Shown piece by piece: positions 1-64,000 of a DNA stretch of 64,000 bases. The stretch comes from Hemileia vastatrix (lineage: Eukaryota > Basidiomycota > Pucciniomycetes > Pucciniales > Zaghouaniaceae). The notes beneath the pieces were generated by a model, which saw only the letters and a list, made by a program, of their open reading frames with translations, was not told where the DNA came from and did no database searches. The stretch is taken from NCBI GenBank assembly GCA_030280995.1, contig JASXTE010000014.1, forward strand, positions 26,485,650 through 26,549,649, in the 5' to 3' direction. Position 1 is the first letter of the stretch, and every line of letters begins with the position of its first letter. A program made the position numbers and the translations under genes.

Positions 1-952
1 GGTTTTTTTGATATCTTGATTGGAGTTGATTTCATTGGTAGAGAAGCTTTCAAAGAGGTCAAAGTAGGTAATTTAGGAGGTGATGGGTATTGCTTCTTAG
101 AAATGAAGGAATTTGGTGATGAGCTGTTTGAATCATCATCTTTATCAAACATATCAACATGTCTTGAAGAAGATTTTAAACTTTGCTTTTTTTGATGAAC
201 AAGCGTAGCTTCATATTCTGACAGTTGATCATCGCTATTTTCATTGCTCTTTTCATCATCTTCATCAGGGAGAGGGCGTTTATGGATGGAACAATCTACA
301 GCAGGTGAGTTTCTGGTACAAAATATCAAAAGAAAGATAAAAAGTACAATATGTAAGCATAAAAGAGATATATGATTGAATTTTAAAGATAAAAGAATAA
401 CAATAAAAAAAATGAAACAAGAATATACTCATTATCAAAACCTTTGCTTTTTTTTTGAGATTTATTATTTGATACATCAGAAAATTCATTAGCAGAAGCC
501 GGTTTAATACGTTGAACAAAAGAGGAGCCTTGGGATAATCTCTTTTTCTTGGAGCGGATAACAGGTGTTTCAAGATTTTCCTTAGAAGTTGAAGCATGAG
601 TTGAAGCTGATGGTTCATCTGTCTCATCATCAAACCTAATGACAATGACTTCATCACAAGGAATCATACCCTCCTCATAAGCTACAAATATATATGAAGA
701 AAAAAAATATTAATAATCTTATCTACTAATTTAAAAGGAGACAAAAAAGGTGATGAACATACATTTTTCAAGGCTTTTCACATATTGGAGTAAGTCATTA
801 CAAGGGTTAGATAAATATGTAGGAGAAGGATTATTGTTAAGTATCTTGACAAGCTCTTCTGTTTTATCTCTAGCCAATTCAAGTAAATTGCGATACTGAA
901 CTCTTGTTATTTCCTGCCTCTCATTGCTAAGTACAGGAGGGTTAGGTGCCAT
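1..952 (-). CDS. Hypothetical protein, three exons, 3' end outside window
   Basis: Function not recognised. Read right to left, exon 1 is 952-763 (ATG start, MAPNPPVLSN), exon 2 is 681-429 and exon 3 runs from 312 to the window edge. Introns 682-762 and 313-428 have GT...AG ends (GTATGT...TTGTAG and GTATAT...CCAG) and their phases (1 and 2) join in frame, so the model is self-consistent. The first 60 residues look helical. The remainder is rich in Ser, Lys, Asp and Glu, probably disordered, with a basic patch SKKKRLSQ. The frame stays open upstream of 952 for about 25 codons before a TAA near 1035, so an upstream exon or earlier start is possible. It could be a host gene or a transposon accessory gene. 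Confidence 0.5.
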
Positions 953-2165
953 GCCATGTGGCAGACATGGTGCAAGCTCAAAAGCTTCAAAGCGAGTATC
1001 AATCAGAGAGTGGGATGAAACACATTAGGGTGCTGGAAAATCAAATTTTTGAAAAAAAAGATATAGAACATAAGTGAAATATATAAATTAAGAGAGAGGA
1101 ACATGATATACATACAAAGTGGAGGTGTAGGATTTTGTATACTAGACATATTGATTAATGAATATTAAAAAAAAGTATTCGATATCAAAAAATTATGATG
1201 TAATATGATGAATAATTATAAGAAACTCTATTCTAGAAAATTGAAGTTGATAATTTAATAAGATAAAAAATTGAATAAGATTAAAATTAAAGTGAGGATG
1301 AAAGAAACAGAAAACATAAAGAGGGGGATTTTATATTATTTGAGCTTTTTTTTACATGTATTATTCATAGTGGGGTAAACTGAGTAACATGCTAAATCAC
1401 AATCTGTTTATATTGAAGCAAAATTTGATGTAGCTAACAGAAAATACTAGTAATTCTTTGGGGACTTTTAGTGTGAAAAATAAATAATAACAAATGTATA
1501 TCCCATATGCAAATTGCCATGGGTAAATACAAAATTTTTTAAATTAGAATTTACTCCTAAACAGTGGAGATACACTTAATTAGTATATTATATGAAAAAA
1601 AAGGATAATCCTTTATGAATATTTGTTAAATTTACTTTCAGATGACAATGCAAGATTCACATATATACTGATATGCCTCATCAAACAAGAAATGAATTAT
1701 AAATATAAAATTGGTAACATTAGAATTTAAGATAAGAATTTGTTTTTTAAGTGACAGGAGGAGTGTCAGGCTAGGGTGTGGGCACCGTGACCAAACCTTT
1801 GATAAACTTGGATACAACTAAGGGAAAAAAAAATTGAATAGTTTTATTTTGCAATATATCTTAGTCTGCACAAGATATTGCATTGTTGTCCCTAACTATA
1901 CCAAAATTGCTACTTTTCAAAAGTTATAGGACTACTAAGTTGATAAAATATTATTATGAATCACCCAATGAAATACCTTAAGCAACATTCAAAATTATTA
2001 AAATATTAATACTCAATTTGAGATTTGGATTAGCTAATTTTTCACAACTTACCACAGTTTTGATTAATATAATAAAACTTGAAAAAAATTGTTGAGATAA
2101 CCTAGAAATGGGTGCAAGAAAATGATGAAACATATGACTTGAAACTTAACTCATACACTATTGAT
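953..2165. other. AT-rich intergenic stretch, no gene seen
   Basis: No ORF above about 60 codons with gene-like composition was seen on either strand. The stretch is AT-rich with A and T runs and leads into the palindrome block. Confidence 0.6.
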
Positions 2166-2169
2166 AAAC

Positions 2170-4125
2170 TTCATGGATCCTGATTAATTTCTATCGAAAT
2201 TAATTTTGAGACTAGCATATTGAATTTTAGCTATGACCAAGTACTGTAAGTGCCATGGTTTGTATTCAATATATTGGTGTTGAAATTAATTTTGATAGGA
2301 ATCAACAAGTATCACATGGCACCATGCATGAAACACTGACAGAAACCATCAAATTTATGAGGCAATGAACCTCATAATTTCGATCGAAATTAATATAGAC
2401 CCCTGCATATTGAATACAAGCCATTTCACATGGACTACACAGACATAGATAAAATTCAACATGCATGGCTTAAAATTAATTTTGATCGAAATTAACCAAG
2501 GCATTAAAACATCAATTTTTATATGGTGTACTTGATCAAACTAGTTTATCTAACTGCTTAGCTTACCTATACTTATAGGAATTTTATGCATAGTCCATAT
2601 CCATATTAATTTCGATCGAAATTAATGTTGACTAATACATAATGAATACATGCTATGCCACTTACACTTGCCAGGCATAGCTACCATTAAATATGCCAGT
2701 ATCAAAAATTAATTTCGATTGAAATTAATGAGCATGATAATCATGAATTTCTGGAGTCAACTGCTTATTTTTATGCATGGTGCCTTGCCAACATTAATTT
2801 TGATCGAAATTACTTTTGATACTGGCATATTGCATGTATATATGCCTGGAAAGTGTAAGTGGCATAGTGTGTATTCATTATGTATTAATCAACATTAATT
2901 TCAATCGAATTTAATGTTGACATTTGCATATTGAATTCAAGCCAGAAAACAACCCAGAAGATTCTTCATAAAAATTCCCATTAATTTCGATCGAAATTAA
3001 GGCTGACCATATACATATTGAATGGTAGTTATATCTGGTCTGAGTAAGAAGAGATTACTTATATTAAATATGTATTGGTCAACATTAATTTTGATCAAAA
3101 TTAATGAGCATTTTGATCATGAACTTTTTCAGTCAGTTAGTTGTTTCAATGCATAATGGCATGCCAACATTAATTTTGATCAAAATTAATGTTGAAATGA
3201 TATAATGCTTTTTTGCATGACATGTAAAAGACGGCAAGTATTTTTAAGTATTGAAATTTACTATACATGTTGAGGGTAAATATAAAATTTACATATCCAT
3301 ATTAATTTCTATAAAAATTAATGTTGACCAATACATAATAAATAGTAGATATGCCTGGCTAGTGTAAGTGGCATAGCTTTTTTTCAATCTGCACTTGGCA
3401 ACATTAATTTCGATCAAAATTAAGGTTCATGATTATCATCAATTTATTCAGTCAGTTGCTTACTGTTATGCATGGTAACATGTCAACATTAATTTTAATA
3501 AAAATTGAATTTGACATGCCACCAAGCATTTTTATGTAAGATGAAAAGTAGGGCACTCTATTCTTAAGTAAACACATTACAATGCATATTGAGCATGTAA
3601 ATATCATTTACACATTAATATAAATTTCAATCAAAATTAATGTTGACCAATAAACATTGAACACAAGCTTTACAACTTACACACACCAGATATAACTACC
3701 ATTCAATATGTATATGGTGCTCACTAATTTCGATCGAAATTAATGGGCAGTTTTATGAAGAGTTTTTTGGGTCGTTTGCTGGTTTGGGTTCAATATGAAA
3801 ATGTCAATATTAAATTCTAATGAAATTAATGTTGACCAATATGTAATGAATACACACTATGCCACTTACACTTTCCAGGAATAGACACCATGCAATATGC
3901 CAGTATCAAAAGTAATTTCGATCGAAATTAATGTTGGCAAGGCACCATGCATAAAAATAAGCAGTTGACTCCAGAAATTCATGATTATCATGCTCATTAA
4001 TTTCGATTGAAATTAATTTTTGATACTGGCATATTTAATGGTAGCAATGCCTGGCAAGTATAAGTGGCATAGCGTGTATTCACTATGTATTGGTCAACAT
4101 TAAATTCGATTGAAATTAATATGGA
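2170..4125. repeat. Palindrome block with large inverted repeat
   Basis: About 20 copies or near-copies of the 20-bp palindrome TTAATTTCGATCGAAATTAA occur every 70-140 bp, for example near 2380, 2605, 2707, 2795, 2975, 3080, 3169, 3402, 3725, 3912 and 3992. The intervening sequence is also repeated. The segment 2600-3050 is the imperfect reverse complement of 3650-4125, with matching landmarks at 2614/4109, 2715/4002, 2802/3921 and 2983/3733, so the dyad centre is near 3360. The centre (about 3080-3330 and 3400-3655) is a diverged direct repeat. No coding capacity was seen. It could be a fold-back element, the termini of a large transposon, or an expanded binding-site array. Confidence 0.75.
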
Positions 4126-4334
4126 TACATAAATGTGACATAAAGAGGTATGGACCATCAATTTGTTGAAAATACATTTTTATATCTCATACATTATTTG
4201 TTTTTCTTAAATAAAATGTTACTCTCTCTCAATATCACTTTATAACATTTACCAAGCTGCTTTGAAAAAAACAGAATACATAAAATTCAATATAAGATAG
4301 CTATATTACACAGAAGATCACCGTTATACCTAAG

Positions 4335-6012
4335 TTATGATGATGTTGATGCTCTATTAATTGATTCCCGAATCTTTACCAGATCAATATCAGCTCCAAC
4401 CCCAAGTGACTCACGTTCATTCACAGATAATCCTTGCAAAAATGTTGCTGAATAGCAATTCTTGGGGAGGTATTTGGGAACATTGAATATACCATTTTGT
4501 GCAACTGTCCTTTCTGATGACCGTGAATATGTTTTTAATGCTGATTTTTTTTGAGCTGGTGTATGGGCTAAGTCCTTTGTCATCTTATCCATTTTTTTAA
4601 ACAAATCATTGAGTTCAGGATTTTGCCATCCAGGAATAGCTCGGATAGGTGCAGTTGGGGCTGGTGCTGGGCCTTCCTCAATATCAGAGATGCACCTAGT
4701 ATCATGAAAAAGCACAACAAAACCTGGCACATCACTGCAGAGATCTCTTTCTAACTTGTAGCATGCACTAGCAATCTGAATTCCAACTAAATCAGCTTCA
4801 TAATAACAAAAAGCAAAGTAAAATAAAAAACTTACCTTGGTCCGATAACGTTTTACTTGTGCCCTTGCCCTCTTTTCAATCTTTTCTCTTGCTACCCTTT
4901 CCTCTTCTTGCCCAAACAACCTTATCATCTCCTTCCCCTTATTAACTACTCATTTCTCAATAACACATTGAGTGAACTGAAGCTTTGACTGATCGATTTT
5001 ATTCAAGGTGGTGAGCCATCTGGTACAGTGGTTGCATAGTATGCTTCCCATGACTTGATTCCAAGTTGATTCTGAAAAATCACGGCAAGTCCAATCAAAC
5101 GTGAATTTCCGAAAACCTTTTTCTTGCAATTCACGCTCTAAGTTTCTTTCAACAGAAAGTGGGATTGGTGCTCCTCCTTTTAGTCCTCGAGGCTCAGGTG
5201 CTGGAAAAAATTCGGGTAGTCGAATTTTGGATCACAAGAAGGCTATAGAATTGGTTATCAGAAATTGTCGATCAGCTGCAGAATTGGCACGGTTAGAAGA
5301 TTGGACTTGGGTTAGGACAGTTTGAATGGTTTTTAGTTTGAATTGGCTCCAATCTTTCCAATTTTCAATCTCCAAAGGTGTTGGGCTCGCAGGATATTTT
5401 GATATTTGTGTTGGTCCCCCAAGACAATACTTCAGAAAGTGGTAAATATTTCTATTTAGACTGTCCGAGCTCCTGGGAACATCATTCCTTCTAACTAAGC
5501 CTCTTACAGCCCTTAACCCCCGTTCTCGCTCATGAGACTCTGCTGAATTGAGTCTGTGGTAATCACTGATACCCATAATGATTGAGGGATTCACTAACAA
5601 TTCAAATAAGTTAATTAAATTGGTTATTTTTCAATAAAAGAATACACTACAAATTTGACTTACCTGCTCCACTTGTGCTTGCTCCTTGGTTAGGCTGAGC
5701 AGATGATGATTGGTCTCCGAAAAATTCCCTCAATACTTCACTAGCCCAATCTCTTCCTAGCTGATCAGCTTGCTGATTAGCACTTTCAGAAGCAGAAGGA
5801 TGATTTGGATTAAAATTTCTCGGTTCTGAATGAGACTCTTGGCCTGGATTGGGATTAGGTGGTGGGTTAGGATTAGGTGGTACAGATTGAGATGCATCTG
5901 GAGGTGGATCAGCAGAGGGTGGTGGAGGAGTATTTCCAGTATTAGTATGTTGAGGCGGAAAACAATCAGAATCGGTTGGGTCAACAGAAATCCCTTCAAA
6001 ATTATCATCCAT
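4335..6012 (-). pseudogene. Hypothetical gene (WNQV/HC family), three exons, two in-frame TGA
   Basis: Function not recognised. Exon 1 is 6012-5664 (start MDDNFEGIS, Pro/Asn/Ser-rich), exon 2 is 5593-4836 and exon 3 is 4775-4335 (TAA). Introns 5594-5663 (GTAAGT...GTTAG) and 4776-4835 (GTAAGT...TTCAG) join in phase 1 and 0. Read straight through, exon 2 contains TGA at 5232-5234 and at 4950-4952; otherwise the frame is open over about 515 codons. Conserved-looking parts are a WNQV...HC stretch in exon 2, a highly charged helix (EEERVAREK) and a C-terminal VPKYLPKNCYS block. The same landmarks recur in the plus-strand gene at 10876-11996, so the two look paralogous. Opposite the 4950 TGA that relative has Arg. 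It lies downstream of the transposase gene on the same strand and may be its companion. Confidence 0.55.
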
Positions 6013-6425
6013 AATGAACTGTAATAAAATAAAATAAAATAAAAATAATCAGTTGTTAAAATTTATACCTATCAAAGCTAAAGTAAAAAAAGATACTATG
6101 TATATAGTCTTGTAAACGTGTATGTTCTCTTGTCGAAAAATAAAGTGAATAATATATAGCTATCAGCTAAAGTTGGAAGGTCAAACTATTTATTGTAGAT
6201 GAATGAGCAAGAAGATCATTCATTAAGTAAAAATTTTATCATATTTCTCATTATCATGATTTTATTTCTTTCATTCTTACATTTAAGATAAAAATGACTC
6301 ATTGAAAGCATGGGTTCTCTCGCAATAAAAGCAACCAAAGTAATTGTTCACTAATTTATGATAAGGTAAGTTGGATGCATTGCATTTTTTAATCGAGCAT
6401 TGTATTATTTCTTTCACCATTTACA
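6013..6425. other. Intergenic, AT-rich
   Basis: This is the gap between the presumed transposase 3' end and the start of the WNQV/HC gene. No ORF or repeat was recognised. The upstream side of the 6012 ATG presumably holds that gene's promoter, but no clear motif is visible. Confidence 0.5.
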
Positions 6426-6426
6426 A

Positions 6427-9400
6427 ATATCACCAATCCTACAAATTTCCCCAATCCCAAATTAACACAAAGATGTTAGTCAACAGAAAATAAATTTGAT
6501 TAATTTTTTCACTCACTACTGTCTGCAGTCCAATGGCAGTGACAACCTCGTCTTTGATTCCAAACATTCCTTTTTTGTGCTCAACAGTAGCTGCATGTCC
6601 AATTATTGCATCTTTCTTAATCACAATTTGAGTTGCTTTGGCTACTCTTACTAACCGACAATGCACTTGTGGGAAAAGCTCATAGGGATCCTTTGATGTT
6701 TCTTCTGGACGCAGCTCTTTGAAAGGACTTACTATTAAATATATTTGATCATTCTCTTCCTTTGATCTGAAAAGATCATCAATTTGCCCAAAATGGCTAT
6801 CTTTTCCATAGTAGAATTCAATTGTTGAATTAGCAATGTGTCAATGGTAACTAGTAAACCTCTTTCCATGTATCAATATGCTTGCTACATTTTCAACTAC
6901 CCGATCCCCACTTTTCTCCGATGGTGTCAAAGCCCGTCTTGAAGTTTCTTTTCCCATTTGTGCCCTTACCCATTTAGTAAATAATGCCATACTTAGATGG
7001 ATCCATTTGTTTTGTTTATTGAGATCAATATGGATTTTTTTAGTCTCACATTGATCATTATCTTCAGCTTCACCAAGATCTAATACCCTAGACTTCCGAT
7101 ACCAATGTTTGAGCATTGTTAGCGGTATCTCTCCTGTGGTAAATATTAATATATTAGCACAGCTGAGTTTTTAAATCATTGCTTACAAACATTACATACG
7201 TGGATGGTGATTGCTTGGAATTTCAGATAATATATGATTCACCCGCTCTCCAGACCAAGTAGCTGTACCTGATGGTGGACCAAGACGCTTTATCATTTCA
7301 GGATAATGTTGAGTGATATGCAGATTTGGCTTTGCATTAATATTCTTCCAACCCTCTTCAAGGCACTCACGATACTCTAACAGAAATTGATCTAGATCTT
7401 TAAGCTCATTAGTCTGTATATTTTTTAATGTCAAAAAATTGGTGATCGAGCATAATGTTACAAGTGACTTGAGAAGATAATATTCTCTTGGTTTATCAGC
7501 TGAGGAAGCTGAAGATTCAGATTCTTTAAATTTTTCAAACCAAAGGGGTATAAGTGACAAAGGGAAGTAGAGAGTATACAGCATGTGCCATTCTGCTGCC
7601 TTGAGGGATCCTTCCTTTTTAGATCCTACTGATTTTGGAACTCGTGTTAGCCAGGAAGGTCTTCTTACTTGATCAATCATCTTCCATACAACATGTAGCT
7701 CTGCTGCTGTGATTCGTGGATTACTACTACCTTCATTTTCTTTCTCCTTACCTTTCCTTTTATTTTCTTCATCTCTAGCTGTCTCATTTGATGAGTGAGA
7801 TCCTTCACTCTGTGATATGCTAATGCTTCTTTTCCTTAAGTTATACAATGAATTCCTACTGTCACTGCTGTGAGACTGTATTGAGGCCACATCGCTATAT
7901 GGAGGAATAAATTTGGAGCTGGATGACCTACTCTGGCTTCTTGATCGATTTTTTCCCAATCCTTCATTATCTAGTCCATGATGACTTGATGACTGTCTTG
8001 AACTCGTACGTCTTTGCCGCTTGTGCTGTCTCGTGTGTCCTGTATCATCATCATCATTATTCGTGGTGCTTAAGCTACTTCTACGTTTTTTCAAATGTTT
8101 GTGCAGTGAAGTATCAGAAAAGAAATCATCATCTTCTTCTCTTACATGCCAATTTTTATCCTTTTCCAGCTTTCTTTCTAGATCTTTTGCTGCATTTTGG
8201 ATTTGAAAATAGCTTAGACTGTGATCTTTTAGGTTGCCAAGCATATGTGAATGCATAACATCAATTGAGCAATATTCAGTTGGACGCCAATATTCAAGGT
8301 TATTCAGCTCACTCCATCGTACCCCATGATTTTGAACAATTGATACACGCTCCCAATGTGACTTAGAATTTTTCCACTTTGTTGCCCAGCACATATGATC
8401 CTCATGATTCCGTAATGAAAAATTTCCCACATTCTTTTCACTAATTTCATCTTTAGAGATATTACAGAAAGAGAAGAACATTTTTGCAGAGTGACTCGAA
8501 AAGCCAGCTAATTTTCGTATTGCAGGAATGTCACCTATCAAAGAGAACAATGCAACTCTTAATTTCCGGCCTCGTGGATAAAGATGTGTCTTTTCAATCA
8601 ATATACCATCCCATAGAGTTTGTAGATCATTAACCAGTGGTTTTAGAAGGTGATTAAGCTGTTCACTTGTGGGTTCTGTTGGTCCGGGTATAATAGAATA
8701 CAAAAAAAGATTTTCCATTTTGTATCTATCTTCTTGAGGTAGGTTCATACACACCATCATAATATTGCCTACAGACTTCTGATGACCTCCAATCCTATTG
8801 CCACCAGGCCTAAACCAGTCGACATATAAAGTAAACATTAAGTTGCCTGAAGTTATCGTATATTCATCATCATTGCTATCCAGAGCTGGAGTGGTTATGG
8901 GAAAGTTTTTCCAAATTGAACCATCACAAACATCCTTCATCAAATCACACTCTACACGTTCTGCCACAGGGGTTTTCTTCTCAATCAGAAGCTCAAATTT
9001 GAACAGTTTGATCTTTTCCTTAAGCCAGTCGATAAAAGAATGGTGATGAAATGTTTTAAGAGATAAGTATTTTACATGTTCTTGATGTTCCTCCATCAAA
9101 TACAGCCTTTCATCACATTTAACTGCAATTTGTCCTGCTCCAAACATTTTTAAATAGCGCTTTGATGATGAAAGAAACGGTTGATTGCAACATAGTATAG
9201 ATGGTTGAGATTCAGATTTATACTCATAAAGAGCAAAGCATTTAGGACAGCATGTTTTAGTGAAAAATGATTGATTGAGCTTTAATCGACTAAAAACTGT
9301 ATCTATTGAGCGTGGGACCAGGCGGACAATGCTATCAGAATCCAGTATTCCACTATCACCTAGAAGTTTGAGCTTCTTAATTTCTTCATCCAAAAATTGA

Positions 9401-9801
9401 GTAAAACCTTCTTTGCTCAAATGATGAATCAGAGAAAGCTTTGCTGCCTGCCACATAATTATTTGGCTATACCGTTCCCCAAGATTTGAGTTTCTAGAGA
9501 CTGTTGAAGATACTTCTGCCCCTATGTAATAAATCATTGAAACATCATAAAGACTTTAATTCTAACATTGAACTATAGATATACAGCTTACTGTTTCTGT
9601 GGAGCGGGAACTTCCAATTTTAAGTGGATTGTTGGAAGAAATAACCATCTGGGCCTTCCTATTTCTTTCCTCTTGATGTTTTGCATAAGAATTAGAGCTT
9701 TTGAAAGCCATACCAACTTCAAAGGACCCAGAAGAAGTTTGATACTTTCTATTGACACATCCAAGATCTTGACATTGACATACATGAAAAAATGGAGGCA
9801 T
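6427..9801 (-). pseudogene. Tnp2-like (CACTA/EnSpm) transposase gene with one in-frame TGA
   Basis: This is a basidiomycete-type Tnp2-like DDE transposase. Exon 1 (9801 to about 9592) starts MPPFFHVCQCQ with a small Cys cluster. The large exon (about 9521-7200, 781-residue frame) has CCPKC at residues 96-100, DWFRPGGNR (D240), IPGP at 283-286, DIPAIRKLAG (D336) and SIDVMHSHMLG (D426), the landmarks of this family. A Ser/Arg-rich linker follows, then ATWSGERVN near the end. Intron 7134-7199 (GTATGT...CACAG, phase 1) joins the C-terminal exon, which carries an in-frame TGA at 6841-6843 and continues with family-like sequence (DPYELFPQVHC) to about 6430. The strongest exon 1 donor (9591) and acceptor (9522) do not match in phase, so a small indel or other splice sites are needed. 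A KDZ transposase is the main alternative. Cleavage and integration of a DNA element is the inferred role. Confidence 0.75.
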
Positions 9802-9885
9802 TGTAATTGTGATAATTGTAGGAATAAGTTAGCTATTCGAAGTTACCGATTGAAGGTATTCCTTATTTTGAAAGGCACTAGCTAA

Positions 9886-10875
9886 TATAAGCTACATTTT
9901 TTTATCAAAAGAATATGATGGAATATGTGTTGAAATTATTTAAGTTTAAATGTTTAATTTTTAATCGGATAAATTATATATTAATTTAAAGTTATGCAGT
10001 CTACTTTATTTGTATTCTGTATACTCTCTGCATTTGTACAACAATGCATGCATGTTTATCAGAATATTTTCTATCATAGAAAAAATTCTGTTGTACACAC
10101 AAGCATCTTAATTATTTTTCTATCAAATGCCTTCTGAGTTATATCTAACTACCCTATAATTATTTGATTTTGATAAAAATTCTTAGTTATGGACTATAAG
10201 AAAAGTAATCCATATTTTTAACATAATTTTTAAAAAATTACCCCAAAAATCAAAGTTAAACCCAAAAATAAGTTTAATATTTTGTAAAAAACAATCACAA
10301 ACATATTTCTTTCAATTTGAAAATTGGTCTGTACTAGGTAGAATTTTCTATAAAGAAAAAATCAAAAATACTCAAATAATAGATGCTACAAAAGTGTAAA
10401 CCTTAAAGAATTACATAAAAGCTGAAACCTTGTATAACTTTTCATACATAAATTTGATGAAGTGACACTCTAGTCTATTTATTCAGGTTGAAAAAAATTA
10501 CTCAATAGAATATGTATTACTATCATATTGGACCAAAAATAATTTTTTGGTAATCAAAAAATGAACATAGCCTCACATTTAACAAATTATTTTTGTGGAA
10601 GAATTTTTTGAAAAGAAAAAAAAATCCATTTCTTAAATGAGTCTGCTTTTATCACATAATCATTCTCTTTATTTTATACCATTCCTTTTGAGTTCAAGTT
10701 GCATATAAAAATATAATTTATGCATATTATAATTCCATAAAGTCGAAATATTTCTTATTCTTAATTTTTGTGATATTTCTCCTTAAATCAACTTTGATCA
10801 TAAAGTTTTGGAGCTCAACAATTCATCTTTCCTCTTTGTTTAATTTAATTGAACACTTTCTTAATCTAATTATTT
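9886..10875. other. AT-rich intergenic stretch
   Basis: This lies between the divergently oriented transposase gene and the plus-strand hypothetical gene. There are no ORFs of note and no terminal inverted repeat that I could recognise around the transposase unit. Confidence 0.55.
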
Positions 10876-11996
10876 ATGAACCCTAGTAGCTCTTACTTTC
10901 CTCATGGAAACCTGCCCACAAACACAAGAACACTTAATAGAATTTTTAATGAGACTTTGCCTCCATTCAATTCTCACTTTTGTAGATCTATACACAATTT
11001 TTGTCGTTCACTTTTGGATATGTCACCAGAATCAAATGGATGGAAACAAAACCCTACTGAAGAGCAATTAGACAGATTTTCATCATTCGACATGAATTCT
11101 TGAAACATTGCCTTTGAACTACCTCATCCAGAATCAAATTCAGCGGTTTCAGAAAAGTTTCCACCAATTTTCCGTGAATCTTTTATTGAGCACCTTCGCA
11201 TGTGTGGTTTCCCAGGATCAACTTTCGCTTGGAACCTAGATTGGTTTGACAAATGGAACCAGGTCTTGGCAAATATTCTCATTAAACACTGCGACAATGC
11301 CTTAAAAACCAATAATTTGATTGCATATCCAATTGACTCAACTCAAATTAGCTTCTCAAATCAAATAGGAATTCTTCACCGTTGGTTTTTAGGTCATGCT
11401 GATAGATTAAGACTTGGGAAGGATTCTCATAGCTCTCAAGAAATAATCAAAGTGAGAAAGCATAAATATAGAATAAAAAAAAAGTATGAAAATCCCTTTT
11501 TTTTCAACTGTTTTTATTTATGACCTTTATTTCAAATAACAAAGATTCTTAGAATTCAGTTAACCGAACTAAACTTCTTAAACAACTTCCACATTGTGAA
11601 ACTTATCACAACCTTTTCACAAACATCAAATGTTGTTCAGACACCGAAATTGATAATGATGGATCGTTAAGACATATCTTAATGCAATGGAGGTCTGAAG
11701 ATTTTTCTAAAGTTGCACAATATCTTGACCAACAACACTTTGATATTTGAGATAATTCAACCTACTCTGGAAGTGTGCTAAAGGACTTGGCCTTGTACAA
11801 AAGAATCAGTTTGGTTTCAACATTATCCCCTAACCTTAATCCTTCTCATGTCCCCCGGGGTTTGCCGAATGACTGTTATTCTCCCTTATATCTTGCATCT
11901 CTAAATCCTCAACAACTCAGACTTTTAAATCCTCAAAATCCCATAAATTTACCTGCTCTCCTTGAAATTCTTTCTTCCTCTAATGTGAGTGATTGA
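10876..11996 (+). pseudogene. Hypothetical gene, paralogue of the 4335-6012 gene, two in-frame TGA
   Basis: Function not recognised. Exon 1 is 10876-11451 (MNPSSSYFPHG) and exon 2 is 11553-11996. Intron 11452-11552 has GTGAGA...TCTTAG and phase 0. The frame is open apart from TGA at 11101-11103 and 11748-11750, giving about 340 codons. Landmarks shared with the gene at 4335-6012 are an LPHPE / LPEFF block, a GF..TF.W...WNQV...IL..HC block (KWNQVLANILIKHC) and the C-terminal VPRGLPNDCYSPLYL. The first TGA lies within one codon of the equivalent position of the first TGA of that gene, both 5-6 codons before the LP motif. The 3' end overlaps the last exon of the convergent helicase gene by 17 bp. 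Confidence 0.5.
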
Positions 11997-14400
11997 CAAA
12001 CTCCCTTAATAATAGGCTTGCACACTCATACTCCTCATTTCCACTGTTTGGGACACTTAGCCTTGAAAACAAAAACATAATTTTAATGATTACTATTATC
12101 ATTAAAATTTATAGAAGTGAAATTTGGCTTACATTGTTAGCTCCATTTTTTTCCTTTGAATCTTATACATGCTGAATTCTATACTTCCTTGTACAAAATA
12201 ATTCAAAACATTTACTTCATTTTGTGCCCCATTCTATACAGCCGATCAACAGCCTGTTGCTCAACTGCTGGATTCCAATTTGGCTCCTATTTCAACATTG
12301 AACATATAAAAAATTTAATATTTTTGTTCTTAATATGAAATAAAAGACATTGAGCTCACCATTATATATACATTTTGAGCACACCTGAGATCTATACCCA
12401 CTCCTGCAGCCTGAATCGTTCCAACCAAAACTTGGCAATTTTTATTAAAATGGAATTCATGCATATTTTTGTCTCGCTTTGTCCTTCTGAGTTCACCCGT
12501 AAGCTGGGTATACCTAATATTGTGGTCATCTAAAGCCATTTTTATTCTATTTTGAAATATTAGAAAATTGTTTTTAATAAGCCAACACAATTTTGTAAAA
12601 AAATTCATTATAGAATCACTTACATCTGCAAAAAGTCTGAAAAGTTGGAGAATATAACAGCTTTTGGAAAATTTATATCCCTTTCACCAGACAAAAAGTT
12701 TTTTAAGTGGCCTATAAGATGACAAATCTTTGCGGAATGCTGCCAGGTGAAATCAAAAGTTGGAGTTTCATCCAGATTTTCGTAGATTGGATGGTTGCAG
12801 AATTTTCTTAAAATCATCAGCTCTCTTAGAAACTCAGATGAGTCCCAAGGGAAGTGAGTGCTTCTGGAGGGCCCATATCGCTCAGTGAATCCTTCTTGAA
12901 GCACATCAAGTTTAGACCTCCATGGATCTGCTAATTGAACCGATATCCCCCTTTGAATCTTTTTTGGAAGAGACAAAATTGCATCCTTTGTTCTACGTAG
13001 GCTTATGACTTTCATTAAGTGATTGATTGATTTAATAGAATTAGCCTTTCCTTTTTGCAAACCTAGAAAAAGGAAATTCTTCCATAACCAGTCTTCTTGC
13101 CACTTTTCGATTCTAAGAAAAAATATGAGACTTTGAAGGTCAGTGGGCCTGTTCTGAAGTGGAGTTCCAGTCAAGCATAGTCGGTGTTGGGATTCCAAGT
13201 CAAATATTGTTTGAGCCCTCTGCGAGTAAGGATTTTTAATGTAACTAAAAGAATATTTATAAAAATTGATTATAAAAATTAAGTTTTAAGTTTTAGATAT
13301 AGAAATGGGCACTAACTGAGCTTCATCTAAAACAACTCTATACCAAAAGAGCATTTGAGTCACCGGTATCTTTTTTTGGCTTTGATTTTTTGACATCGTT
13401 GGGCTAGCTATTTCATAGGTCGTTAAAACAATAGAAGTGTCCTGTAGCTCATTGACATTAGTATTTTGACAATCCTTCCCATAAAGAGCCTTGAAAGGAA
13501 GCGCATTATCTTCAAAGTGCACACTTATTTCATTGATCCAATTCGATAGTGTTGCCAGGGGGCATATAATCAGTGTGGCTGAACTCCGATTAATACCTTC
13601 TTGATTTTCTGATACCTGGAATTGTCTTGCTTCACCTTGAGTTGCACTTATAAGAGAAAGAGTTGAAAGTGTCTTTCCCAAACCCATATCATCAGCAAGT
13701 ATTGACCCATTTCCTTCAGGGGTTAATTGATTGTTAGGAAACTGATCTTTATAGTCATCGAATCCAGTTCTAAGACAATGGTTGTCCTGGTTCCTCCACA
13801 TGATATCCAACTTTTCCTTTAACATTCGTTCATTGTCAATCATAAAATTTATTGCTTGAAGTTGATGTGTTTTGAGAACTGTTTTGATTCCTCGGATAAG
13901 TTGATCAGCTTTCCAATCTTGAGTACTCTGAGATATTTGGAAAGAGCCTTCAAAAATTACATGCGGGATATTAAAAAAGATAGTGGAGTCGTAGTTCAGG
14001 ATTGGACATAAATCAATTTGTGCAGAAGAAAATGCTTCTTTAGCAAGACTGATTAGTGTACTTGAAGAAAAGAGGCATCCCCAAAGTTGATACTGATTAC
14101 CAAAAACTGGAACCAAGTAAGCATGAAAATAGAAAGGCTTCATAGGATTTAAGGCACTTCTTTGGTTTAAATGGTGAGATCCAGAGCCAATGTCACCCAA
14201 TAGTGGTCCAATGTGCTGACTCTGCACTTGAGAAAGATTACCAACAAGGGTTGGTTTTCTTTCTTCAAATAGTCCAAAAATATGAACATTCGAATGGCCT
14301 CACTGTAAAATCGTGGGTGTCGGTGAGTTTTGAAATCTTGAAATTACATTCATATAAATTTGATCGATTGTTATTGAGAACTGTCCAACACATCTGAGAC
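11980..14400 (-). pseudogene. SNF2-family (RAD5/HLTF-like) DEAQ helicase, lesions in N- and C-terminal parts
   Basis: This is an ATP-dependent SNF2 DNA translocase gene with five exons. The exon ending at 13317 has motif I (ILADDMGLGKT), LSNW and motif II VVLDEAQ, with Gln in place of the usual His of DEAH. The next exon (13217-12624) has motif III LTGTPLQNR and SLRRTKD. Exon 12546-12360 has VGTIQAAGVGIDL (motif V). Exon 12286-12134 has WNPAVEQQAVDRLYRMGH (motif VI). The last exon is 12061-11980 (TAG). Introns 13218-13316, 12547-12623, 12287-12359 and 12062-12133 all join in phase. Lesions are a TGA at 14300-14302 in an otherwise open upstream extension to about 14400, and a 1-nt frameshift near 12214 just after motif VI. 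The true start is not fixed. No RING finger was seen in the usual place between motifs III and V. Nuclear chromatin or repair function is inferred from family only. Confidence 0.75.
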
Positions 14401-15241
14401 TTGACATATTAAGTAAGAATAGTCTCTGAAGATAGTGGTTGTTAAAAGATGAATTGAAGCAAAAAATGAAGAATCAGTTTTGAATAAAACAACAAAATAA
14501 CTTTTTAGCATATGCTATGCTAAGCTCATAATTCTTTCACATGTATTATTATTATCTTTTTAATAAATATTGGAAGTAAATCAATGATAACTGAAATGAA
14601 TAATATGGCTTAAAAATAAATCTTGAGCCTATAGAGTAAATTTTGGTTTGTGGAGGAAGAAAAATTTTCTCAATAAAAATGTGCTTTATTGTTACATTAT
14701 AATCACAAAATAGAATAATTTCACTCTTATTACACTTATTTATGTTTCTGTCTAATAGTAAAATGCTTTAGATGTCAGTTCAAAATCCAAATTGAAACTA
14801 CTACCTAGAACGATGTCTTGATACTAACATACTTTTTGTAAGTCTTTGGAAAGACACTTATGGTGATCTCAATAATATTAAAATTGATTTGAATTGTATG
14901 TTTTATCAAATATCTATGTAGTCTAGTGTAATAATTGAGATACTACAGTTTAACCTTCTGTTACCAACTTGGCAAGAAAATATATGTAGATATTCTTAGA
15001 ACGAATATCAAATTTTGCTTTCCACAAGATGGGAAAGTGAATATTATGATATGTTAAGTGATATGTTCAAGCTTTGCTCAATCTGTGCTCAGCTCAAAAT
15101 CAAAGTAATCACCAAGCTCCAAGAAACCTGTGATTGAGTTTGGTTGAACCTAGGTCTAACTGATTACCAAATCTTTGTCCAATTAATTTAAATCTGGTTT
15201 CACAATGAACTCCCAACAGCCTTCCAACAGCTTTCCAACCA
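14401..15241. other. AT-rich intergenic stretch
   Basis: No gene, structured repeat or mobile-element end was recognised. Any upstream exon of the helicase gene would lie here. Confidence 0.5.
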
Positions 15242-15304
15242 CTTCCCAACATTTTTAAATGAGGGGTATTGCTATCAATACCCCCCCAAATTTTCTGTGG
15301 TGAT
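15242..15304. mobile_element. Possible right terminus of a CACTA-type MITE
   Basis: The sequence ends ...CCCCCCCAAATTTTCTGTGGTG, preceded by a near-perfect palindrome (GGGGTATTGCTATCAATACC). The layout, palindrome then C-run then A/T then GTGGTG, matches the right end of the complete MITE at 21818-22078. No left partner was found. Confidence 0.35.
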
Positions 15305-15639
15305 GGTCTCTATAAAAAATGAAAGATTTGTATTATGAAAAATGGATGTTTTCTACATTAAGAAGTCATGAAATATTTTTTAAATTTTTTGAAAATCACA
15401 TAGTATATTTTTTAGAATGATTAAAAGTTATACTTAAGAAAAAAGAATTAAATTTCATTTATTTTTATTCTTAAATTGTTATTCAAAAAGATTGTTTTAT
15501 TACATTTCTTAAAAAGGTATTTTTTATTGAGAAGATTTCAAAAGCTTTTATATTCTTATTTCCATTCAGATTTGAATAGTCTTTCATAATGCTTTCAATA
15601 AAAAATCACCCATGTTTTGTGAATATTTCAAGTTATTTC

Positions 15640-15748
15640 AGGAAGATTTCAGTCTGAGTTGAGTGTGAGTTCATTCTGAGTTCCATTCAAGTTCCATCTG
15701 AATTCAAGTTGAGGACTTTCTAGCAAGTCCCCCCCCCAAATATTGTGT
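15640..15748. mobile_element. Right terminus of a CACTA-type MITE inserted in an antisense gene remnant
   Basis: The sequence has subterminal GAGTT-rich repeats, GGACTTTCTAGCAAGTCC (near palindrome), a C-run and the terminus AATATTGTGTGGTG. The 21818-22078 element has the same parts. It truncates the cysteine-cluster reading frame that ends at 15749. The left end was not located. Confidence 0.45.
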
Positions 15749-16070
15749 GGTGGTTGGCACTATTTTTTGAGGGGTGTAATTTGTTGACCAGTCTGGGGAT
15801 CAGGATGGATGGTCTGGATCTTTTGGTGCAGGTAGAAGGTGGATGAGATTGTGGAGGAGGAGAAGATTTTGAAGAGGAAAATGGACCAGGTCTGAAACAA
15901 GTGTTCTTCCTAGAGTTACAAGCACCACAGGAGGTTTTGTAGGGATAAGCTGGTGGTGTGATGGTACAGATGAGATTGTTGTCTATGTAGTATTGGCAAG
16001 GACCCATATCAGTAGCAGATTTGGAAAGAAAGTTGAACATGGTGGTTGCAATGAAGGAGAATTTGGACAT
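15720..16070 (-). pseudogene. Antisense cysteine-cluster gene remnant (A-family LTR element)
   Basis: This is the N-terminal part of the antisense gene family described at 39205-39847, 41688-42358 and 61784-63209. It begins MSKFSFIATTMF 19 bp from the 3' LTR. It has CQYYIDNNLIC, in which the second Cys of the first triplet is Tyr, and then CGACNSRKNTC, followed by a Ser/Pro-rich region and RPSILIPRLVNKL. The C-terminal part is lost beyond 15748, where a MITE terminus abuts. The product is unknown. The C-x2-C-x6-C pairs suggest a small zinc-binding, possibly DNA-binding, domain. Confidence 0.55.
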
Positions 16071-16076
16071 TCTATA

Positions 16077-17184
16077 TTGGAGGGAGGATGTGGTCTTCCA
16101 ACATTGGAGGAGCCCTTTTTTGGTCTACCTGGTGTTGTTTTGATATGTCATAAATGACATTGTTTAATAATTGGGTGTTTTTCTGGAATTATTTTGGCAA
16201 AAATTGGGATAGCAAGGATGTGTGTATTACCATCGGATAGTTCTGGTTTTCTCTATATTTTATGTCTTGATGAAATTTTTCATATTCTAAGTATTTTAGG
16301 GAATATTTCTTATTTTTCATTTTAAAAGATTGCTGATTAATTTTGCTTTTTGCATTTTACGGGCTAACCTTATGTCTTAGGGTTAAGTGCTTAGTACCAT
16401 TAGAATGGACTAATTTTTTTCTATATTTCATGTCAAAATGTTTTTATAGCCTAATTTTGTGTTTTAAAGGTTTTAGTAGTTGTATTTTTTTTCTAAGTAT
16501 TTTGGGTGTTTTTGAAGGTTTTTGGTGGTTTTCTGGCTTCAGGGTGGTCGGGCTTCCTCAGGAAGGCCTCCCAACAATGGGAGGACCACCCGCCTCAGTT
16601 CTAGAAGGCTGGGAAGCGTTTCAGAGGGGTTTTATGCAATTTGGAACTCAGAAACACCAAATTCGTTGGTGTGCATGGGCTCTTAGATAGTGGTCTGTGT
16701 GTATATAGTGAATAAGACAGTTTGGGGCAACTTTAATTATCATACAACCATCTGGAAGTGATATCCTTGTTCCTCACTCAGTTTCACTTTTTTTTGGCCA
16801 AAATTAGTTGTGTTTTTTGAAAGGTTAGTACTTCATTTAACTCAACTTGGGCAACTGTTTTCTCTAGTGTAGTCTTGAAAGCTATATCAAGTATTATTGC
16901 TGTCTCTGGTGTGGATTTGCAACATACATCAAGTATCATTTCTTTCACTGGTGTGGACATTGGTCTAAATTTCAGTTCTTTGGTTTGGTAGTCTGTCTGG
17001 AGACTACTTTCTTGGCTGATCAGGCAGTCAAGTGTGTTAAAAAGGGGCTTTTAGTAACAGGAGCCAATTTACTGTAGCAGGTAAATCTCACTTTATTTTT
17101 CTAAAGGGACAGGGGTTTTTCTCTCTGGGTTTTTTACAACTCCCTTGGTCAAGGCTTATAGCTAGTACTATAGGATTGTCTAAA
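16077..17184 (+). mobile_element. A-family 3' LTR with polypurine tract (element A3 remnant)
   Basis: A GGAGGGAGGA polypurine tract precedes TGTGGTCTTCC at 16089. The LTR runs about 1.1 kb to ...GGATTGTCTA near 17184, where the expected terminal CA is altered. It is clearly related to the LTRs at 25229-26322, 42377-43451 and 52704-53794. Only the antisense-gene remnant of its internal part remains upstream. Confidence 0.75.
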
Positions 17185-17194
17185 CTATGTGTTG

Positions 17195-17687
17195 TATAAG
17201 GTAATCATGAGAAAATAAGTTTTTCTCATGGGGTTCATATATAAATTTGTGTTTGATTTCATTCAATTAGGTCACAGACCATTTCCACTCACGTTTTTAC
17301 TTGAATTTTCATTAATTAACGTTTTTTAATTATCTTATAAGACTTTTTTTCATGTTAATTTATGCAATGAGCATAAATATTGGCAATATATGCCCCTACT
17401 TCAATAAAAAGCAGGGGAGGGTACTGCCATTTTTATTTTGTCATAAATGTTTTTCTGACTTAGAACAAAAATTGTGGTCCCCACCCCCTGTTATGGTAAA
17501 TAGCAGGGGAGGGTATTTTTAAAAAAAATTAGGGACACTCTAAAGTTCAGGAGAGGGGATTGCCAGCAGTTCACCCCTATATTTCCCATGGTGAATCTTT
17601 CAAATCTCAGTGAGGAGTGTGTGCAAAGGATTGATTATTAGATTTAATTCATTCTATCAAGGAAATTTTGTAAATAAAATAAAAAAA
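17195..17687. other. Intergenic, with short G/C-run repeats
   Basis: AGCAGGGGAGGGTA occurs twice (near 17410 and 17501) with CCCACCCCCTG between. This is possibly a decayed small element, but no terminal repeats or target duplication were established. Confidence 0.3.
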
Positions 17688-19046
17688 CTAGTTATCAAAC
17701 ATTTTCATAAAGCATTCAATTTCATTAATAGATTCATTAGGTTTAGCACAATCTCTCAAAAAAAATTTCTTTTTTGAACCCTCTTCAAGTTGATACTTGA
17801 GTTTCATTTGATCCAATAGTAAATTTTACTCAAGAGCCTTCTCCTCTTTCATTTATCACAATTTATTTCTCCTCAAAGTCATGTGCCCTCTCATCCCTCT
17901 TTAAAGAAGCTAGAATTTCTTCTACTCCAAGACTTTTAACCTCCCATCCCTCTGTAAAGAATGCTCAAATTTTTTCTCCTCCAAGTCTTGTGACCTATCA
18001 TACCTTCATAAAGATAGCTCATATTGTTTCTTTTGAAAGTTGAGAGTACCTCTTGCAACTTCAACTTTACCTAGAGTGAAAAGGAATAGAAAAAAAAGGA
18101 AAGAAAGGCTCACTTAACTATTAAGAGATATGCTATCACTTACCAGATTCAAGTTTCTTCAGAAAATCATCAATGGAAGAATAAGGGATTTGGGAAAAAC
18201 TATCTCTGTTTCAGTTTCTATGACTTTTTGAATTCAAAGTAGTTGATGGTCTTTGCTTTTTTTGGAGGTAACCTTTTCCACTTCATCATTGATTCTAGCT
18301 TCAGACTCACTTGATTGAGGATCCTGGGTTTGTTCATTAGCCTTTTTAGAAATAAAAAAAATAAAACAACTAGACAAGAAATAAAAACTTACTGGAGTGG
18401 GATCACGTTGGTTTATATCATCATAAGAATCTATTGGAAAGCTATCTAGATATGTTGAATTTAGAACAGGGAAGGCTTGAGTTGAGAAAAAGGATGGGAA
18501 AAGATTTCTTTAGACATCATGTTTGGAGATAGCATCTTCACGATTTAACATGTTGGCAGGATTAACATTGGCTCACTCTCCAAAAACAGCATCCATCTCT
18601 TTAAAGTATGGACATAGCAAATCAAGTTTATCATCTATGGATTTTATGCCCTTACCAATGTCAATTTCAGTAATACCAAAACCAGTAGAAAATGAAAGAG
18701 TCTTTGCCTTCTTGTATTTGGATTGTTAATGCTTCAAAGGTTCAGACATCTGTTTAGGCAAAAGATCAATTCTTCCATTTGTCTTATTTTGTAATTCATT
18801 GGCCATTAGAAGATAGCCATTGACTTTTGATGCATGGGGCCTCCCTACTTTAGTTGCATTCTCAGTACCAAAACAAGAATCTTAATTAGTTTTTATTTTT
18901 AGCCAGTTGATAAGTATGAGATTATCATCTTTTTTTTGTTAAAAAGTCTTTGATTTCTCATCTGAGTGGGGGAAAGAGGAAGTAATGGGATTTGAAGAAC
19001 ACATGGATGAAGGCTGCCTTTGAGAAGATCTATGATGACAAGGCAT
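17688..19046 (-). pseudogene. Decayed coiled-coil hypothetical gene
   Basis: Function not recognised. Fragments of one gene can be read in order on the minus strand. The start is near 19046 (MPCHHRSSQRQ). A stretch at about 18860-18530 reads VGRPHASKVNGYLL ... SIDDKLDLLCPYFKEMDAVFG ... NVNPANML with stops TAA and TGA. Charged heptad-like repeats (SLQRDGRLKVLE, SLKRDERAHDFEEK) lie at about 18060-17850, and the C-terminus NESINEIECFMKMF ends at TAG 17688-17690. Several stops and frameshifts are present, so it is dead. It could be a relic of a rust-expanded family or of a retrotransposon accessory gene. Confidence 0.45.
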
Positions 19047-19379
19047 GTTGAGATATTTGAATATGAAAAGGAGAAGAAAAAAACAGATGAGATGGGGAGG
19101 GTTTTTGAACAGTAATAATTACACAGGATGGAAGTGCGCAGAAAGTTAGGGAGGCTGGCACATCCATAAAGTTGTCCAAGATGTGGTTATTAAAAATTAA
19201 GGAAAATAATGTCAGACTGAGGTGAACATTGAAATGTAAAAGATATAATAACCCAATAATTAGTGTAAATAATTTCTGAAGATAATTGGGTTATAATGAT
19301 TTTTATCTGCAATTAATTTAGTTGCAGATTGGTCAAAATTGATACCCCCTAATAATTAATTATTTTCTGGGTAAGTCTA

Positions 19380-19590
19380 GTAGCCTGTCTGACACTTCCT
19401 CTCCCTCTCCCATTCTCTCCCACTTGCTATCATTCAAATTCCATCCCTCCATCTTCCTCCTTTTCCCACTTGCTCCCCTCCCCTTCCTCTCTCTTCGTCT
19501 CTCTTCCTCTCTCTTCCTCTCTCTTCCTCTCTCTTCCTTTCTCTTCCTCTATCTTCTTCTTCCACTTGCTTCCCTCCCTCTTCCACACTC
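19380..19590. repeat. CT-rich low-complexity tract
   Basis: Imperfect CTCTCTCTTC repeats on the plus strand form a polypyrimidine microsatellite-like tract. It has no coding potential. Confidence 0.8.
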
Positions 19591-21814
19591 TATCTGAAAA
19601 ATATAAGGTAAATAACTTAATAAGCAGTGTAAAAATTGAAAACTAAAAAATTTGAATAACTAATTATCTAATAAAATTGACAATTTAACTAACTAGAAAA
19701 GTGAAAACGTTTCACATAGATAGAGAAGAAAAAATTCTAAAGCTCACTAAAAATGATGAAACTAAATAGTTAGCTACAAAAATTACAAGCTAACTAAATA
19801 GTAAAATCAGCATGAAACTATCTATCAAATTTTTAAAATAATTAAATATCTTAATAAGTGAAAAACTAACAAACTCACCAAAAAAACAACTGAAACAAAA
19901 TAAAAATTAACTTAGAAACCAACAAGATATATAAAAAAAATTAAAAAAACTAGATCATAAGAAAACTTTAAAAATAATCAAGAGTTGAATTATTAAAGAA
20001 TAAAGCTAAGTCAGTTGATTAACTCACTAAGATAACAAAGATAAAAATTTCCAACTGAATAAATTAATATTTGATTCTGTCCCATGAATGTGAGTATCAC
20101 ATTTTTGATTTTTTTACCTTGAAATTGTCTTTTCCTTTATTCAACTCTTCATGATGCCAGTTCTTTATTATCTTTCCTTTTTTAGTAACTTCATTGATAT
20201 ATATTGTTTCCAATAATTATTTAGGTTTTTTCTTTCATTAAATCTCATCTTTAAAAATTTTTTATAGAATTATTATAAATTTCAAATTTAGGAATAATAT
20301 ATTTTTTTTTGTTTTATAGATAAGATATTTGGCTAGTTTTATCTATAAGTTAAACTTGAGTTTACTAATATTATCACTGTTACCTCATACTTGGTGTCTT
20401 TGAAAGAATCAGATGGTGTACACATTGATTATTTATGTTAATGAGAGTATGCTGAAAAAATTATTATTAATGACAATAAGAGTAGAAAAGTGTTTTGCCT
20501 GTGTAGAAAGTATTATTCTTTAGAGTTTGGTTGAATTATTTCACTTTATAGCTTTTTTAATTTGTTTTTAAATGCAATTTGATGTTTTTTATTGATCATT
20601 TTTGCACATGGGGATAAGAAATAGAAACTAGAAACCAGGTTCAGTTCACATACTGAATTTATTCAATTTGGTATGGGAACCAAACCCCTCATCTGGCTCT
20701 CATTTTTTTCACCTTTTTTGTGATCTAGTAAAATTTTTTAAAATAATTTATGAGTATTTTCTTCTGAAATTATGGAATAAAAAATTTAAAAAGTAGTGCC
20801 TTGTTCAGATGCTTATGTTTTTCTAAAGAGTAAGAATCAAATATTAGACTCAAATCTCAAAAATTTAAAAGAAAGAAAGTTGTCCAAAATCTATAAGACT
20901 CTAATAATCTAAAAAACAGTCAACGTGAAAATTTACTCTAAAAAAACACATATACTACCAAAATAAACCAATTTATAGGTTTTTGGAAAAAAAATGATTT
21001 GGATTTAAGAGGAACTGATCAAATCTCATGTCTTTTTAGTAAACCATAACATATATCCCTAAGTTATAATTTTTTATTTAGAGTACAAAGATTTGATTCT
21101 TTCATTTTTGTGATGGGAGAAGTTAAAAACCTCAACCACAGTTGAAAAAATTTCTTTTAAAAGTTTTTTACTAAAATTATTTTATAACTATTTTTTTCAA
21201 TATTACTGAGAATATTCATCATAAAATATATATTTCAAAAATTACAACATATCAGATAATTAATTTGAATCTATAAATAGAAAAATGTTTTTCAGAAAGA
21301 TGTAGAAAGCATTATGAGTTCTAAAAAAATAAATGATCTTTCTTCTAACAAAGAGGAAATTTCAGTACGTAAATTGAAATTAGCAAAAAAATAAATATCT
21401 GGAAAATTGAGATTGTTCTTTGTAATTTTTAGTTTAACTTTCTTCTTAGGCCTAAGAAATAAGCTTGTATTTTCATTTGGAAATTTTAGTGATTTTTTCA
21501 CTTTAAAGTAAAACTTTTACTAAAATTTCACCACTTTTTTATTTGAACTTTTTAAAACCAAAATATCTTTGATTGGGGAATCCTTATTTATTTTTTGTGC
21601 TTTGAAGTTCTTACAAAATTTTTTTAGTGAGGCTGATAAGAAAGTAATGACCTTTCCATGCAACAAAAAATTATTTCAAAATTATTTCATTTCATTTTAA
21701 TGACTTTTCATGATATTTTATGTTTTCTTGCTCTGGAAGTTATCTGTTAAATTCTCTTGGATTGCCAACCAAATTATTCAATGTGAGAAAAAGTCTTAAA
21801 TATTTAGTAAAGTT
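19591..21814. other. AT-rich stretch, no gene seen
   Basis: This is very AT-rich sequence with only short chance ORFs, for example on the minus strand at 21292-21501. No recognised mobile-element ends. Confidence 0.55.
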
Positions 21815-21817
21815 ATA

Positions 21818-22078
21818 CACTACGCAATATAGGGGGTGGACTTGCTAGCAAGTCCCCAACCTGAACTCAGGCACAACTCAGATGGAACTCAGACTGAACT
21901 CATACTGAACTCATATTGAACTCTACTTGAAGACCCACCTAAAACTGTTCTGCTGAGTGGTGTTTATCCCTGATTGTATGGTTCCTTTGTCAATAGCTCA
22001 ATGTGTGTTCAATCTGTGGTGAACTTGAGTCCAAGGTTGCGGACTTGCTAACAAGTCCGCCCCCCATATTGCGTGGTG
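21818..22078. mobile_element. CACTA-type MITE with 3-bp TSD
   Basis: This 261-bp element starts CACTACGCAATAT and ends ATATTGCGTGGTG. The terminal inverted repeats are about 38 bp (CACYACGCAATAT, G-run, GGACTTGCTAGCAAGTCC palindrome). It is flanked on both sides by ATA (21815-21817 and 22079-22081), the 3-bp duplication typical of CACTA elements. The interior is built of GAACTCA-like short repeats and has no ORF. Mobilisation by a Tnp2-type transposase is inferred. Confidence 0.85.
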
Positions 22079-22499
22079 ATACATTTTCTAATTAAAAGCT
22101 TAAATCTGTATTAATTATTATTATTCAAAAAGATTCTTTTTCTATCTTTTGATTAATTTATTTATTTTCCTTTTTTTACTTATTCATTATATATCCTTTA
22201 ATTATACTTCTTAGCATACTGGTGTATGATGTGAGAAAGTTTTTTTTACTATAGAAGGGGAATGTTTTTGGTAGATTTTGTATCATATTTTGGATGAAAT
22301 CAGAGTTTTAAATCCCTTAATTTGTTAATTTATTCAATTTTAGGAGTTAAACTATTAATAATATTCAATTTCTAATCATTTTTTAAAAAATAAATAAAAA
22401 GAGAGCTCTGTGAATTGGAAAAACTTAAAAATAAAATTTTTCTAATAATCAAAACCTTTTATTGAATTTTATTCAACAATTTCTCCATCCTTAACAGTT

Positions 22500-22809
22500 C
22501 ACTGTGGGAGAAACCATGTATTATTTTTATTTTATTTAGAAACACCTTGTAATTAAATGTGAAAAATTTAAAGAGCCCATTTCATGCACAAGTTAGGTGA
22601 CATGAGATGACACAAGTTTCTTGAAGTACATGCATCAAACACATAACTCAATTAAAGCCCCCTCCCACAAACATGTGCAAAACAATGCATGGCCTGTGCA
22701 TGAAATTTGTAATATCAATTCCTCCATTTTTTTATGAGACTTCATGTCTAATTTCATGTGAATGAGATTGCCAACCAAAACACAAAAATTACCAATTTTT
22801 CCCACAGTG
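22500..22809. mobile_element. Second CACTG-ended MITE
   Basis: This 310-bp element starts CACTGTGGGAGAAA and ends TTTTTCCCACAGTG, an inverted repeat of about 14 bp. The flanks are GTT (left) and ATT (right), a 2/3 match to a 3-bp duplication. The interior is non-coding. It probably belongs to the CACTA superfamily but is a different family from 21818-22078. Confidence 0.6.
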
Positions 22810-24034
22810 ATTGTCTGGGTATGCTCTCATTGCCTCTTAAAAAACCCTCATACTGGTATTGAGGCTATGTTTAATGTCCATAAGGATTTTTGAGGTGTAG
22901 ATAAATGGGAGAAATGATAATTCTGAGAGTCATAATTTCAACTTAGTGTCAAAATATTCTGCTTTGTATAATCATTTTTACTTTGAAGTATCTTTTAATA
23001 ATTACTAAAGACCTTCCATTTTATAATAAAAATGTTCTGATACATACTAAACTCTTCACCTGCCATTTACTTTCATATGGCTGCGTGAGATCTACTTTTG
23101 AGTTTATTTTATTCAATTATAGATTAATAAATGTTTTTGTATCTTTTCTGATAACTTAATCTCAATGCAAAAGTTAATAAATTTTTGAGGTAAAATGGAG
23201 GCCTTTGGAGAGCTTACCTTATTGTGGCCTTAGTTGGTGTTTTATGCATCTCCATCATTCTTGTGATGAAATTTTTTATGAAATATATATAGTATATATT
23301 AGAGGGTTTCAAGAATTGTAAGTTAGCTATTAAAAAATCTCATTTTTTTCAATCAAAAAATAGCATATAAAACTTCAAATATATTGATTTCTTACTTTTA
23401 AATACCCTTCTTTAATGACCTAATAAATATTTTATTCCTATTTTTTGTGACTATAAAAGAATTTATTGTTTTTCCACATTTGCCATGTTTTACATCCCCT
23501 ATTATCTATATAAATAGTGAAATTTTCTCATTGCAGAATTATTTGAATACACATAATCTCAACTTTATTATCTTCACTAGAAATACAATCTTTAGCTAAG
23601 GATCTCCTCAGTCATATAGTAGAAGTAGAACTTGGGAATTTATATCTGGGTAATGGTGAGAAAGAACTGAATAAGAAATCTAAAGATTAGGGATTCAAAC
23701 TCATTTTTAAGGAAGTCAGAAGCTTTAAGTTTTTTTCAGCTTGTTAGATCTTTACTTAGAGGGAAATTTCTCATTTTTCATCATTCTCTTATATGTAAAT
23801 TTATCCTTTTTTACTGCTAAAATTTTATTTTGATGACACTATATCTAATAAAAATTTCAATTTAAAAAATATTGAGGATTGGAGCCACTTTTTAGTGTTG
23901 CACAATCATTTATTCATTTAATATTCTGGACTTAAAAAGGAAAAAGGGAGGTTGAGTTTTTTCACAAAAAACATTAGGGGAGAGAAATTACAAGCAATTC
24001 ATCAACTATAGCATAAACAGAGCTTAAACTGAAC
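22810..24034. other. AT-rich intergenic stretch
   Basis: No genes or recognised repeats. Confidence 0.55.
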
Positions 24035-24530
24035 TATCACTGAAAGTGACTGAACAGTTACTGAAAAGTGACTGAACAGTTACTGAAAAGTTACTGAAAA
24101 GTTACTGAAAAGTTACTGAAAATTGACTGAAAAGTTACTGAAAAGTGACTTAAAAGTTATTGAAAAGTGACTGGACAGTTACTGAAAAGTGACTGAACAG
24201 TTACTGAAAAGTGACTGAACAGTTACTGAAAAGTGACTGAGCAGTTACTGAAAAGTGACTGAGCAGTTACTGAAAAGTGACTGAGCAGTTACTGAAAAGT
24301 GATTGGACAGTTACTGAAAAGTGACTGAAAAGTTACTGAAGAGTGACTGAAAAGTTACTGAAAAGTGACTGAGCAGTTACCAAAAAGTGACTGAGAAGTT
24401 ACTGAAAAGTGACTGAAAATTGACTTAACAATTCCTGAAAAGTGACTGAAGAATTCCTGATAAGTGACTGAACAATTACTGAAAAATTACTGAGAAATGA
24501 CTTAGAAATGACTGAGAAATGACTTAAAAG
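24035..24530. repeat. Minisatellite of a ~20-bp unit
   Basis: About 24 tandem copies of CAGTTACTGAAAAGTGACTG-like units, alternating GTTACTGAAAA and GTGACTGAA. Each unit is itself partly inverted (CAGT...ACTG). Copies decay at both ends. It lies 400 bp upstream of element C and has no ORF. Confidence 0.85.
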
Positions 24531-24929
24531 TGACAAAGAGTTGATGAATATCTGTCTGAGCACTGAGTAATCTTTTAATTCTTTTCACTGAGCACAGAAT
24601 AAAAATTGACACCAACTAAGTTTCAAGTTATTTCCAGTAAGCTTTTAAATTTGAACTTCTATTTCTTCATAACAAAATGAAAAAAATTTAAATTTTGGAT
24701 AAATTAGAAACTTCAGTTTAAAGTTTCAGAAACTTGAATTCCCAAATTTTATGATATATACAACTGTAATTTACATTTAAAAAAGTTCTTGCAACCATAT
24801 TTCTAAAAAATATAGTCCTGTTTCATATTTTACCAGTGTTATTAAGTTTCAATTAAAATAAAATTTTATTCTTACAGCCTTTAAAAATTCTTAAACTATG
24901 TTTTTATATGTTAAAGTGGTAACTATCTT

Positions 24930-25228
24930 TGTCAGCCAGGCTACTAGACTTACCAGGTAAAATAATTAATTATTTTACTGAGTTAAAGCCACGCCTTTCT
25001 TCCTAATAATAATTATTTATTTATTTACTTAAGTAGTACTTACAATTAACTAAAGTTAAGTACAATAAGTAGTATAAATAAATAATATAAATAAAATGTC
25101 CCTTACAATTTTACTACCTAACACCGTGCTCAAAAGTATGTGTCAAAGGGAGTAAAATTAATAATAAATTTATAATATAAAAACTTTAAAACAATTATAT
25201 TACCTCAGTGAGAGATCTTTTATCCCGT
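24930..25228 (+). repeat. Element C 5' LTR, left part
   Basis: Begins TGTCAGCCAGGCTACTAG, matching 51063 onward, and is interrupted at CCGT (25225-25228) by element A1. It continues at 43452. Confidence 0.9.
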
Positions 25229-26322
25229 TGTGGTCTTCCAACATTGGCAGGGGCCTTTGTTGTGTGATTTGGCGCTGTTTGTGCATGTCTTAATTGACAT
25301 CTGTTAAGGAATTTGGTATTTTTCTGGTTTTATTCCGTGGATATTGGATCTGTGGGTATGTGGGTACTATCATTGGATAGCTCTGGTTTTTCTCTATATT
25401 TTATGTCTTGTAGACATTTTTCATATTCTGAGTTTTAAGGGGTCATTTCCTCATTTTTCATTTATAAAAGATTGCTGTTTAATTTTGTTTTTCGTGTTTT
25501 ACGGGCTAACCTTAAGTCTTAGGGTTAAGTGCTTAGTACTATTTGATAGAGCTAATTTTTCTCTATATTTCATGTCCCAATGTTGTTATAGTGAAATTTT
25601 GTGTTTTAAAGGTTTTAGTAGTTGTAGCTAATTTTTCTAAGTAGATTAGTGGTTTTTATTGGTTTTCTGGCTTCAGGGAGGCCGGGCCACTTCAGGCGGC
25701 ATCTCCGACGTCGGGCGGCCCGCCCGCCTCTGTTTTAGGAGGTTGGGGAGCGCTCCAGGAGGGTTTTTTATGCAATTTGGCAGGTACAGGCGCCAGATTG
25801 GTGGGTGCGCATGGGCTCTTAGTTAGTGGTCTGTGTGTACATAGTGAATAAGACAGTTTGGGGCAACCTTAATCATCATACAACCATCCGGAGGTGATCT
25901 CATTGTTCCTCACTCAGTTTTCACTGTTTTCTGGCCACAATTGACTGTGTTTGTTGCAAGTGAGTTCTTCATTTAACTTAACTTTAGCAACTGTTTTCTC
26001 TGTTATAGTCTTGCAAGCTATAGCAAGTATTATTGCTGTCTCTGGTGTGGATTTGCAGCCTACATCAAGTATCTTTGCTGTCTCTGGTGTGGACTTTGTT
26101 CTACATTTCAGTTCTTTGGTCTGGTAGTCTATCTGGTGACTACTTTCTTGGCTCATCAAGCAGTCAAGTGTGTTTAAAAGGGGTCTTTAGCAAAACAGGA
26201 ACCAACTTACTTTAGCAAGTAAATCTCACTCTATTTTTCTAAAGGGACAGGGGATTTTCTCTCTGGTTTTTCTCCAACTCCCTTGGTCAAGGCCTATAGC
26301 TAGTACTATAGGATTGTCTACA
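25229..26322 (+). repeat. A1 5' LTR
   Basis: 1094 bp, related to 42377-43451, 52704-53794 and 16089-17184. It contains a TATA-like box at 25463 and a GC-rich hairpin block at about 25676-25730, conspicuous in this AT-rich region. ORFs seen in it on both strands are shared only because the LTRs are alike and are not called as genes. Confidence 0.9.
25463..25470 (+). promoter_or_regulatory. TATA-like box in A-family LTR
   Basis: TATAAAAG followed by ATTGCTG. The same context is kept at about 42609 and 52940, and as TTAAAAG in A3. Likely core promoter for element transcription; start site not visible. Confidence 0.45.
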
Positions 26323-26326
26323 TTTC

Positions 26327-26345
26327 TGGCACCCAACGTGGGGTC
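26327..26345 (+). promoter_or_regulatory. A1 primer-binding site
   Basis: TGGCACCCAACGTGGGGTC lies 4 bp after the 5' LTR. It resembles the TGGCGCCCAACGTGGGG PBS of element B at 30480. Expected to pair with a tRNA 3' end to prime minus-strand synthesis. Confidence 0.7.
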
Positions 26346-26560
26346 AAACTTGCTGGCTTTTTGGAATCTCTGTTGATCTAGGCTTCTCTCTTTGGTGGAT
26401 CTCCTTTGGTGTATTTTGAATTTGGTGCTATATCTCTTTGTGGTTGGTCTAAGGGTCTTCTTTTCTGTTGGATTTGGTCCCTCCTAGGTCTCTAAGGCTC
26501 TTGGGGGGGACTTTGGCTATTTTTGGTGGAGATTGGAGGCTGTAACTTGGAATTCCTAGG

Positions 26561-27943
26561 ATGGTCAGGATTCAGTCTTGGGATGGTTCAAGGTTTTTGG
26601 GAGAGGATTCAAAGGGGTTTTTGGCTAGGTTTGAGGTTGCTGCTGAGATTGATCAGGCCTCACTTTTGGACATGGTCAGGCAAGTAATCTTTTTCATTGG
26701 CAATAGGGAGGTGGAGAATGAAGTGTCTGGCATGGCAGGATATAGGAGTAAGGACTGGGGAAAGTTGAAGATTGAAATGGTTAAAAGGTGGCCTACTACT
26801 TTCTCAATGGTGGATCTTCATGGGATTTCTAGGAAGTGGGAGTTGAAAGGTGGTGTAACTTCTCTTTCTCAGTATGGAGAATTTATGGAGGGTTTTGGGG
26901 AGGCTCTGGATTATCTGGTATATAATGATATATTACCACATGAAGATGGGGCCAAGTATGTATTTTGGAGTGCCATGGGTAGGAATGTAAAGGTGGAGGT
27001 TTTGGAGATTCTTTTTAAGGCTGACATGATGAAGACTCTTCCAAATGGGTAAAATAGAATTCCTGGTATGGCTATTCTGAAGGAGGTTGTTTTGGGATAT
27101 TTGGATGGTTTGAAGGATAGGGATGTGGAATCTGGAGAGGAAATCCTGTTGGATGGAGAAGTTCAGGAGACTGTGGTGAAAAATTCAGTTTCTAGGGAGG
27201 TGTTGGAGCCATCAATTTTGGAAGATGGGGACTCTGATGATGTTTGTGAAACTGATTTTTCTTTTCCAAAGTATGCCATGGGATCTCAGGAATGTGCATC
27301 ACTGGATGTTTTGGAAATGAACACACTGGAGGATCAGTGTATTTCCTCAAGGCTGGGTGAATTATGTGTGAAGAAGGACTTGTCTTGTCATGAAGAAGGA
27401 TTTTGGGATATTGAGAATGAATCTGTGGTGGATGAATGGTTGTTGAGGGATGATTATTTTTCTTTCTCAAGTTCAGATAATGGCTTATTGGAGGAGGACG
27501 TATCGGTTAAATTTTTGGATGGACAGAAAGATTCTGTCTTGGATCTTTTTCTAATAGAGGAAGATTATTTTCAGGTGGTTCCCTCAAGATCAGAAGGTCT
27601 CTGCTTGGAGGAGGATTTTTATTTTGATGTTATGGATGTTATTCTGGAGGATTTTGCAGATTCTAAGCAAGATTCCTGTAGGAAAGGGAAAAATTGTGAT
27701 GTTTTGGATGTCATTGGTATGGAGGTTGATTTTAAAGATGTGGTGGAGGTTCCAGATGTTTCACAGGGTGGAGAATTTATTGATTCTGGTAATGTGAAAT
27801 ATGGAAGACTCAGTGTATGGAGGAGGATGGAACATTTGTTTGGAGGTCTGATTTTGGGATATCAGAATTGGAAGAGGAGCTTAGGGGGTTCAAGCCCTAG
27901 GGGCAAACTTATTGGTTTCAACCTTGGGATTTCAAGAGTCTGA
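26561..27943 (+). pseudogene. gag: A1 Gag-like protein with one in-frame TAA
   Basis: The ATG start MVRIQSWDGSRF matches the core of B Gag (VRIVSWVGPKF) and A2 Gag (VRIKTWDGTNF). The shared capsid-like region continues through DMVRQVIFFI, KGGVTSLSQY and KYVFWSAMG. TAA at 27050-27052 stands where element B has GAA; the same frame then runs on to 27943. The C-terminal half is very acidic and has no CCHC zinc knuckle and no protease. The ORF ends GISRV-TGA, and 10 nt later an ATG sits inside a mini-hairpin at 27946. With a single nonsense change it is nearly intact, consistent with a gag-only element. Confidence 0.75.
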
Positions 27944-27945
27944 TT

Positions 27946-27968
27946 CCTCCGAAATGAGGATAAACTAC
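27946..27968 (+). ncRNA. Mini-hairpin at A1 gag stop
   Basis: CCTC-CGAAAT-GAGG followed by ATAAACTAC. The stem is 4 bp and the ATG at 27954-27956 overlaps loop and stem. The identical arrangement follows the gag frame of element B at 31863. Confidence 0.6.
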
Positions 27969-28084
27969 TTAATTTGTTTTGGTTTTGCTTAATTTGGCCT
28001 CTATGTATTTGGTCAGGATTTTTTTTTGTTGTTTTGTCCAATTCTTTTCAGTCTCTCTGGTTCAAGTCTCTATATAAAAAAGGA

Positions 28085-28150
28085 AGGCCAGGCCGCTTCA
28101 GGAGGCACCTCCGACATCGGGCGGCCCGCCCGTAATAAAAAAAAAAATCT
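28085..28150 (+). repeat. GC-rich LTR-like hairpin fragment with A tail
   Basis: A roughly 45-bp segment from GGCCAGGCCGCTTCAGGAGG to GGGCGGCCCGCCCG matches the GC-rich block inside the A-family LTRs (about 25678-25728). It is followed by TAATAAAAAAAAAAA and lies outside any LTR. It could be a recombination scar marking the loss of pol, or a small retroposed piece. Confidence 0.5.
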
Positions 28151-28250
28151 TAGTATAATAAAGATGGAAGAAAAGAAAATTTCAAATGAAGATTGATATT
28201 TTATTTAAAATAAAATGAAGATAAAAATGAAGATTATTGGTTTTATTTTA

Positions 28251-28273
28251 CCTCCAGCATGAGGTTAAACTGC
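28251..28273 (+). ncRNA. Mini-hairpin (CCTC/GAGG type)
   Basis: CCTC-CAGCAT-GAGG then TTAAACTGC. Same motif as in the linker ORFs of B and A2; the ORF around it has been lost in A1. Confidence 0.55.
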
Positions 28274-28364
28274 ATAATTTTATTTCTAAATTGGATTTTT
28301 TTGTATTTCAAGAATTTTAATGGTTTTTTATGGGAGAAGATTTGTGTTGGAAAATCCTTTTTGT

Positions 28365-28453
28365 TAGAAGGTACCCAGGGTGGGGCTTCTAGATTTTATT
28401 TTGGCAGGTGTGGGGGTGACTGATGGACTGGCTGCTCTATTAACAGTTACCCC
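28365..28453 (+). ncRNA. Structured RNA P1, copy 1 (A1)
   Basis: A first stem AGAAG/CTTCT (28366-28370 with 28386-28390) encloses GGTACCC...GGGG. A second long stem GGGGTGACTG/CAGTTACCCC (28413-28422 with 28444-28453) encloses an inner GGACTGGCTGCTC hairpin. Six further copies occur in A1, A2 and B with compensatory changes. Non-coding, downstream of the gag or pol region. Confidence 0.7.
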
Positions 28454-28528
28454 AGATTGTCTGTTTCCAACCCCTTCTCTTAATTTTGTTGAATTCTAGT
28501 ATTGGTTTTTTTTCTTTAACAGGTTTTT

Positions 28529-28551
28529 AGTCCACCATGACTTTAAACTGG
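28529..28551 (+). ncRNA. Mini-hairpin (AGTC/GACT type)
   Basis: AGTC-CACCAT-GACT then TTAAACTGG. It sits between the two P1 structures; A2 has the same placement at about 60678. Confidence 0.6.
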
Positions 28552-28629
28552 AAATTAATTTGGTATTCAAGTGCTGGTACCCTCATGCTTATTGTTTTTG
28601 TTTAATTTTGTTGGATGTTGTGTTTTTGT

Positions 28630-28720
28630 TAGAAGGTACCCAGGGGTGGGGCTTCTAGATTTTATTTTGGCAAGTGTGGGGGTAACTGATGAGCTGGCTG
28701 CTCTGTAGAACAGTTACCCC
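28630..28720 (+). ncRNA. Structured RNA P1, copy 2 (A1)
   Basis: AGAAG/CTTCT stem (28631-28635 with 28652-28656), then a perfect 10-bp stem GGGGTAACTG/CAGTTACCCC (28679-28688 with 28711-28720) enclosing GAGC-TGGCT-GCTC. Confidence 0.75.
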
Positions 28721-28793
28721 AGAATGTCTGTTTCAAACCTTTGGTTTTTTTCTAGTTGAATTCTAGTGTTGTTTTTTTGTGATTCAGGTTTAT

Positions 28794-28816
28794 AGTCCTC
28801 TATGACTTTAAACTGG
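28794..28816 (+). ncRNA. Mini-hairpin (AGTC/GACT type)
   Basis: AGTC-CTCTAT-GACT then TTAAACTGG, following P1 copy 2 as in A2 (about 60943). Confidence 0.6.
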
Positions 28817-28856
28817 ATTGCCTTGGATGTCTTTTGGTGCTTTTGGATTGGTGGTG

Positions 28857-28912
28857 GATCACTGGTGGTCTCCCATCATTTTTACTTATTGGAGGGAGCC
28901 CACCCAGTGATC
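28857..28912 (+). ncRNA. Structured RNA P2 (A1)
   Basis: Outer stem GATCACTGG/CCAGTGATC (28857-28865 with 28904-28912), inner pairing GGTCTCCC with GGAGGGAGCC, and an A/T-rich loop. Related copies are at 36919-36983 (B) and 61010-61065 (A2). Confidence 0.65.
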
Positions 28913-29133
28913 TCTTCTGTTGACCTGGAGCTGGCTTTGCTATGTGGTTCTAGGGTGTTGGCTGTGGAAGTGGTGGATTCAAGATTTTTTTCTTTTTTTC
29001 TCTTTTTTTTCTTTTAATTTTTTTATGGAGGCTATGTTTGTTCAAAGGCTCAACATAGGGCTCTGGAAATGTTTTTGGTAGAAGAGAAGGAGTCAAAATA
29101 AAAATAAAAATATTAAATTTTTTTTAGGTGTGA

Positions 29134-29203
29134 CCACATCAAGGTGCACTTGGATGTGGGTAAGGTATCAGGGGATCAGCTCATCAATTGGCTGGGGGAT
29201 ACC
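29134..29203 (+). ncRNA. Structured RNA P3 (A1)
   Basis: Two adjacent hairpins. The first is CCACATC/GATGTGG (29134-29140 with 29153-29159) around AAG-GTGCA-CTT. The second is GGTATC/GATACC (29164-29169 with 29198-29203) with inner CAGC/GCTG. Copies at 37050, 61242 and 61438 vary in a pairing-preserving way. Confidence 0.7.
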
Positions 29204-29366
29204 ATTTTATTTTGTTTTATTTGTTAAAGGAGGTTAAATGTTTTGGCTTTGATGGTTTTTGGTTTGGGGATTTATGGGATATATCTTCAAGATTTTTTTT
29301 CTGGAAAGTCCTTCAAGACTTTAAACTGATCTTTTAATTACGGGCTCAAGATTTTTTTATGTCCAT

Positions 29367-30478
29367 TGTGGTAGCCTAAAGTTTAGTACGGCACCTAAAT
29401 ATGTAAATGGAGTTATTACGGCGTGCAAGATTGGCGTTATTATTTTTTTATAAAAGGGTTTTATTTAATTTATTGGAGTTTAAAATATGAAGAAATTGGT
29501 CACGAGCAAATGCCTACACAAATACAATTTATTTTACAGAGAAAAATTATTTTTACGGTCTGAAAAATTTATAAGTATCAAGTCAAGTCACTCAAGAACC
29601 TTGGGAAATTTTCCCAGAATTTTTACTATTTTTCTTATATTTTTAAATGAATTTTAATGTTTTATAGAAATATTTACGTTTTCAAAAATTACTTAACTTT
29701 GATGAATTTTCACGGGGTAATTAGAGCTGCGCAGACTACGAAAATTAGTTTGGTATGTAAAGGGGAAGTAGCTCTATTATGTGTAATTTTTCTAGATTTT
29801 TTATTATAGTTTTAAGGTTCTAATTGAGTCCGGAAGTCCGGACGGACTCCGTACGGACTTCGTACGGACTCCGTACAGGCTCCGGATTGACTCTGGAAGA
29901 GCTCTGGAGGGGAAAACTTAGGCACGTGACTAGGAATACTTAAGCGCTTCTCAAACTCGAAATTGAGGGGGGGGGGACACATCATACAGCTTAATCATTA
30001 ACCACCACAGTCTCATTTTTTATTACTCAACAAATTAAATAAATTTGTAATACCCTTATAACTTTATATTTTTATATTTAACATTTTAGAAATACTATTC
30101 AACAATTTAAATCACACTTCATACAGGGTATCTTTAGAAAGGTCTTCGTCTCTGGGACTTGATTATTGCTGTCTCATAAAAATTCAAATTATTATAAAAA
30201 CATAAAAGTCAATCTTTACAGATCTTTCACTGGTACACCTTAATTGTTGTTATCAGTATTTCTTTCTCAACAGCCACTTTCTTTTAATCTCAATAAGAGT
30301 TAAATATTTTAGAGTTTCATTATTTTCATCAATCAGATCCAAGTAGATTGGTTAGCTTAGTGATTTAGAATTCCCATTTTGTTATCTTTATTGGAAGGAC
30401 GGGGTTTTCGGCTAAATCCACATATCTCCTCCGGATTCTGCTTACAGCAAGGCAACTGTAAGAGTTTATCTTACCATA
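29367..30478 (+). repeat. Element B 5' LTR
   Basis: 1112 bp. A TATAAAAGGG box is at 29449-29458. A GC-rich CCGTACGGACT tandem at about 29828-29890 differs in copy number from the 3' LTR. The end is set by comparison with 39971-41102. Confidence 0.93.
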
Positions 30479-30479
30479 G

Positions 30480-30496
30480 TTGGCGCCCAACGTGGG
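30480..30496 (+). promoter_or_regulatory. Element B primer-binding site
   Basis: TGGCGCCCAACGTGGGG starts one base after the 5' LTR, the position and TGG start expected of a tRNA-primed PBS. Confidence 0.75.
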
Positions 30497-30653
30497 GTTC
30501 GATTTCTCTAGCTTTCTTTAAAGACTTACTTGGATCCAGAACGTTATTAGCCTGCAAGAGGCTTATTTTCTGGAACTCTAATTGGATTTTTGTTATTGGC
30601 CTGCAAGAGGCTTGTTATTTTAACGGTTGTTAACGCTTTTCTTATGTTTTGGG

Positions 30654-31860
30654 ATGTCTTTTACTAGTGGAACTGCTGTGTTGGCTGCTGGTGTACCTGT
30701 TAGGGAATCAGTAAGGATTGTATCTTGGGTTGGGCCCAAGTTTTCTGGAGATGATTTAGAAGGATTTTTACATAGGTATGAAACTGCAGCTGCGATTGAT
30801 GGTGCTTTACCTTTGGATATGGTGAAGCAGATTAGGTTCTTTATTTTGGACAGAGAGGTGGAAAAGGAGGTTATTTCTATGGATGGTTATAAAGATCAAG
30901 ATTGGAGAAAGCTCAAGATGGAAATGGAAAAAAGGTGGCCAAAAGTTTATTCATTGGGGGATCTAAAGGATATAGCTAGGAAATGGGAATCAAAAGGTGG
31001 TGTAACATCTCTGCATCAGTATCATCAGTTTATGGTTGAATTTCAGGTGGTTCTGGATTATTTGTTGGAGTATGAAATTTTATTTCATGATAATGCATCA
31101 AAGTATATTTTTTGGGTTGCTATGGGGGAAAAGGTTAAGAAAGATCTTTTGATGGTGCTTGTTAATGGGAATTTAATGAAGGATCTCCCAGATGGAGAAA
31201 CTAGGATTCCTGGTATGGAGGTGCTAAAGAAGGTTATTTTGGAACATCTGGATACTCATAACTCTGTTGATTTGGACTCTGGAGAAGACACTGAGGTCTC
31301 TCAAGAGATAGAAGAGGATGGTGTAAAAGAACTAGTTACTGATGAAATTTTGGATTCAGCCATTCCTGATGATTTTGTCCAGCCTGAAGATATTATTTTT
31401 GTTGACTCTTCTTTTTGGAAAGAAGAGGTTTCTGAAGATGAAGATATTATTGTCACTGATGAAGAAAATTTGGATGTTGGGGATAATTTTGTTTTGGATA
31501 ATTTGGAATTTGATTTAGAGGAATATTTACCTCAGGTTTTGTCTTCAAAAGCGGAGACTGTCTGCAATTCAGATGGGGATATGGTTCATGAATCTGGTAT
31601 ATGTATGGTGGATTTTTTTTCAATCTCAGGAAGAGATTTTTATGGAGGATATGGTTTTTCCTGCACTAATAGAGAGTGTAGTGCCATTGAACAATAGGGT
31701 GCATAAAGTGGATGCACTCATATTTTGGAAAAAGGTAGTTTATTTTTTATGTCCTTTTATAGGACAAATTCTGGGAATTTATTTTTGGGTTTTATGGAAT
31801 CGGTGGATAAGCCCTTGGGGCAAAATTATGGATTATCTCCAGGGGATATCAAGAATTTAA
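30654..31860 (+). CDS. gag: Element B Gag-like protein (frameshifted at a T-run)
   Basis: First ATG in a good position gives MSFTSGTAVL. The capsid-like region has VRIVSWVGPKF, DMVKQIRFFI, KGGVTSLHQYHQF and KYIFWVAMG, paralleling A1 and A2. An acidic tail follows. The opening frame ends at 31697, but the frame one base over (31573-31860) ends GISRI-TAA just as A1 ends GISRV-TGA. The shift coincides with T8 at 31613-31620, so a slippage or sequence error there is likely. The C-terminal piece is strongly hydrophobic (FWKKVVYFLCPFIG), possibly membrane-associated. No CCHC zinc knuckle was seen. Confidence 0.7.
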
Positions 31861-31862
31861 TT

Positions 31863-31885
31863 CCTCCGAAATGAGGATAAACTAC
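31863..31885 (+). ncRNA. Mini-hairpin carrying the start codon of the linker ORF
   Basis: CCTC-CGAAAT-GAGG then ATAAACTAC, 2 nt after the gag TAA. The ATG at 31871 in its loop and stem opens the linker ORF, a stop-to-start gap of 10 nt. A1 has the same spacing. Confidence 0.6.
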
Positions 31886-32965
31886 CTAAACTCAGCTGTA
31901 ATTTCTTTTATTGTTATGTCTTCAATTTATTCAGGATTCAAATTATTATGGATGCCCTCATTTTTTGGGGTAGCAGGGGCTGATCACTCTAATGTTGTAA
32001 TCTCTCCTCAGGATGAGATCCCGGATTGCAATAGGTCAGCTCACTTGGAGATAATTCAAGTGGATTCTCAATTATTTTCTGTTAATATTACTTTGGAGTG
32101 CAAATATGTTTTGGACTTTTCTATATGTTTATTGGATTTACCCGGTTTTTCTATTAAATTTAAAAACGGTGAAAAAGGCAAAATGGGCCAAATTAGGTTG
32201 GATAAAAATTGGAAGGGTACGTTTGATTACCTCCAGCAAGAGGGTAAACTGCGAAAATCTTATCAAAATCCAATAAAAAATCTCAGTATAATTAAAACAC
32301 AAAAAAATAATTTTTGTGAAAATTCTATTATGGGCCTCCAGCAAGAGGTTAAACTGCAAGTATCTCCTTCTATCACGGACCTCCAGCAAGAGGGTAAACT
32401 GCAAATATCACATCAAAATCCGATTAAAAATCTCAGTATAATTAAAACTCAAAAAAATTATTTTTGTGAAAATTCAATTCCGGACCTCCAGCAAGAGGTT
32501 AAACTGCCAACTTTCTTTACGGGTGATTTACTGTTGGATAAGGGAAGCAAAGGTGTTGGAAAATCTGTTTATAAATTAGACGAGGGAAAGGAGAAAAGGG
32601 TAAAATTTAAAAAAGAAATAAAATATTTTTCTAATTTTTCTTATTCTGATTCTGACGATGAAGAAGATTCATTTGATGAAAGTTTTAATGGCGATGTTTT
32701 ACCTCAAGTTTATTTAGATGTGGACGCAGCCAAATATAAGAAAGTAGCAAATAAAGTTGGACCTATTAATGAACCGCTACCTGCTGAATTAAATCCACCC
32801 TTGAGAAGACCAAGGTTATCAAGAGATCCTTATGAAAGTCCCTTGGTAAAGAATCCGCCTGAATTTTCTGAGACGTCAAGAATCATTTTGAGAGACTGGG
32901 TGTTGTTAATTTTGGACCTGATGGTTGGTTGTCTGGAGATGAGAAGAAGTTGTTGTTGGATGTGA
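31871..32965 (+). CDS. Element B linker ORF with in-frame hairpin-encoded repeats
   Basis: This 364-residue ORF lies between Gag and RT. The N-terminus contains GADHSNVVISPQDE, matched in A2 by GADHPSATTSPQDE. Four mini-hairpins at 32230, 32335, 32380 and 32485 are all read in the same phase and give DLQQEGKLR, GLQQEVKLQ, DLQQEGKLQ and DLQQEVKLP; between some of them NPIKNLSIIKTQ is duplicated. The C-terminus LRRPRLSRDPY is shared with A2 and leads into the pol frame at -1. No aspartic-protease DSG/DTG motif is present, although A2 has one just upstream of the same segment. Confidence 0.65.
   Translation: MRINYLNSAVISFIVMSSIYSGFKLLWMPSFFGVAGADHSNVVISPQDEIPDCNRSAHLEIIQVDSQLFSVNITLECKYVLDFSICLLDLPGFSIKFKNGEKGKMGQIRLDKNWKGTFDYLQQEGKLRKSYQNPIKNLSIIKTQKNNFCENSIMGLQQEVKLQVSPSITDLQQEGKLQISHQNPIKNLSIIKTQKNYFCENSIPDLQQEVKLPTFFTGDLLLDKGSKGVGKSVYKLDEGKEKRVKFKKEIKYFSNFSYSDSDDEEDSFDESFNGDVLPQVYLDVDAAKYKKVANKVGPINEPLPAELNPPLRRPRLSRDPYESPLVKNPPEFSETSRIILRDWVLLILDLMVGCLEMRRSCCWM
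32230..32512 (+). ncRNA. Four coding mini-hairpins
   Basis: CCTC-CAGCAA-GAGG followed by GTAAACTGC or TTAAACTGC at 32230, 32335, 32380 and 32485. Stem and loop are invariant here; only the base after the stem alternates. They lie in an ORF yet match non-coding copies at 28251 and 36187. Confidence 0.65.
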
Positions 32966-35900
32966 TGGTCAAGCGAGAGAAGGCCATTGCTTTTGTAGAA
33001 GAGGAGAGGGGTGTGTTGAAGCATTCCTATGGGGAGCCTTACAAGATTCCTGTGGTATGTCATGAACAGTGGCAGCAGAAACCGATTCCTATTCCGGCTG
33101 CATTGAAAGAAGCTTATATCGAAGTTGTCAGAGAACGGATACGCACTGGACTGTATGAGCAATCAACATCAAGTTATTCTAGTCCTGTATTTTGTATCAA
33201 GAAACCGAATGGCAAGCTTAGAGTTGTTCATGATCTTAGGGAATTAAATAGGGTTACAATAAAGGATGCTGGGATACCGCCTAGTGCTGAGGAGTTTGTT
33301 GAAGCGTTTGCAGGGAGAGTGTGTTATGGTTTGGGAGATATTATGGGTGGATATGATGAGAGAGAGTTACATCCGGACTCAAGACCTCTCACTACATTCG
33401 ATACACCACTTGGACGTTTACAGTTAACAAGGTTACCTCAAGGAGCAACAAATTCGGTTGCAGTTTATCAAGCTCAGATGGCTTGGATCCTTCAAGATGA
33501 AATTCCACAATATGCTGGAATCTTTATAGATGATGGAGGAATTAAGGGACCAACAACCAACTATAATAACCAGGTGTTGGAAGAGAATCCCGGGATACGC
33601 AAATTCATTTGGGAGTTTGCAATTACTTTAGAAAGAATCTTGTTTTGAATTGAAGAGGCTGGTTTAACTATTTCAGGTTTAAAATTTTCATGTTGTGTGC
33701 CATCCTTAAAAATATTAGGCCATGTGGTATGTAGAGAGGGTAGAATTATGTCCAAGAAGAAAGTTAACAAAATTCAGTCCTGGCCAAGACCCAAGAATAC
33801 GACCGAAGTTAGAGGGTTTTTAGGCATTTGCGTATATGTTAGAATGTTTATCAAGGACTTTTCTTCATTTGCAGCTCCATTGAGACGGTTAACGAGAAAG
33901 GATGCAGACTGGGAGTGGGATGAAGAGTGTGAGAAGGTGTTTGTGAAGTTGAAGGAGGTTGTGGGGAAGGATTTAGTCCTGCAAAAGTTGGATTATGGAA
34001 AAGATGCTGGCAGAATTTATTTAGCAGTTGATTCAAGTCAGGTTGCAGCTGGGGCGGTTTTGTCTCAGATGGATAAAGCTTGTTACATCAGGCCATTTAG
34101 GTATGAATCTGTAGTATTTACTGAGGTCGAATCAAGATATTCTCAACCGAAATTGGAATTATGTGGTGTGGCGAAAATACTGAAGAAACTTCAGCATATT
34201 TTGTGGGGGCAACATTTTGAGTTGCAAGTGGATGCGAAATCGTTAATCCAGATGATTAATTCCCCAAGTTTACCGAATGCACCCATGACGAGATGGGTAG
34301 CTTTTATTCAACATTTTTCGTTCGATTTAGTTCATAAGCCTGGCAAAACTTTTACTATGCCAGATGGTTTATCAAGGAGACCACCCACTGAAGAAGATTC
34401 AGACTCAGAAGAGTTCGATGAAGATATACCTATTATCAAAGCCAGCACTAAAGGAGCTGAAGATTTTCCATACCTCCCCCATGAGGTTAAACTGGCAGGA
34501 CTATTGTGTTTAGATTATGATGATGATGACCTCCACCAAGAGGATAAACTGGAAAATAGTTTTTATGTTAATAAAGGTGTTGGAAAAGGTGTAGATAAAT
34601 TCGGCAGAGAGGAGGTAGAAGAAGATGTGATGTATGTAGAGGAAGATGGATTGGTAGTGTGGGATAGTAGTAAATTAAGGAATGGTGTATATGTTGGAGA
34701 ATTAGAGAATTTAAATAAAAAGGTGGATAAAGAGAAAGAGGTATTTTCCAATACGGTTTACGAAGGATCCAAAGGTTCAGAAGAAATACGTCGACATAGC
34801 TCGATTAAAGATTTATTTAGGGGTCAACAATTATTGGCTCATTCATGTGCAGGTGATCTTGGTGATAGAGAAGTCCCTATTGATGTTATATTAATCGATT
34901 TTCAAGATGAAGTCTGGGGTCAGACTGGTTTTTATTTTTTGTTAGTCAAATATTTGTTGACTTTAGAGAGGCCAGAAGATTGTGAAGACGATGAATGGGT
35001 AGCTATCAAGAGGAAGTCATCTACGTTTTACCTATCTGGTCGATGTTTAATGAGGAGAAGGTATCCAAATCCTCAAGAAGTTATAACTCAAGAGAAGGGG
35101 CAAGAATTAGTTTTGAAATCACTGCATGAAGATCTCGGGCATAGAGGCGTTGGAGAAACGTTTAGAAGAATTTCTGATCGATTCTGGTGGCCTGGCATGA
35201 AGATGGCTGTTAAACAGTGGGTTCAGTCATGTGAAGAATGTCAAAGACGAAGTTATTTAAGGCCGAAAGAACCTGGACGCGCGACCGGTGAATATACGCT
35301 CTTTGGAAGAGTTAGTTTAGATGCCGTTCATATAAAAGAGGGACGGTATAAATATTTAATTGTTGTCAGAGATGATTTATCTGGTTGGGTAGAGGCAGCG
35401 CCTCTTATTAATTTAACTGCCAAAAATGTGGCAGAATTTTTTTTTGAATAATTGGGTATATAGGTATGGGGTGATGAAGTTGGTAACGGTAGATGAAGGT
35501 CCTGAATTTGGGACAGAGTTTAAAGAGGCCGTATCTAAAGTTGGATCAAAGGTTAGGGTAGCAACCCCATATTATCCTGAAGCTGAAGGCATGGTGGAAA
35601 GAGGGCATCAAGTTATTAAGGATGCTTTAGTTAAAATGTGTGGGAAAAGTGCCGAAAAGTGGAGGCACTATTTACCTTTAGTTTTATTTGCTGATCGAAT
35701 CACTGCCAAAAGGACAACCGGATTTTCACCTTATGAACTTGTTTTTGGACAGAAATCAGTTTTACCGGTTGATTTAGAAGCTGAATCATATCTTGGAGTT
35801 GACTGGGACACAGTCAAAACTACTGATGAATTATTGTGTGCAAGAATGATGCAGCTAGAAAAGAAAGAAGAATATTTAGAAAAGGCATATTCGCGGATGA

Positions 35901-36211
35901 TGAAGATCCGAAATCAATCAGTTAGATATTGGGATGAGCGGTTGGCACATCGATTAAGAAAACCTTTGAACCCAGGTGATATGGTCCTGGTGTATAATAG
36001 GAGTTTGGAAAGTCAATGGGGAAAGATGTTTGCAGATAGGTGGAATGGACCATATAAAATCAAGGAGCAAGTTTCCGGCGGTTCATATGTGCTAGAAGAG
36101 TTGGATGGAGTAGTATTGAAGAAGAGGGTAGCAGCCGATCAAGTGAAACGGTTCTATCCTAGAGGCACCAGGAGTGCCGAAGTCTTCCTCCGCAACGAGG
36201 ATAAACTATGA
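32860..36211 (+). pseudogene. pol: Element B Pol: reverse transcriptase, RNase H, integrase
   Basis: The pol frame lies at -1 to the linker ORF and is readable from about 32880. RT motifs are KPNGKLRVVHDLRELN, GLGDIMGGYDERELH, LPQGATNS and the catalytic box IFIDDGG (FIDD instead of the usual YxDD). RNase H has IYLAVDSSQ, ESRYSQPKLELCG and LQVDAKS. A linker with two more coding mini-hairpins precedes the integrase zinc region (HEDLGH...CEECQRR) and core (LDAVHI, TVDEGPEF, AEGMVERGH). The end is VLKKRVAADQVKRFYPR; there is no chromodomain. Lesions are TGA at 33646-33648 (A2 has AGG) and a +1 shift in T9 at 35437-35445. The RT belongs to a basidiomycete Ty3/Gypsy lineage. Confidence 0.88.
34473..34552 (+). 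ncRNA. Two coding mini-hairpins between RNase H and integrase
   Basis: CCTC-CCCCAT-GAGG-TTAAACTGG (34473) and CCTC-CACCAA-GAGG-ATAAACTGG (34530), translated as YLPHEVKLAG and DLHQEDKLE. A2 has one at 58887 (DLPQEAKLAG) in the equivalent place. Confidence 0.65.
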
Positions 36212-36456
36212 TGTTTATAAAAATCTTATCATCCTCCGCAATGAGGATAAACTACAATTTTAATGACTTTTATTAAATTTATGGATTCCTCCGCAATGAG
36301 GATAAACTATGACATTTATGAAATTATATGGACGAACTCCGAAATGAGGATAAACTACAATTTTAATGACTTTTATTAAATTTATACCTCCGCAACGAGG
36401 ATAAACTATGATATCTACGAAATTTTATGGATTCCTCCGCAACGAGTATAAACTAT
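36187..36456 (+). ncRNA. Array of six CCTC/GAGG mini-hairpins after pol
   Basis: Units near 36187, 36233, 36285, 36338, 36386 and 36436 share CCTC-CGCAAY-GAGG-ATAAACTAT, spaced about 50 bp. The fourth and sixth have one stem mismatch each. The first begins within the last pol codons. A2 has a single decayed copy at about 60446. Confidence 0.7.
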
Positions 36457-36618
36457 CTTTTTTTTTATCAAATAATTTACTATCGTTACACTGCATATGG
36501 GCAACGAAACTGTGATGAAACCTAATGAAATACGAGAAAACCTTCATTGAAAATTTTCAAAATTTAAAATTCTTAAAATATGGGTGATGATAGTGTTGGA
36601 ATATTTTAAAATTTATTG

Positions 36619-36708
36619 GAAGAAGTGTTCACAGGGGAATCTTCTTAATTTAATATTGGCAAGTGTGGGGGTAATTGATGGGCTGGCTGCTCTATACACA
36701 ATTACCCC
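36619..36708 (+). ncRNA. Structured RNA P1 (B)
   Basis: AGAAG/CTTCT stem (36621-36625 with 36641-36645), then GGGGTAATTG/CAATTACCCC (36668-36677 with 36699-36708). Relative to A1 the stem changes AACTG/CAGTT to AATTG/CAATT on both strands, keeping pairing. Confidence 0.75.
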
Positions 36709-36777
36709 ATAATGTTCGTTTCCAAAATTTCCCCTGTTTCTAGTTGAATCCTGGCTTTGTCTTTTAATTTTAGGAAG

Positions 36778-36800
36778 TCCACTAAGACTATAAACTGGAA
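36778..36800 (+). ncRNA. Mini-hairpin (AGTC/GACT type)
   Basis: AGTC-CACTAA-GACT then ATAAACTGG, just downstream of P1 as in A1 and A2. Confidence 0.55.
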
Positions 36801-36918
36801 CAAATCAAGAGACACCGCTCTCAACGCCGGATTCAAGATTTTTTTATTTTGTTTTTCATTTTTTATGTTAGATTGTGATTTCTTTTCTTTAATGTATATT
36901 ATGAATTAATGTAAAGGT

Positions 36919-36983
36919 GATGCTCACTGGTGGTCTCTAATCATTTTTATAAATTGGAGGGAGCTCACCCAGTGATCATCATT
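36919..36983 (+). ncRNA. Structured RNA P2 (B)
   Basis: TCACTGG/CCAGTGA (36924-36930 with 36969-36975), extended by GATG/CATC outside and GGTCTC with GGAG inside. Same order and spacing after P1 as in A1 and A2. Confidence 0.6.
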
Positions 36984-37049
36984 ATAAAAATTATCTTCTA
37001 AAAACTTTCATTTATTTTCTTTTCTTTTCAATTTCTCAAAATTGTGTAA

Positions 37050-37119
37050 CCACATCAAGTTGCACTTGGATGTGGGTATGATGTCGAGGGTACGGCACAT
37101 CAAATGGCCGGGGGGCATC
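37050..37119 (+). ncRNA. Structured RNA P3 (B)
   Basis: CCACATC/GATGTGG (37050-37056 with 37069-37075), then GATGTC/GGCATC with inner CGGC/GCCG. A1 has GGTATC/GATACC and CAGC/GCTG at these places, so both stems change in a pairing-preserving way. Confidence 0.7.
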
Positions 37120-37480
37120 TTTTAAAATTTTATTTTGAAATTTTTTTTATTATTCCTTTTTTTAACTTTCTTTTCACATTCATTTCTTTTTCTTTAAAAA
37201 TTAAATTTTAACTTTTATTTCAAAACTATCTTTTCTAAAATCTTTTATTTTAAATTAAAAATAATAAAATAAATATAAAAAAAAAAATATAAAATATAAT
37301 AAAAATAAAATAAAATAAAATAAAATAAAAATAAAATAATAATAAAAATAATAAAAAAAAAAAATTAAAATTAAAATTAAAAAAAAAAAAAAACAATTAA
37401 ATAAATCAAAATTATTATTATAATTCTTAGTTTTATTTTTCAGTCTTCATTCATTTTAGTTTTATTCATTTAGTTTAGAC
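37120..37480. repeat. A/T-only low-complexity stretch in element B
   Basis: Long runs of A, AAAAT and TTTTA simple sequence; no features. Confidence 0.75.
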
Positions 37481-37538
37481 ACGAAACAGGGTCTAGGGGA
37501 ACTCAATACCAATGGGATTTTACTTCAAGATATCTGTT

Positions 37539-38010
37539 AGTCCTCCAAGACTTTAAACTGGCTACTTTTCAAGACGTTCTTTAAGGTTTTTTATACATAT
37601 TTTGGATCTGTTAGTCCTCCAAGACTTTAAACTGGCTACTTTTCAAGACGTTCTTTAAGGTTTTTTATACATATTTTGGATCTGTTAGTCCTCCAAGACT
37701 TTAAACTGGCTACTTTTCAAGACGTTCTTTAAGGTTTTTTATACATATTTTGGATCTGTTAGTCCTCCAAGACTTTAAACTGGCTACTTTTCAAGACGTT
37801 CTTTAAGGTTTTTTATACATATTTTGGATCTGTTAGTCCTCCAAGACTTTAAACTGGCTACTGTTCAAGACGTTGTTTAAGGTTTTTTTTATATACATAT
37901 TTTGGAGCTGTTAGTCCTCCAAGACTTTAAACTGGCTACTGTTCAAGACTTTCCTTAAGGTTTTATACGAATTTTGGAGCTGTTAGTCCTCCAAGACTTT
38001 AAACTGGCTA
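37539..38010 (+). repeat. 74-bp tandem array of mini-hairpin units
   Basis: Seven units start AGTC-CTCCAA-GACT-TTAAACTGG at 37539, 37613, 37687, 37761, 37835, 37913 and 37985. The first five are spaced exactly 74 bp and nearly identical, including the spacer (TTTTCAAGACGTTCTTTAAG), which suggests recent amplification. The later units drift in spacer length (78, 72). No ORF runs through the array. Confidence 0.85.
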
Positions 38011-38052
38011 ATTTTCAAGACTATCGTTAAAATTTTTTTATTGGATTTGTTA

Positions 38053-38565
38053 GGTCCACCAAGACCTTAAACTGGACTATTATCAAGCTGTTAGGTCCAC
38101 CAAGACCTTAAACTGGACTGTTATCAAGCTGTTGGGTCCACCATGACCTTAAACTGGATTTCTTATCGATTAAATGTTTGGTCCACCATGACTTTAAACT
38201 GGTAGTTCATTCATTGTTTAGTCCACTATGACTTTAAACTGGAAAATTAATATCTGCAGGATAATTCAACATTCATTGGACCACTATGGCCTTATACTGG
38301 ATTACTTGTCGATCAAATGTTTGGTCCACTATGACATTAAACTGGATTATCAAATTTATTCAATCTTTGGTCAAGCCTAGGCCTTACTTAGGAATTTATC
38401 AAGTTATTTATGCACCTAAACAATCTTTGGTCCACCAAGACCATAAACTGGCAATCGATTATATGTTTGGTCTACCGAGACTTTAAACTGGAATGTCAAA
38501 ATTTTATTGGATAACTCAATTCAATCTTTTAATTTATCACTGTCCACTAAGACTCTAAACTGGTT
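38053..38565 (+). ncRNA. Diverged mini-hairpin series (GGTC/GACC type)
   Basis: Units at about 38053, 38094 and 38135 have GGTC-CACCAW-GACC-TTAAACTGG. Further ones at 38180, 38216, 38321, 38429, 38468 and 38542 mix GGTC or AGTC with GACC or GACT, mostly Watson-Crick or G-U. The stem differs from the AGTC/GACT array while loop and tail are kept. Confidence 0.7.
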
Positions 38566-39204
38566 ATTCAATTATTTCTGGAATTGGATGCTGATAAGCT
38601 TTAGGAGGCTAAAATTTTAGGTGGTGATGATGCTAATGAAAGCATAATGGTTAATTAGGTAAAATTTGTGGCGCTTAAACATGGTCTAAAGTTAATATTT
38701 TTATTGGAAGCCTGGAAAAAGTATTTTATGGGTTTGCTGTATAGCAAAGTTTGAAAATTGTGATGAAGGAATCAGAAGTTAGGATGGTAGTTGGATTCTA
38801 GGGAATGATTTTTTTTAGTGCCTCATAGTTAGGCCATTTTTTTTTTGGTGTGAAGCTTGGAGGACCTTATGGCGAGATTGGAATCATAGAATTCGGCTCA
38901 GTGGGGGGCCCTATGAGGTTGGAATCAGGAGTATTCGGCTCATAGGAAGATCCACTCTCTCAATGCTATGACAAGAAGGAAGACTGGTATATGGGAGTCT
39001 GAAGGGATTCAAACCTTGCTCTCAGTAGTGGAATCATCACAAGATTTATTTTATTTTATTTTATGTTATATCAAGCCAGAGAAGAAAGAAAACATCATTT
39101 ATGTTGAAAGTTTAAGAAGACCAAGCAAAAACAAAATTTTATCAAGTTATACTGTTACAAAAGATAATTTCTTTGAAATTGTTCAACATCATTATCAAAG
39201 CTTT

Positions 39205-39847
39205 ACATTAAAATTCTTCTTTTCATGAGGTCTTCATGGTTATTAGCTGGAGTTTCTTGAAAATAGGCCAGCATTTTTCGTTTCAACTCATTAGTAAAGT
39301 CAAGAAAAAGATAGCAATGAAAATTTGGGTAATGATTGATATAGTCCTTCTTCACTCTACCAACATCATCAGTGTTTGTTATTTCAACAGCTAGAAGTTC
39401 AAATATGTTATTAAGTCATAGGTTTAGTCAATTTTGATTAAAAGTTTTTTTTAGTAAGATAAATAGGGTCTTACATTTAGAGCCAGGAAACATAGTCTCA
39501 GCAAAGTTAGTTGGGGGTACTGGCGTTATAGGATTAGGATCTTGTGAAGGCAAAATTAGGCCGGGATCCGTTGATGAAGATTGAACTTTTGAAGCTGTTT
39601 TTGATCTTATTCGTTTTAAGAAGACAGGAATTTTGGATTGCTTTTTAGAAGTTGAGGGATCAGGGAGAGCTGCTGGTCCTAAATATACGTTTGTTTTAGA
39701 AGGAACTATTGGCCGGTTGCATTTGACTTTTTTCACACGGCATAAGTCGCAAGCTGTTCTGCCAGGAAGATTAGGGTTGGACATTAAACAAGGTACCTGG
39801 TATCGAGCGCAGAGTTCACATGGAGCGACAAGTTCTTTGGAAGACAT
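39205..39847 (-). CDS. Antisense cysteine-cluster protein of element B (intact, two exons)
   Basis: Encoded opposite to the retrotransposon, starting 123 bp inside the 3' LTR boundary. Exon 1 begins MSSKELVAPC and contains CELCARYQVPC, 12 residues, then CDLCRVKKVKC, i.e. C-x2-C-x6-C-x12-C-x2-C-x6-C. This is the spacing of fungal Zn2Cys6 domains but with the basic residues in the second half. A Ser/Pro/Lys-rich region follows. The intron starts at GTAAGA (about 39474) and ends TTCTAG (about 39393); phase 1 joins a C-terminal helical segment (VGRVKKDYINHY, LFLDFTNELKRKML) ending TAA near 39205. There are no stops or frameshifts. Function is unknown; a regulator or nucleic-acid-binding accessory is inferred. 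Expression would need an antisense promoter in or near the 3' LTR. Confidence 0.72.
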
Positions 39848-39960
39848 ATTGATGAAGATGAATTTTATAGTTGATTAAAGAAGATGGTGGTTGAAGGTTA
39901 AAGATGAATATTGTGTTCGACCACTTATGCAAAGTTTTAAGAATGGGGACATTCTCGATT

Positions 39961-39970
39961 GGAGGGAGGA
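39961..39970 (+). promoter_or_regulatory. Element B polypurine tract
   Basis: GGAGGGAGGA immediately before the 3' LTR TG. The same decamer precedes the A1 and A3 3' LTRs. Plus-strand primer site. Confidence 0.8.
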
Positions 39971-41102
39971 TGTGGTAGCCTAAAGTTTAGTACGGCACCT
40001 AAATATGTAAATGGAGTTATTACGGCGTGCAAGATTGGCGTTATTATTTTTTTATAAAAGGGTTTTATTTAATTTATTGGAGTTTAAAATATGAAGAAAT
40101 TGGTCACGAGCAAATGCCTACACAAATACAATTTATTTTACGGAGAAAACTTATTTTTACGGTCTGAAAAATTTATAAGTATCAAGTCAAGTCACTCAAG
40201 AACCTTGGGAAATTTTCCCAGAATTTTTACTATTTTTCTTATATTTTTAAATGAATTTTAATGTTTTATAGAAATATTTATGTTTTCAAAAATTACTTAA
40301 CTTTGATGAATTTTCACGGGGTAATTAGAGCTGCGCAGACTACGAAAATTAGTTTGGTATGTAAAGGGGAAGTAGCTCTATTATGTGTAATTTTTCTAGA
40401 TTTTTTATTATAGTTTTAAGGTTCTAATTGAGTCTGAACTCCGGACGGACTCCGTACGGACTCCGCTTTGACTCCGTACGGACTTCGTACGGACTCCGTA
40501 CGGGCTCCGGATTGACTCTGGAAGAGCTCTGGAGGGGAAAACTTAGGCACGTGACTAGGAATACTTAAGCGCTTCTCAAACTCGAAATTGAGGGGGGGGG
40601 ACACATCATACAGCTTAATCATTAACCACCACAGTCTCATTTTTTATTACTCAACAAATTAAATAAATTTATAATACCCTTATAACTTTATATTTTTATA
40701 TTTAACATTTTAGAAATACTATTCAACAATTTAAATCACACTTCATACAGGGTATCTTTAGAAAGGTCTTAGTCGCTGGGACTTGATTATTGCTGTCTCA
40801 TAAAAATTCAAATTATTATAAAAACATAAAAGTCAATCTTTACAGATCTTTCACTGGTACACCTTAATTGTTGTTATCAGTATTTCTTTCTCAACAGCCA
40901 CTTTCTTTTAATCTCAATAAGCGTTAAATATTTTAGAGTTTCATTATTTTCATCAATCAGATCCAAGTAGATTGGTTAGCTTAGTGATTTAGAATTCCCA
41001 TTTTGTTATTTTTATTGGAAGGACGGGGTTTTCGGCTAAATCCACATATCTCCTCCAGATTCTGCTTACAGCAAGGCGACTGTAAGAGTTTACCTTACCA
41101 TA
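39971..41102 (+). repeat. Element B 3' LTR
   Basis: 1132 bp, nearly identical to 29367-30478. It is followed by the CCAT target duplication at 41103-41106. Confidence 0.93.
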
Positions 41103-41635
41103 CCATCAAGACTTTAAACTGAAAATTCTGTTAGTCCTCCAAGACTTAAAACTGGCTGGTTTTTAAAGATTTATTCAAGAATTTAATTTTACTACTGTGG
41201 ATCTAGTAGTCCTCCAAGACTTTAAACTGGCTGGTTTCAAGATTTTATCAAGAAGTAGTTCGTCAAGACTTTAAACTGAACACTGTGTTAGTCCCTCAAG
41301 ACTTTAAACTGAGGGTTGTAAGTCCCCCAAGACTATAAACTGAGGAAAAAGTTTTTGTTGTTGGAATTGGTTTTGAAAGATTGGTGGAGGGTATCCACAG
41401 GGGGAGCCTCCAAATTTAGCAAAGGCAAGTTTGGGGGTAATTGATGGGCTGGCAGCTCTATTTACAATTACCCCAGAATTTTAGTTTTTTCTCTGTGTCT
41501 TAATGTGGTTGATCTCTGGTTCTGGGTTTATGATTTAGGTTTTTGAGTCCCCCAAAACTTTAAACTGAGGGTTTTTGAGTCCCCCAAGACTATAAAATGA
41601 GGATGGTCCCCCAATACTTAAAACTGAGGGTTGTT
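41103..41635 (+). ncRNA. A1 3' mini-hairpin series and P1 copy
   Basis: The right-hand continuation of A1 after element B. Units (A)GTC-CTCCAA-GACT-TTAAACTGG and GTC-CCCCAA-GAC-TTTAAACTGAGG lie near 41131, 41208, 41257, 41289, 41321, 41546, 41577 and 41606. Within them at 41386-41474 is a P1 structure with GGAGG/CCTCC replacing AGAAG/CTTCT and GGGGTAATTG/CAATTACCCC as the long stem. A2 has the same block at 63368-63860. Confidence 0.7.
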
Positions 41636-41687
41636 TGTGGTTACATCCTATAGAGGGTGTGGTCAATTTTTCTTTTCTGAATCAAAC

Positions 41688-42358
41688 TCATGTACTAGTG
41701 GAATTACAGAGTGAATCAAGAGATGAAATGAAATGTTCAGAATTAGCCTTGAACTGGTGAATGAGGTGTCTTCTGTTCTCAATGTCCTGTGGATCTCTAG
41801 CAGGAGTGGATTGGAAATAGTGAAGCAGAAGTTGTTTCTGTTGAGATGTGTGTTGTTGGAACTTGGCCTTGATAGTGGGCAAGTGCGTTGGTGTTGGTGG
41901 TGCAATGGATCCTACATTGTTATCATCACTATCAGAAGAGGAAGGAACTGAGAAGTTATCAGTTTTAAAGTTGAAGGAAGAAATGGATGTTCTTTACCAT
42001 CAGATGGACCAGGGATGGGGGAACTAGTTGCTTTATGGGTTGTGGCACTCTTCTGGGAAGGGTGGAGCTTTTTGATTAATCTGGGTATCAGGATGGATGG
42101 CCTAGATCTTTTGGTGCTGGCAGAAGAAGGACCAGGTTGAGGCGGAGGTGAATCTGTTGTAGAAGAAAGTGGACCAGGTCTGTTGCAGGTCTTCTTTCTG
42201 GAGTGGCAGACATTGCAGGATGTTCTGTATGGATGAACAGGTGGTGTTATGGCACAGATTAAATTATTGTTGATGCAGTATTGTCAGGGGCCCATTTCAG
42301 AGGCAGATTTAGAAAGGAGGTTAAACATGGTGGTTGGATGAAGAAAGAATGCGTACAT
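41688..42358 (-). pseudogene. Antisense cysteine-cluster gene of A1
   Basis: Starts ATG at about 42358, 19 bp inside the 3' LTR boundary (42377). The first triplet reads GP-stop-QYCINNNLIC because TGA replaces the first Cys codon (A3 has TGC). After 12 residues comes CNVCHSRKKTC. The Ser/Pro-rich middle contains RPSILIPRLIKKL. After a frameshift near 41925 the C-terminal helix (KQLLLHYFQSTP, HLIHQFKANSEHF) ends at TGA 41688. Same family and same place as in element B. Confidence 0.6.
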
Positions 42359-42366
42359 TCTCAATT

Positions 42367-42376
42367 GGAGGGAGGA
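42367..42376 (+). promoter_or_regulatory. A1 polypurine tract
   Basis: GGAGGGAGGA directly before the 3' LTR. Confidence 0.75.
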
Positions 42377-43451
42377 TGTGGTCTTCCAACATTGGCTGGG
42401 GCCTTTGTTGTGTGATTTGGCGCTGTTTGTGCATCTCTTAATTGACATCTGTTAAGGAATTTGGTATATTTCTGGTTTTATTCCGTGGATATTGAGTCTG
42501 CGGGTATGTGGGTACTATCATTGGATAGCCCTGGTTTTTCTCTATATTTTATGTCTTGAAGACATTTTTCATATTCTGAGTTTTAAGGGGTCATTTCCTC
42601 ATTTTTCATTTATAAAAGATTGCTGTTTAATTTTGTTTTTCATGTTTTACGGGCTAACTTTAAGTCTTAGGGTTAAGTGCTTAGTACCATCGGATAGGGC
42701 TAATTTAGCTCTATATTTCATGTCTGAATGTTGTTATAGTGAAATTCCGTGTTTTAAAGGTTTTAGTAGTTGTAGCTAATTTTTCTAAGTAGATTAGTGG
42801 TTTTTATTGGTTTTCTGGCTTCAGGGAGGCTGGGCCGCTTCAGGCGGCCTGCCCGCCTCTGTTTTAGGAGGTTGGGGAGCACCCCAGGATGGTTTTTTAT
42901 GCAATTTGGCAGGTACAGGCGCCAGATTGGTGGGTGCGCATGGGCTCTTAGTTAGTGGTCTGTGTGTACATAGTGAATAAGACAGTTTGGGGCAACCTTA
43001 ATCATCATACAACCATCTGGAGGTGATCTCATTGTTCCTCACTCAGTTTTCACTGTTTTCTGGCCACAATTGGCTGTGTTTGTTGCAAGTGAGTTCTTCA
43101 TTTAACTTAACTTTAGCAACTGTTTTCTCTGTTATAGTCTTGCAAGCTATAGCAAGTATTATTGCTGTCTCTGGTGTGGATTTGCAGCCTACATCAAGTA
43201 TCTTTGCTGTCTCTGGTGTGGACTTTGTTCTACATTTCAGTTCTTTGGTCTGGTAGTCTATCTGGTGACTACTTTCTTGGCTCATCAAGCAGTCAAGTGT
43301 GTTTAAAAGGGGTCTTTAGCAAAACAGGAATCAACTTACTTTAGCAAGTAAATCTCACTCTATTTTTCTAAAGGGACAGTGGATTTTCTCTCTGTTTTTT
43401 CTCCAACTCCCTTGGTCAAGGCCTATAGCTAGTACTATAGGATTGTCTACA
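42377..43451 (+). repeat. A1 3' LTR
   Basis: 1075 bp, closely matching 25229-26322 but shorter in the GC-rich hairpin block (about 42830-42857). Ends GTCTACA, followed by the CCGT duplication. Confidence 0.9.
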
Positions 43452-43954
43452 CCGTGAAAGTAATTTAATTGATTATTTATTGTGTAATAATTGTGACAGT
43501 CCAAGGAATTCAAACTTTGTTGCTAATAAATTTGATGCCCTTGTTGAAGTACTAATTTATTACTTTCTTATGTCATTTATGTACTTCTTTTTCTTGTCAT
43601 TCTTTTCTCTCACACTCACAGTAGACGGTGTAAATTCCTTACATTTTATTTCCTCATATTTTGCCTATAAAAGGCCTCTCATTTTGTGCTTTTCAAACCA
43701 TTCTTTTGTCACCTTACTTTATTATTACTATTTACAACACCATACTTATTTTTATATTTTATCACATTAGTAGTTACAAGAGTGTAATTCTAATCAATAA
43801 ATTATATTAATATTTAAAAATCTACCTCTTATATTTGAGTAATAAATTATTTGGATTAAGAAATACGTACCAATTTTTGAGAGTTCATTTAAATCCTTAA
43901 AATCCTCGTAGAAACTTCATACCAAATCATCTAGAGCAAAAGCGTACCTTGACA
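43452..43954 (+). repeat. Element C 5' LTR, right part
   Basis: Continues the LTR interrupted at 25228 and ends TTGACA. TATAAAAGG at 43676-43684 is the likely core promoter; the 3' copy reads TACAAAAGG. Confidence 0.9.
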
Positions 43955-44093
43955 ATTGAGGGCTTTCCGAATTATCGAAAGCGCAACGATATTTGAGGCG
44001 TAATCAAGGGGATCATCGGTGTGCGAGTACCTGTAAAGGACGAGAAAGCGAGAAAACAACGAACGTCATAGGTCACGTGACAAAATTTTTTGC

Positions 44094-44112
44094 TGCGAAC
44101 GGGAATTGAACC
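44094..44112 (+). promoter_or_regulatory. tRNA-complementary stretch, possible element C PBS
   Basis: TGCGAACGGGAATTGAACC is complementary to a typical tRNA T-arm/acceptor 3' end (GGTTCAATTCCCG). It lies 140 bp after the LTR end, not directly after it, and no other PBS-like sequence adjoins the LTR. The 5-bp T-stem does not close on the far side, so it is not itself a tRNA gene. Confidence 0.4.
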
Positions 44113-44411
44113 GCGCTCCAAAAATTAAGTTCATATACTGACTAAACGTCGTATATATCGTGGTAATTATTGTTATTACTATTTGTGGGTTACTCTTCAC
44201 TCTTCATTTGCTACATATTTCCTTTTACTCAGCACTCTGTAAGTGGCATTAATTTGCTCATTTTTCAGGGGGAGGTGTCTGGTAATTGGACTTTATTTTT
44301 ATTATTATATTTTTTTTTATTTTTCCTGGTAGACCATAATAGAGCAATAAGTGTTCTTAGTCCCAGAGGTAATAAAATAATTATATTTTAATATTATTTA
44401 TTATAATTTTT

Positions 44412-44915
44412 TAGTTGACATTTGTCCTGATTAATTTAATTGTTCCAGTTGACAAATTGTCCTGACAATAATATTTTTAATTAATATATAATTAATATTT
44501 AATTACTTCAGTTGACTTTGAGTCCTGGTAATTCAATAAATATTTTAATTAAAAAAACTCATATTTAATTATTTCAGTTGACATTAAGTCCTGGTAATTA
44601 AGTGATCAAGCTTAGTAAAATTTTAAAATAAAAAATTTATATTTAATTACTTCAGTTGACATTAAGTCCTGGTAGTTAAGTTATCAGTTTAATAAAATTT
44701 TTTTAAATTAATAAAGTTTCATATTTTATTACTTCAGTTGAAAATAAGTCCTGGTAATAAATTAGTTGATTTAAATCCTGAAAATAATTAATTAAAAATT
44801 ATTAATAAAAATTCTAATTTATTTCTACAGTTGATTATATTATAATCCTGGTTTTAAATTTTTTTTATTATTAATAAATTAATTTTATTTAAGTTGATTT
44901 TTATCCTGAAAAAAG
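44412..44915 (+). ncRNA. Element C leader hairpin array (CAGTTGAY...RTCCTGG)
   Basis: At least nine units between the LTR and gag: CAGTTGAC-n-GTCCTGG in six and (C)AGTTGAT-n-ATCCTGR in three. The inner stem switches GAC/GTC to GAT/ATC on both sides, and the loop is 2-9 nt of A/T. Units start near 44412, 44446, 44509, 44575, 44653, 44735, 44763, 44827 and 44891. Several are preceded by TTAYTTCAG, which resembles a 3' splice site. The sequence between units is A/T-rich. Confidence 0.7.
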
Positions 44916-45013
44916 ATTTTTTTATTTATTTTATTTTATTTTTTAATAAAAAATCAAAAATAAAGACTAATTAATCTTATTGTCTCTTTTCTTCATTTCA
45001 GTAAAATCTTAAA

Positions 45014-46891
45014 ATGACTGACCAAAGTGGTTTTGCTGCACGTGAAGAAGAACTAGACTTAATTGATTATGATGAGCCTACTTCTTTAAATTCTCCTTTA
45101 ACAAGAAGAATTTCTCAAACTAATAAATTCTTGCCCCAAACAGGATGTAGAGATGGAAGTAGTAGAAATCCTAGTGGACACAACTCAGGATCAGAAGCCT
45201 ATGATAAACCCACAAGAAGAGCTTCCAAAAGGCTTCAGGATAAAAAAGATGCCATTGTCTCAGCAGGTAAAGAATCTTTCTACTAACATAAAGGAGTTAA
45301 GGACAGAAAGCTTGAGACTAAAGGTAAGGGTAGATGCTTTGGAAGAAAAGGTGAGAAGAACAGATACTTTTCTCCAAGAGAAGAAGAAACCTCTTCCTCC
45401 CAGGGATCAACAACAATTAGCTCCCCAGTCCCAAGAGAAGGTGGAAGTTTCCAAGTGGCAGTGGGACTGGCTAAACACTCAGTGGGACTACCTGTCTCAA
45501 AACCAGCATCAGTTACCTCAGGCAGGTCCATCAAGGCCCACCCAGGTCAACCCCACTCCTCCCCACCCTTATCAAGGAGGCAAAAGTAGAAGAAAGCCCA
45601 ATATGGTGATACCCAGCAAACCCTGGTACGTCCCTCTATTGATTCTCAAGTGCCTTTTCTTGTGGCTGACTCTGTTCCTTCAGGTAAATCTGGAAGGGAG
45701 GATGAAACCTTGAGACCTATAGAGGCTGGAAGTAGTAGAAAAATCACTCATGTATCTAATCCTTTACTTTTAATTGCTACCTCAATGATTAATCCTGATA
45801 TGGATGTGATTGATGAAACTCTTGACCCTGAGTTCTATGAGAGTCTGGAAAGTTACTCAGTTTCCTTATTGAGAAACACTCCAGATGTAGCAAGAATTAA
45901 TGATGAGCACTTGAGAGATATTATTTCCAAGAAAAATCATATAATGAACAATATGCAATTGACTCAGAGATATAATAGTTTGTTAACTGATCAGGGTTAT
46001 CAAGCATTAAGAAGTGAATCACAGAGAGTCTCTGATGAATTGTCTCATTACAAAGCAACCAATGAAAAGAAAGTTTCTTTATGGCAAAATATAAAAAATG
46101 ATTTGTCTAAACTAAAAGATACTGTATCTGCTTGTTGCCAGGAGGTAGAGATAGATGAGATAAATCTGAAAAGATTGAATGACCATTTGTCATCTTTTCA
46201 AAATAAAAATCAGTTATATTTTGCAACTATCAATGAGAGTTTATCTAGTCTTCCAAGAATGAAAACAAGACTAACAACCATTGAAGAAAAATTGAACTCA
46301 TTGTTAAATGACCAAAAATATTCTGAAATTTCTGTGAAGGAACATATAGTGCAGGATGCTCAAATAGTACCTGTGGCTAGTTCATCTAAATTAAAAATAG
46401 CTCCAGAGATACCTGTTGATAACACTGAGTTTCCATCAAAAACTGATGATGCCCCAGGATCTGCAACAGAAGGATTAAACAATGAGATTTCAGCCCAATT
46501 AGTGAAATTGCAGCTACTTCTTACTCATAAACAAGCTAGTACTAAGGAGACTCCTTCAAATCAAAATAATTAGCCAAAACTTGACCAATATCTTTCATTT
46601 GATGGTGATTCTTCCTCTGATTGGCAACAATTTATTTGCAGAATTGATAACTTAAAAAATTCTTACAAACTCCCAGATGAGGAAATTGTGTCCAAGTTAA
46701 TTTCTTTTTTCACTAATGTTGCCCTGATGTGGTATGAATCTGTTCTCCTGGATGGGAATGACTACTCATGGGAGGATTGGAAGAAATTAATTAAAGCACA
46801 ATTTGGTGGCTCCAAGTTCAGAATGGCTCAACAAAGGCAGTATGAGGAAACTAGATATAGCTCTTCTACTGATAAACCTATTGACTTGTAA
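45014..46891 (+). pseudogene. gag: Element C Gag, N-terminal and capsid part
   Basis: Starts MTDQSGFAAREEE 2-3 codons after a TTTCAG. A coiled-coil-like region (RTESLRLKVRVDALEEKV) lies in the second frame (45153-45713). The original frame resumes at about 45650 and runs through long helices to TAG 46571-46573. The Ty3-type capsid segment follows (YLSFDGDSSSDWQQF, ALMWYESVL, SWEDWKKLIKAQFG) up to 46891. Two frameshifts and one stop break it. Similar Gag proteins are, to my knowledge, common in rust retrotransposons. Confidence 0.7.
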
Positions 46892-48099
46892 AAATCTTAA
46901 GGGCAATGGACCCAAATATGGAGTTAGATTTATGGAAGGAGAGGATCCTCTATAAATTACCAATGTCTCTGAGAGACTTGATAGTGGCTAGGACTGAGTT
47001 CTCCAAAGAACCCTCTTCTTTCATTAATACTTGCAATGAGATACTTCTAAACAATAAGTATGATGCCAGAAGATTCATTCCTAGGACCCCCTTTGAGAAA
47101 CCCTCCACTTACCAACAGAAACCTCTGGAAAAGGTTGGTAAACCTTCTGCCCCTGTTGCACCAAAGAAGTATGCAACAAACACTTTCTTCAAGTGCAACA
47201 AGCCTTGGAAGAAAGGCCATGTTTGTGACAAGAAGATAAATCTTGTAGAACAAACAGAGGAGCATGCTGATGACACGGTGGTACTGGATGATACATCAAG
47301 TGATTGTGCCAGCAATATTTCATATGAATCTCAACAAGAAATCTTGATGCTGGAAGAGGATATCCATTATTTAAATACTATTGACATTGATAATAATGAT
47401 TTATCTACAGTTGAAGATGCTGAGATCATAAAGAACATTGAGGATAGCTCAATTATTATTGCCCCTCTTAAGGCACTAGTCTTGATCAATGGAACCAGCA
47501 TGGAAGTTGTTCTGGATTCTGGAGCTGGAGGAAGTGTAGTATCTGAAAGAGCACTTGCTTCAGTAGATCAAGACTATAAATCTAAACTGATGCCTATCAT
47601 TTCTGAAAATTGGAGAGTGTATGGCTCTGTTTTGTCCCCCATTGGTAAATACAAAGCCACAGTGTTTTTTAAATATAACCATGGTTTTGTAAAAGCTATT
47701 TGTGATTTTGTTGTCATGAAAAATGATAACTTGAGCAATTGGTTTATTGTAGGGAATTATATTTTAACCAAGTATGGCATAAAATTGGATCCTTCAAATG
47801 AATGTTTCACAATGGGGATGAATGGGAAGAGAAAATTTAAGATTTCCTCACCTAAAAAATTATTAAAACCAGAATTAAACACATGTAATTCTGTGGTTCA
47901 ATATAAAGGAAGATCTACAAAGGAAATGCATTCCCTTATGTCTGAAATTGACAATGCTTCTTTTGAAGAACAACTTTCTGGTGAGGATAAAGATTCAATT
48001 ATTAACTTGATAAAGTCTTTTCCTATGGCCTTTGCTCATGGGTCACATGAACTGGGATTAGTTAAAGAGGAAAGAAACTCTCATTGTCTTGCCCATTAA
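46892..48099 (+). pseudogene. Element C Gag C-terminus and aspartic protease
   Basis: Joined to the preceding part by a 1-nt shift near 46887 (LVKILRAMDPNM in the restored phase). A degenerate zinc-knuckle-like FKCNKPWKKGHVC follows. The aspartic protease core is VVLDSGAGGSVVS (DSG at about 47518) with a later FIVGNYILTKYG flap-partner region. The frame breaks near 48090, where RT begins in another frame. Confidence 0.75.
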
Positions 48100-48851
48100 C
48101 TGATATACCACCTAGTTTAAAGAAGAAGCTTTATCCTGCTTCTCCCACAAAGAGAAAAGATATTGAAGAAAATATCTCTACCCTTTTAAAAAAGAATATT
48201 ATTGAAAATGTAGTTGAAACACCTAAATATTGTGTTATCTCACCTGTCCTAATTTCTTATGAGAAAGATAAAGCCAGGTTATGTGGTGATTATAGAGCAC
48301 TAAACACTTATACTGTTGATGATATCTACCCTTTACCAAGAATTAGCTCTATACATGCTACTTTACAGGGTGCTAAATATATCAGCTGTTTGGATCGTAA
48401 CAAAGGATATCACCAGGTACCTGTTGATAAAAATTCTCAGAACTTTCTGATGATTGCCACTCATATGGGTATTTATAAGTATATTAGGATGCCATTTGGC
48501 CCTAAAAATGCCCCTTCAGTTTTCCAAAAAGTAATGGATAACACATTCCTTCAAGAGATAATTGAAGGATGGCTGATGGTTTATATCTATGATATCATTA
48601 TATTCTCAAAAACATTTGAGGACCATCTTAAACACCTGTGTAAAGTATTTCAGAAAATGGATGAAATAAATATGACACTTGCTTTGAAGAAACGTAAATT
48701 TGGTTTCCATTCTTTAAAAGTTCTTGGTCATGTTGTTTCAGGCTTACAGATATGTGTTTACCAGAACAAAGTGGCAGCCATACAACAGGTGAAGGCTCCT
48801 ACAACAGTGAGAGAGCTCCAAAGTTTTTTGAGGAATGTGTGGATACTATAG
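48084..48851 (+). pseudogene. pol: Element C reverse transcriptase, catalytic Asp mutated
   Basis: RT motifs: LCGDYRALNTYT, CLDRNKGYHQV, MPFGPKNAPSVFQ and the catalytic box YIYDIIIFS. The expected YIDD has its first Asp changed to Tyr (GAT to TAT), so this copy cannot be active. Thumb region HSLKVLGHVVS. A frameshift near 48835 leads into the RNase H part. Confidence 0.88.
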
Positions 48852-51024
48852 ACAGTATATCAAAAATTACCAAGTCATAGCTTTACCCCTTACCCAATTA
48901 ACTAGAAAGGATGTTGCTTTTGTATGGAATAGTGAAAGACAAAGAGCCTTTGAAACTATGAAACACTGTTTGATGTCAGCACCAATTCTTGCTTTACCTG
49001 ACTTTAATCAAACATTTGTTTTGTACACTGATGCCAGTTTCATTGGTCTTGGTGCTTCCCTCCATCAAAAACAAGTGATAAATGATAAAGTTTCAGAAGT
49101 AGTAATTTGTTATATTTCAAGAACCTTGAGAAATAGTGAATTGAAATATGGTGCTACTCAATTAGAGTGTTTAGCTGTACTATGGGCTCTGGAAAAGCTT
49201 CATTATTACCTAGATGACCAGAAATTTGAACTTATCACTGACTGCAGTGCAGTTAAATCCCTTTAAAACTTGAAAACACCTAACAGACATATTTTCAGAT
49301 GGCAGTTGGCTGTTCAAGAGTACAGAGGGAGAATGACAATTATTCATAAGGCTGGTATTGTTCACTCAAATGTGGATAATTTATCTAGGTTACCTTTGCC
49401 AAATAATGACTCTAATCCTGTGTATGATCCTCAGGATGAAATTATTCATATACATGGGATATATGTGGTTGATATGGAGGAAGAGCTATTACAGCTTATT
49501 CTGGAATCATATGATAAGGACACTGACTTGAAAAAGTTATGCACCATATTAAATGATCCAAAGAATGCTTCAATACAAGCATTAATTAAAACCCTTCCAC
49601 CAAAGTACCAAAAAGCTTTGGAAAAAGGTAAATTTTCAATTGATGAAGGATATATATATTATAGAAGAAAGTTGAGTAATGTTATTGTTATTCCTCCTTC
49701 TATGAAAGAAATCATCTTAAAAATTTTTCATGATGACATATTAGCTGGACATTTTGATCTTGAAAAAACAATGATCAGAATTAAGAACACTTCTTGGTGG
49801 GCTAATATGTCTGAAGACACAAAATTATATGTTGAGTCTTGTGATTCTTGCCAAAAAGCAAAAAGATTAACTGGTAAAAGAGCAGGATTAATGCAACATA
49901 TTGAACCTCCTGATGCTCCATGGCAAATAATAAACATTGATTTTGTAACAGGATTACCTATTGCTGGTAAAGACAGTTATAACTCTTGTTGGGTTATTGT
50001 GGACAGATTCACAAAAATGTTTAAATTTATCCCTACCCCCAAGGATGTTTCCACTAAAGAATTAGCTTTCTTATGGTGGTCTCATATGTTTAATACTTCT
50101 GGTTTTCCTAAAGCCATAATCTCTGACAGAGACCACAAATTCACTTCTGAATTTTGGATGTCTCTGATGGATGTTTGTGGTTGTGATCTGAAACTTTCTA
50201 CTGCCCATCACCCTCAGACTGATGGTTTAGCTGAAAGAATGATTCAGACTTTAGAGGACATGATAAGAAGATATTGTGCCTTTGGCCTTGAGTATAAAGA
50301 TAATGACAGATTCACTAATGATTGGGTTACCTTAATTCCTGGGTTATAATTTGCTTATAATAGCACTGTTCATTCTGGTACTCAAAGAAAGCCTTTTGAG
50401 CTCTGGCTTGGATATGTTTCCAATACTCCTGCTCAAATTCTCAATAACAAAATACCTAAATTGGATATACATCCTGGTGTAAAATATTTTCTTCAAATGC
50501 AACAACTATGTAGAAATCATGCTCAAAAATGTATTGAAAAATCATTTGAATATGAGAAGAAAAGATGTGACAAATCCCATAAAGAATACACTTTTAAAAA
50601 GGGTGATGAAGTGTTGATTTCTACAGTCCACTTCAACTTACAAGGTAATAACAAATTGAAAGACCCATTTGTTGGTCCATTTGTTGTCAGAAGAATGATT
50701 GGAGATAATGCAGTTGAGTTTATTCTGTATTCTCCATATGACAGAAAACATCCTGTTTTTCCAATATCTCTTTTGAAACCTTACACGTCCAATAGTGATT
50801 TATTTCCAAAAAGGAGGGGAAGACCAAAGAAAACCCCAAATGAAATCACTGAAACAGCAGAAATTGAAAAAATTCTAAATGACAGAATAGTCACAGCTGA
50901 AAAAGGTACAGAATACTTAATGAGATTCAAGAATAAATCATCTGAATATGATTCTTGGATACCTGGGAAGGAGATATCTAATCTTCCCACTCTACTAAAA
51001 AATTATAAAAAGAAAAAATCATAG
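48835..51024 (+). pseudogene. pol: Element C RNase H, integrase and chromodomain
   Basis: RNase H: VLYTDASFIGLG, LECLAVLWALEKLHYY, ITDCSAVKS, then TAA at 49264-49266. Integrase zinc region GHFDLEKT...CDSCQKAK, core IDFVTGLP, SDRDHKF, TDGLAERM; TAA at 50347-50349 inside the GL-stop-FAYN stretch. The C-terminus has EVLISTVHFNL and GPFVVRRM, then a chromodomain-like segment (EKILNDRIVTAEKG, EYLMRFKNKSSEYDSW) ending TAG at 51022. Chromodomains direct insertion to heterochromatin in related elements. Confidence 0.85.
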
Positions 51025-51050
51025 CATTTTTATTATTATTATTATTTTTT

Positions 51051-51062
51051 AGAATGAGGAAG
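51051..51062 (+). promoter_or_regulatory. Element C polypurine tract
   Basis: AGAATGAGGAAG directly precedes the 3' LTR. Confidence 0.6.
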
Positions 51063-51860
51063 TGTCAGCCAGGCTACTAGACTTACCTGGTAAAATAATT
51101 AATTATTTTACTGAGTTAAAGCCAATCCTTTCTTTCTAATAATAATTATTTTTTTATTTACTTAAGTAGTACTTACAATTAACTAAAGTTAAGTACAATA
51201 AGTAGTATAAATAAATAATATAAATAAAATGTCCCTTACAATTTTACTCCCTAACACCGTGCTCAAAAGTATATGTCAAAGAGAGTAAAATTAATAATAA
51301 ATTTATAATATAAAAACTTTAAAACAATTATATTACATCAGTGAGAGATCTGTAATCCCGTTAAAGTAATGCAATTAATTATTTATTGTGTAATAATTGT
51401 GACAGTCCAAGGAATTCAAACTTTGTTGCTAATAAATTTGATGCCCTTGTTGATGTACTAATTTATTACTTTCTTATGTCATTTATGTACTCCTTTTTCT
51501 TGTCATTATTTTCTCTCACACTAACAGTAGACGGTGTAAATTCCTTACATTTTATTTCCTCATATTTTGTCTACAAAAGGCCTCTGATTTTGTGCTTTTC
51601 AAACCATTCTTTTATCACCTTAATTTATTATTACTATTTACAACACCATACTTATTTTTATATTTTATCACATTAGTAGTAACAAGAGTGTAATTCTAAT
51701 CAATAAATTATATTAATATTTAAAAATCTACCTCTTATATTTGAGTAAAATATCATTTAGATTAAGAAATACGTACCAATTTTTGAGAGTTCATTTAAAT
51801 CCTTAAAATCCTCGTAGAAACTTCATACCAAATCTTCTAGACCAAAAGCGTACCTTGACA
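51063..51860 (+). repeat. Element C 3' LTR
   Basis: 798 bp, TGTCAG...TTGACA, uninterrupted. It shows the sequence TCCCGTTAAAG into which A1 inserted in the 5' copy. Followed by ATCTT. Confidence 0.92.
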
Positions 51861-51865
51861 ATCTT

Positions 51866-52703
51866 ATTGAATTTCAACATTTCTTAATATTTTTGGTAAA
51901 TATTTTTATACTATAGTTTTCAGTTTATGTTTTTAATAAATACTCAATAATATTTATAAGAAGGAGTTTTTCACAAGCTATACTGATAGGAATTTTCAAA
52001 AATTATTGGAAGAAGTCTATTATATACAAAACATAAAAATTATATAACCCTATCCTTTTTGGAATTGACACCATAGCCCTGAAAAACATTAAATATCTTT
52101 TCACCTTATAACTTTTCAGGTATTTTTTAAAAATCACAATACAATGAATAAATTATTTTTATATCAATATAAAGTTAAAATCTCATGTTTTTCAAGTTTT
52201 TTTATACTAATCACTAGAGGATATTTTCAACTGATCACTTTTTAGACCTGTGTTTAATCCACTTATTGAACACAGTTTGAGTTTTCATTTGCATAAAGAC
52301 ACAAAAAAGAAAAAATTATTTTACAAAAACATTTAAACCTTTTAAAACCTGGAATGAAACAAGATTACACGAGGGAACCTTCTAGGATTGCCTCATATTT
52401 TCCCCCTGCTAAATAATAATTTAATTTTTTTAATTTTTCTAATTTGATGTTGGATAACTTGCATCGTTCTACTCTATTTATGAAATGGATCTGTTTTCAG
52501 CTAGAGAAATATTTATATTTCATGTGTAAAAAAATACACCATATATATTTATACCTTAGATTTAATAATTTTGTCTTTTATTTAATGTTTTATTTCAATT
52601 TTTCTGTAAATTAAATTAAATTTATTTTTGTTAAATTTTTTTTAATTTTTATGTTTTAAATAGTTGAATTTTTTAATTGAACATACTTTTCTAAATTTAG
52701 TGT
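51866..52703. other. AT-rich spacer between elements C and A2
   Basis: No gene or repeat recognised. Confidence 0.6.
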
Positions 52704-53794
52704 TGTGGTCTTCCAAAATTGGCAGGGGCCTTTGTTGTGTGATTTGGCGCTGTTTGTGCATGTCTTAATTGACATCTGTTAAGGTATTGGGTATTTTTCT
52801 GGTTTTATTCCATAGATATTGGGTCTGCGGGTATGTGGGTACTATCATTGGATAGCTCTGGTTTTTATCTATATTTTAGGTCTTGTAGACATTTTTCATA
52901 TTCTGAGTTTTAAGGGGTCATTTCCTCATTTTTCATATATAAAAGATTGCTGTTTAATTTTGTTTTTTGTGTTTTACGGGCTAACCTTAAGCCTTAGGGT
53001 TAAGTGCTTAGTACCATTGGATAAAGCTAATTTTTCTCTATATTTCATGTCATAATGTTGTTATATTAAATTCTGTGTTTTAAAGGTTTTAGTAGTTGTA
53101 TCTAATTTTTCTAAGTAGATTAGTTGTTTTAATTGGTTTTCTGGCTTCAGGGAGGCCGGGCCGCTTCATGTGGCACCTCTTACGTTAGGCGGCCCACCCC
53201 CCTCTGTTTTAGAAGGTTGGGGAGCGCTTCAGGAGGGTTTTTTATTCAATTTAGTTGGTACAGGCGCCAGATTGGTGGGTGCACATGGGCTCTTAGTTAG
53301 TGGTCTGTGTGTAAATAGTGAATAAGAAAGTTTGGGGCAACCTTATCATCATTCAACCATCCGGAGGTGATATCATTGTTCCTCACTCAGTTTTCACCGT
53401 TTTCTGGCCACAATTGGCTGTGTTTGTTGCAAGTGAGTTCTTCATTTAACATAACCTTGGCAACTGTTCTCTCTGTTATAGTCTTGCAAGCTATAGCAAG
53501 TATTATTGCTGTCTCTGGTGTGGATTTGCAGCCTACATCAAGTAACTTTGCTGTCTCTGGTGTGGACATTTTTCTACATTTCAGTTCTTTGGTCTGGTAG
53601 TCTATCTGGGGACTACTTTCTTGGCTCATCAAGCAGTCAAGTGTGTTATAAAGGAGCTTTAGAAAAACAGGAACCAACTTACTTTAGCAAGTAAATCTCA
53701 CGCTATTTTTCTAAAGGGACAGGGGATTTTCTCTCTGGTTTTTCTCCAACTCCCTTGGTCAAGGCCTATAGCTAGTACTATAGGATTGTCTACA
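52704..53794 (+). repeat. A2 5' LTR
   Basis: 1091 bp, TGTGGTCTTCC...GTCTACA, same family as 25229-26322. GC-rich block at 53155-53205 is eroded by C-to-T-type changes. Confidence 0.9.
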
Positions 53795-53798
53795 TTTC

Positions 53799-53815
53799 TG
53801 GCCCACAACGTGGGG
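53799..53815 (+). promoter_or_regulatory. A2 primer-binding site, altered
   Basis: TGGCCCACAACGTGGGG at the same distance from the LTR as in A1 (TGGCACCCAACGTGGGG), with local changes. Confidence 0.6.
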
Positions 53816-53883
53816 TAGAAATTGCTAGTTCTTTGGAATCTCTGTTTTCTTTGGTTGGCTCTTTTAGGTTATGGACTGGAAGA

Positions 53884-55268
53884 ATGGCTTCTGGTTCTGC
53901 TATTCCTGTGGTGACTGTCAGTGGGGGGGATGGTCCTCCTTCTGTGATGGTTAGGGAGTGTGTGAGGATTAAAACTTGGGATGGTACCAATTTTAATGGG
54001 GAGGATGTCAAGTGGTTTCTAGAGAAGTATGAAACTGCTGCTAGAGTGGATGGTGCTTCCTACCTGGACATGGTGAAGCAGAGTATCTTCTTCATTGGTG
54101 ATAGGTCAGTGAAGAAAGAGATTGTGGCCATGTCTGGCTACAAGAAGAGGGATTGGAAATTGTTGTGTAGGGAGATGGTGGATAAATGGGTTGTCAGTTT
54201 CATTATGGTTGATCTAAACAAGGTTGTCAGTGAATGGCAATCTTATGGTGGTGTTAGTAACTAACATAGTTACAGGAAGTTTCTGCTACATTTTGATCCT
54301 GTGGTGGAATATTTGGTGGATGTGGAGGAGCTGGCACATGAAATTGCTGCCAAGGATGTTTTTTGGTCTGCCCTGTCTAGAGATGTCAGGATGGATGTGT
54401 TGAAGAGGTTTTCAAGAAAGGAATTAATGATGACTCTTTCTAATGGGGACCAGAAGTTGCCTGCCTTGGATAAGGTGAAGGAGGCTGTTGAGGCCCATTT
54501 GAAGTTATTGGCTGTGGACATCTATCAGGAGGGGTGTGCCAAGTATGTCAGCAAAGTCAGTGAGGCTTTGGCTGAAGAGGAAGTTAGGGAGAAGAAGGAG
54601 GAGAAGAATTTGGTGCAGGTTCCCAAACAGGAGAGGGACCCAATGGTGGAGCAGTTGGCTGATCTTACAAAGCAGCTCCATATTTTTGTTCAGGAGGCTA
54701 AGAAGGTCAATAAGGCACCTTCTCAGCCTAGAGATTTTGATAGGAGGGCTGGTAGGAGTGATCCTTGAGTCTGCTCTTATTGCAGCAAGAGGGGGCACAG
54801 GTCCAATGATTGTTGGGCATTGAACAGGGATGTGTCTGAAGGAAAGGTGGAATTTTATGGCAGGGTTTTCAAGTTACCTGATGGTTCTTTTGTTAAGCCC
54901 AGTTAGGGGCAGACTCCTGTTGATTTGGTCAGGAGAAGGGTAGGTCTCAATCAAAGGAGGCCGAGGTTTGAGGAGATTCCTGATCAAGGGTAGTCTTATG
55001 GTAAGGAAGATGAGGATGGCAAGGGAAAGGGGAAGGAGGTCAATAAGGTCTTTTTTCTACTTCCTTTGGTGGTCTGGAGTTGTATTCTTGTGGTGGACAG
55101 TCAAGTAGTGAATTCTTGGCTGGTGTTTATGATGTGGAAGCAGGAAAGGTGGGAAGCCCTAGGAGCAGTTCTCAGGCCCAACCAAAGCCAAATGCTTCAA
55201 AGGTGGATGCTAATCTGAGTGCAGCTAGGAAGAGGTACAGCAAAGAGGAGCTGTACAAGATGCAGTAG
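53884..55268 (+). pseudogene. gag: A2 Gag with CCHC zinc knuckle
   Basis: ATG gives MASGSAIPVV. Capsid-like core VRIKTWDGTNF, DMVKQSIFFI, AAKDVFWSAL. TAA near 54262 and TGA at 54766-54768 interrupt the frame. Immediately after the TGA comes CSYCSKRGHRSNDC, a perfect C-x2-C-x4-H-x4-C knuckle that A1 and B lack. TAG codons at about 54903, 54991 and 55266 follow. Role: RNA packaging and capsid. Confidence 0.72.
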
Positions 55269-55420
55269 GGTATGGCTGACATGGGCCCCCCTAGTTCTGG
55301 TGCATTGGCATGAATGGTGAGCCAATGCCAATGTAGGTCGATTCTGACTCTGAGGAAGATGTCCCTTTAGCTTAATTTCCAAAGCCTGCTGGAGTTAGAG
55401 TTTCTGGTGAGTGATCTGGT

Positions 55421-56264
55421 TTGGTTCCTGTTAACGGTAAACCTGTTGGTGGTTCTGGTCCTCAAGAAGCTTCTAGGACCAAGGTGGTGAAGCCAAGGGC
55501 TCACTTTGAGATGCCAGTAGTTTCTGTTCAAGTTAATGTTATGGACTCTGTCCTGGAAAGGATGAATCAGGGTCAAGGTTTCCCTATCTTATGGGGAATT
55601 GTATGCTATCAGTCCAGGGTTGGCTGATAGACAGAAAAAGTTGTTGACCAAGAGAGGATTTTCTTCTGGTGAGGTAGAATACATTTTTGATTCTGCTGAA
55701 AAGTTTGGTGAGGGGTTGGAAACTCATTTTTCTGCTCCTCTGGGATATATCAATGTCACTCTGAACGGCAGGGAGGCAAGGGCATTGGTGGATTCAGGTT
55801 CTCAGAAAAACCTGATTTCTTTGTTTGAGGAAACTCATATGGGCCTCCCCATCAAAGCTGGTATTGGTGGGAATTTGAGAGGGATTGGTGGCCATGTCAC
55901 TGAATTGGTTGGAACTTCAGAGTTTGTGAAGTTAGATGTTGGCGGAGCCTCAGGGAAGGTTCATTTTTACATTGCTAAAAATAATGTAAAAGCAGTTTTG
56001 GGTGGGCCATTCTTGATGGATTTTCAGGCAAGAATTGGTTATCAATTTGATTTGGGAATCAGTATGGAGTTGACTGGTGAAGATGAAAGGAGACTTCACA
56101 TAAGGTTTTCATCCCCTGGAGAAGAAGGTTGGGAGACCAGGCCTGGTTTATCTTCAATGTGCCAGTGCATGAACTGCTGCAGGAGAAGGATGGAAGTGGG
56201 TGCTGCCTCTAGTTTTTTGGAGTGTTGCTCAGCCTCTATTGAGAGTCTTTCTTTTTTAGAGTAA
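55421..56264 (+). pseudogene. A2 aspartic protease
   Basis: A Gag-Pro bridge (VVSVQVNVMDSVLERM) in one frame passes by a 1-nt shift near 55595 into LYAISPGLADRQKKLL. The protease has ALVDSGSQKNLIS (DSG at about 55794), a GIGGHVTELVG flap-like segment and AVLGGPFLMDF. The ORF stop TAA overlaps the next start as TAATG at 56262-56266. No counterpart was seen in element B or A1. Confidence 0.75.
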
Positions 56265-57163
56265 TGGGGGCTGATCACCCTAGTGCTACAACCTCTCCCC
56301 AAGATGAGGAAATCCCAGGTTGTAGTAGTTCAGCTCCCTTGGAGATATGCCAAGTGTATTTTCAACTTTCTCTTTTTAATGTTTCTCTTCTCTGCAAGTA
56401 TTCATCAAGTTTTTTATCAATTCTCTTTTCTCTCTCAAGATTCTTAATTATTTTTAATTCAAGTTCAAGGAAGAAGATTGGTTATATATTTTTATTGAAA
56501 GATATGCGGAAAAGTTTTGGGGCTGTGAGATTGGGGTCTAAAAGAAAGTCCTCCCAATTGTGCACTGCTAAGGTTTCTTCTACACCTTTCAAAAACATTA
56601 CCTGGGCCAAACCTCTGAGCATTGGGGAAACCCCTGGTTATTTTTGTTGGTCAGAAGAAAACTTAAGAAAAGAAGATAAAAATTTCAAGATAATTCAAGA
56701 AAACCAAGAAAAAAATTTGAAGATAATAAAGAAAGAAGATGCAAAATATTTTTGTGAAGATTGTCAAGATCTATTTTTGGGCCTCCAGTACGAGGTTAAA
56801 CTGCAGAAAATTATGAAGAAAGAAGATCATCAAGATCAATCTTTGGGCCTCCAGCATGAGGATAAACTACACTATTTTAGAAGATGTGATTCAGAATATG
56901 AATCAAGATTTGAAGATTTGGAAGTTGGAAGTGAGGATGAAGATGTGGAATTGTGGAAAAGTTTTGGAGTGGTGAGATTGGGGTCTAAAAGTAAGTCCTC
57001 CCAATCCTGCACTGCTAGGGTTTCTTCTACACCTTTCAAAAACATTACCTTGGCCACACATGTGAGTAATGGGGAAACCCTTGGTTTTTGTTCCAGGTCT
57101 GGTGATGAAGAGTTCCTAAGATCCCTCAAGTTGAAGGTGGAGCGGCAAAGTATAAGAAGGTAG
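56264..57163 (+). pseudogene. A2 linker ORF with coding mini-hairpins
   Basis: Begins MGADHPSATTSPQDE, homologous to the element B linker. Contains duplicated blocks (VRLGSKRKSSQ, SSTPFKNIT) and two mini-hairpins at 56780 (CCTC-CAGTAC-GAGG) and 56847 (CCTC-CAGCAT-GAGG) read as GLQYEVKLQ and GLQHEDKLH, the same phase as in B. It ends at a stop near 57161; the shared RPPLSRDPH segment continues to 57390. Confidence 0.6.
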
Positions 57164-57192
57164 CGCAGAAGATTAGGCCTGTCAATGAGCCT

Positions 57193-60100
57193 ATGCCTGT
57201 GGGTTTGAATCACCCCTTGAAGAGACCTCCTTTGTCAAGAGATCCGCACTGTAATCCTTTGGAGAAGAATTCTACAGAGTTTGTAGAGAGGGCTAGGGTG
57301 ACTGTGGAAAGGTTGAAGTTGTTAATTTTGGTCCTGATGGGTGGTTGTCTGAAGAAGAAAAGAAGTTGTTGTTTCACATTTTTGTGCTAAAGGAAAAAGC
57401 TGTGGCGTTTTTTTAGGAGGAAAGGGGTGTATTGAAGCACTCTTATGGGGAACCTTACTTGATTCCTGTGGTTTGTCATGAACCTTGGAAAATCAAACCT
57501 ATTCCGATTCCAGCCGCTATTAGAGAGGATTTGGTGGAGATTGTTAGGGAAAGAGTCAGGACTGGGTTATACGAACAATCAACTTCCAGCTACTCAAGTC
57601 CAGTTTTCTGTGTAAAAAAGCAGAATGGAAAGTTGAGGGTGGTTCATGATCTTAGAGCCTTGAATTGAGTCACTATCAAGGACGCTGGTATGCCACCAAG
57701 TGCAGATGATTTTGTTGAAGCTTTTTCTGGAAGGGTGTGTTATGGTTTGGGTGATATTATGGGTGGTTATGATGAGAGGGAACTACATACGGATCCAAGG
57801 CCTCTCACAACTTTTGAGACTCCTTTAAGAATATTTCAGCTCACTAGGTTGCCTCAAGGAGCAACTAATTCAGTGACAGTATATCAAGCAATGATGGCTT
57901 GGATTTTACAGGATGAGGTTCCTACTCATGCTGGTATTTTTATTTATGATGGTGGAATTAAAGGACCATCCACTGATTATGGTAATGAGGTGTTAGCAGA
58001 GAACCCTGGAATAAGGAGGTTTGTGTGGGAATATGCAATAACTCTAGAGAGAGTGTTGTTTAGGATTGAAGAGGCTGGTTTGACCATTTCAGGGTTAAAA
58101 TTCTGTTGTTGTGCTCCTGCTTTGGAAATTATGGGTCATGTGGTATGTAAAGAGGGAAGGATTATGGCGAAGAAGAAGATTAATAAAATTCAGTCATGGC
58201 CAAGGCCTAAAAATACTACTGAAGTCAGGGGATTTTCGGGTGTATGTGTATATGTCAGGATTTTTATTAAGGAATTTTCTTTGTTGGATTCACCTTTAAG
58301 GAGGTTAACCAGAAAAGATGCAGATTGGGAATGGACTGAAGAGTGTGAAGAGGCTTTTCAGAAGTTGAAAAAGGTTGTTGGTGAAGATATTGTTCTTCAC
58401 AAGTTGGATTATGGTGTTGGTGCTGGAAAAATTTATCTGGCAGTTGACTCAAGTTTTATTGCTGCTGGTGCTGTTTTGTCTCAGGAGGATGAGACTGGGA
58501 GGGTCAGGCCAGTAAGATATGAGTCTGTGGTGTTTAATGAGGTGGAATCTAGGTATTCTCAACCTAAGTTGGAATTGTGTGGTGAAGCCAAATTTTTAAA
58601 GAAGCTACAGACAGTTTTGTGGGGGCAGCATTTTGAGCTGCAGGTGGATGCAAAATCTTTGGTTCAGATGATCAATAGGCCTATTCTTCCAAATGCTCCA
58701 ATGACTAGGTGGGTGGCATTTATTCAACATTTTTCTTTAGACCTGGTACACAAACCAGGTAAAACTTTTACTATGCCTGATGGATTATCAAAAAGGCCAC
58801 CTAAAGATGAAGATTCTGAGGCTGAAGAGTTTGATGAAGATGTTCCAGTGGTTAGGGCCAGCGCAAAGGGTGCTGAATATTTTTCTGACCTCCCCCAAGA
58901 GGCTAAACTGGCTGGATCTGATCTTGATTCTGGTGATCAGGATGTTTTTGTTGATGAAGATGGAGTTGTTGTTTGGAACAGCTCAAATTTGGAAAAGGGT
59001 GTTTTTTTTAGTGAACTGGATTCTCACAAGGTTCAGTGGAAAGAGAAGGACGTGCCAAAATTTAAAGATTGGTGTCCTGGTTGGGCTGCTCATTTGGCTC
59101 ATGTTCACACTGGTGATTTTGATGACATAATTGTACCCTTGGATGTTGTTTTGTTTGATTTTGAAGATGAGGCCTGGGGTCAGTCTGGGTTTTATTTTAT
59201 TTTGGTGAAATATCTGTTGACCTTGGAGAGGCCAGATAGTTGTGAAGATGATACTTTGTTGGAAATTAAGAGGAAGAGTCTTGGATTTTATGTGTCAGGA
59301 AGGCGGTTGATGAGGAGGAGACATCCAAATCTACAAGTGGTGGTGACTCAGAAGAAGGGTCAAGAGTTGGTTTTGAAGTCTTTGCATGAAGACCTTGGTC
59401 ATAGAAGCTTTGGGGAGACTTATAGAAGAGTAGCAGACAGATTTGGTGGACAGGTATGAAGTTGGCTGTGCAGGGTTGGGTTTAATCTTGTGAAGAATGT
59501 TAAAAAAGAAGTCACTCAAAACCTAAAGAGGTCAGCCGTGCTACTGGCAAATCAACTGTTTTTGGAAGGGTCAGTCTGGATGCTGTCCATATTAAATAGG
59601 GCAGGTATAAATACTTAATTGCTGCTAGGGATGATTTGTCTGGTTGGGTTGAGGCAGTGCCTCTGGTTAATTTGACTGCCAAGAATGTGGCAGATTTTTT
59701 GAAGAAGGAGTGGATTTATAGGTATGGGTTGATGAAGTTGGTGACTGTTGATGGCGGGCCAGAGTTTGGTGCCGAATTTAAAGAAGCTGTGGCTAGTTTT
59801 GGTTCTAAAGTTAGAGTGGCTACACCTTATTATTCTGAAGCTGAAGGCATGGTTGAAAGAGGCCATCAAGTTATCAAGAATGCTTTGGTGAAGATGTGCG
59901 GAGATAGTGCTGAAAAGTGGAGGCATTATTTACCCTTGGTGTTATTTGCTGATAGGGTCACTGTGAAGAGGACAACTGGCTATTCTCCTTATGAGTTAAT
60001 GTTTGGTCGAAAATCCGTTCTACCAGTGGACTTGGAAGCTGTCTCTTATCTTGGAATTGATTGGGATGATGTGCACACAACAGAAGATTTTCTCTGTGCC

Positions 60101-60445
60101 AGGATGTAACAGTTGGAATGTAGAGAGGAATGTCAAGAGAAGGCATACTCTAGAATAATGAAGATAAGGAATCAATCAGTCAGGTACTGGGACAAGAAGT
60201 TGGCTCATAGAGTTAGGAATCTCTTGAAACCTGGTTGTTTGGTTTTGGTGTATAATAGAAGTTTGGAGAGTCAGTGGGGGGAAATGTTTGCTGACAGATG
60301 GAATGAACCCTACAGAGTCAGATCTCAGGCGTCTGGAAGTTCTTATGTTTTGGAAGAGTTGGATGGTGCAGTCTTGAAAAAGAGGGTGGCTGCAGACCAA
60401 GTGAATAGGTTTTATCCCAGAGGCACTAGGCATGAAGAAGATTGA
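57193..60445 (+). pseudogene. pol: A2 Pol: RT, RNase H, integrase
   Basis: Close relative of element B Pol. RT: QNGKLRVVHDLRALN, GLGDIMGGYDERELH, LPQGATNS. The catalytic box is IFIYDGG, the first Asp changed to Tyr. RNase H: IYLAVDSSF, ESRYSQPKLELCG. A coding mini-hairpin at 58887 gives DLPQEAKLAG. Integrase: HEDLGH, LDAVHI, TVDGGPEF, AEGMVERGH, ending KRVAADQVNRFYPR. Lesions: TAG near 57416, TGA 57666-57668 (B has AGG), frameshift near 59450, TAA near 59483 and 59501, TAG near 59598, TAA 60107-60109. Confidence 0.88.
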
Positions 60446-60513
60446 CTCTGCAATGAGGATAAACTATGGAACGTTCTTTGTTTTGGAATTTTTTGGTGTT
60501 GCAGAGAAACTTT

Positions 60514-60607
60514 TTTTTAGAAGTTACCCATGGGTGGGGGTTCTAGATTTGATCTTGGCAAGTGTAGGGGTGACTGATGGGCTGGCTGCTCTATCAACAG
60601 TTACCCC
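60514..60607 (+). ncRNA. Structured RNA P1, copy 1 (A2)
   Basis: Long stem GGGGTGACTG/CAGTTACCCC (60567-60576 with 60598-60607), inner GGGCTGGCTGCTC. The upstream AGAAG stem is weakened (partner GTTCT). Confidence 0.7.
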
Positions 60608-60778
60608 AGATTTTCTGTTTCCAACCCTTTCTCTTAATTTGGTTGAACCCTAGTATTGGTTTCTTTTTACAGGTTTTAGTCCTCTATGACTTTAAACTGG
60701 AATCTCCTCTGGTTTTCATGTGCTGGTCTCTTGACTCTTATTGGTTTTGGTTTTTTGTGTTGGATGTTGTGTTTTTTT

Positions 60779-60870
60779 TAGAAGGTACCCAGGGGGGGGG
60801 ATTCTAGATTTTTATTTTGGCAAGTGTAGGGGTAACTGATGAGCTGGCTGCTCTGTAGAACAGTTACCCC
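60779..60870 (+). ncRNA. Structured RNA P1, copy 2 (A2)
   Basis: GGGGTAACTG/CAGTTACCCC (60829-60838 with 60861-60870) around GAGC-TGGCT-GCTC. Mini-hairpins at about 60678 and 60943 flank it, as in A1. Confidence 0.72.
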
Positions 60871-61009
60871 AGAATGTCTGTCTCAAGTCTTTTGTTTTTC
60901 CTAGTTGAATTCTAGTTCTGTTGTTTATTATTCAGGTTTCAAGTCCACTATGACTTTAAACTGGTTTGGGACTGGCTTCTTTATCTTTGGTTCTTTCAGA
61001 TTGGTGGTG

Positions 61010-61065
61010 GATCACTGGTGGTCTCCCATCATTTTTACTTATTGGAGGGTGCCCACCCAATGATC
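61010..61065 (+). ncRNA. Structured RNA P2 (A2)
   Basis: GATCACTGG/CCAATGATC with one G-U pair, around GGTCTCCC...GGAGGGTGCCC. Confidence 0.6.
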
Positions 61066-61241
61066 ATTTCTATAGACTGGACTTTTGCTTATTGGACCAT
61101 CTATGGAGCTGGACTGTCTTTGATTTTGAAGTTATTTTTTTGCTAGATAGCAGTTTTAGATTATTTTCTTTTTTCTATTTTTTTCTTTAAATTTTTTTAT
61201 GGGGGTTGTTAAAATTATAAAATTAAAAATTTAGGGTGTTA

Positions 61242-61506
61242 CCGCATCAGGGTCACCTGGATGTGGGCAAGCATTGGTGGTGAAAGGCTCATCAATTGGC
61301 TGGGCAATTCTATTTTCTTTTTTTATTTATTATTTATTTCATGTGTTCCTGTGCTTCATTATTTTTATTATCTTCTGAATCTCTAAATTTTTTGATTTTT
61401 ATTTTCTTTTAATCATTTAAATAATTTAATTGTGTATCCACATCAAGGTGCACTTGGATGTGGGTAAGGTATCAGGGGATCAGCTCATTAATTGGCTGGG
61501 GATACC
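61242..61506 (+). ncRNA. Structured RNA P3, two copies (A2)
   Basis: Copy one: CCGCATC/GATGTGG (61242-61248 with 61260-61266) around CAGG-GTCA-CCTG. Copy two: CCACATC/GATGTGG (61438-61444 with 61457-61463), then GGTATC/GATACC. In copy one the inner AAG/CTT pairing of other copies has become CAGG/CCTG; its second hairpin is not preserved. Confidence 0.65.
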
Positions 61507-61783
61507 ATTTTTATTATTTTTTATATTTTATTTTATTTCATTTTATTTATCAATTTTTAATTTTAGTATATTAGTACCTTAAAAAAATAATAATTCTGAA
61601 ATTATTTTTATTAATTGTTTTATATAATTATTATGCTTCTAATCTTTTTGCAGGAGCTCATTGTCTGGATGATGAAGCTTCTGGAAGCTGGTCCGGATTG
61701 TGATGTCATTTTTGTTTTTTGTTAGGATTGTGAGAAGCACTGTGTTCTTTGAAGTGCATCCTGCTGGAGAGATTATATGGATT

Positions 61784-63209
61784 TTAATGGTCAGGAATTG
61801 GATTAGAGGGAAGTTCAGAGGAGGAAGAAAAAGAGGCAGTAAAGGAGTGCTGGAGGGTGTGCTTAATGATCCTAGACATTTTCCAGTGGTCGTCCAACAG
61901 GCGCTTTCTCAGGGATTTTTCAAAGTTATTCAAAGGTCCATGGAGGTAAAAGGCTTTTAGCATGTTGGAACACATGGTGCTTAGGTGTTTCTTAATGTCT
62001 CCATAAACCAGGGTCAACAAAGTTTCAAGAGGTTGGCCAACTCCAATAATAGATTCAGGAGGAGGGGTGCCAACTTGACAAGAAGAATAGGATCAGTAAT
62101 TATTTTTGTTGAAGAAATTGGATAAATTAATTTGGTACTTACAGATTGGAAGCTCATCAAATTTTTAAGCAGCTGGAATTTGGATCTCTGAAGATTTTGT
62201 AATGGTCATAGTGGGTGGATCAACCAGGGAAAGATATAGATTCTCTTGGTCTTTCTCTGTAAGATTTTGAGTAGGTGAACTAGGAGGCTGATGTTCCTGG
62301 GGCCTAGTTGGAGCAGTGGGATTGTTGATGTTGTTGTAGTTGATATTTCTGTTGGATTCAGCTGGAGGAGGTGCTGGTGATAGAGTACCAGGGTTGTTAA
62401 AAGATGGAGCAGGAGAGGGTGATTTGGAAGCAGATTGATCTCTTTTGAATGGAGCTTTTGAAGAGATGGAACTTTCAGAAGAATAGTTGGCTGACAGAGG
62501 AGAGGTGTAGTTTCTTTGTCTTAGTTGGGGACAAAGTTGTTGCTTGGGTGCAGTGTTGGGTGTTCTGGTTTCTTCTTGGGGTTCTCTGGCAGGTCTCCTA
62601 GAAGTTTGGGAAAATTTGAAGTTTTTGGGCCTTAGAAGGGTTGGCTGCGTTGCTCTGGGAGTAGTGAGAGGTGATTGTGTAGAGTTGATTTCGTTGATTG
62701 ATTGAATTTGGCTGTTTTCCGGTTGTTTTTGGAGATTTTGAGCAGGATTTTCACTGTCCAGTGAGGCAGGCGGGCTGCCTGGACGCGGTCTAGAAGCCTG
62801 GGAGCTGATCTTGAAGCTTTTGGATCTAATTTGGCATAGATAAAAGCAGTCTCTTTGGAAGCTAAGGCTGGTCTTTTGGGAAGAGTTCTGGAAGCTGAGC
62901 TTCTGGATCCTCTGGAAGGTACTGAAGATAAAGAGGAAGAGGAAGGACCAAGCTCTGGGGATCTGGTATGGGATCTAGAGATGTATTTATGAGATGGTTA
63001 AGGAGGAGGAATAGGGTAGTTTGCATCTCTGTCACATCTTTTCTTTTTGTAATAGCAAAAATCACAAGCCCTGTTGTAGAATTTGGCTTCAGGAGTTGGA
63101 AGAGTGAATGTGCAAGGTCGGCACATGTGGATGCACTGTTTGCAGGCTTAGTCCTTGGGAGCAGTGAAGCAAGGGAGAGTAGAAGGGTTAACATCAGGAG
63201 ATCCAGCCA
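61784..63209 (-). pseudogene. Long antisense cysteine-cluster gene of A2 (two exons)
   Basis: Starts MAGSPDVNPSTL at 63209. First triplet CKQCIHMCRPC, 15 residues, then CDFCYYKKKRC, giving C-x2-C-x6-C-x15-C-x2-C-x6-C. A Ser/Pro/Asn-rich region of about 280 residues follows in one frame (SASRTLPKRPAL, FKFSQTSRRPAR, SPSPAPSFNNPG). The intron runs from GTAAGT (about 62151) to GTCAAG (about 62088). The C-terminal exon has TLVYGDIKKHLSTM and a helical KSLRKRLLDDHWKM end at 61784. Three TAA codons (two flanking the Cys region, one just before the intron) break an otherwise open frame; the first two fit CAA-to-TAA. It lies upstream of the mini-hairpin block, unlike the A1 and B copies. Confidence 0.62.
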
Positions 63210-63367
63210 TGATCTGTGGTGAGAAAAGATTATGGAAAGGGATAGGAGGAGATTTTTGTCAGTGATGGGTAGATGATGAAGTGAACGTGGAAGTTCAGCA
63301 GGTTGGCTGTAGGGGTGGTCTGTATGAGATTGGCTGCATCTATTTTATGCAAAATTCCGTCAGTCCA

Positions 63368-63860
63368 TCAAGACTTTAATTTGAAATCTGGTTTCTGTTA
63401 GTCCTACAAGACTTTAAACTGGCTGGTTTCAAGATTCTATCAAGACTAGTCCATCAAGACATTAAACTGAACACTGTGTTAGTCCCCCAAGACTTTAAAC
63501 TGAGGATTGTTGTTGGTTTAGTCCCCCAAGATTTTAAACTGAGGGTTGTGAGTACCCCAAGACTAGAAACTGAGGAATGGGTTTCGTTGTTGGAGTTAGT
63601 TTTGAAAGATTGGTTAAGGGTATCCACAGGGGGAGCCTCCAAATTTAGCAAAGGCAATTTTGGGGATAATTTATGGGCTGGCAGCTCTATTCACAATTAC
63701 ACCAGAATGTTAGTTTTTTCTCTGTGTCTTAATGTGGTTGATCTCTGGTTCTGGGTTTATGATTAAGGTTTTTGAGTCCCTCAAGACTTTAAACTGAGGG
63801 TTTTTGAGTCCCCCAAGACTATAAAAGGAGGATGGTCCCCCAAGACTTTAAACTGTGGGT
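63368..63860 (+). ncRNA. A2 mini-hairpin series and decayed P1
   Basis: Units at about 63369, 63400, 63449, 63481, 63521, 63551, 63774, 63806 and 63834, mostly AGTC-CCCCAA-GACT-TTAAACTGAGG. A P1-like segment at 63613-63703 has lost most pairing. Colinear with 41103-41635 of A1. Confidence 0.65.
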
Positions 63861-63914
63861 TGTTTGTGGTTACATCCTATAGAGGGTGTGGTCAATTTTT
63901 CTTTTCTGAATCAA

Positions 63915-64000
63915 ACTCAGGTACTAGTGGAATTACAGAGGGAATCAAGAGATGAAATGAAGTGTTCAGAATTAACCTTGAACTGGTGAATGAGGTGTCT
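63915..64000 (-). pseudogene. 3' end of a second antisense gene in A2 (rest outside window)
   Basis: The minus strand reads HLIHQFKVNSEHF then SLDSLCNSTST-stop, matching the C-terminus of the A1 antisense gene (41688-41882). A2 therefore carries two antisense genes, one on each side of the mini-hairpin block. Confidence 0.55.

Follow-up and report, generated by a model that had tools for sequence, protein, structure and literature searches.

In the window, a 64,000-nt stretch of Hemileia vastatrix DNA, a 23-nt motif occurs 51 times, always on the + strand, within three LTR retrotransposons, A1, A2 and B, which are nested or adjacent (nine copies in A1, 30 in A2 and 12 in B). The carrier is an LTR retrotransposon with an LTR pair, a target duplication, and reverse transcriptase, RNase H and integrase domains, presumably of the Ty3/gypsy type to judge from the domain order. 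The two LTRs of A2 start at 29367 and 39971 and are 96.8% identical, its target duplication is 4 bp long (CCAT), and its insertion site lies within a motif copy of A1. The features are listed below; full S2 denotes the presence of all three loop-tail pairs, and the consensus referred to is that published for the hexaloop form of coremin, a viral RNA discussed further below.

27946..27968, + strand: A1 copy, CCTC CGAAAT GAGG A TAAAC TAC, the exact published hexaloop coremin consensus
28251..29329, + strand: A1 copies 28251, 28529, 28794 and 29307, each with full S2
29367..41102, + strand: element A2, with 30 of the 51 motif copies
30481..30497, + strand: TGGCGCCCAACGTGGGG in A2, just inside the 5' LTR, which we take to be primer-binding-site-like
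31863..31885, + strand: A2 copy in the gap between gag-like and pol ORFs, matching the published hexaloop consensus exactly
32230..32507, + strand: A2 in-frame copies 32230, 32335, 32380 and 32485, loop GCA with tail TGC, peptide LQQExKL
32929..36211, + strand: A2 pol, with RVT_1 in 32929-33648 and RT_RNaseH and Integrase_H2C2 in 33697-35451 (Pfam)
34473..34552, + strand: two in-frame A2 copies between RNase H and the integrase zinc domain, LPHEVKL and LHQEDKL
36187..36456, + strand: six coremin-class A2 copies with loops CGCAAC, CGCAAT and CGAAAT, spaced 46-55 nt
36655..36798, + strand: larger conserved A2 hairpin (GGGGTAATTG...CAATTACCCC, folded), then copy 36776
37539..38563, + strand: A2 array of 16 copies 40-106 nt apart, mostly with AGTC/GACT and GGTC/GACC stems and tail TGG
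41107..41343, + strand: right-hand part of A1, with half of the copy that A2 split, followed by 41208, 41257, 41290 and 41321
55599..60109, + strand: B pol, with aspartyl protease in 55599-56264 and RNase H in 57690-59459 (Pfam)
56782..56870, + strand: in-frame B copies 56782 and 56848, LQYEVKL and LQHEDKL
58889..58911, + strand: B copy aligning with 34473, in frame, LPQEAKL
60445..60964, + strand: B copies 60445, 60678 and 60942, the first aligning with 36187
63400..63856, + strand: B array of 63400, 63448, 63481, 63520, 63775 and 63834 plus decayed neighbours

Neither the A2 ORF at 35426-36211 nor the B ORF at 59636-60109 has a Pfam match, and the RVT_1 match of the B ORF at 57690-59459 lies below the Pfam cut-off. 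Among 120 listed of 142 pol relatives, the fungal names comprise Puccinia, Austropuccinia, Phenoliferia, Tilletia, Trametes and Pleurotus, which points to a basidiomycete, in all likelihood a rust fungus; names of plants and fish and one from a bacterial MAG are present too, the plants and fish with lower scores. No relatives of the element were found in IMG/VR, and a protein search with the LQQExKL ORF gave one weak match. A tRNA scan of the window found none. A search with a transposase-like ORF gave 12 relatives, the best being 40% identical.

Copies, strand and register of the motif

The working set of 51 copies was defined by pairing at the inner three stem positions, a loop start of C or T, an exact TAAACT and a location right of 27 kb, so that the presence of UAAACU in 51/51 copies is a matter of selection; 36 of these copies are distinct in sequence. 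The preliminary description had counted more than 50 copies, which stands on this slightly loose definition. A search for any 4-bp stem (G-U pairs included) around a 6-nt loop, followed by one base and an unaltered TAAACT, finds 45 sites on the + strand and 0 on the - strand. The same search of 20 first-order Markov sequences returned 0-3 sites, as did loop lengths from 3 to 11 other than 6 on either strand. The contrast is weaker when one mismatch is tolerated in TAAACT (58 sites on +, 15 on - and 10-25 in Markov controls). Of the eleven coordinates named earlier, ten are exact motif starts, and 56780 is two bases ahead of the true start at 56782. The register is fixed, with a stem strand of 4, a loop of 6, a stem strand of 4, one base, UAAAC and three bases, and further, decayed copies lie at 41100, 41133, 41546, 41578, 41605, 63362, 63551 and 63807.

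Several copies are placed at the borders of reading frames. Copy 27946 of A1 sits just 3' of a gag-side ORF stop (ORF end 27943), the ATG (31871) of the ORF that comes next falls, in copy 31863, on loop bases 5-6 plus the opening base of the 3' stem strand, and copy 36187 overlaps the stop codon of the A2 ORF at 35426-36211. A larger conserved hairpin (folded) also precedes A1 copies 28529 and 28794, and the first seven copies of the array at 37539..38563 form a tandem unit of 72-78 nt.

Stem and loop-tail pairing

The stem versions CCTC/GAGG, AGTC/GACT and GGTC/GACC are all present together with G-U intermediates, as described before. The proposed two-sided change of the stem applies to its outer two pairs, which vary on both sides, but the inner two hardly vary. 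Among the distinct copies, the inner pairs are U-A in 36/36 and C-G in 35/36, and the second pair is GC, CG or GU in 36/36, figures to be read with the fact that pairing of the inner three stem pairs was part of the working-set selection; the search that accepts any four pairs nevertheless yields the 45 sites on + and 0 on -.

The tail had been regarded as a constant flank, a view that has to be abandoned: loop bases 3-5 pair with the last three bases (TGG, TGC or TGA) and change together with them, including loop TCA with tail TGA in two of the A1 right-part copies. Given this covariation, a pseudoknot is predicted, and the motif probably folds as a minimal H-type pseudoknot. Full S2 is found in 36/51 copies, and a further nine have A5-U plus G2-C/U, which brings the number to 45/51; copies 41321, 56848, 63400, 63481, 63520 and 63834 are without full S2. 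Among 25 distinct loop and tail combinations, 16 are full, compared with 7.7 after permutation, where none of 20,000 trials reached so high a number. Within the 36 distinct copies, S2 pair 7-23 is CG in 15, GC in five, UA in four and unpaired in 12, pair 8-22 is CG in 22, UG in six and unpaired in eight, and pair 9-21 is AU in 35 and GU in one.

In a structure count over the 36 distinct rows, 89.7% of cells are paired versus 72.4% in shuffled rows (0/500) and at most 42.8% in slid ones, and the covariation score is 0.388 versus 0.143 (0/500), a value that kinship among copies inflates. Two of the five measures are no better than shuffles, namely pairs changed on both sides (3 vs 3.8) and further pair types (10 vs 11.6). 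The motif is 87-96% identical and its flanks 62-86% in 5/7 comparisons, which are not independent as some copies recur, and the differences within the motif are confined to predicted-free positions. One comparison shows the motif no better preserved than its flanks (91.9% vs 92.8%), and B lacks counterparts of the five copies at 36233-36434. The preliminary description had argued for selection on folded RNA or cruciform DNA; the occurrence on one strand, the two-sided stem changes and a motif mostly better kept than its flanks speak for RNA, whereas the cruciform is disfavored because such a site would be indifferent to strand.

Comparison with viral coremin

The coremin Xrn1-resistant RNA (xrRNA-C) is known from plant and fungal RNA viruses, and in its hexaloop form a stem ending in UC/GA encloses the loop and is followed by N, UAAAC and UAC (PMC10520033). 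The register and nearly invariant bases of the window motif equal this published form. A scan by the published rule (stem top UC/GA plus a second pair, loop YGNNAD, spacer UAAACUAC; PMC10520033), found 4 exact sites on the + strand, 7 with at most one, 15 with at most two and 49 with at most three mismatches, compared with 0 on the - strand and averages of 0, 0, 0 and 0.2 in 50 Markov controls. The four exact copies have the loops CGAAAU and CGCAAU, both reported as Xrn1-resistant in the BNYVV context (PMC10520033). A YGNNAD loop is found in 7/51 copies (27946, 31863, 36233, 36288, 36336, 41257 and 60445) and UAC in the spacer N-UAAACUAC in 5/51, and only 4/51 copies combine both; the other 44/51 loops fall outside YGNNAD, most of them with a matching tail change. 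Hexaloops lacking G at position 2 that were tested in the BNYVV context failed, as did CGAAAC, which ends in C (PMC10520033). The latter failure counts against the CGCAAC copies 36187, 36387 and 36434; two natural virus motifs also end in C.

The published description calls a second hairpin directly downstream, hp2, absolutely required for xrRNA-C and mentions some natural members with a very weak hp2. With a criterion of -1 kcal/mol or better, hp2 was not enriched downstream of the 51 copies (23.5% vs 16.5% in shuffled sequences and 23.8% at random element positions).

Like the window motif, coremin of BNYVV RNA3 and other RNA viruses has a C-G closing pair, then U-A and then G-C, the third pair in the window being either G-C or C-G. 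Common to both are one base, UAAAC, U and two more bases, the loops CGAAAU and CGCAAU, and a placement between genes, at stop codons and in 3' regions, sometimes coding and sometimes repeated. Unlike viral coremin, the window motif resides in LTR retrotransposons at 9-30 copies per element, with most loops outside YGNNAD, mostly matched by changed tails, and with no detectable hp2. Flaviviral xrRNAs resemble the proposed model in a directional 5'-3' exonuclease block by a pseudoknotted fold (PMC7603331). They differ in that the window model has no three-way junction or ring fold and is far smaller, and no sequence relation was seen. Flaviviral xrRNAs sometimes occur in tandem. Mini H-pseudoknots of the preQ1-I riboswitch type, a bacterial metabolite sensor, share a short stem, a loop pairing with the 3' tail and an A-rich third loop, and we know of no link between this riboswitch and the motif.

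Rfam 15 gave 0 matches in the window at the gathering threshold and, at an E-value threshold in 37450-38600, three weak sub-threshold matches that seem due to chance. The preliminary description knew of no retrotransposon RNA motif of this form, in agreement with a literature search that showed no retrotransposon or cellular coremin among the papers listed, but the motif itself had been described in viruses (PMC10520033).

Possible roles of the motif

We contend, with moderate confidence, that the motif has coremin-class (xrRNA-C) anatomy, with a predicted minimal H-type pseudoknot, and likely stalls the host 5'-3' exonuclease Xrn1 on the retrotransposon transcript. The match to viral coremin suggests that these elements likely shield their own RNA in the same way. 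UAAAC would cross the stem as the third pseudoknot loop, and an enzyme arriving from the 5' side would meet a knot impossible to thread. After decapping or cleavage, any of the many roadblocks in series (30 in A2) may halt Xrn1, so that stable 3' fragments containing the pol region or the long 3' region would remain; element RNA could then continue to serve translation, packaging or reverse transcription, or the decay machinery could be tied up. Coremin works against yeast Xrn1 (PMC5869530). Loops without CG fall outside the published rule, yet they are predicted to function too, since their tails change to match.

It is unlikely, in our estimate, that an element protein such as Gag binds the motif RNA as a packaging or assembly signal, with repeats raising avidity and decay resistance being incidental. 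This would suit the many copies confined to the transcript strand of these three elements, none occurring in the other gypsy-like element of the window (45-51 kb), as well as a fold that covariation indicates and a motif for the most part better preserved than its flanks, but it explains neither why the published coremin rule is matched base for base nor why the same loops occur in phage contigs. The three gag-side ORFs searched had no Pfam match that would point to an RNA-binding partner.

Quite improbable is a role in translation, with pseudoknots at ORF ends and between ORFs slowing ribosomes during scanning or elongation and separating gag from pol expression. Copies 27946 and 31863 behind gag-side ORFs, copy 36187 at a stop codon and the in-frame linker copies (10 in ORFs of at least 120 codons, 10/10 in the same codon phase) would fit, and coremin also blocks scanning ribosomes (PMC10520033), but 41/51 copies are outside such ORFs, mostly in long 3' regions that ribosomes would not reach.

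We likewise give little credence to a functionless repeat akin to a mini-satellite, multiplied through tandem duplication and template switching, in which descent mimics conservation. Tandem units are clear (about 74 nt and about 41 nt) and copies within an array are near-identical; against this stand the loop-tail and stem covariation, the preservation of the motif amid diverged flanks in 5/7 comparisons with differences only at predicted-free positions, and the match to a known functional RNA. Selection on the peptide (LxxExKL) or on DNA (a binding site or cruciform) is highly improbable: the ORF copies share one phase and peptide and the stems are inverted repeats, but 41/51 copies lie outside ORFs of at least 120 codons, the peptide occurs once in 120 related proteins versus 3.9 in shuffled ones, the - strand has none, and loop-tail covariation is meaningless for DNA dyads.

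If the exonuclease-block reading is true, exonuclease-resistant RNAs belong to transposable elements as well as RNA viruses, and dozens of roadblocks protect one retrotransposon against RNA decay. No structure of coremin had been solved according to a 2023 paper; the natural loop-tail variants are in effect a mutational scan of it and suggest that loop bases 3-5 form a three-pair helix with the three bases that follow UAAAC. More tentatively, coremin may be a general decay-blocking RNA knot common to RNA viruses, DNA phages and LTR retrotransposons. These fungal elements would then carry it in series, with as many as 30 xrRNAs on one transcript and with loop-tail helices whose free re-pairing reveals the fold, and the RNA would decay into a ladder of protected fragments.

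The published coremin rule also brought the motif to light in phage leaders. Among 62 distinct hexaloop contexts from phages, 24% have hp2, compared with 18% when shuffled. Collection scans at hexaloop spacing were controlled by scans with a spacing one base too short, and the hexaloop motif showed strong over-representation in contigs of DNA phages, where it mostly lies upstream of genes, head-scaffold genes among them.

Distribution of the motif and its carriers

The 23-nt motif (a 4-bp stem with a 6-nt loop, one base, UAAAC and a three-base tail) is real and lies at the positions given in a preliminary description, whose figure of more than 50 copies in the LTR retrotransposons A1, A2 and B agrees with the 51 copies (36 distinct sequences) of our working set, defined by pairing at the three inner stem positions, C or T as the first loop base, an exact TAAACT and a location right of 27 kb. 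A1 carries 9 copies, A2 30 and B 12, and none was found in a further gypsy-like element that lies at 45-51 kb. Left of 27 kb there are four chance-like sites in which three or more stem pairs form. A neutral search for a 4-bp stem around a 6-nt loop, followed by any single base and TAAACT without mismatch, yielded 45 sites on the plus strand of the window, none on the minus strand and 0-3 in 20 Markov controls, while the other loop lengths from 3 to 11 never gave more than three sites. With one TAAACT mismatch allowed, there were 58 sites on the plus strand and 15 on the minus strand, the controls giving 10-25.

A2, 29367-41102: inserted within A1, with LTRs 96.8% identical and CCAT duplications on both sides
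A2 ORF: reverse transcriptase (Pfam match)
A2 ORF: RNase H and integrase zinc-binding domain (Pfam match)
B ORF: aspartyl protease (Pfam match)
B ORF: RNase H, plus a sub-threshold reverse transcriptase match (Pfam)
ORF of the other gypsy-like element (45-51 kb): reverse transcriptase (Pfam match)

The insertion of A2 cut one A1 motif copy in two. Ten ORFs were searched against Pfam and five had matches; three gag-side and two integrase-end ORFs, so named from their position, had none. Among the best 120 of 142 relatives of the pol ORF, the best-scoring named ones belong for the most part to rusts and further basidiomycetes, which points to a rust-like basidiomycete as the probable source of the window. 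The window also contains a tandem array of about 600 bp with an 11-bp period (23944-24534) and, at 2181-4135, clustered repeats in both direct and inverted orientation, which reach about 500 bp in length and are 65-96% similar.

Stem variation, loop-tail pairing and conservation

The two-sided stem change proposed in the preliminary description holds for the two outer pairs, the inner two being nearly fixed as U-A and C-G among the 36 distinct copies. The three bases behind UAAAC have their partners at positions 5, 4 and 3 of the loop, in a predicted pseudoknot helix (S2), the loop/tail partners being CCA with UGG, GCA with UGC, UCA with UGA and CUA with UGG. All three S2 pairs are possible in 36 of the 51 copies, and nine further copies, whose second loop base is G and whose tail is UAC or UAU, have an A5-U pair together with a pair of G2 with C or U; the six exceptions are at 41321, 56848, 63400, 63481, 63520 and 63834. 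CCTC stems are found with the GCA/TGC, CCA/TGG and CG/TAY types, and AGTC stems with CCA/TGG and TCA/TGA.

Across the 25 distinct loop and tail combinations, 16 full pairings were observed versus a mean of 7.7 with permuted tails, and none of 20,000 permutations reached 16; separate tests gave p values of 0.00065 for base 3 and 0.010 for base 4. A structure count found 89.7% of cells paired (72.4% when shuffled, at most 42.8% when slid), and an alternative pairing with G2 replacing bases 3-4 was slightly lower (86.6%, covariation 0.365), but these values are not true probabilities, since two of the five measures, pair number and pair-type number, were no better than shuffles and kinship among copies inflates the others.

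The motif was better conserved than its flanks in five of seven comparisons of related stretches (93.5 vs 85.5%, 91.3 vs 73.9%, 87.0 vs 62.5%, 95.7 vs 70.9% and 95.7 vs 75.5%), which are not independent, copies recurring between them. One comparison, of seven copies including several decayed ones, was near equal (91.9 vs 92.8%). In the remaining one a single copy had a counterpart (36187/60445, 20 of 23 bases alike, flanks 73.3%) and five had none. Within the motif, differences in the five favourable comparisons are confined to loop bases 2, 4 and 6 and the post-stem base, those at base 4 being C/U, either of which pairs with G; these are the positions that the predicted pseudoknot leaves free. 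All ten copies in ORFs of at least 120 codons share one codon phase, translated LxxExKL, which is weak evidence for a peptide because one of the three phases always contains a stop. Among 120 related proteins the peptide was matched once, versus 3.9 times in shuffles.

A larger conserved hairpin, GGGGTAACTG...CAGTTACCCC, lies upstream of motif copies in seven places (28370-28500, 28636-28766, 36625-36755, 41395-41525, 60524-60654, 60786-60916 and 63624-63754), at a nearly constant distance to the motif of 95-99 nt (four cases measured, one to the decayed copy 41546); in three of the seven a C-G pair is replaced by U-A through a double change. By eye, the 3' regions of A1 and A2 share two hairpin-like stretches, one resembling CACTGGTGG...CCACCCAGTG (28860-28920 and 36920-36980) and the other ACCACATC...GATGTGGGT (29128-29165 and 37045-37080).

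Correspondence with coremin

Coremin, an Xrn1-resistant RNA (xrRNA) of plant and fungal RNA viruses, is given in its 2023 description as GUCCGAAGACGUUAAACUAC; six-base loops follow the rule YGNNAD, and a hairpin further downstream, hp2, is required (PMC10520033). The window motif has the register of this published form, position for position. Scanning with the rule as given there returned 4 exact sites and 49 with up to three mismatches on the plus strand, none on the minus strand, and 0 and 0.2, respectively, in Markov controls; two loop classes scanned separately gave 30 and 4 sites and none in shuffles. The same paper reports that CGAAAU and CGCAAU loops are Xrn1-resistant, that the tested hexaloops lacking G2 failed in the BNYVV context, that coremin sites are intergenic, at stop codons or in coding sequence, and that coremin blocks scanning ribosomes (PMC10520033). 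Window copies occupy comparable places, 27946 behind the gag-side stop, 31863 over the ATG of the next ORF and 36187 on a stop codon. No enrichment of hp2 was found downstream of the window copies. Judged from sequence, the motif has the core anatomy but shows no enrichment of hp2, a defining feature, and the loops without G2 in the published tests failed; we therefore call it coremin-like, with Xrn1 resistance a prediction. No retrotransposon, cellular or phage coremin was reported in the open-access journal literature searched, judging by titles and abstracts.

We read the window copies as predicted serial xrRNAs. Xrn1 would enter decapped or cut element RNA and be halted by the next knot. 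This would leave stable RNAs with trimmed 5' ends, for which pol translation, a decoy and a template are candidate uses. Yeast Xrn1 is reported to be stopped by coremin (PMC5869530). The ATG of the A2 ORF behind gag, at 31871, overlaps loop bases 5-6 and the first base of the 3' stem strand of a motif copy, so that RNA trimmed to this copy would begin about 8 bases ahead of the AUG.

Coremin-like motifs in phage contigs

DNA phage contigs contain coremin-like motifs, both with hexaloops and with tetraloops, in strong excess.

L090-L163 (IMG/VR), L001-L009, L019, L014-L018: coremin-like hexaloop and tetraloop loci in DNA phage contigs

The published hexaloop rule matched 74 stretches with the correct spacing and 2 with one base less. 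The second stem pair, not demanded by the search pattern, is kept in all 74 and the outer pair in 68. By a rough ORF call, 52 of these motifs are intergenic ahead of a same-strand gene, 10 are intergenic otherwise, 9 lie within sense ORFs and 3 within antisense ORFs. Among 62 distinct contexts, CGAAAT (27) and CGCAAT (17) are the commonest loops, and an ORF starts 25-99 nt downstream in 41; the next gene encodes a head scaffolding protein in seven of ten tested (hand-picked, plus strand). The class with other loops showed a threefold excess (54 stretches vs 17 with wrong spacing) and is single per stretch, so arrays like those of the window were not seen in it. No Rfam family covered the motif in the 27 loci scanned, and in L128 a GP20-b cis-regulatory match starts directly behind it. 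The phage motif is a possible block to RNase J-type decay, and the literature searched yielded no report of this kind.

The published tetraloop pattern matched nine IMG/VR contigs, none with a same-strand ORF of at least 90 codons over the motif. In eight, such an ORF begins 75-96 nt behind it, the exception being L007, where the contig runs out before any downstream ORF; by eye, these ORFs look like head-scaffold genes. Six GTDB contigs also matched, five (all but L013) with the same kind of leader, two of these being from one Ruminococcus bromii strain. Alignment of 12 of 16 loci, leaving out L009, L013, L017 and L018, showed additional small hairpins behind the tetraloop motif, their tails ending in AACTG. 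At L003:8698-8800 and in its relatives, from phages of the Clostridia type, one to three extra small hairpins come after the tetraloop coremin, with AGACA loops, covarying stems and, in most, a tail ending AACTG, an array much like those of the retrotransposons.
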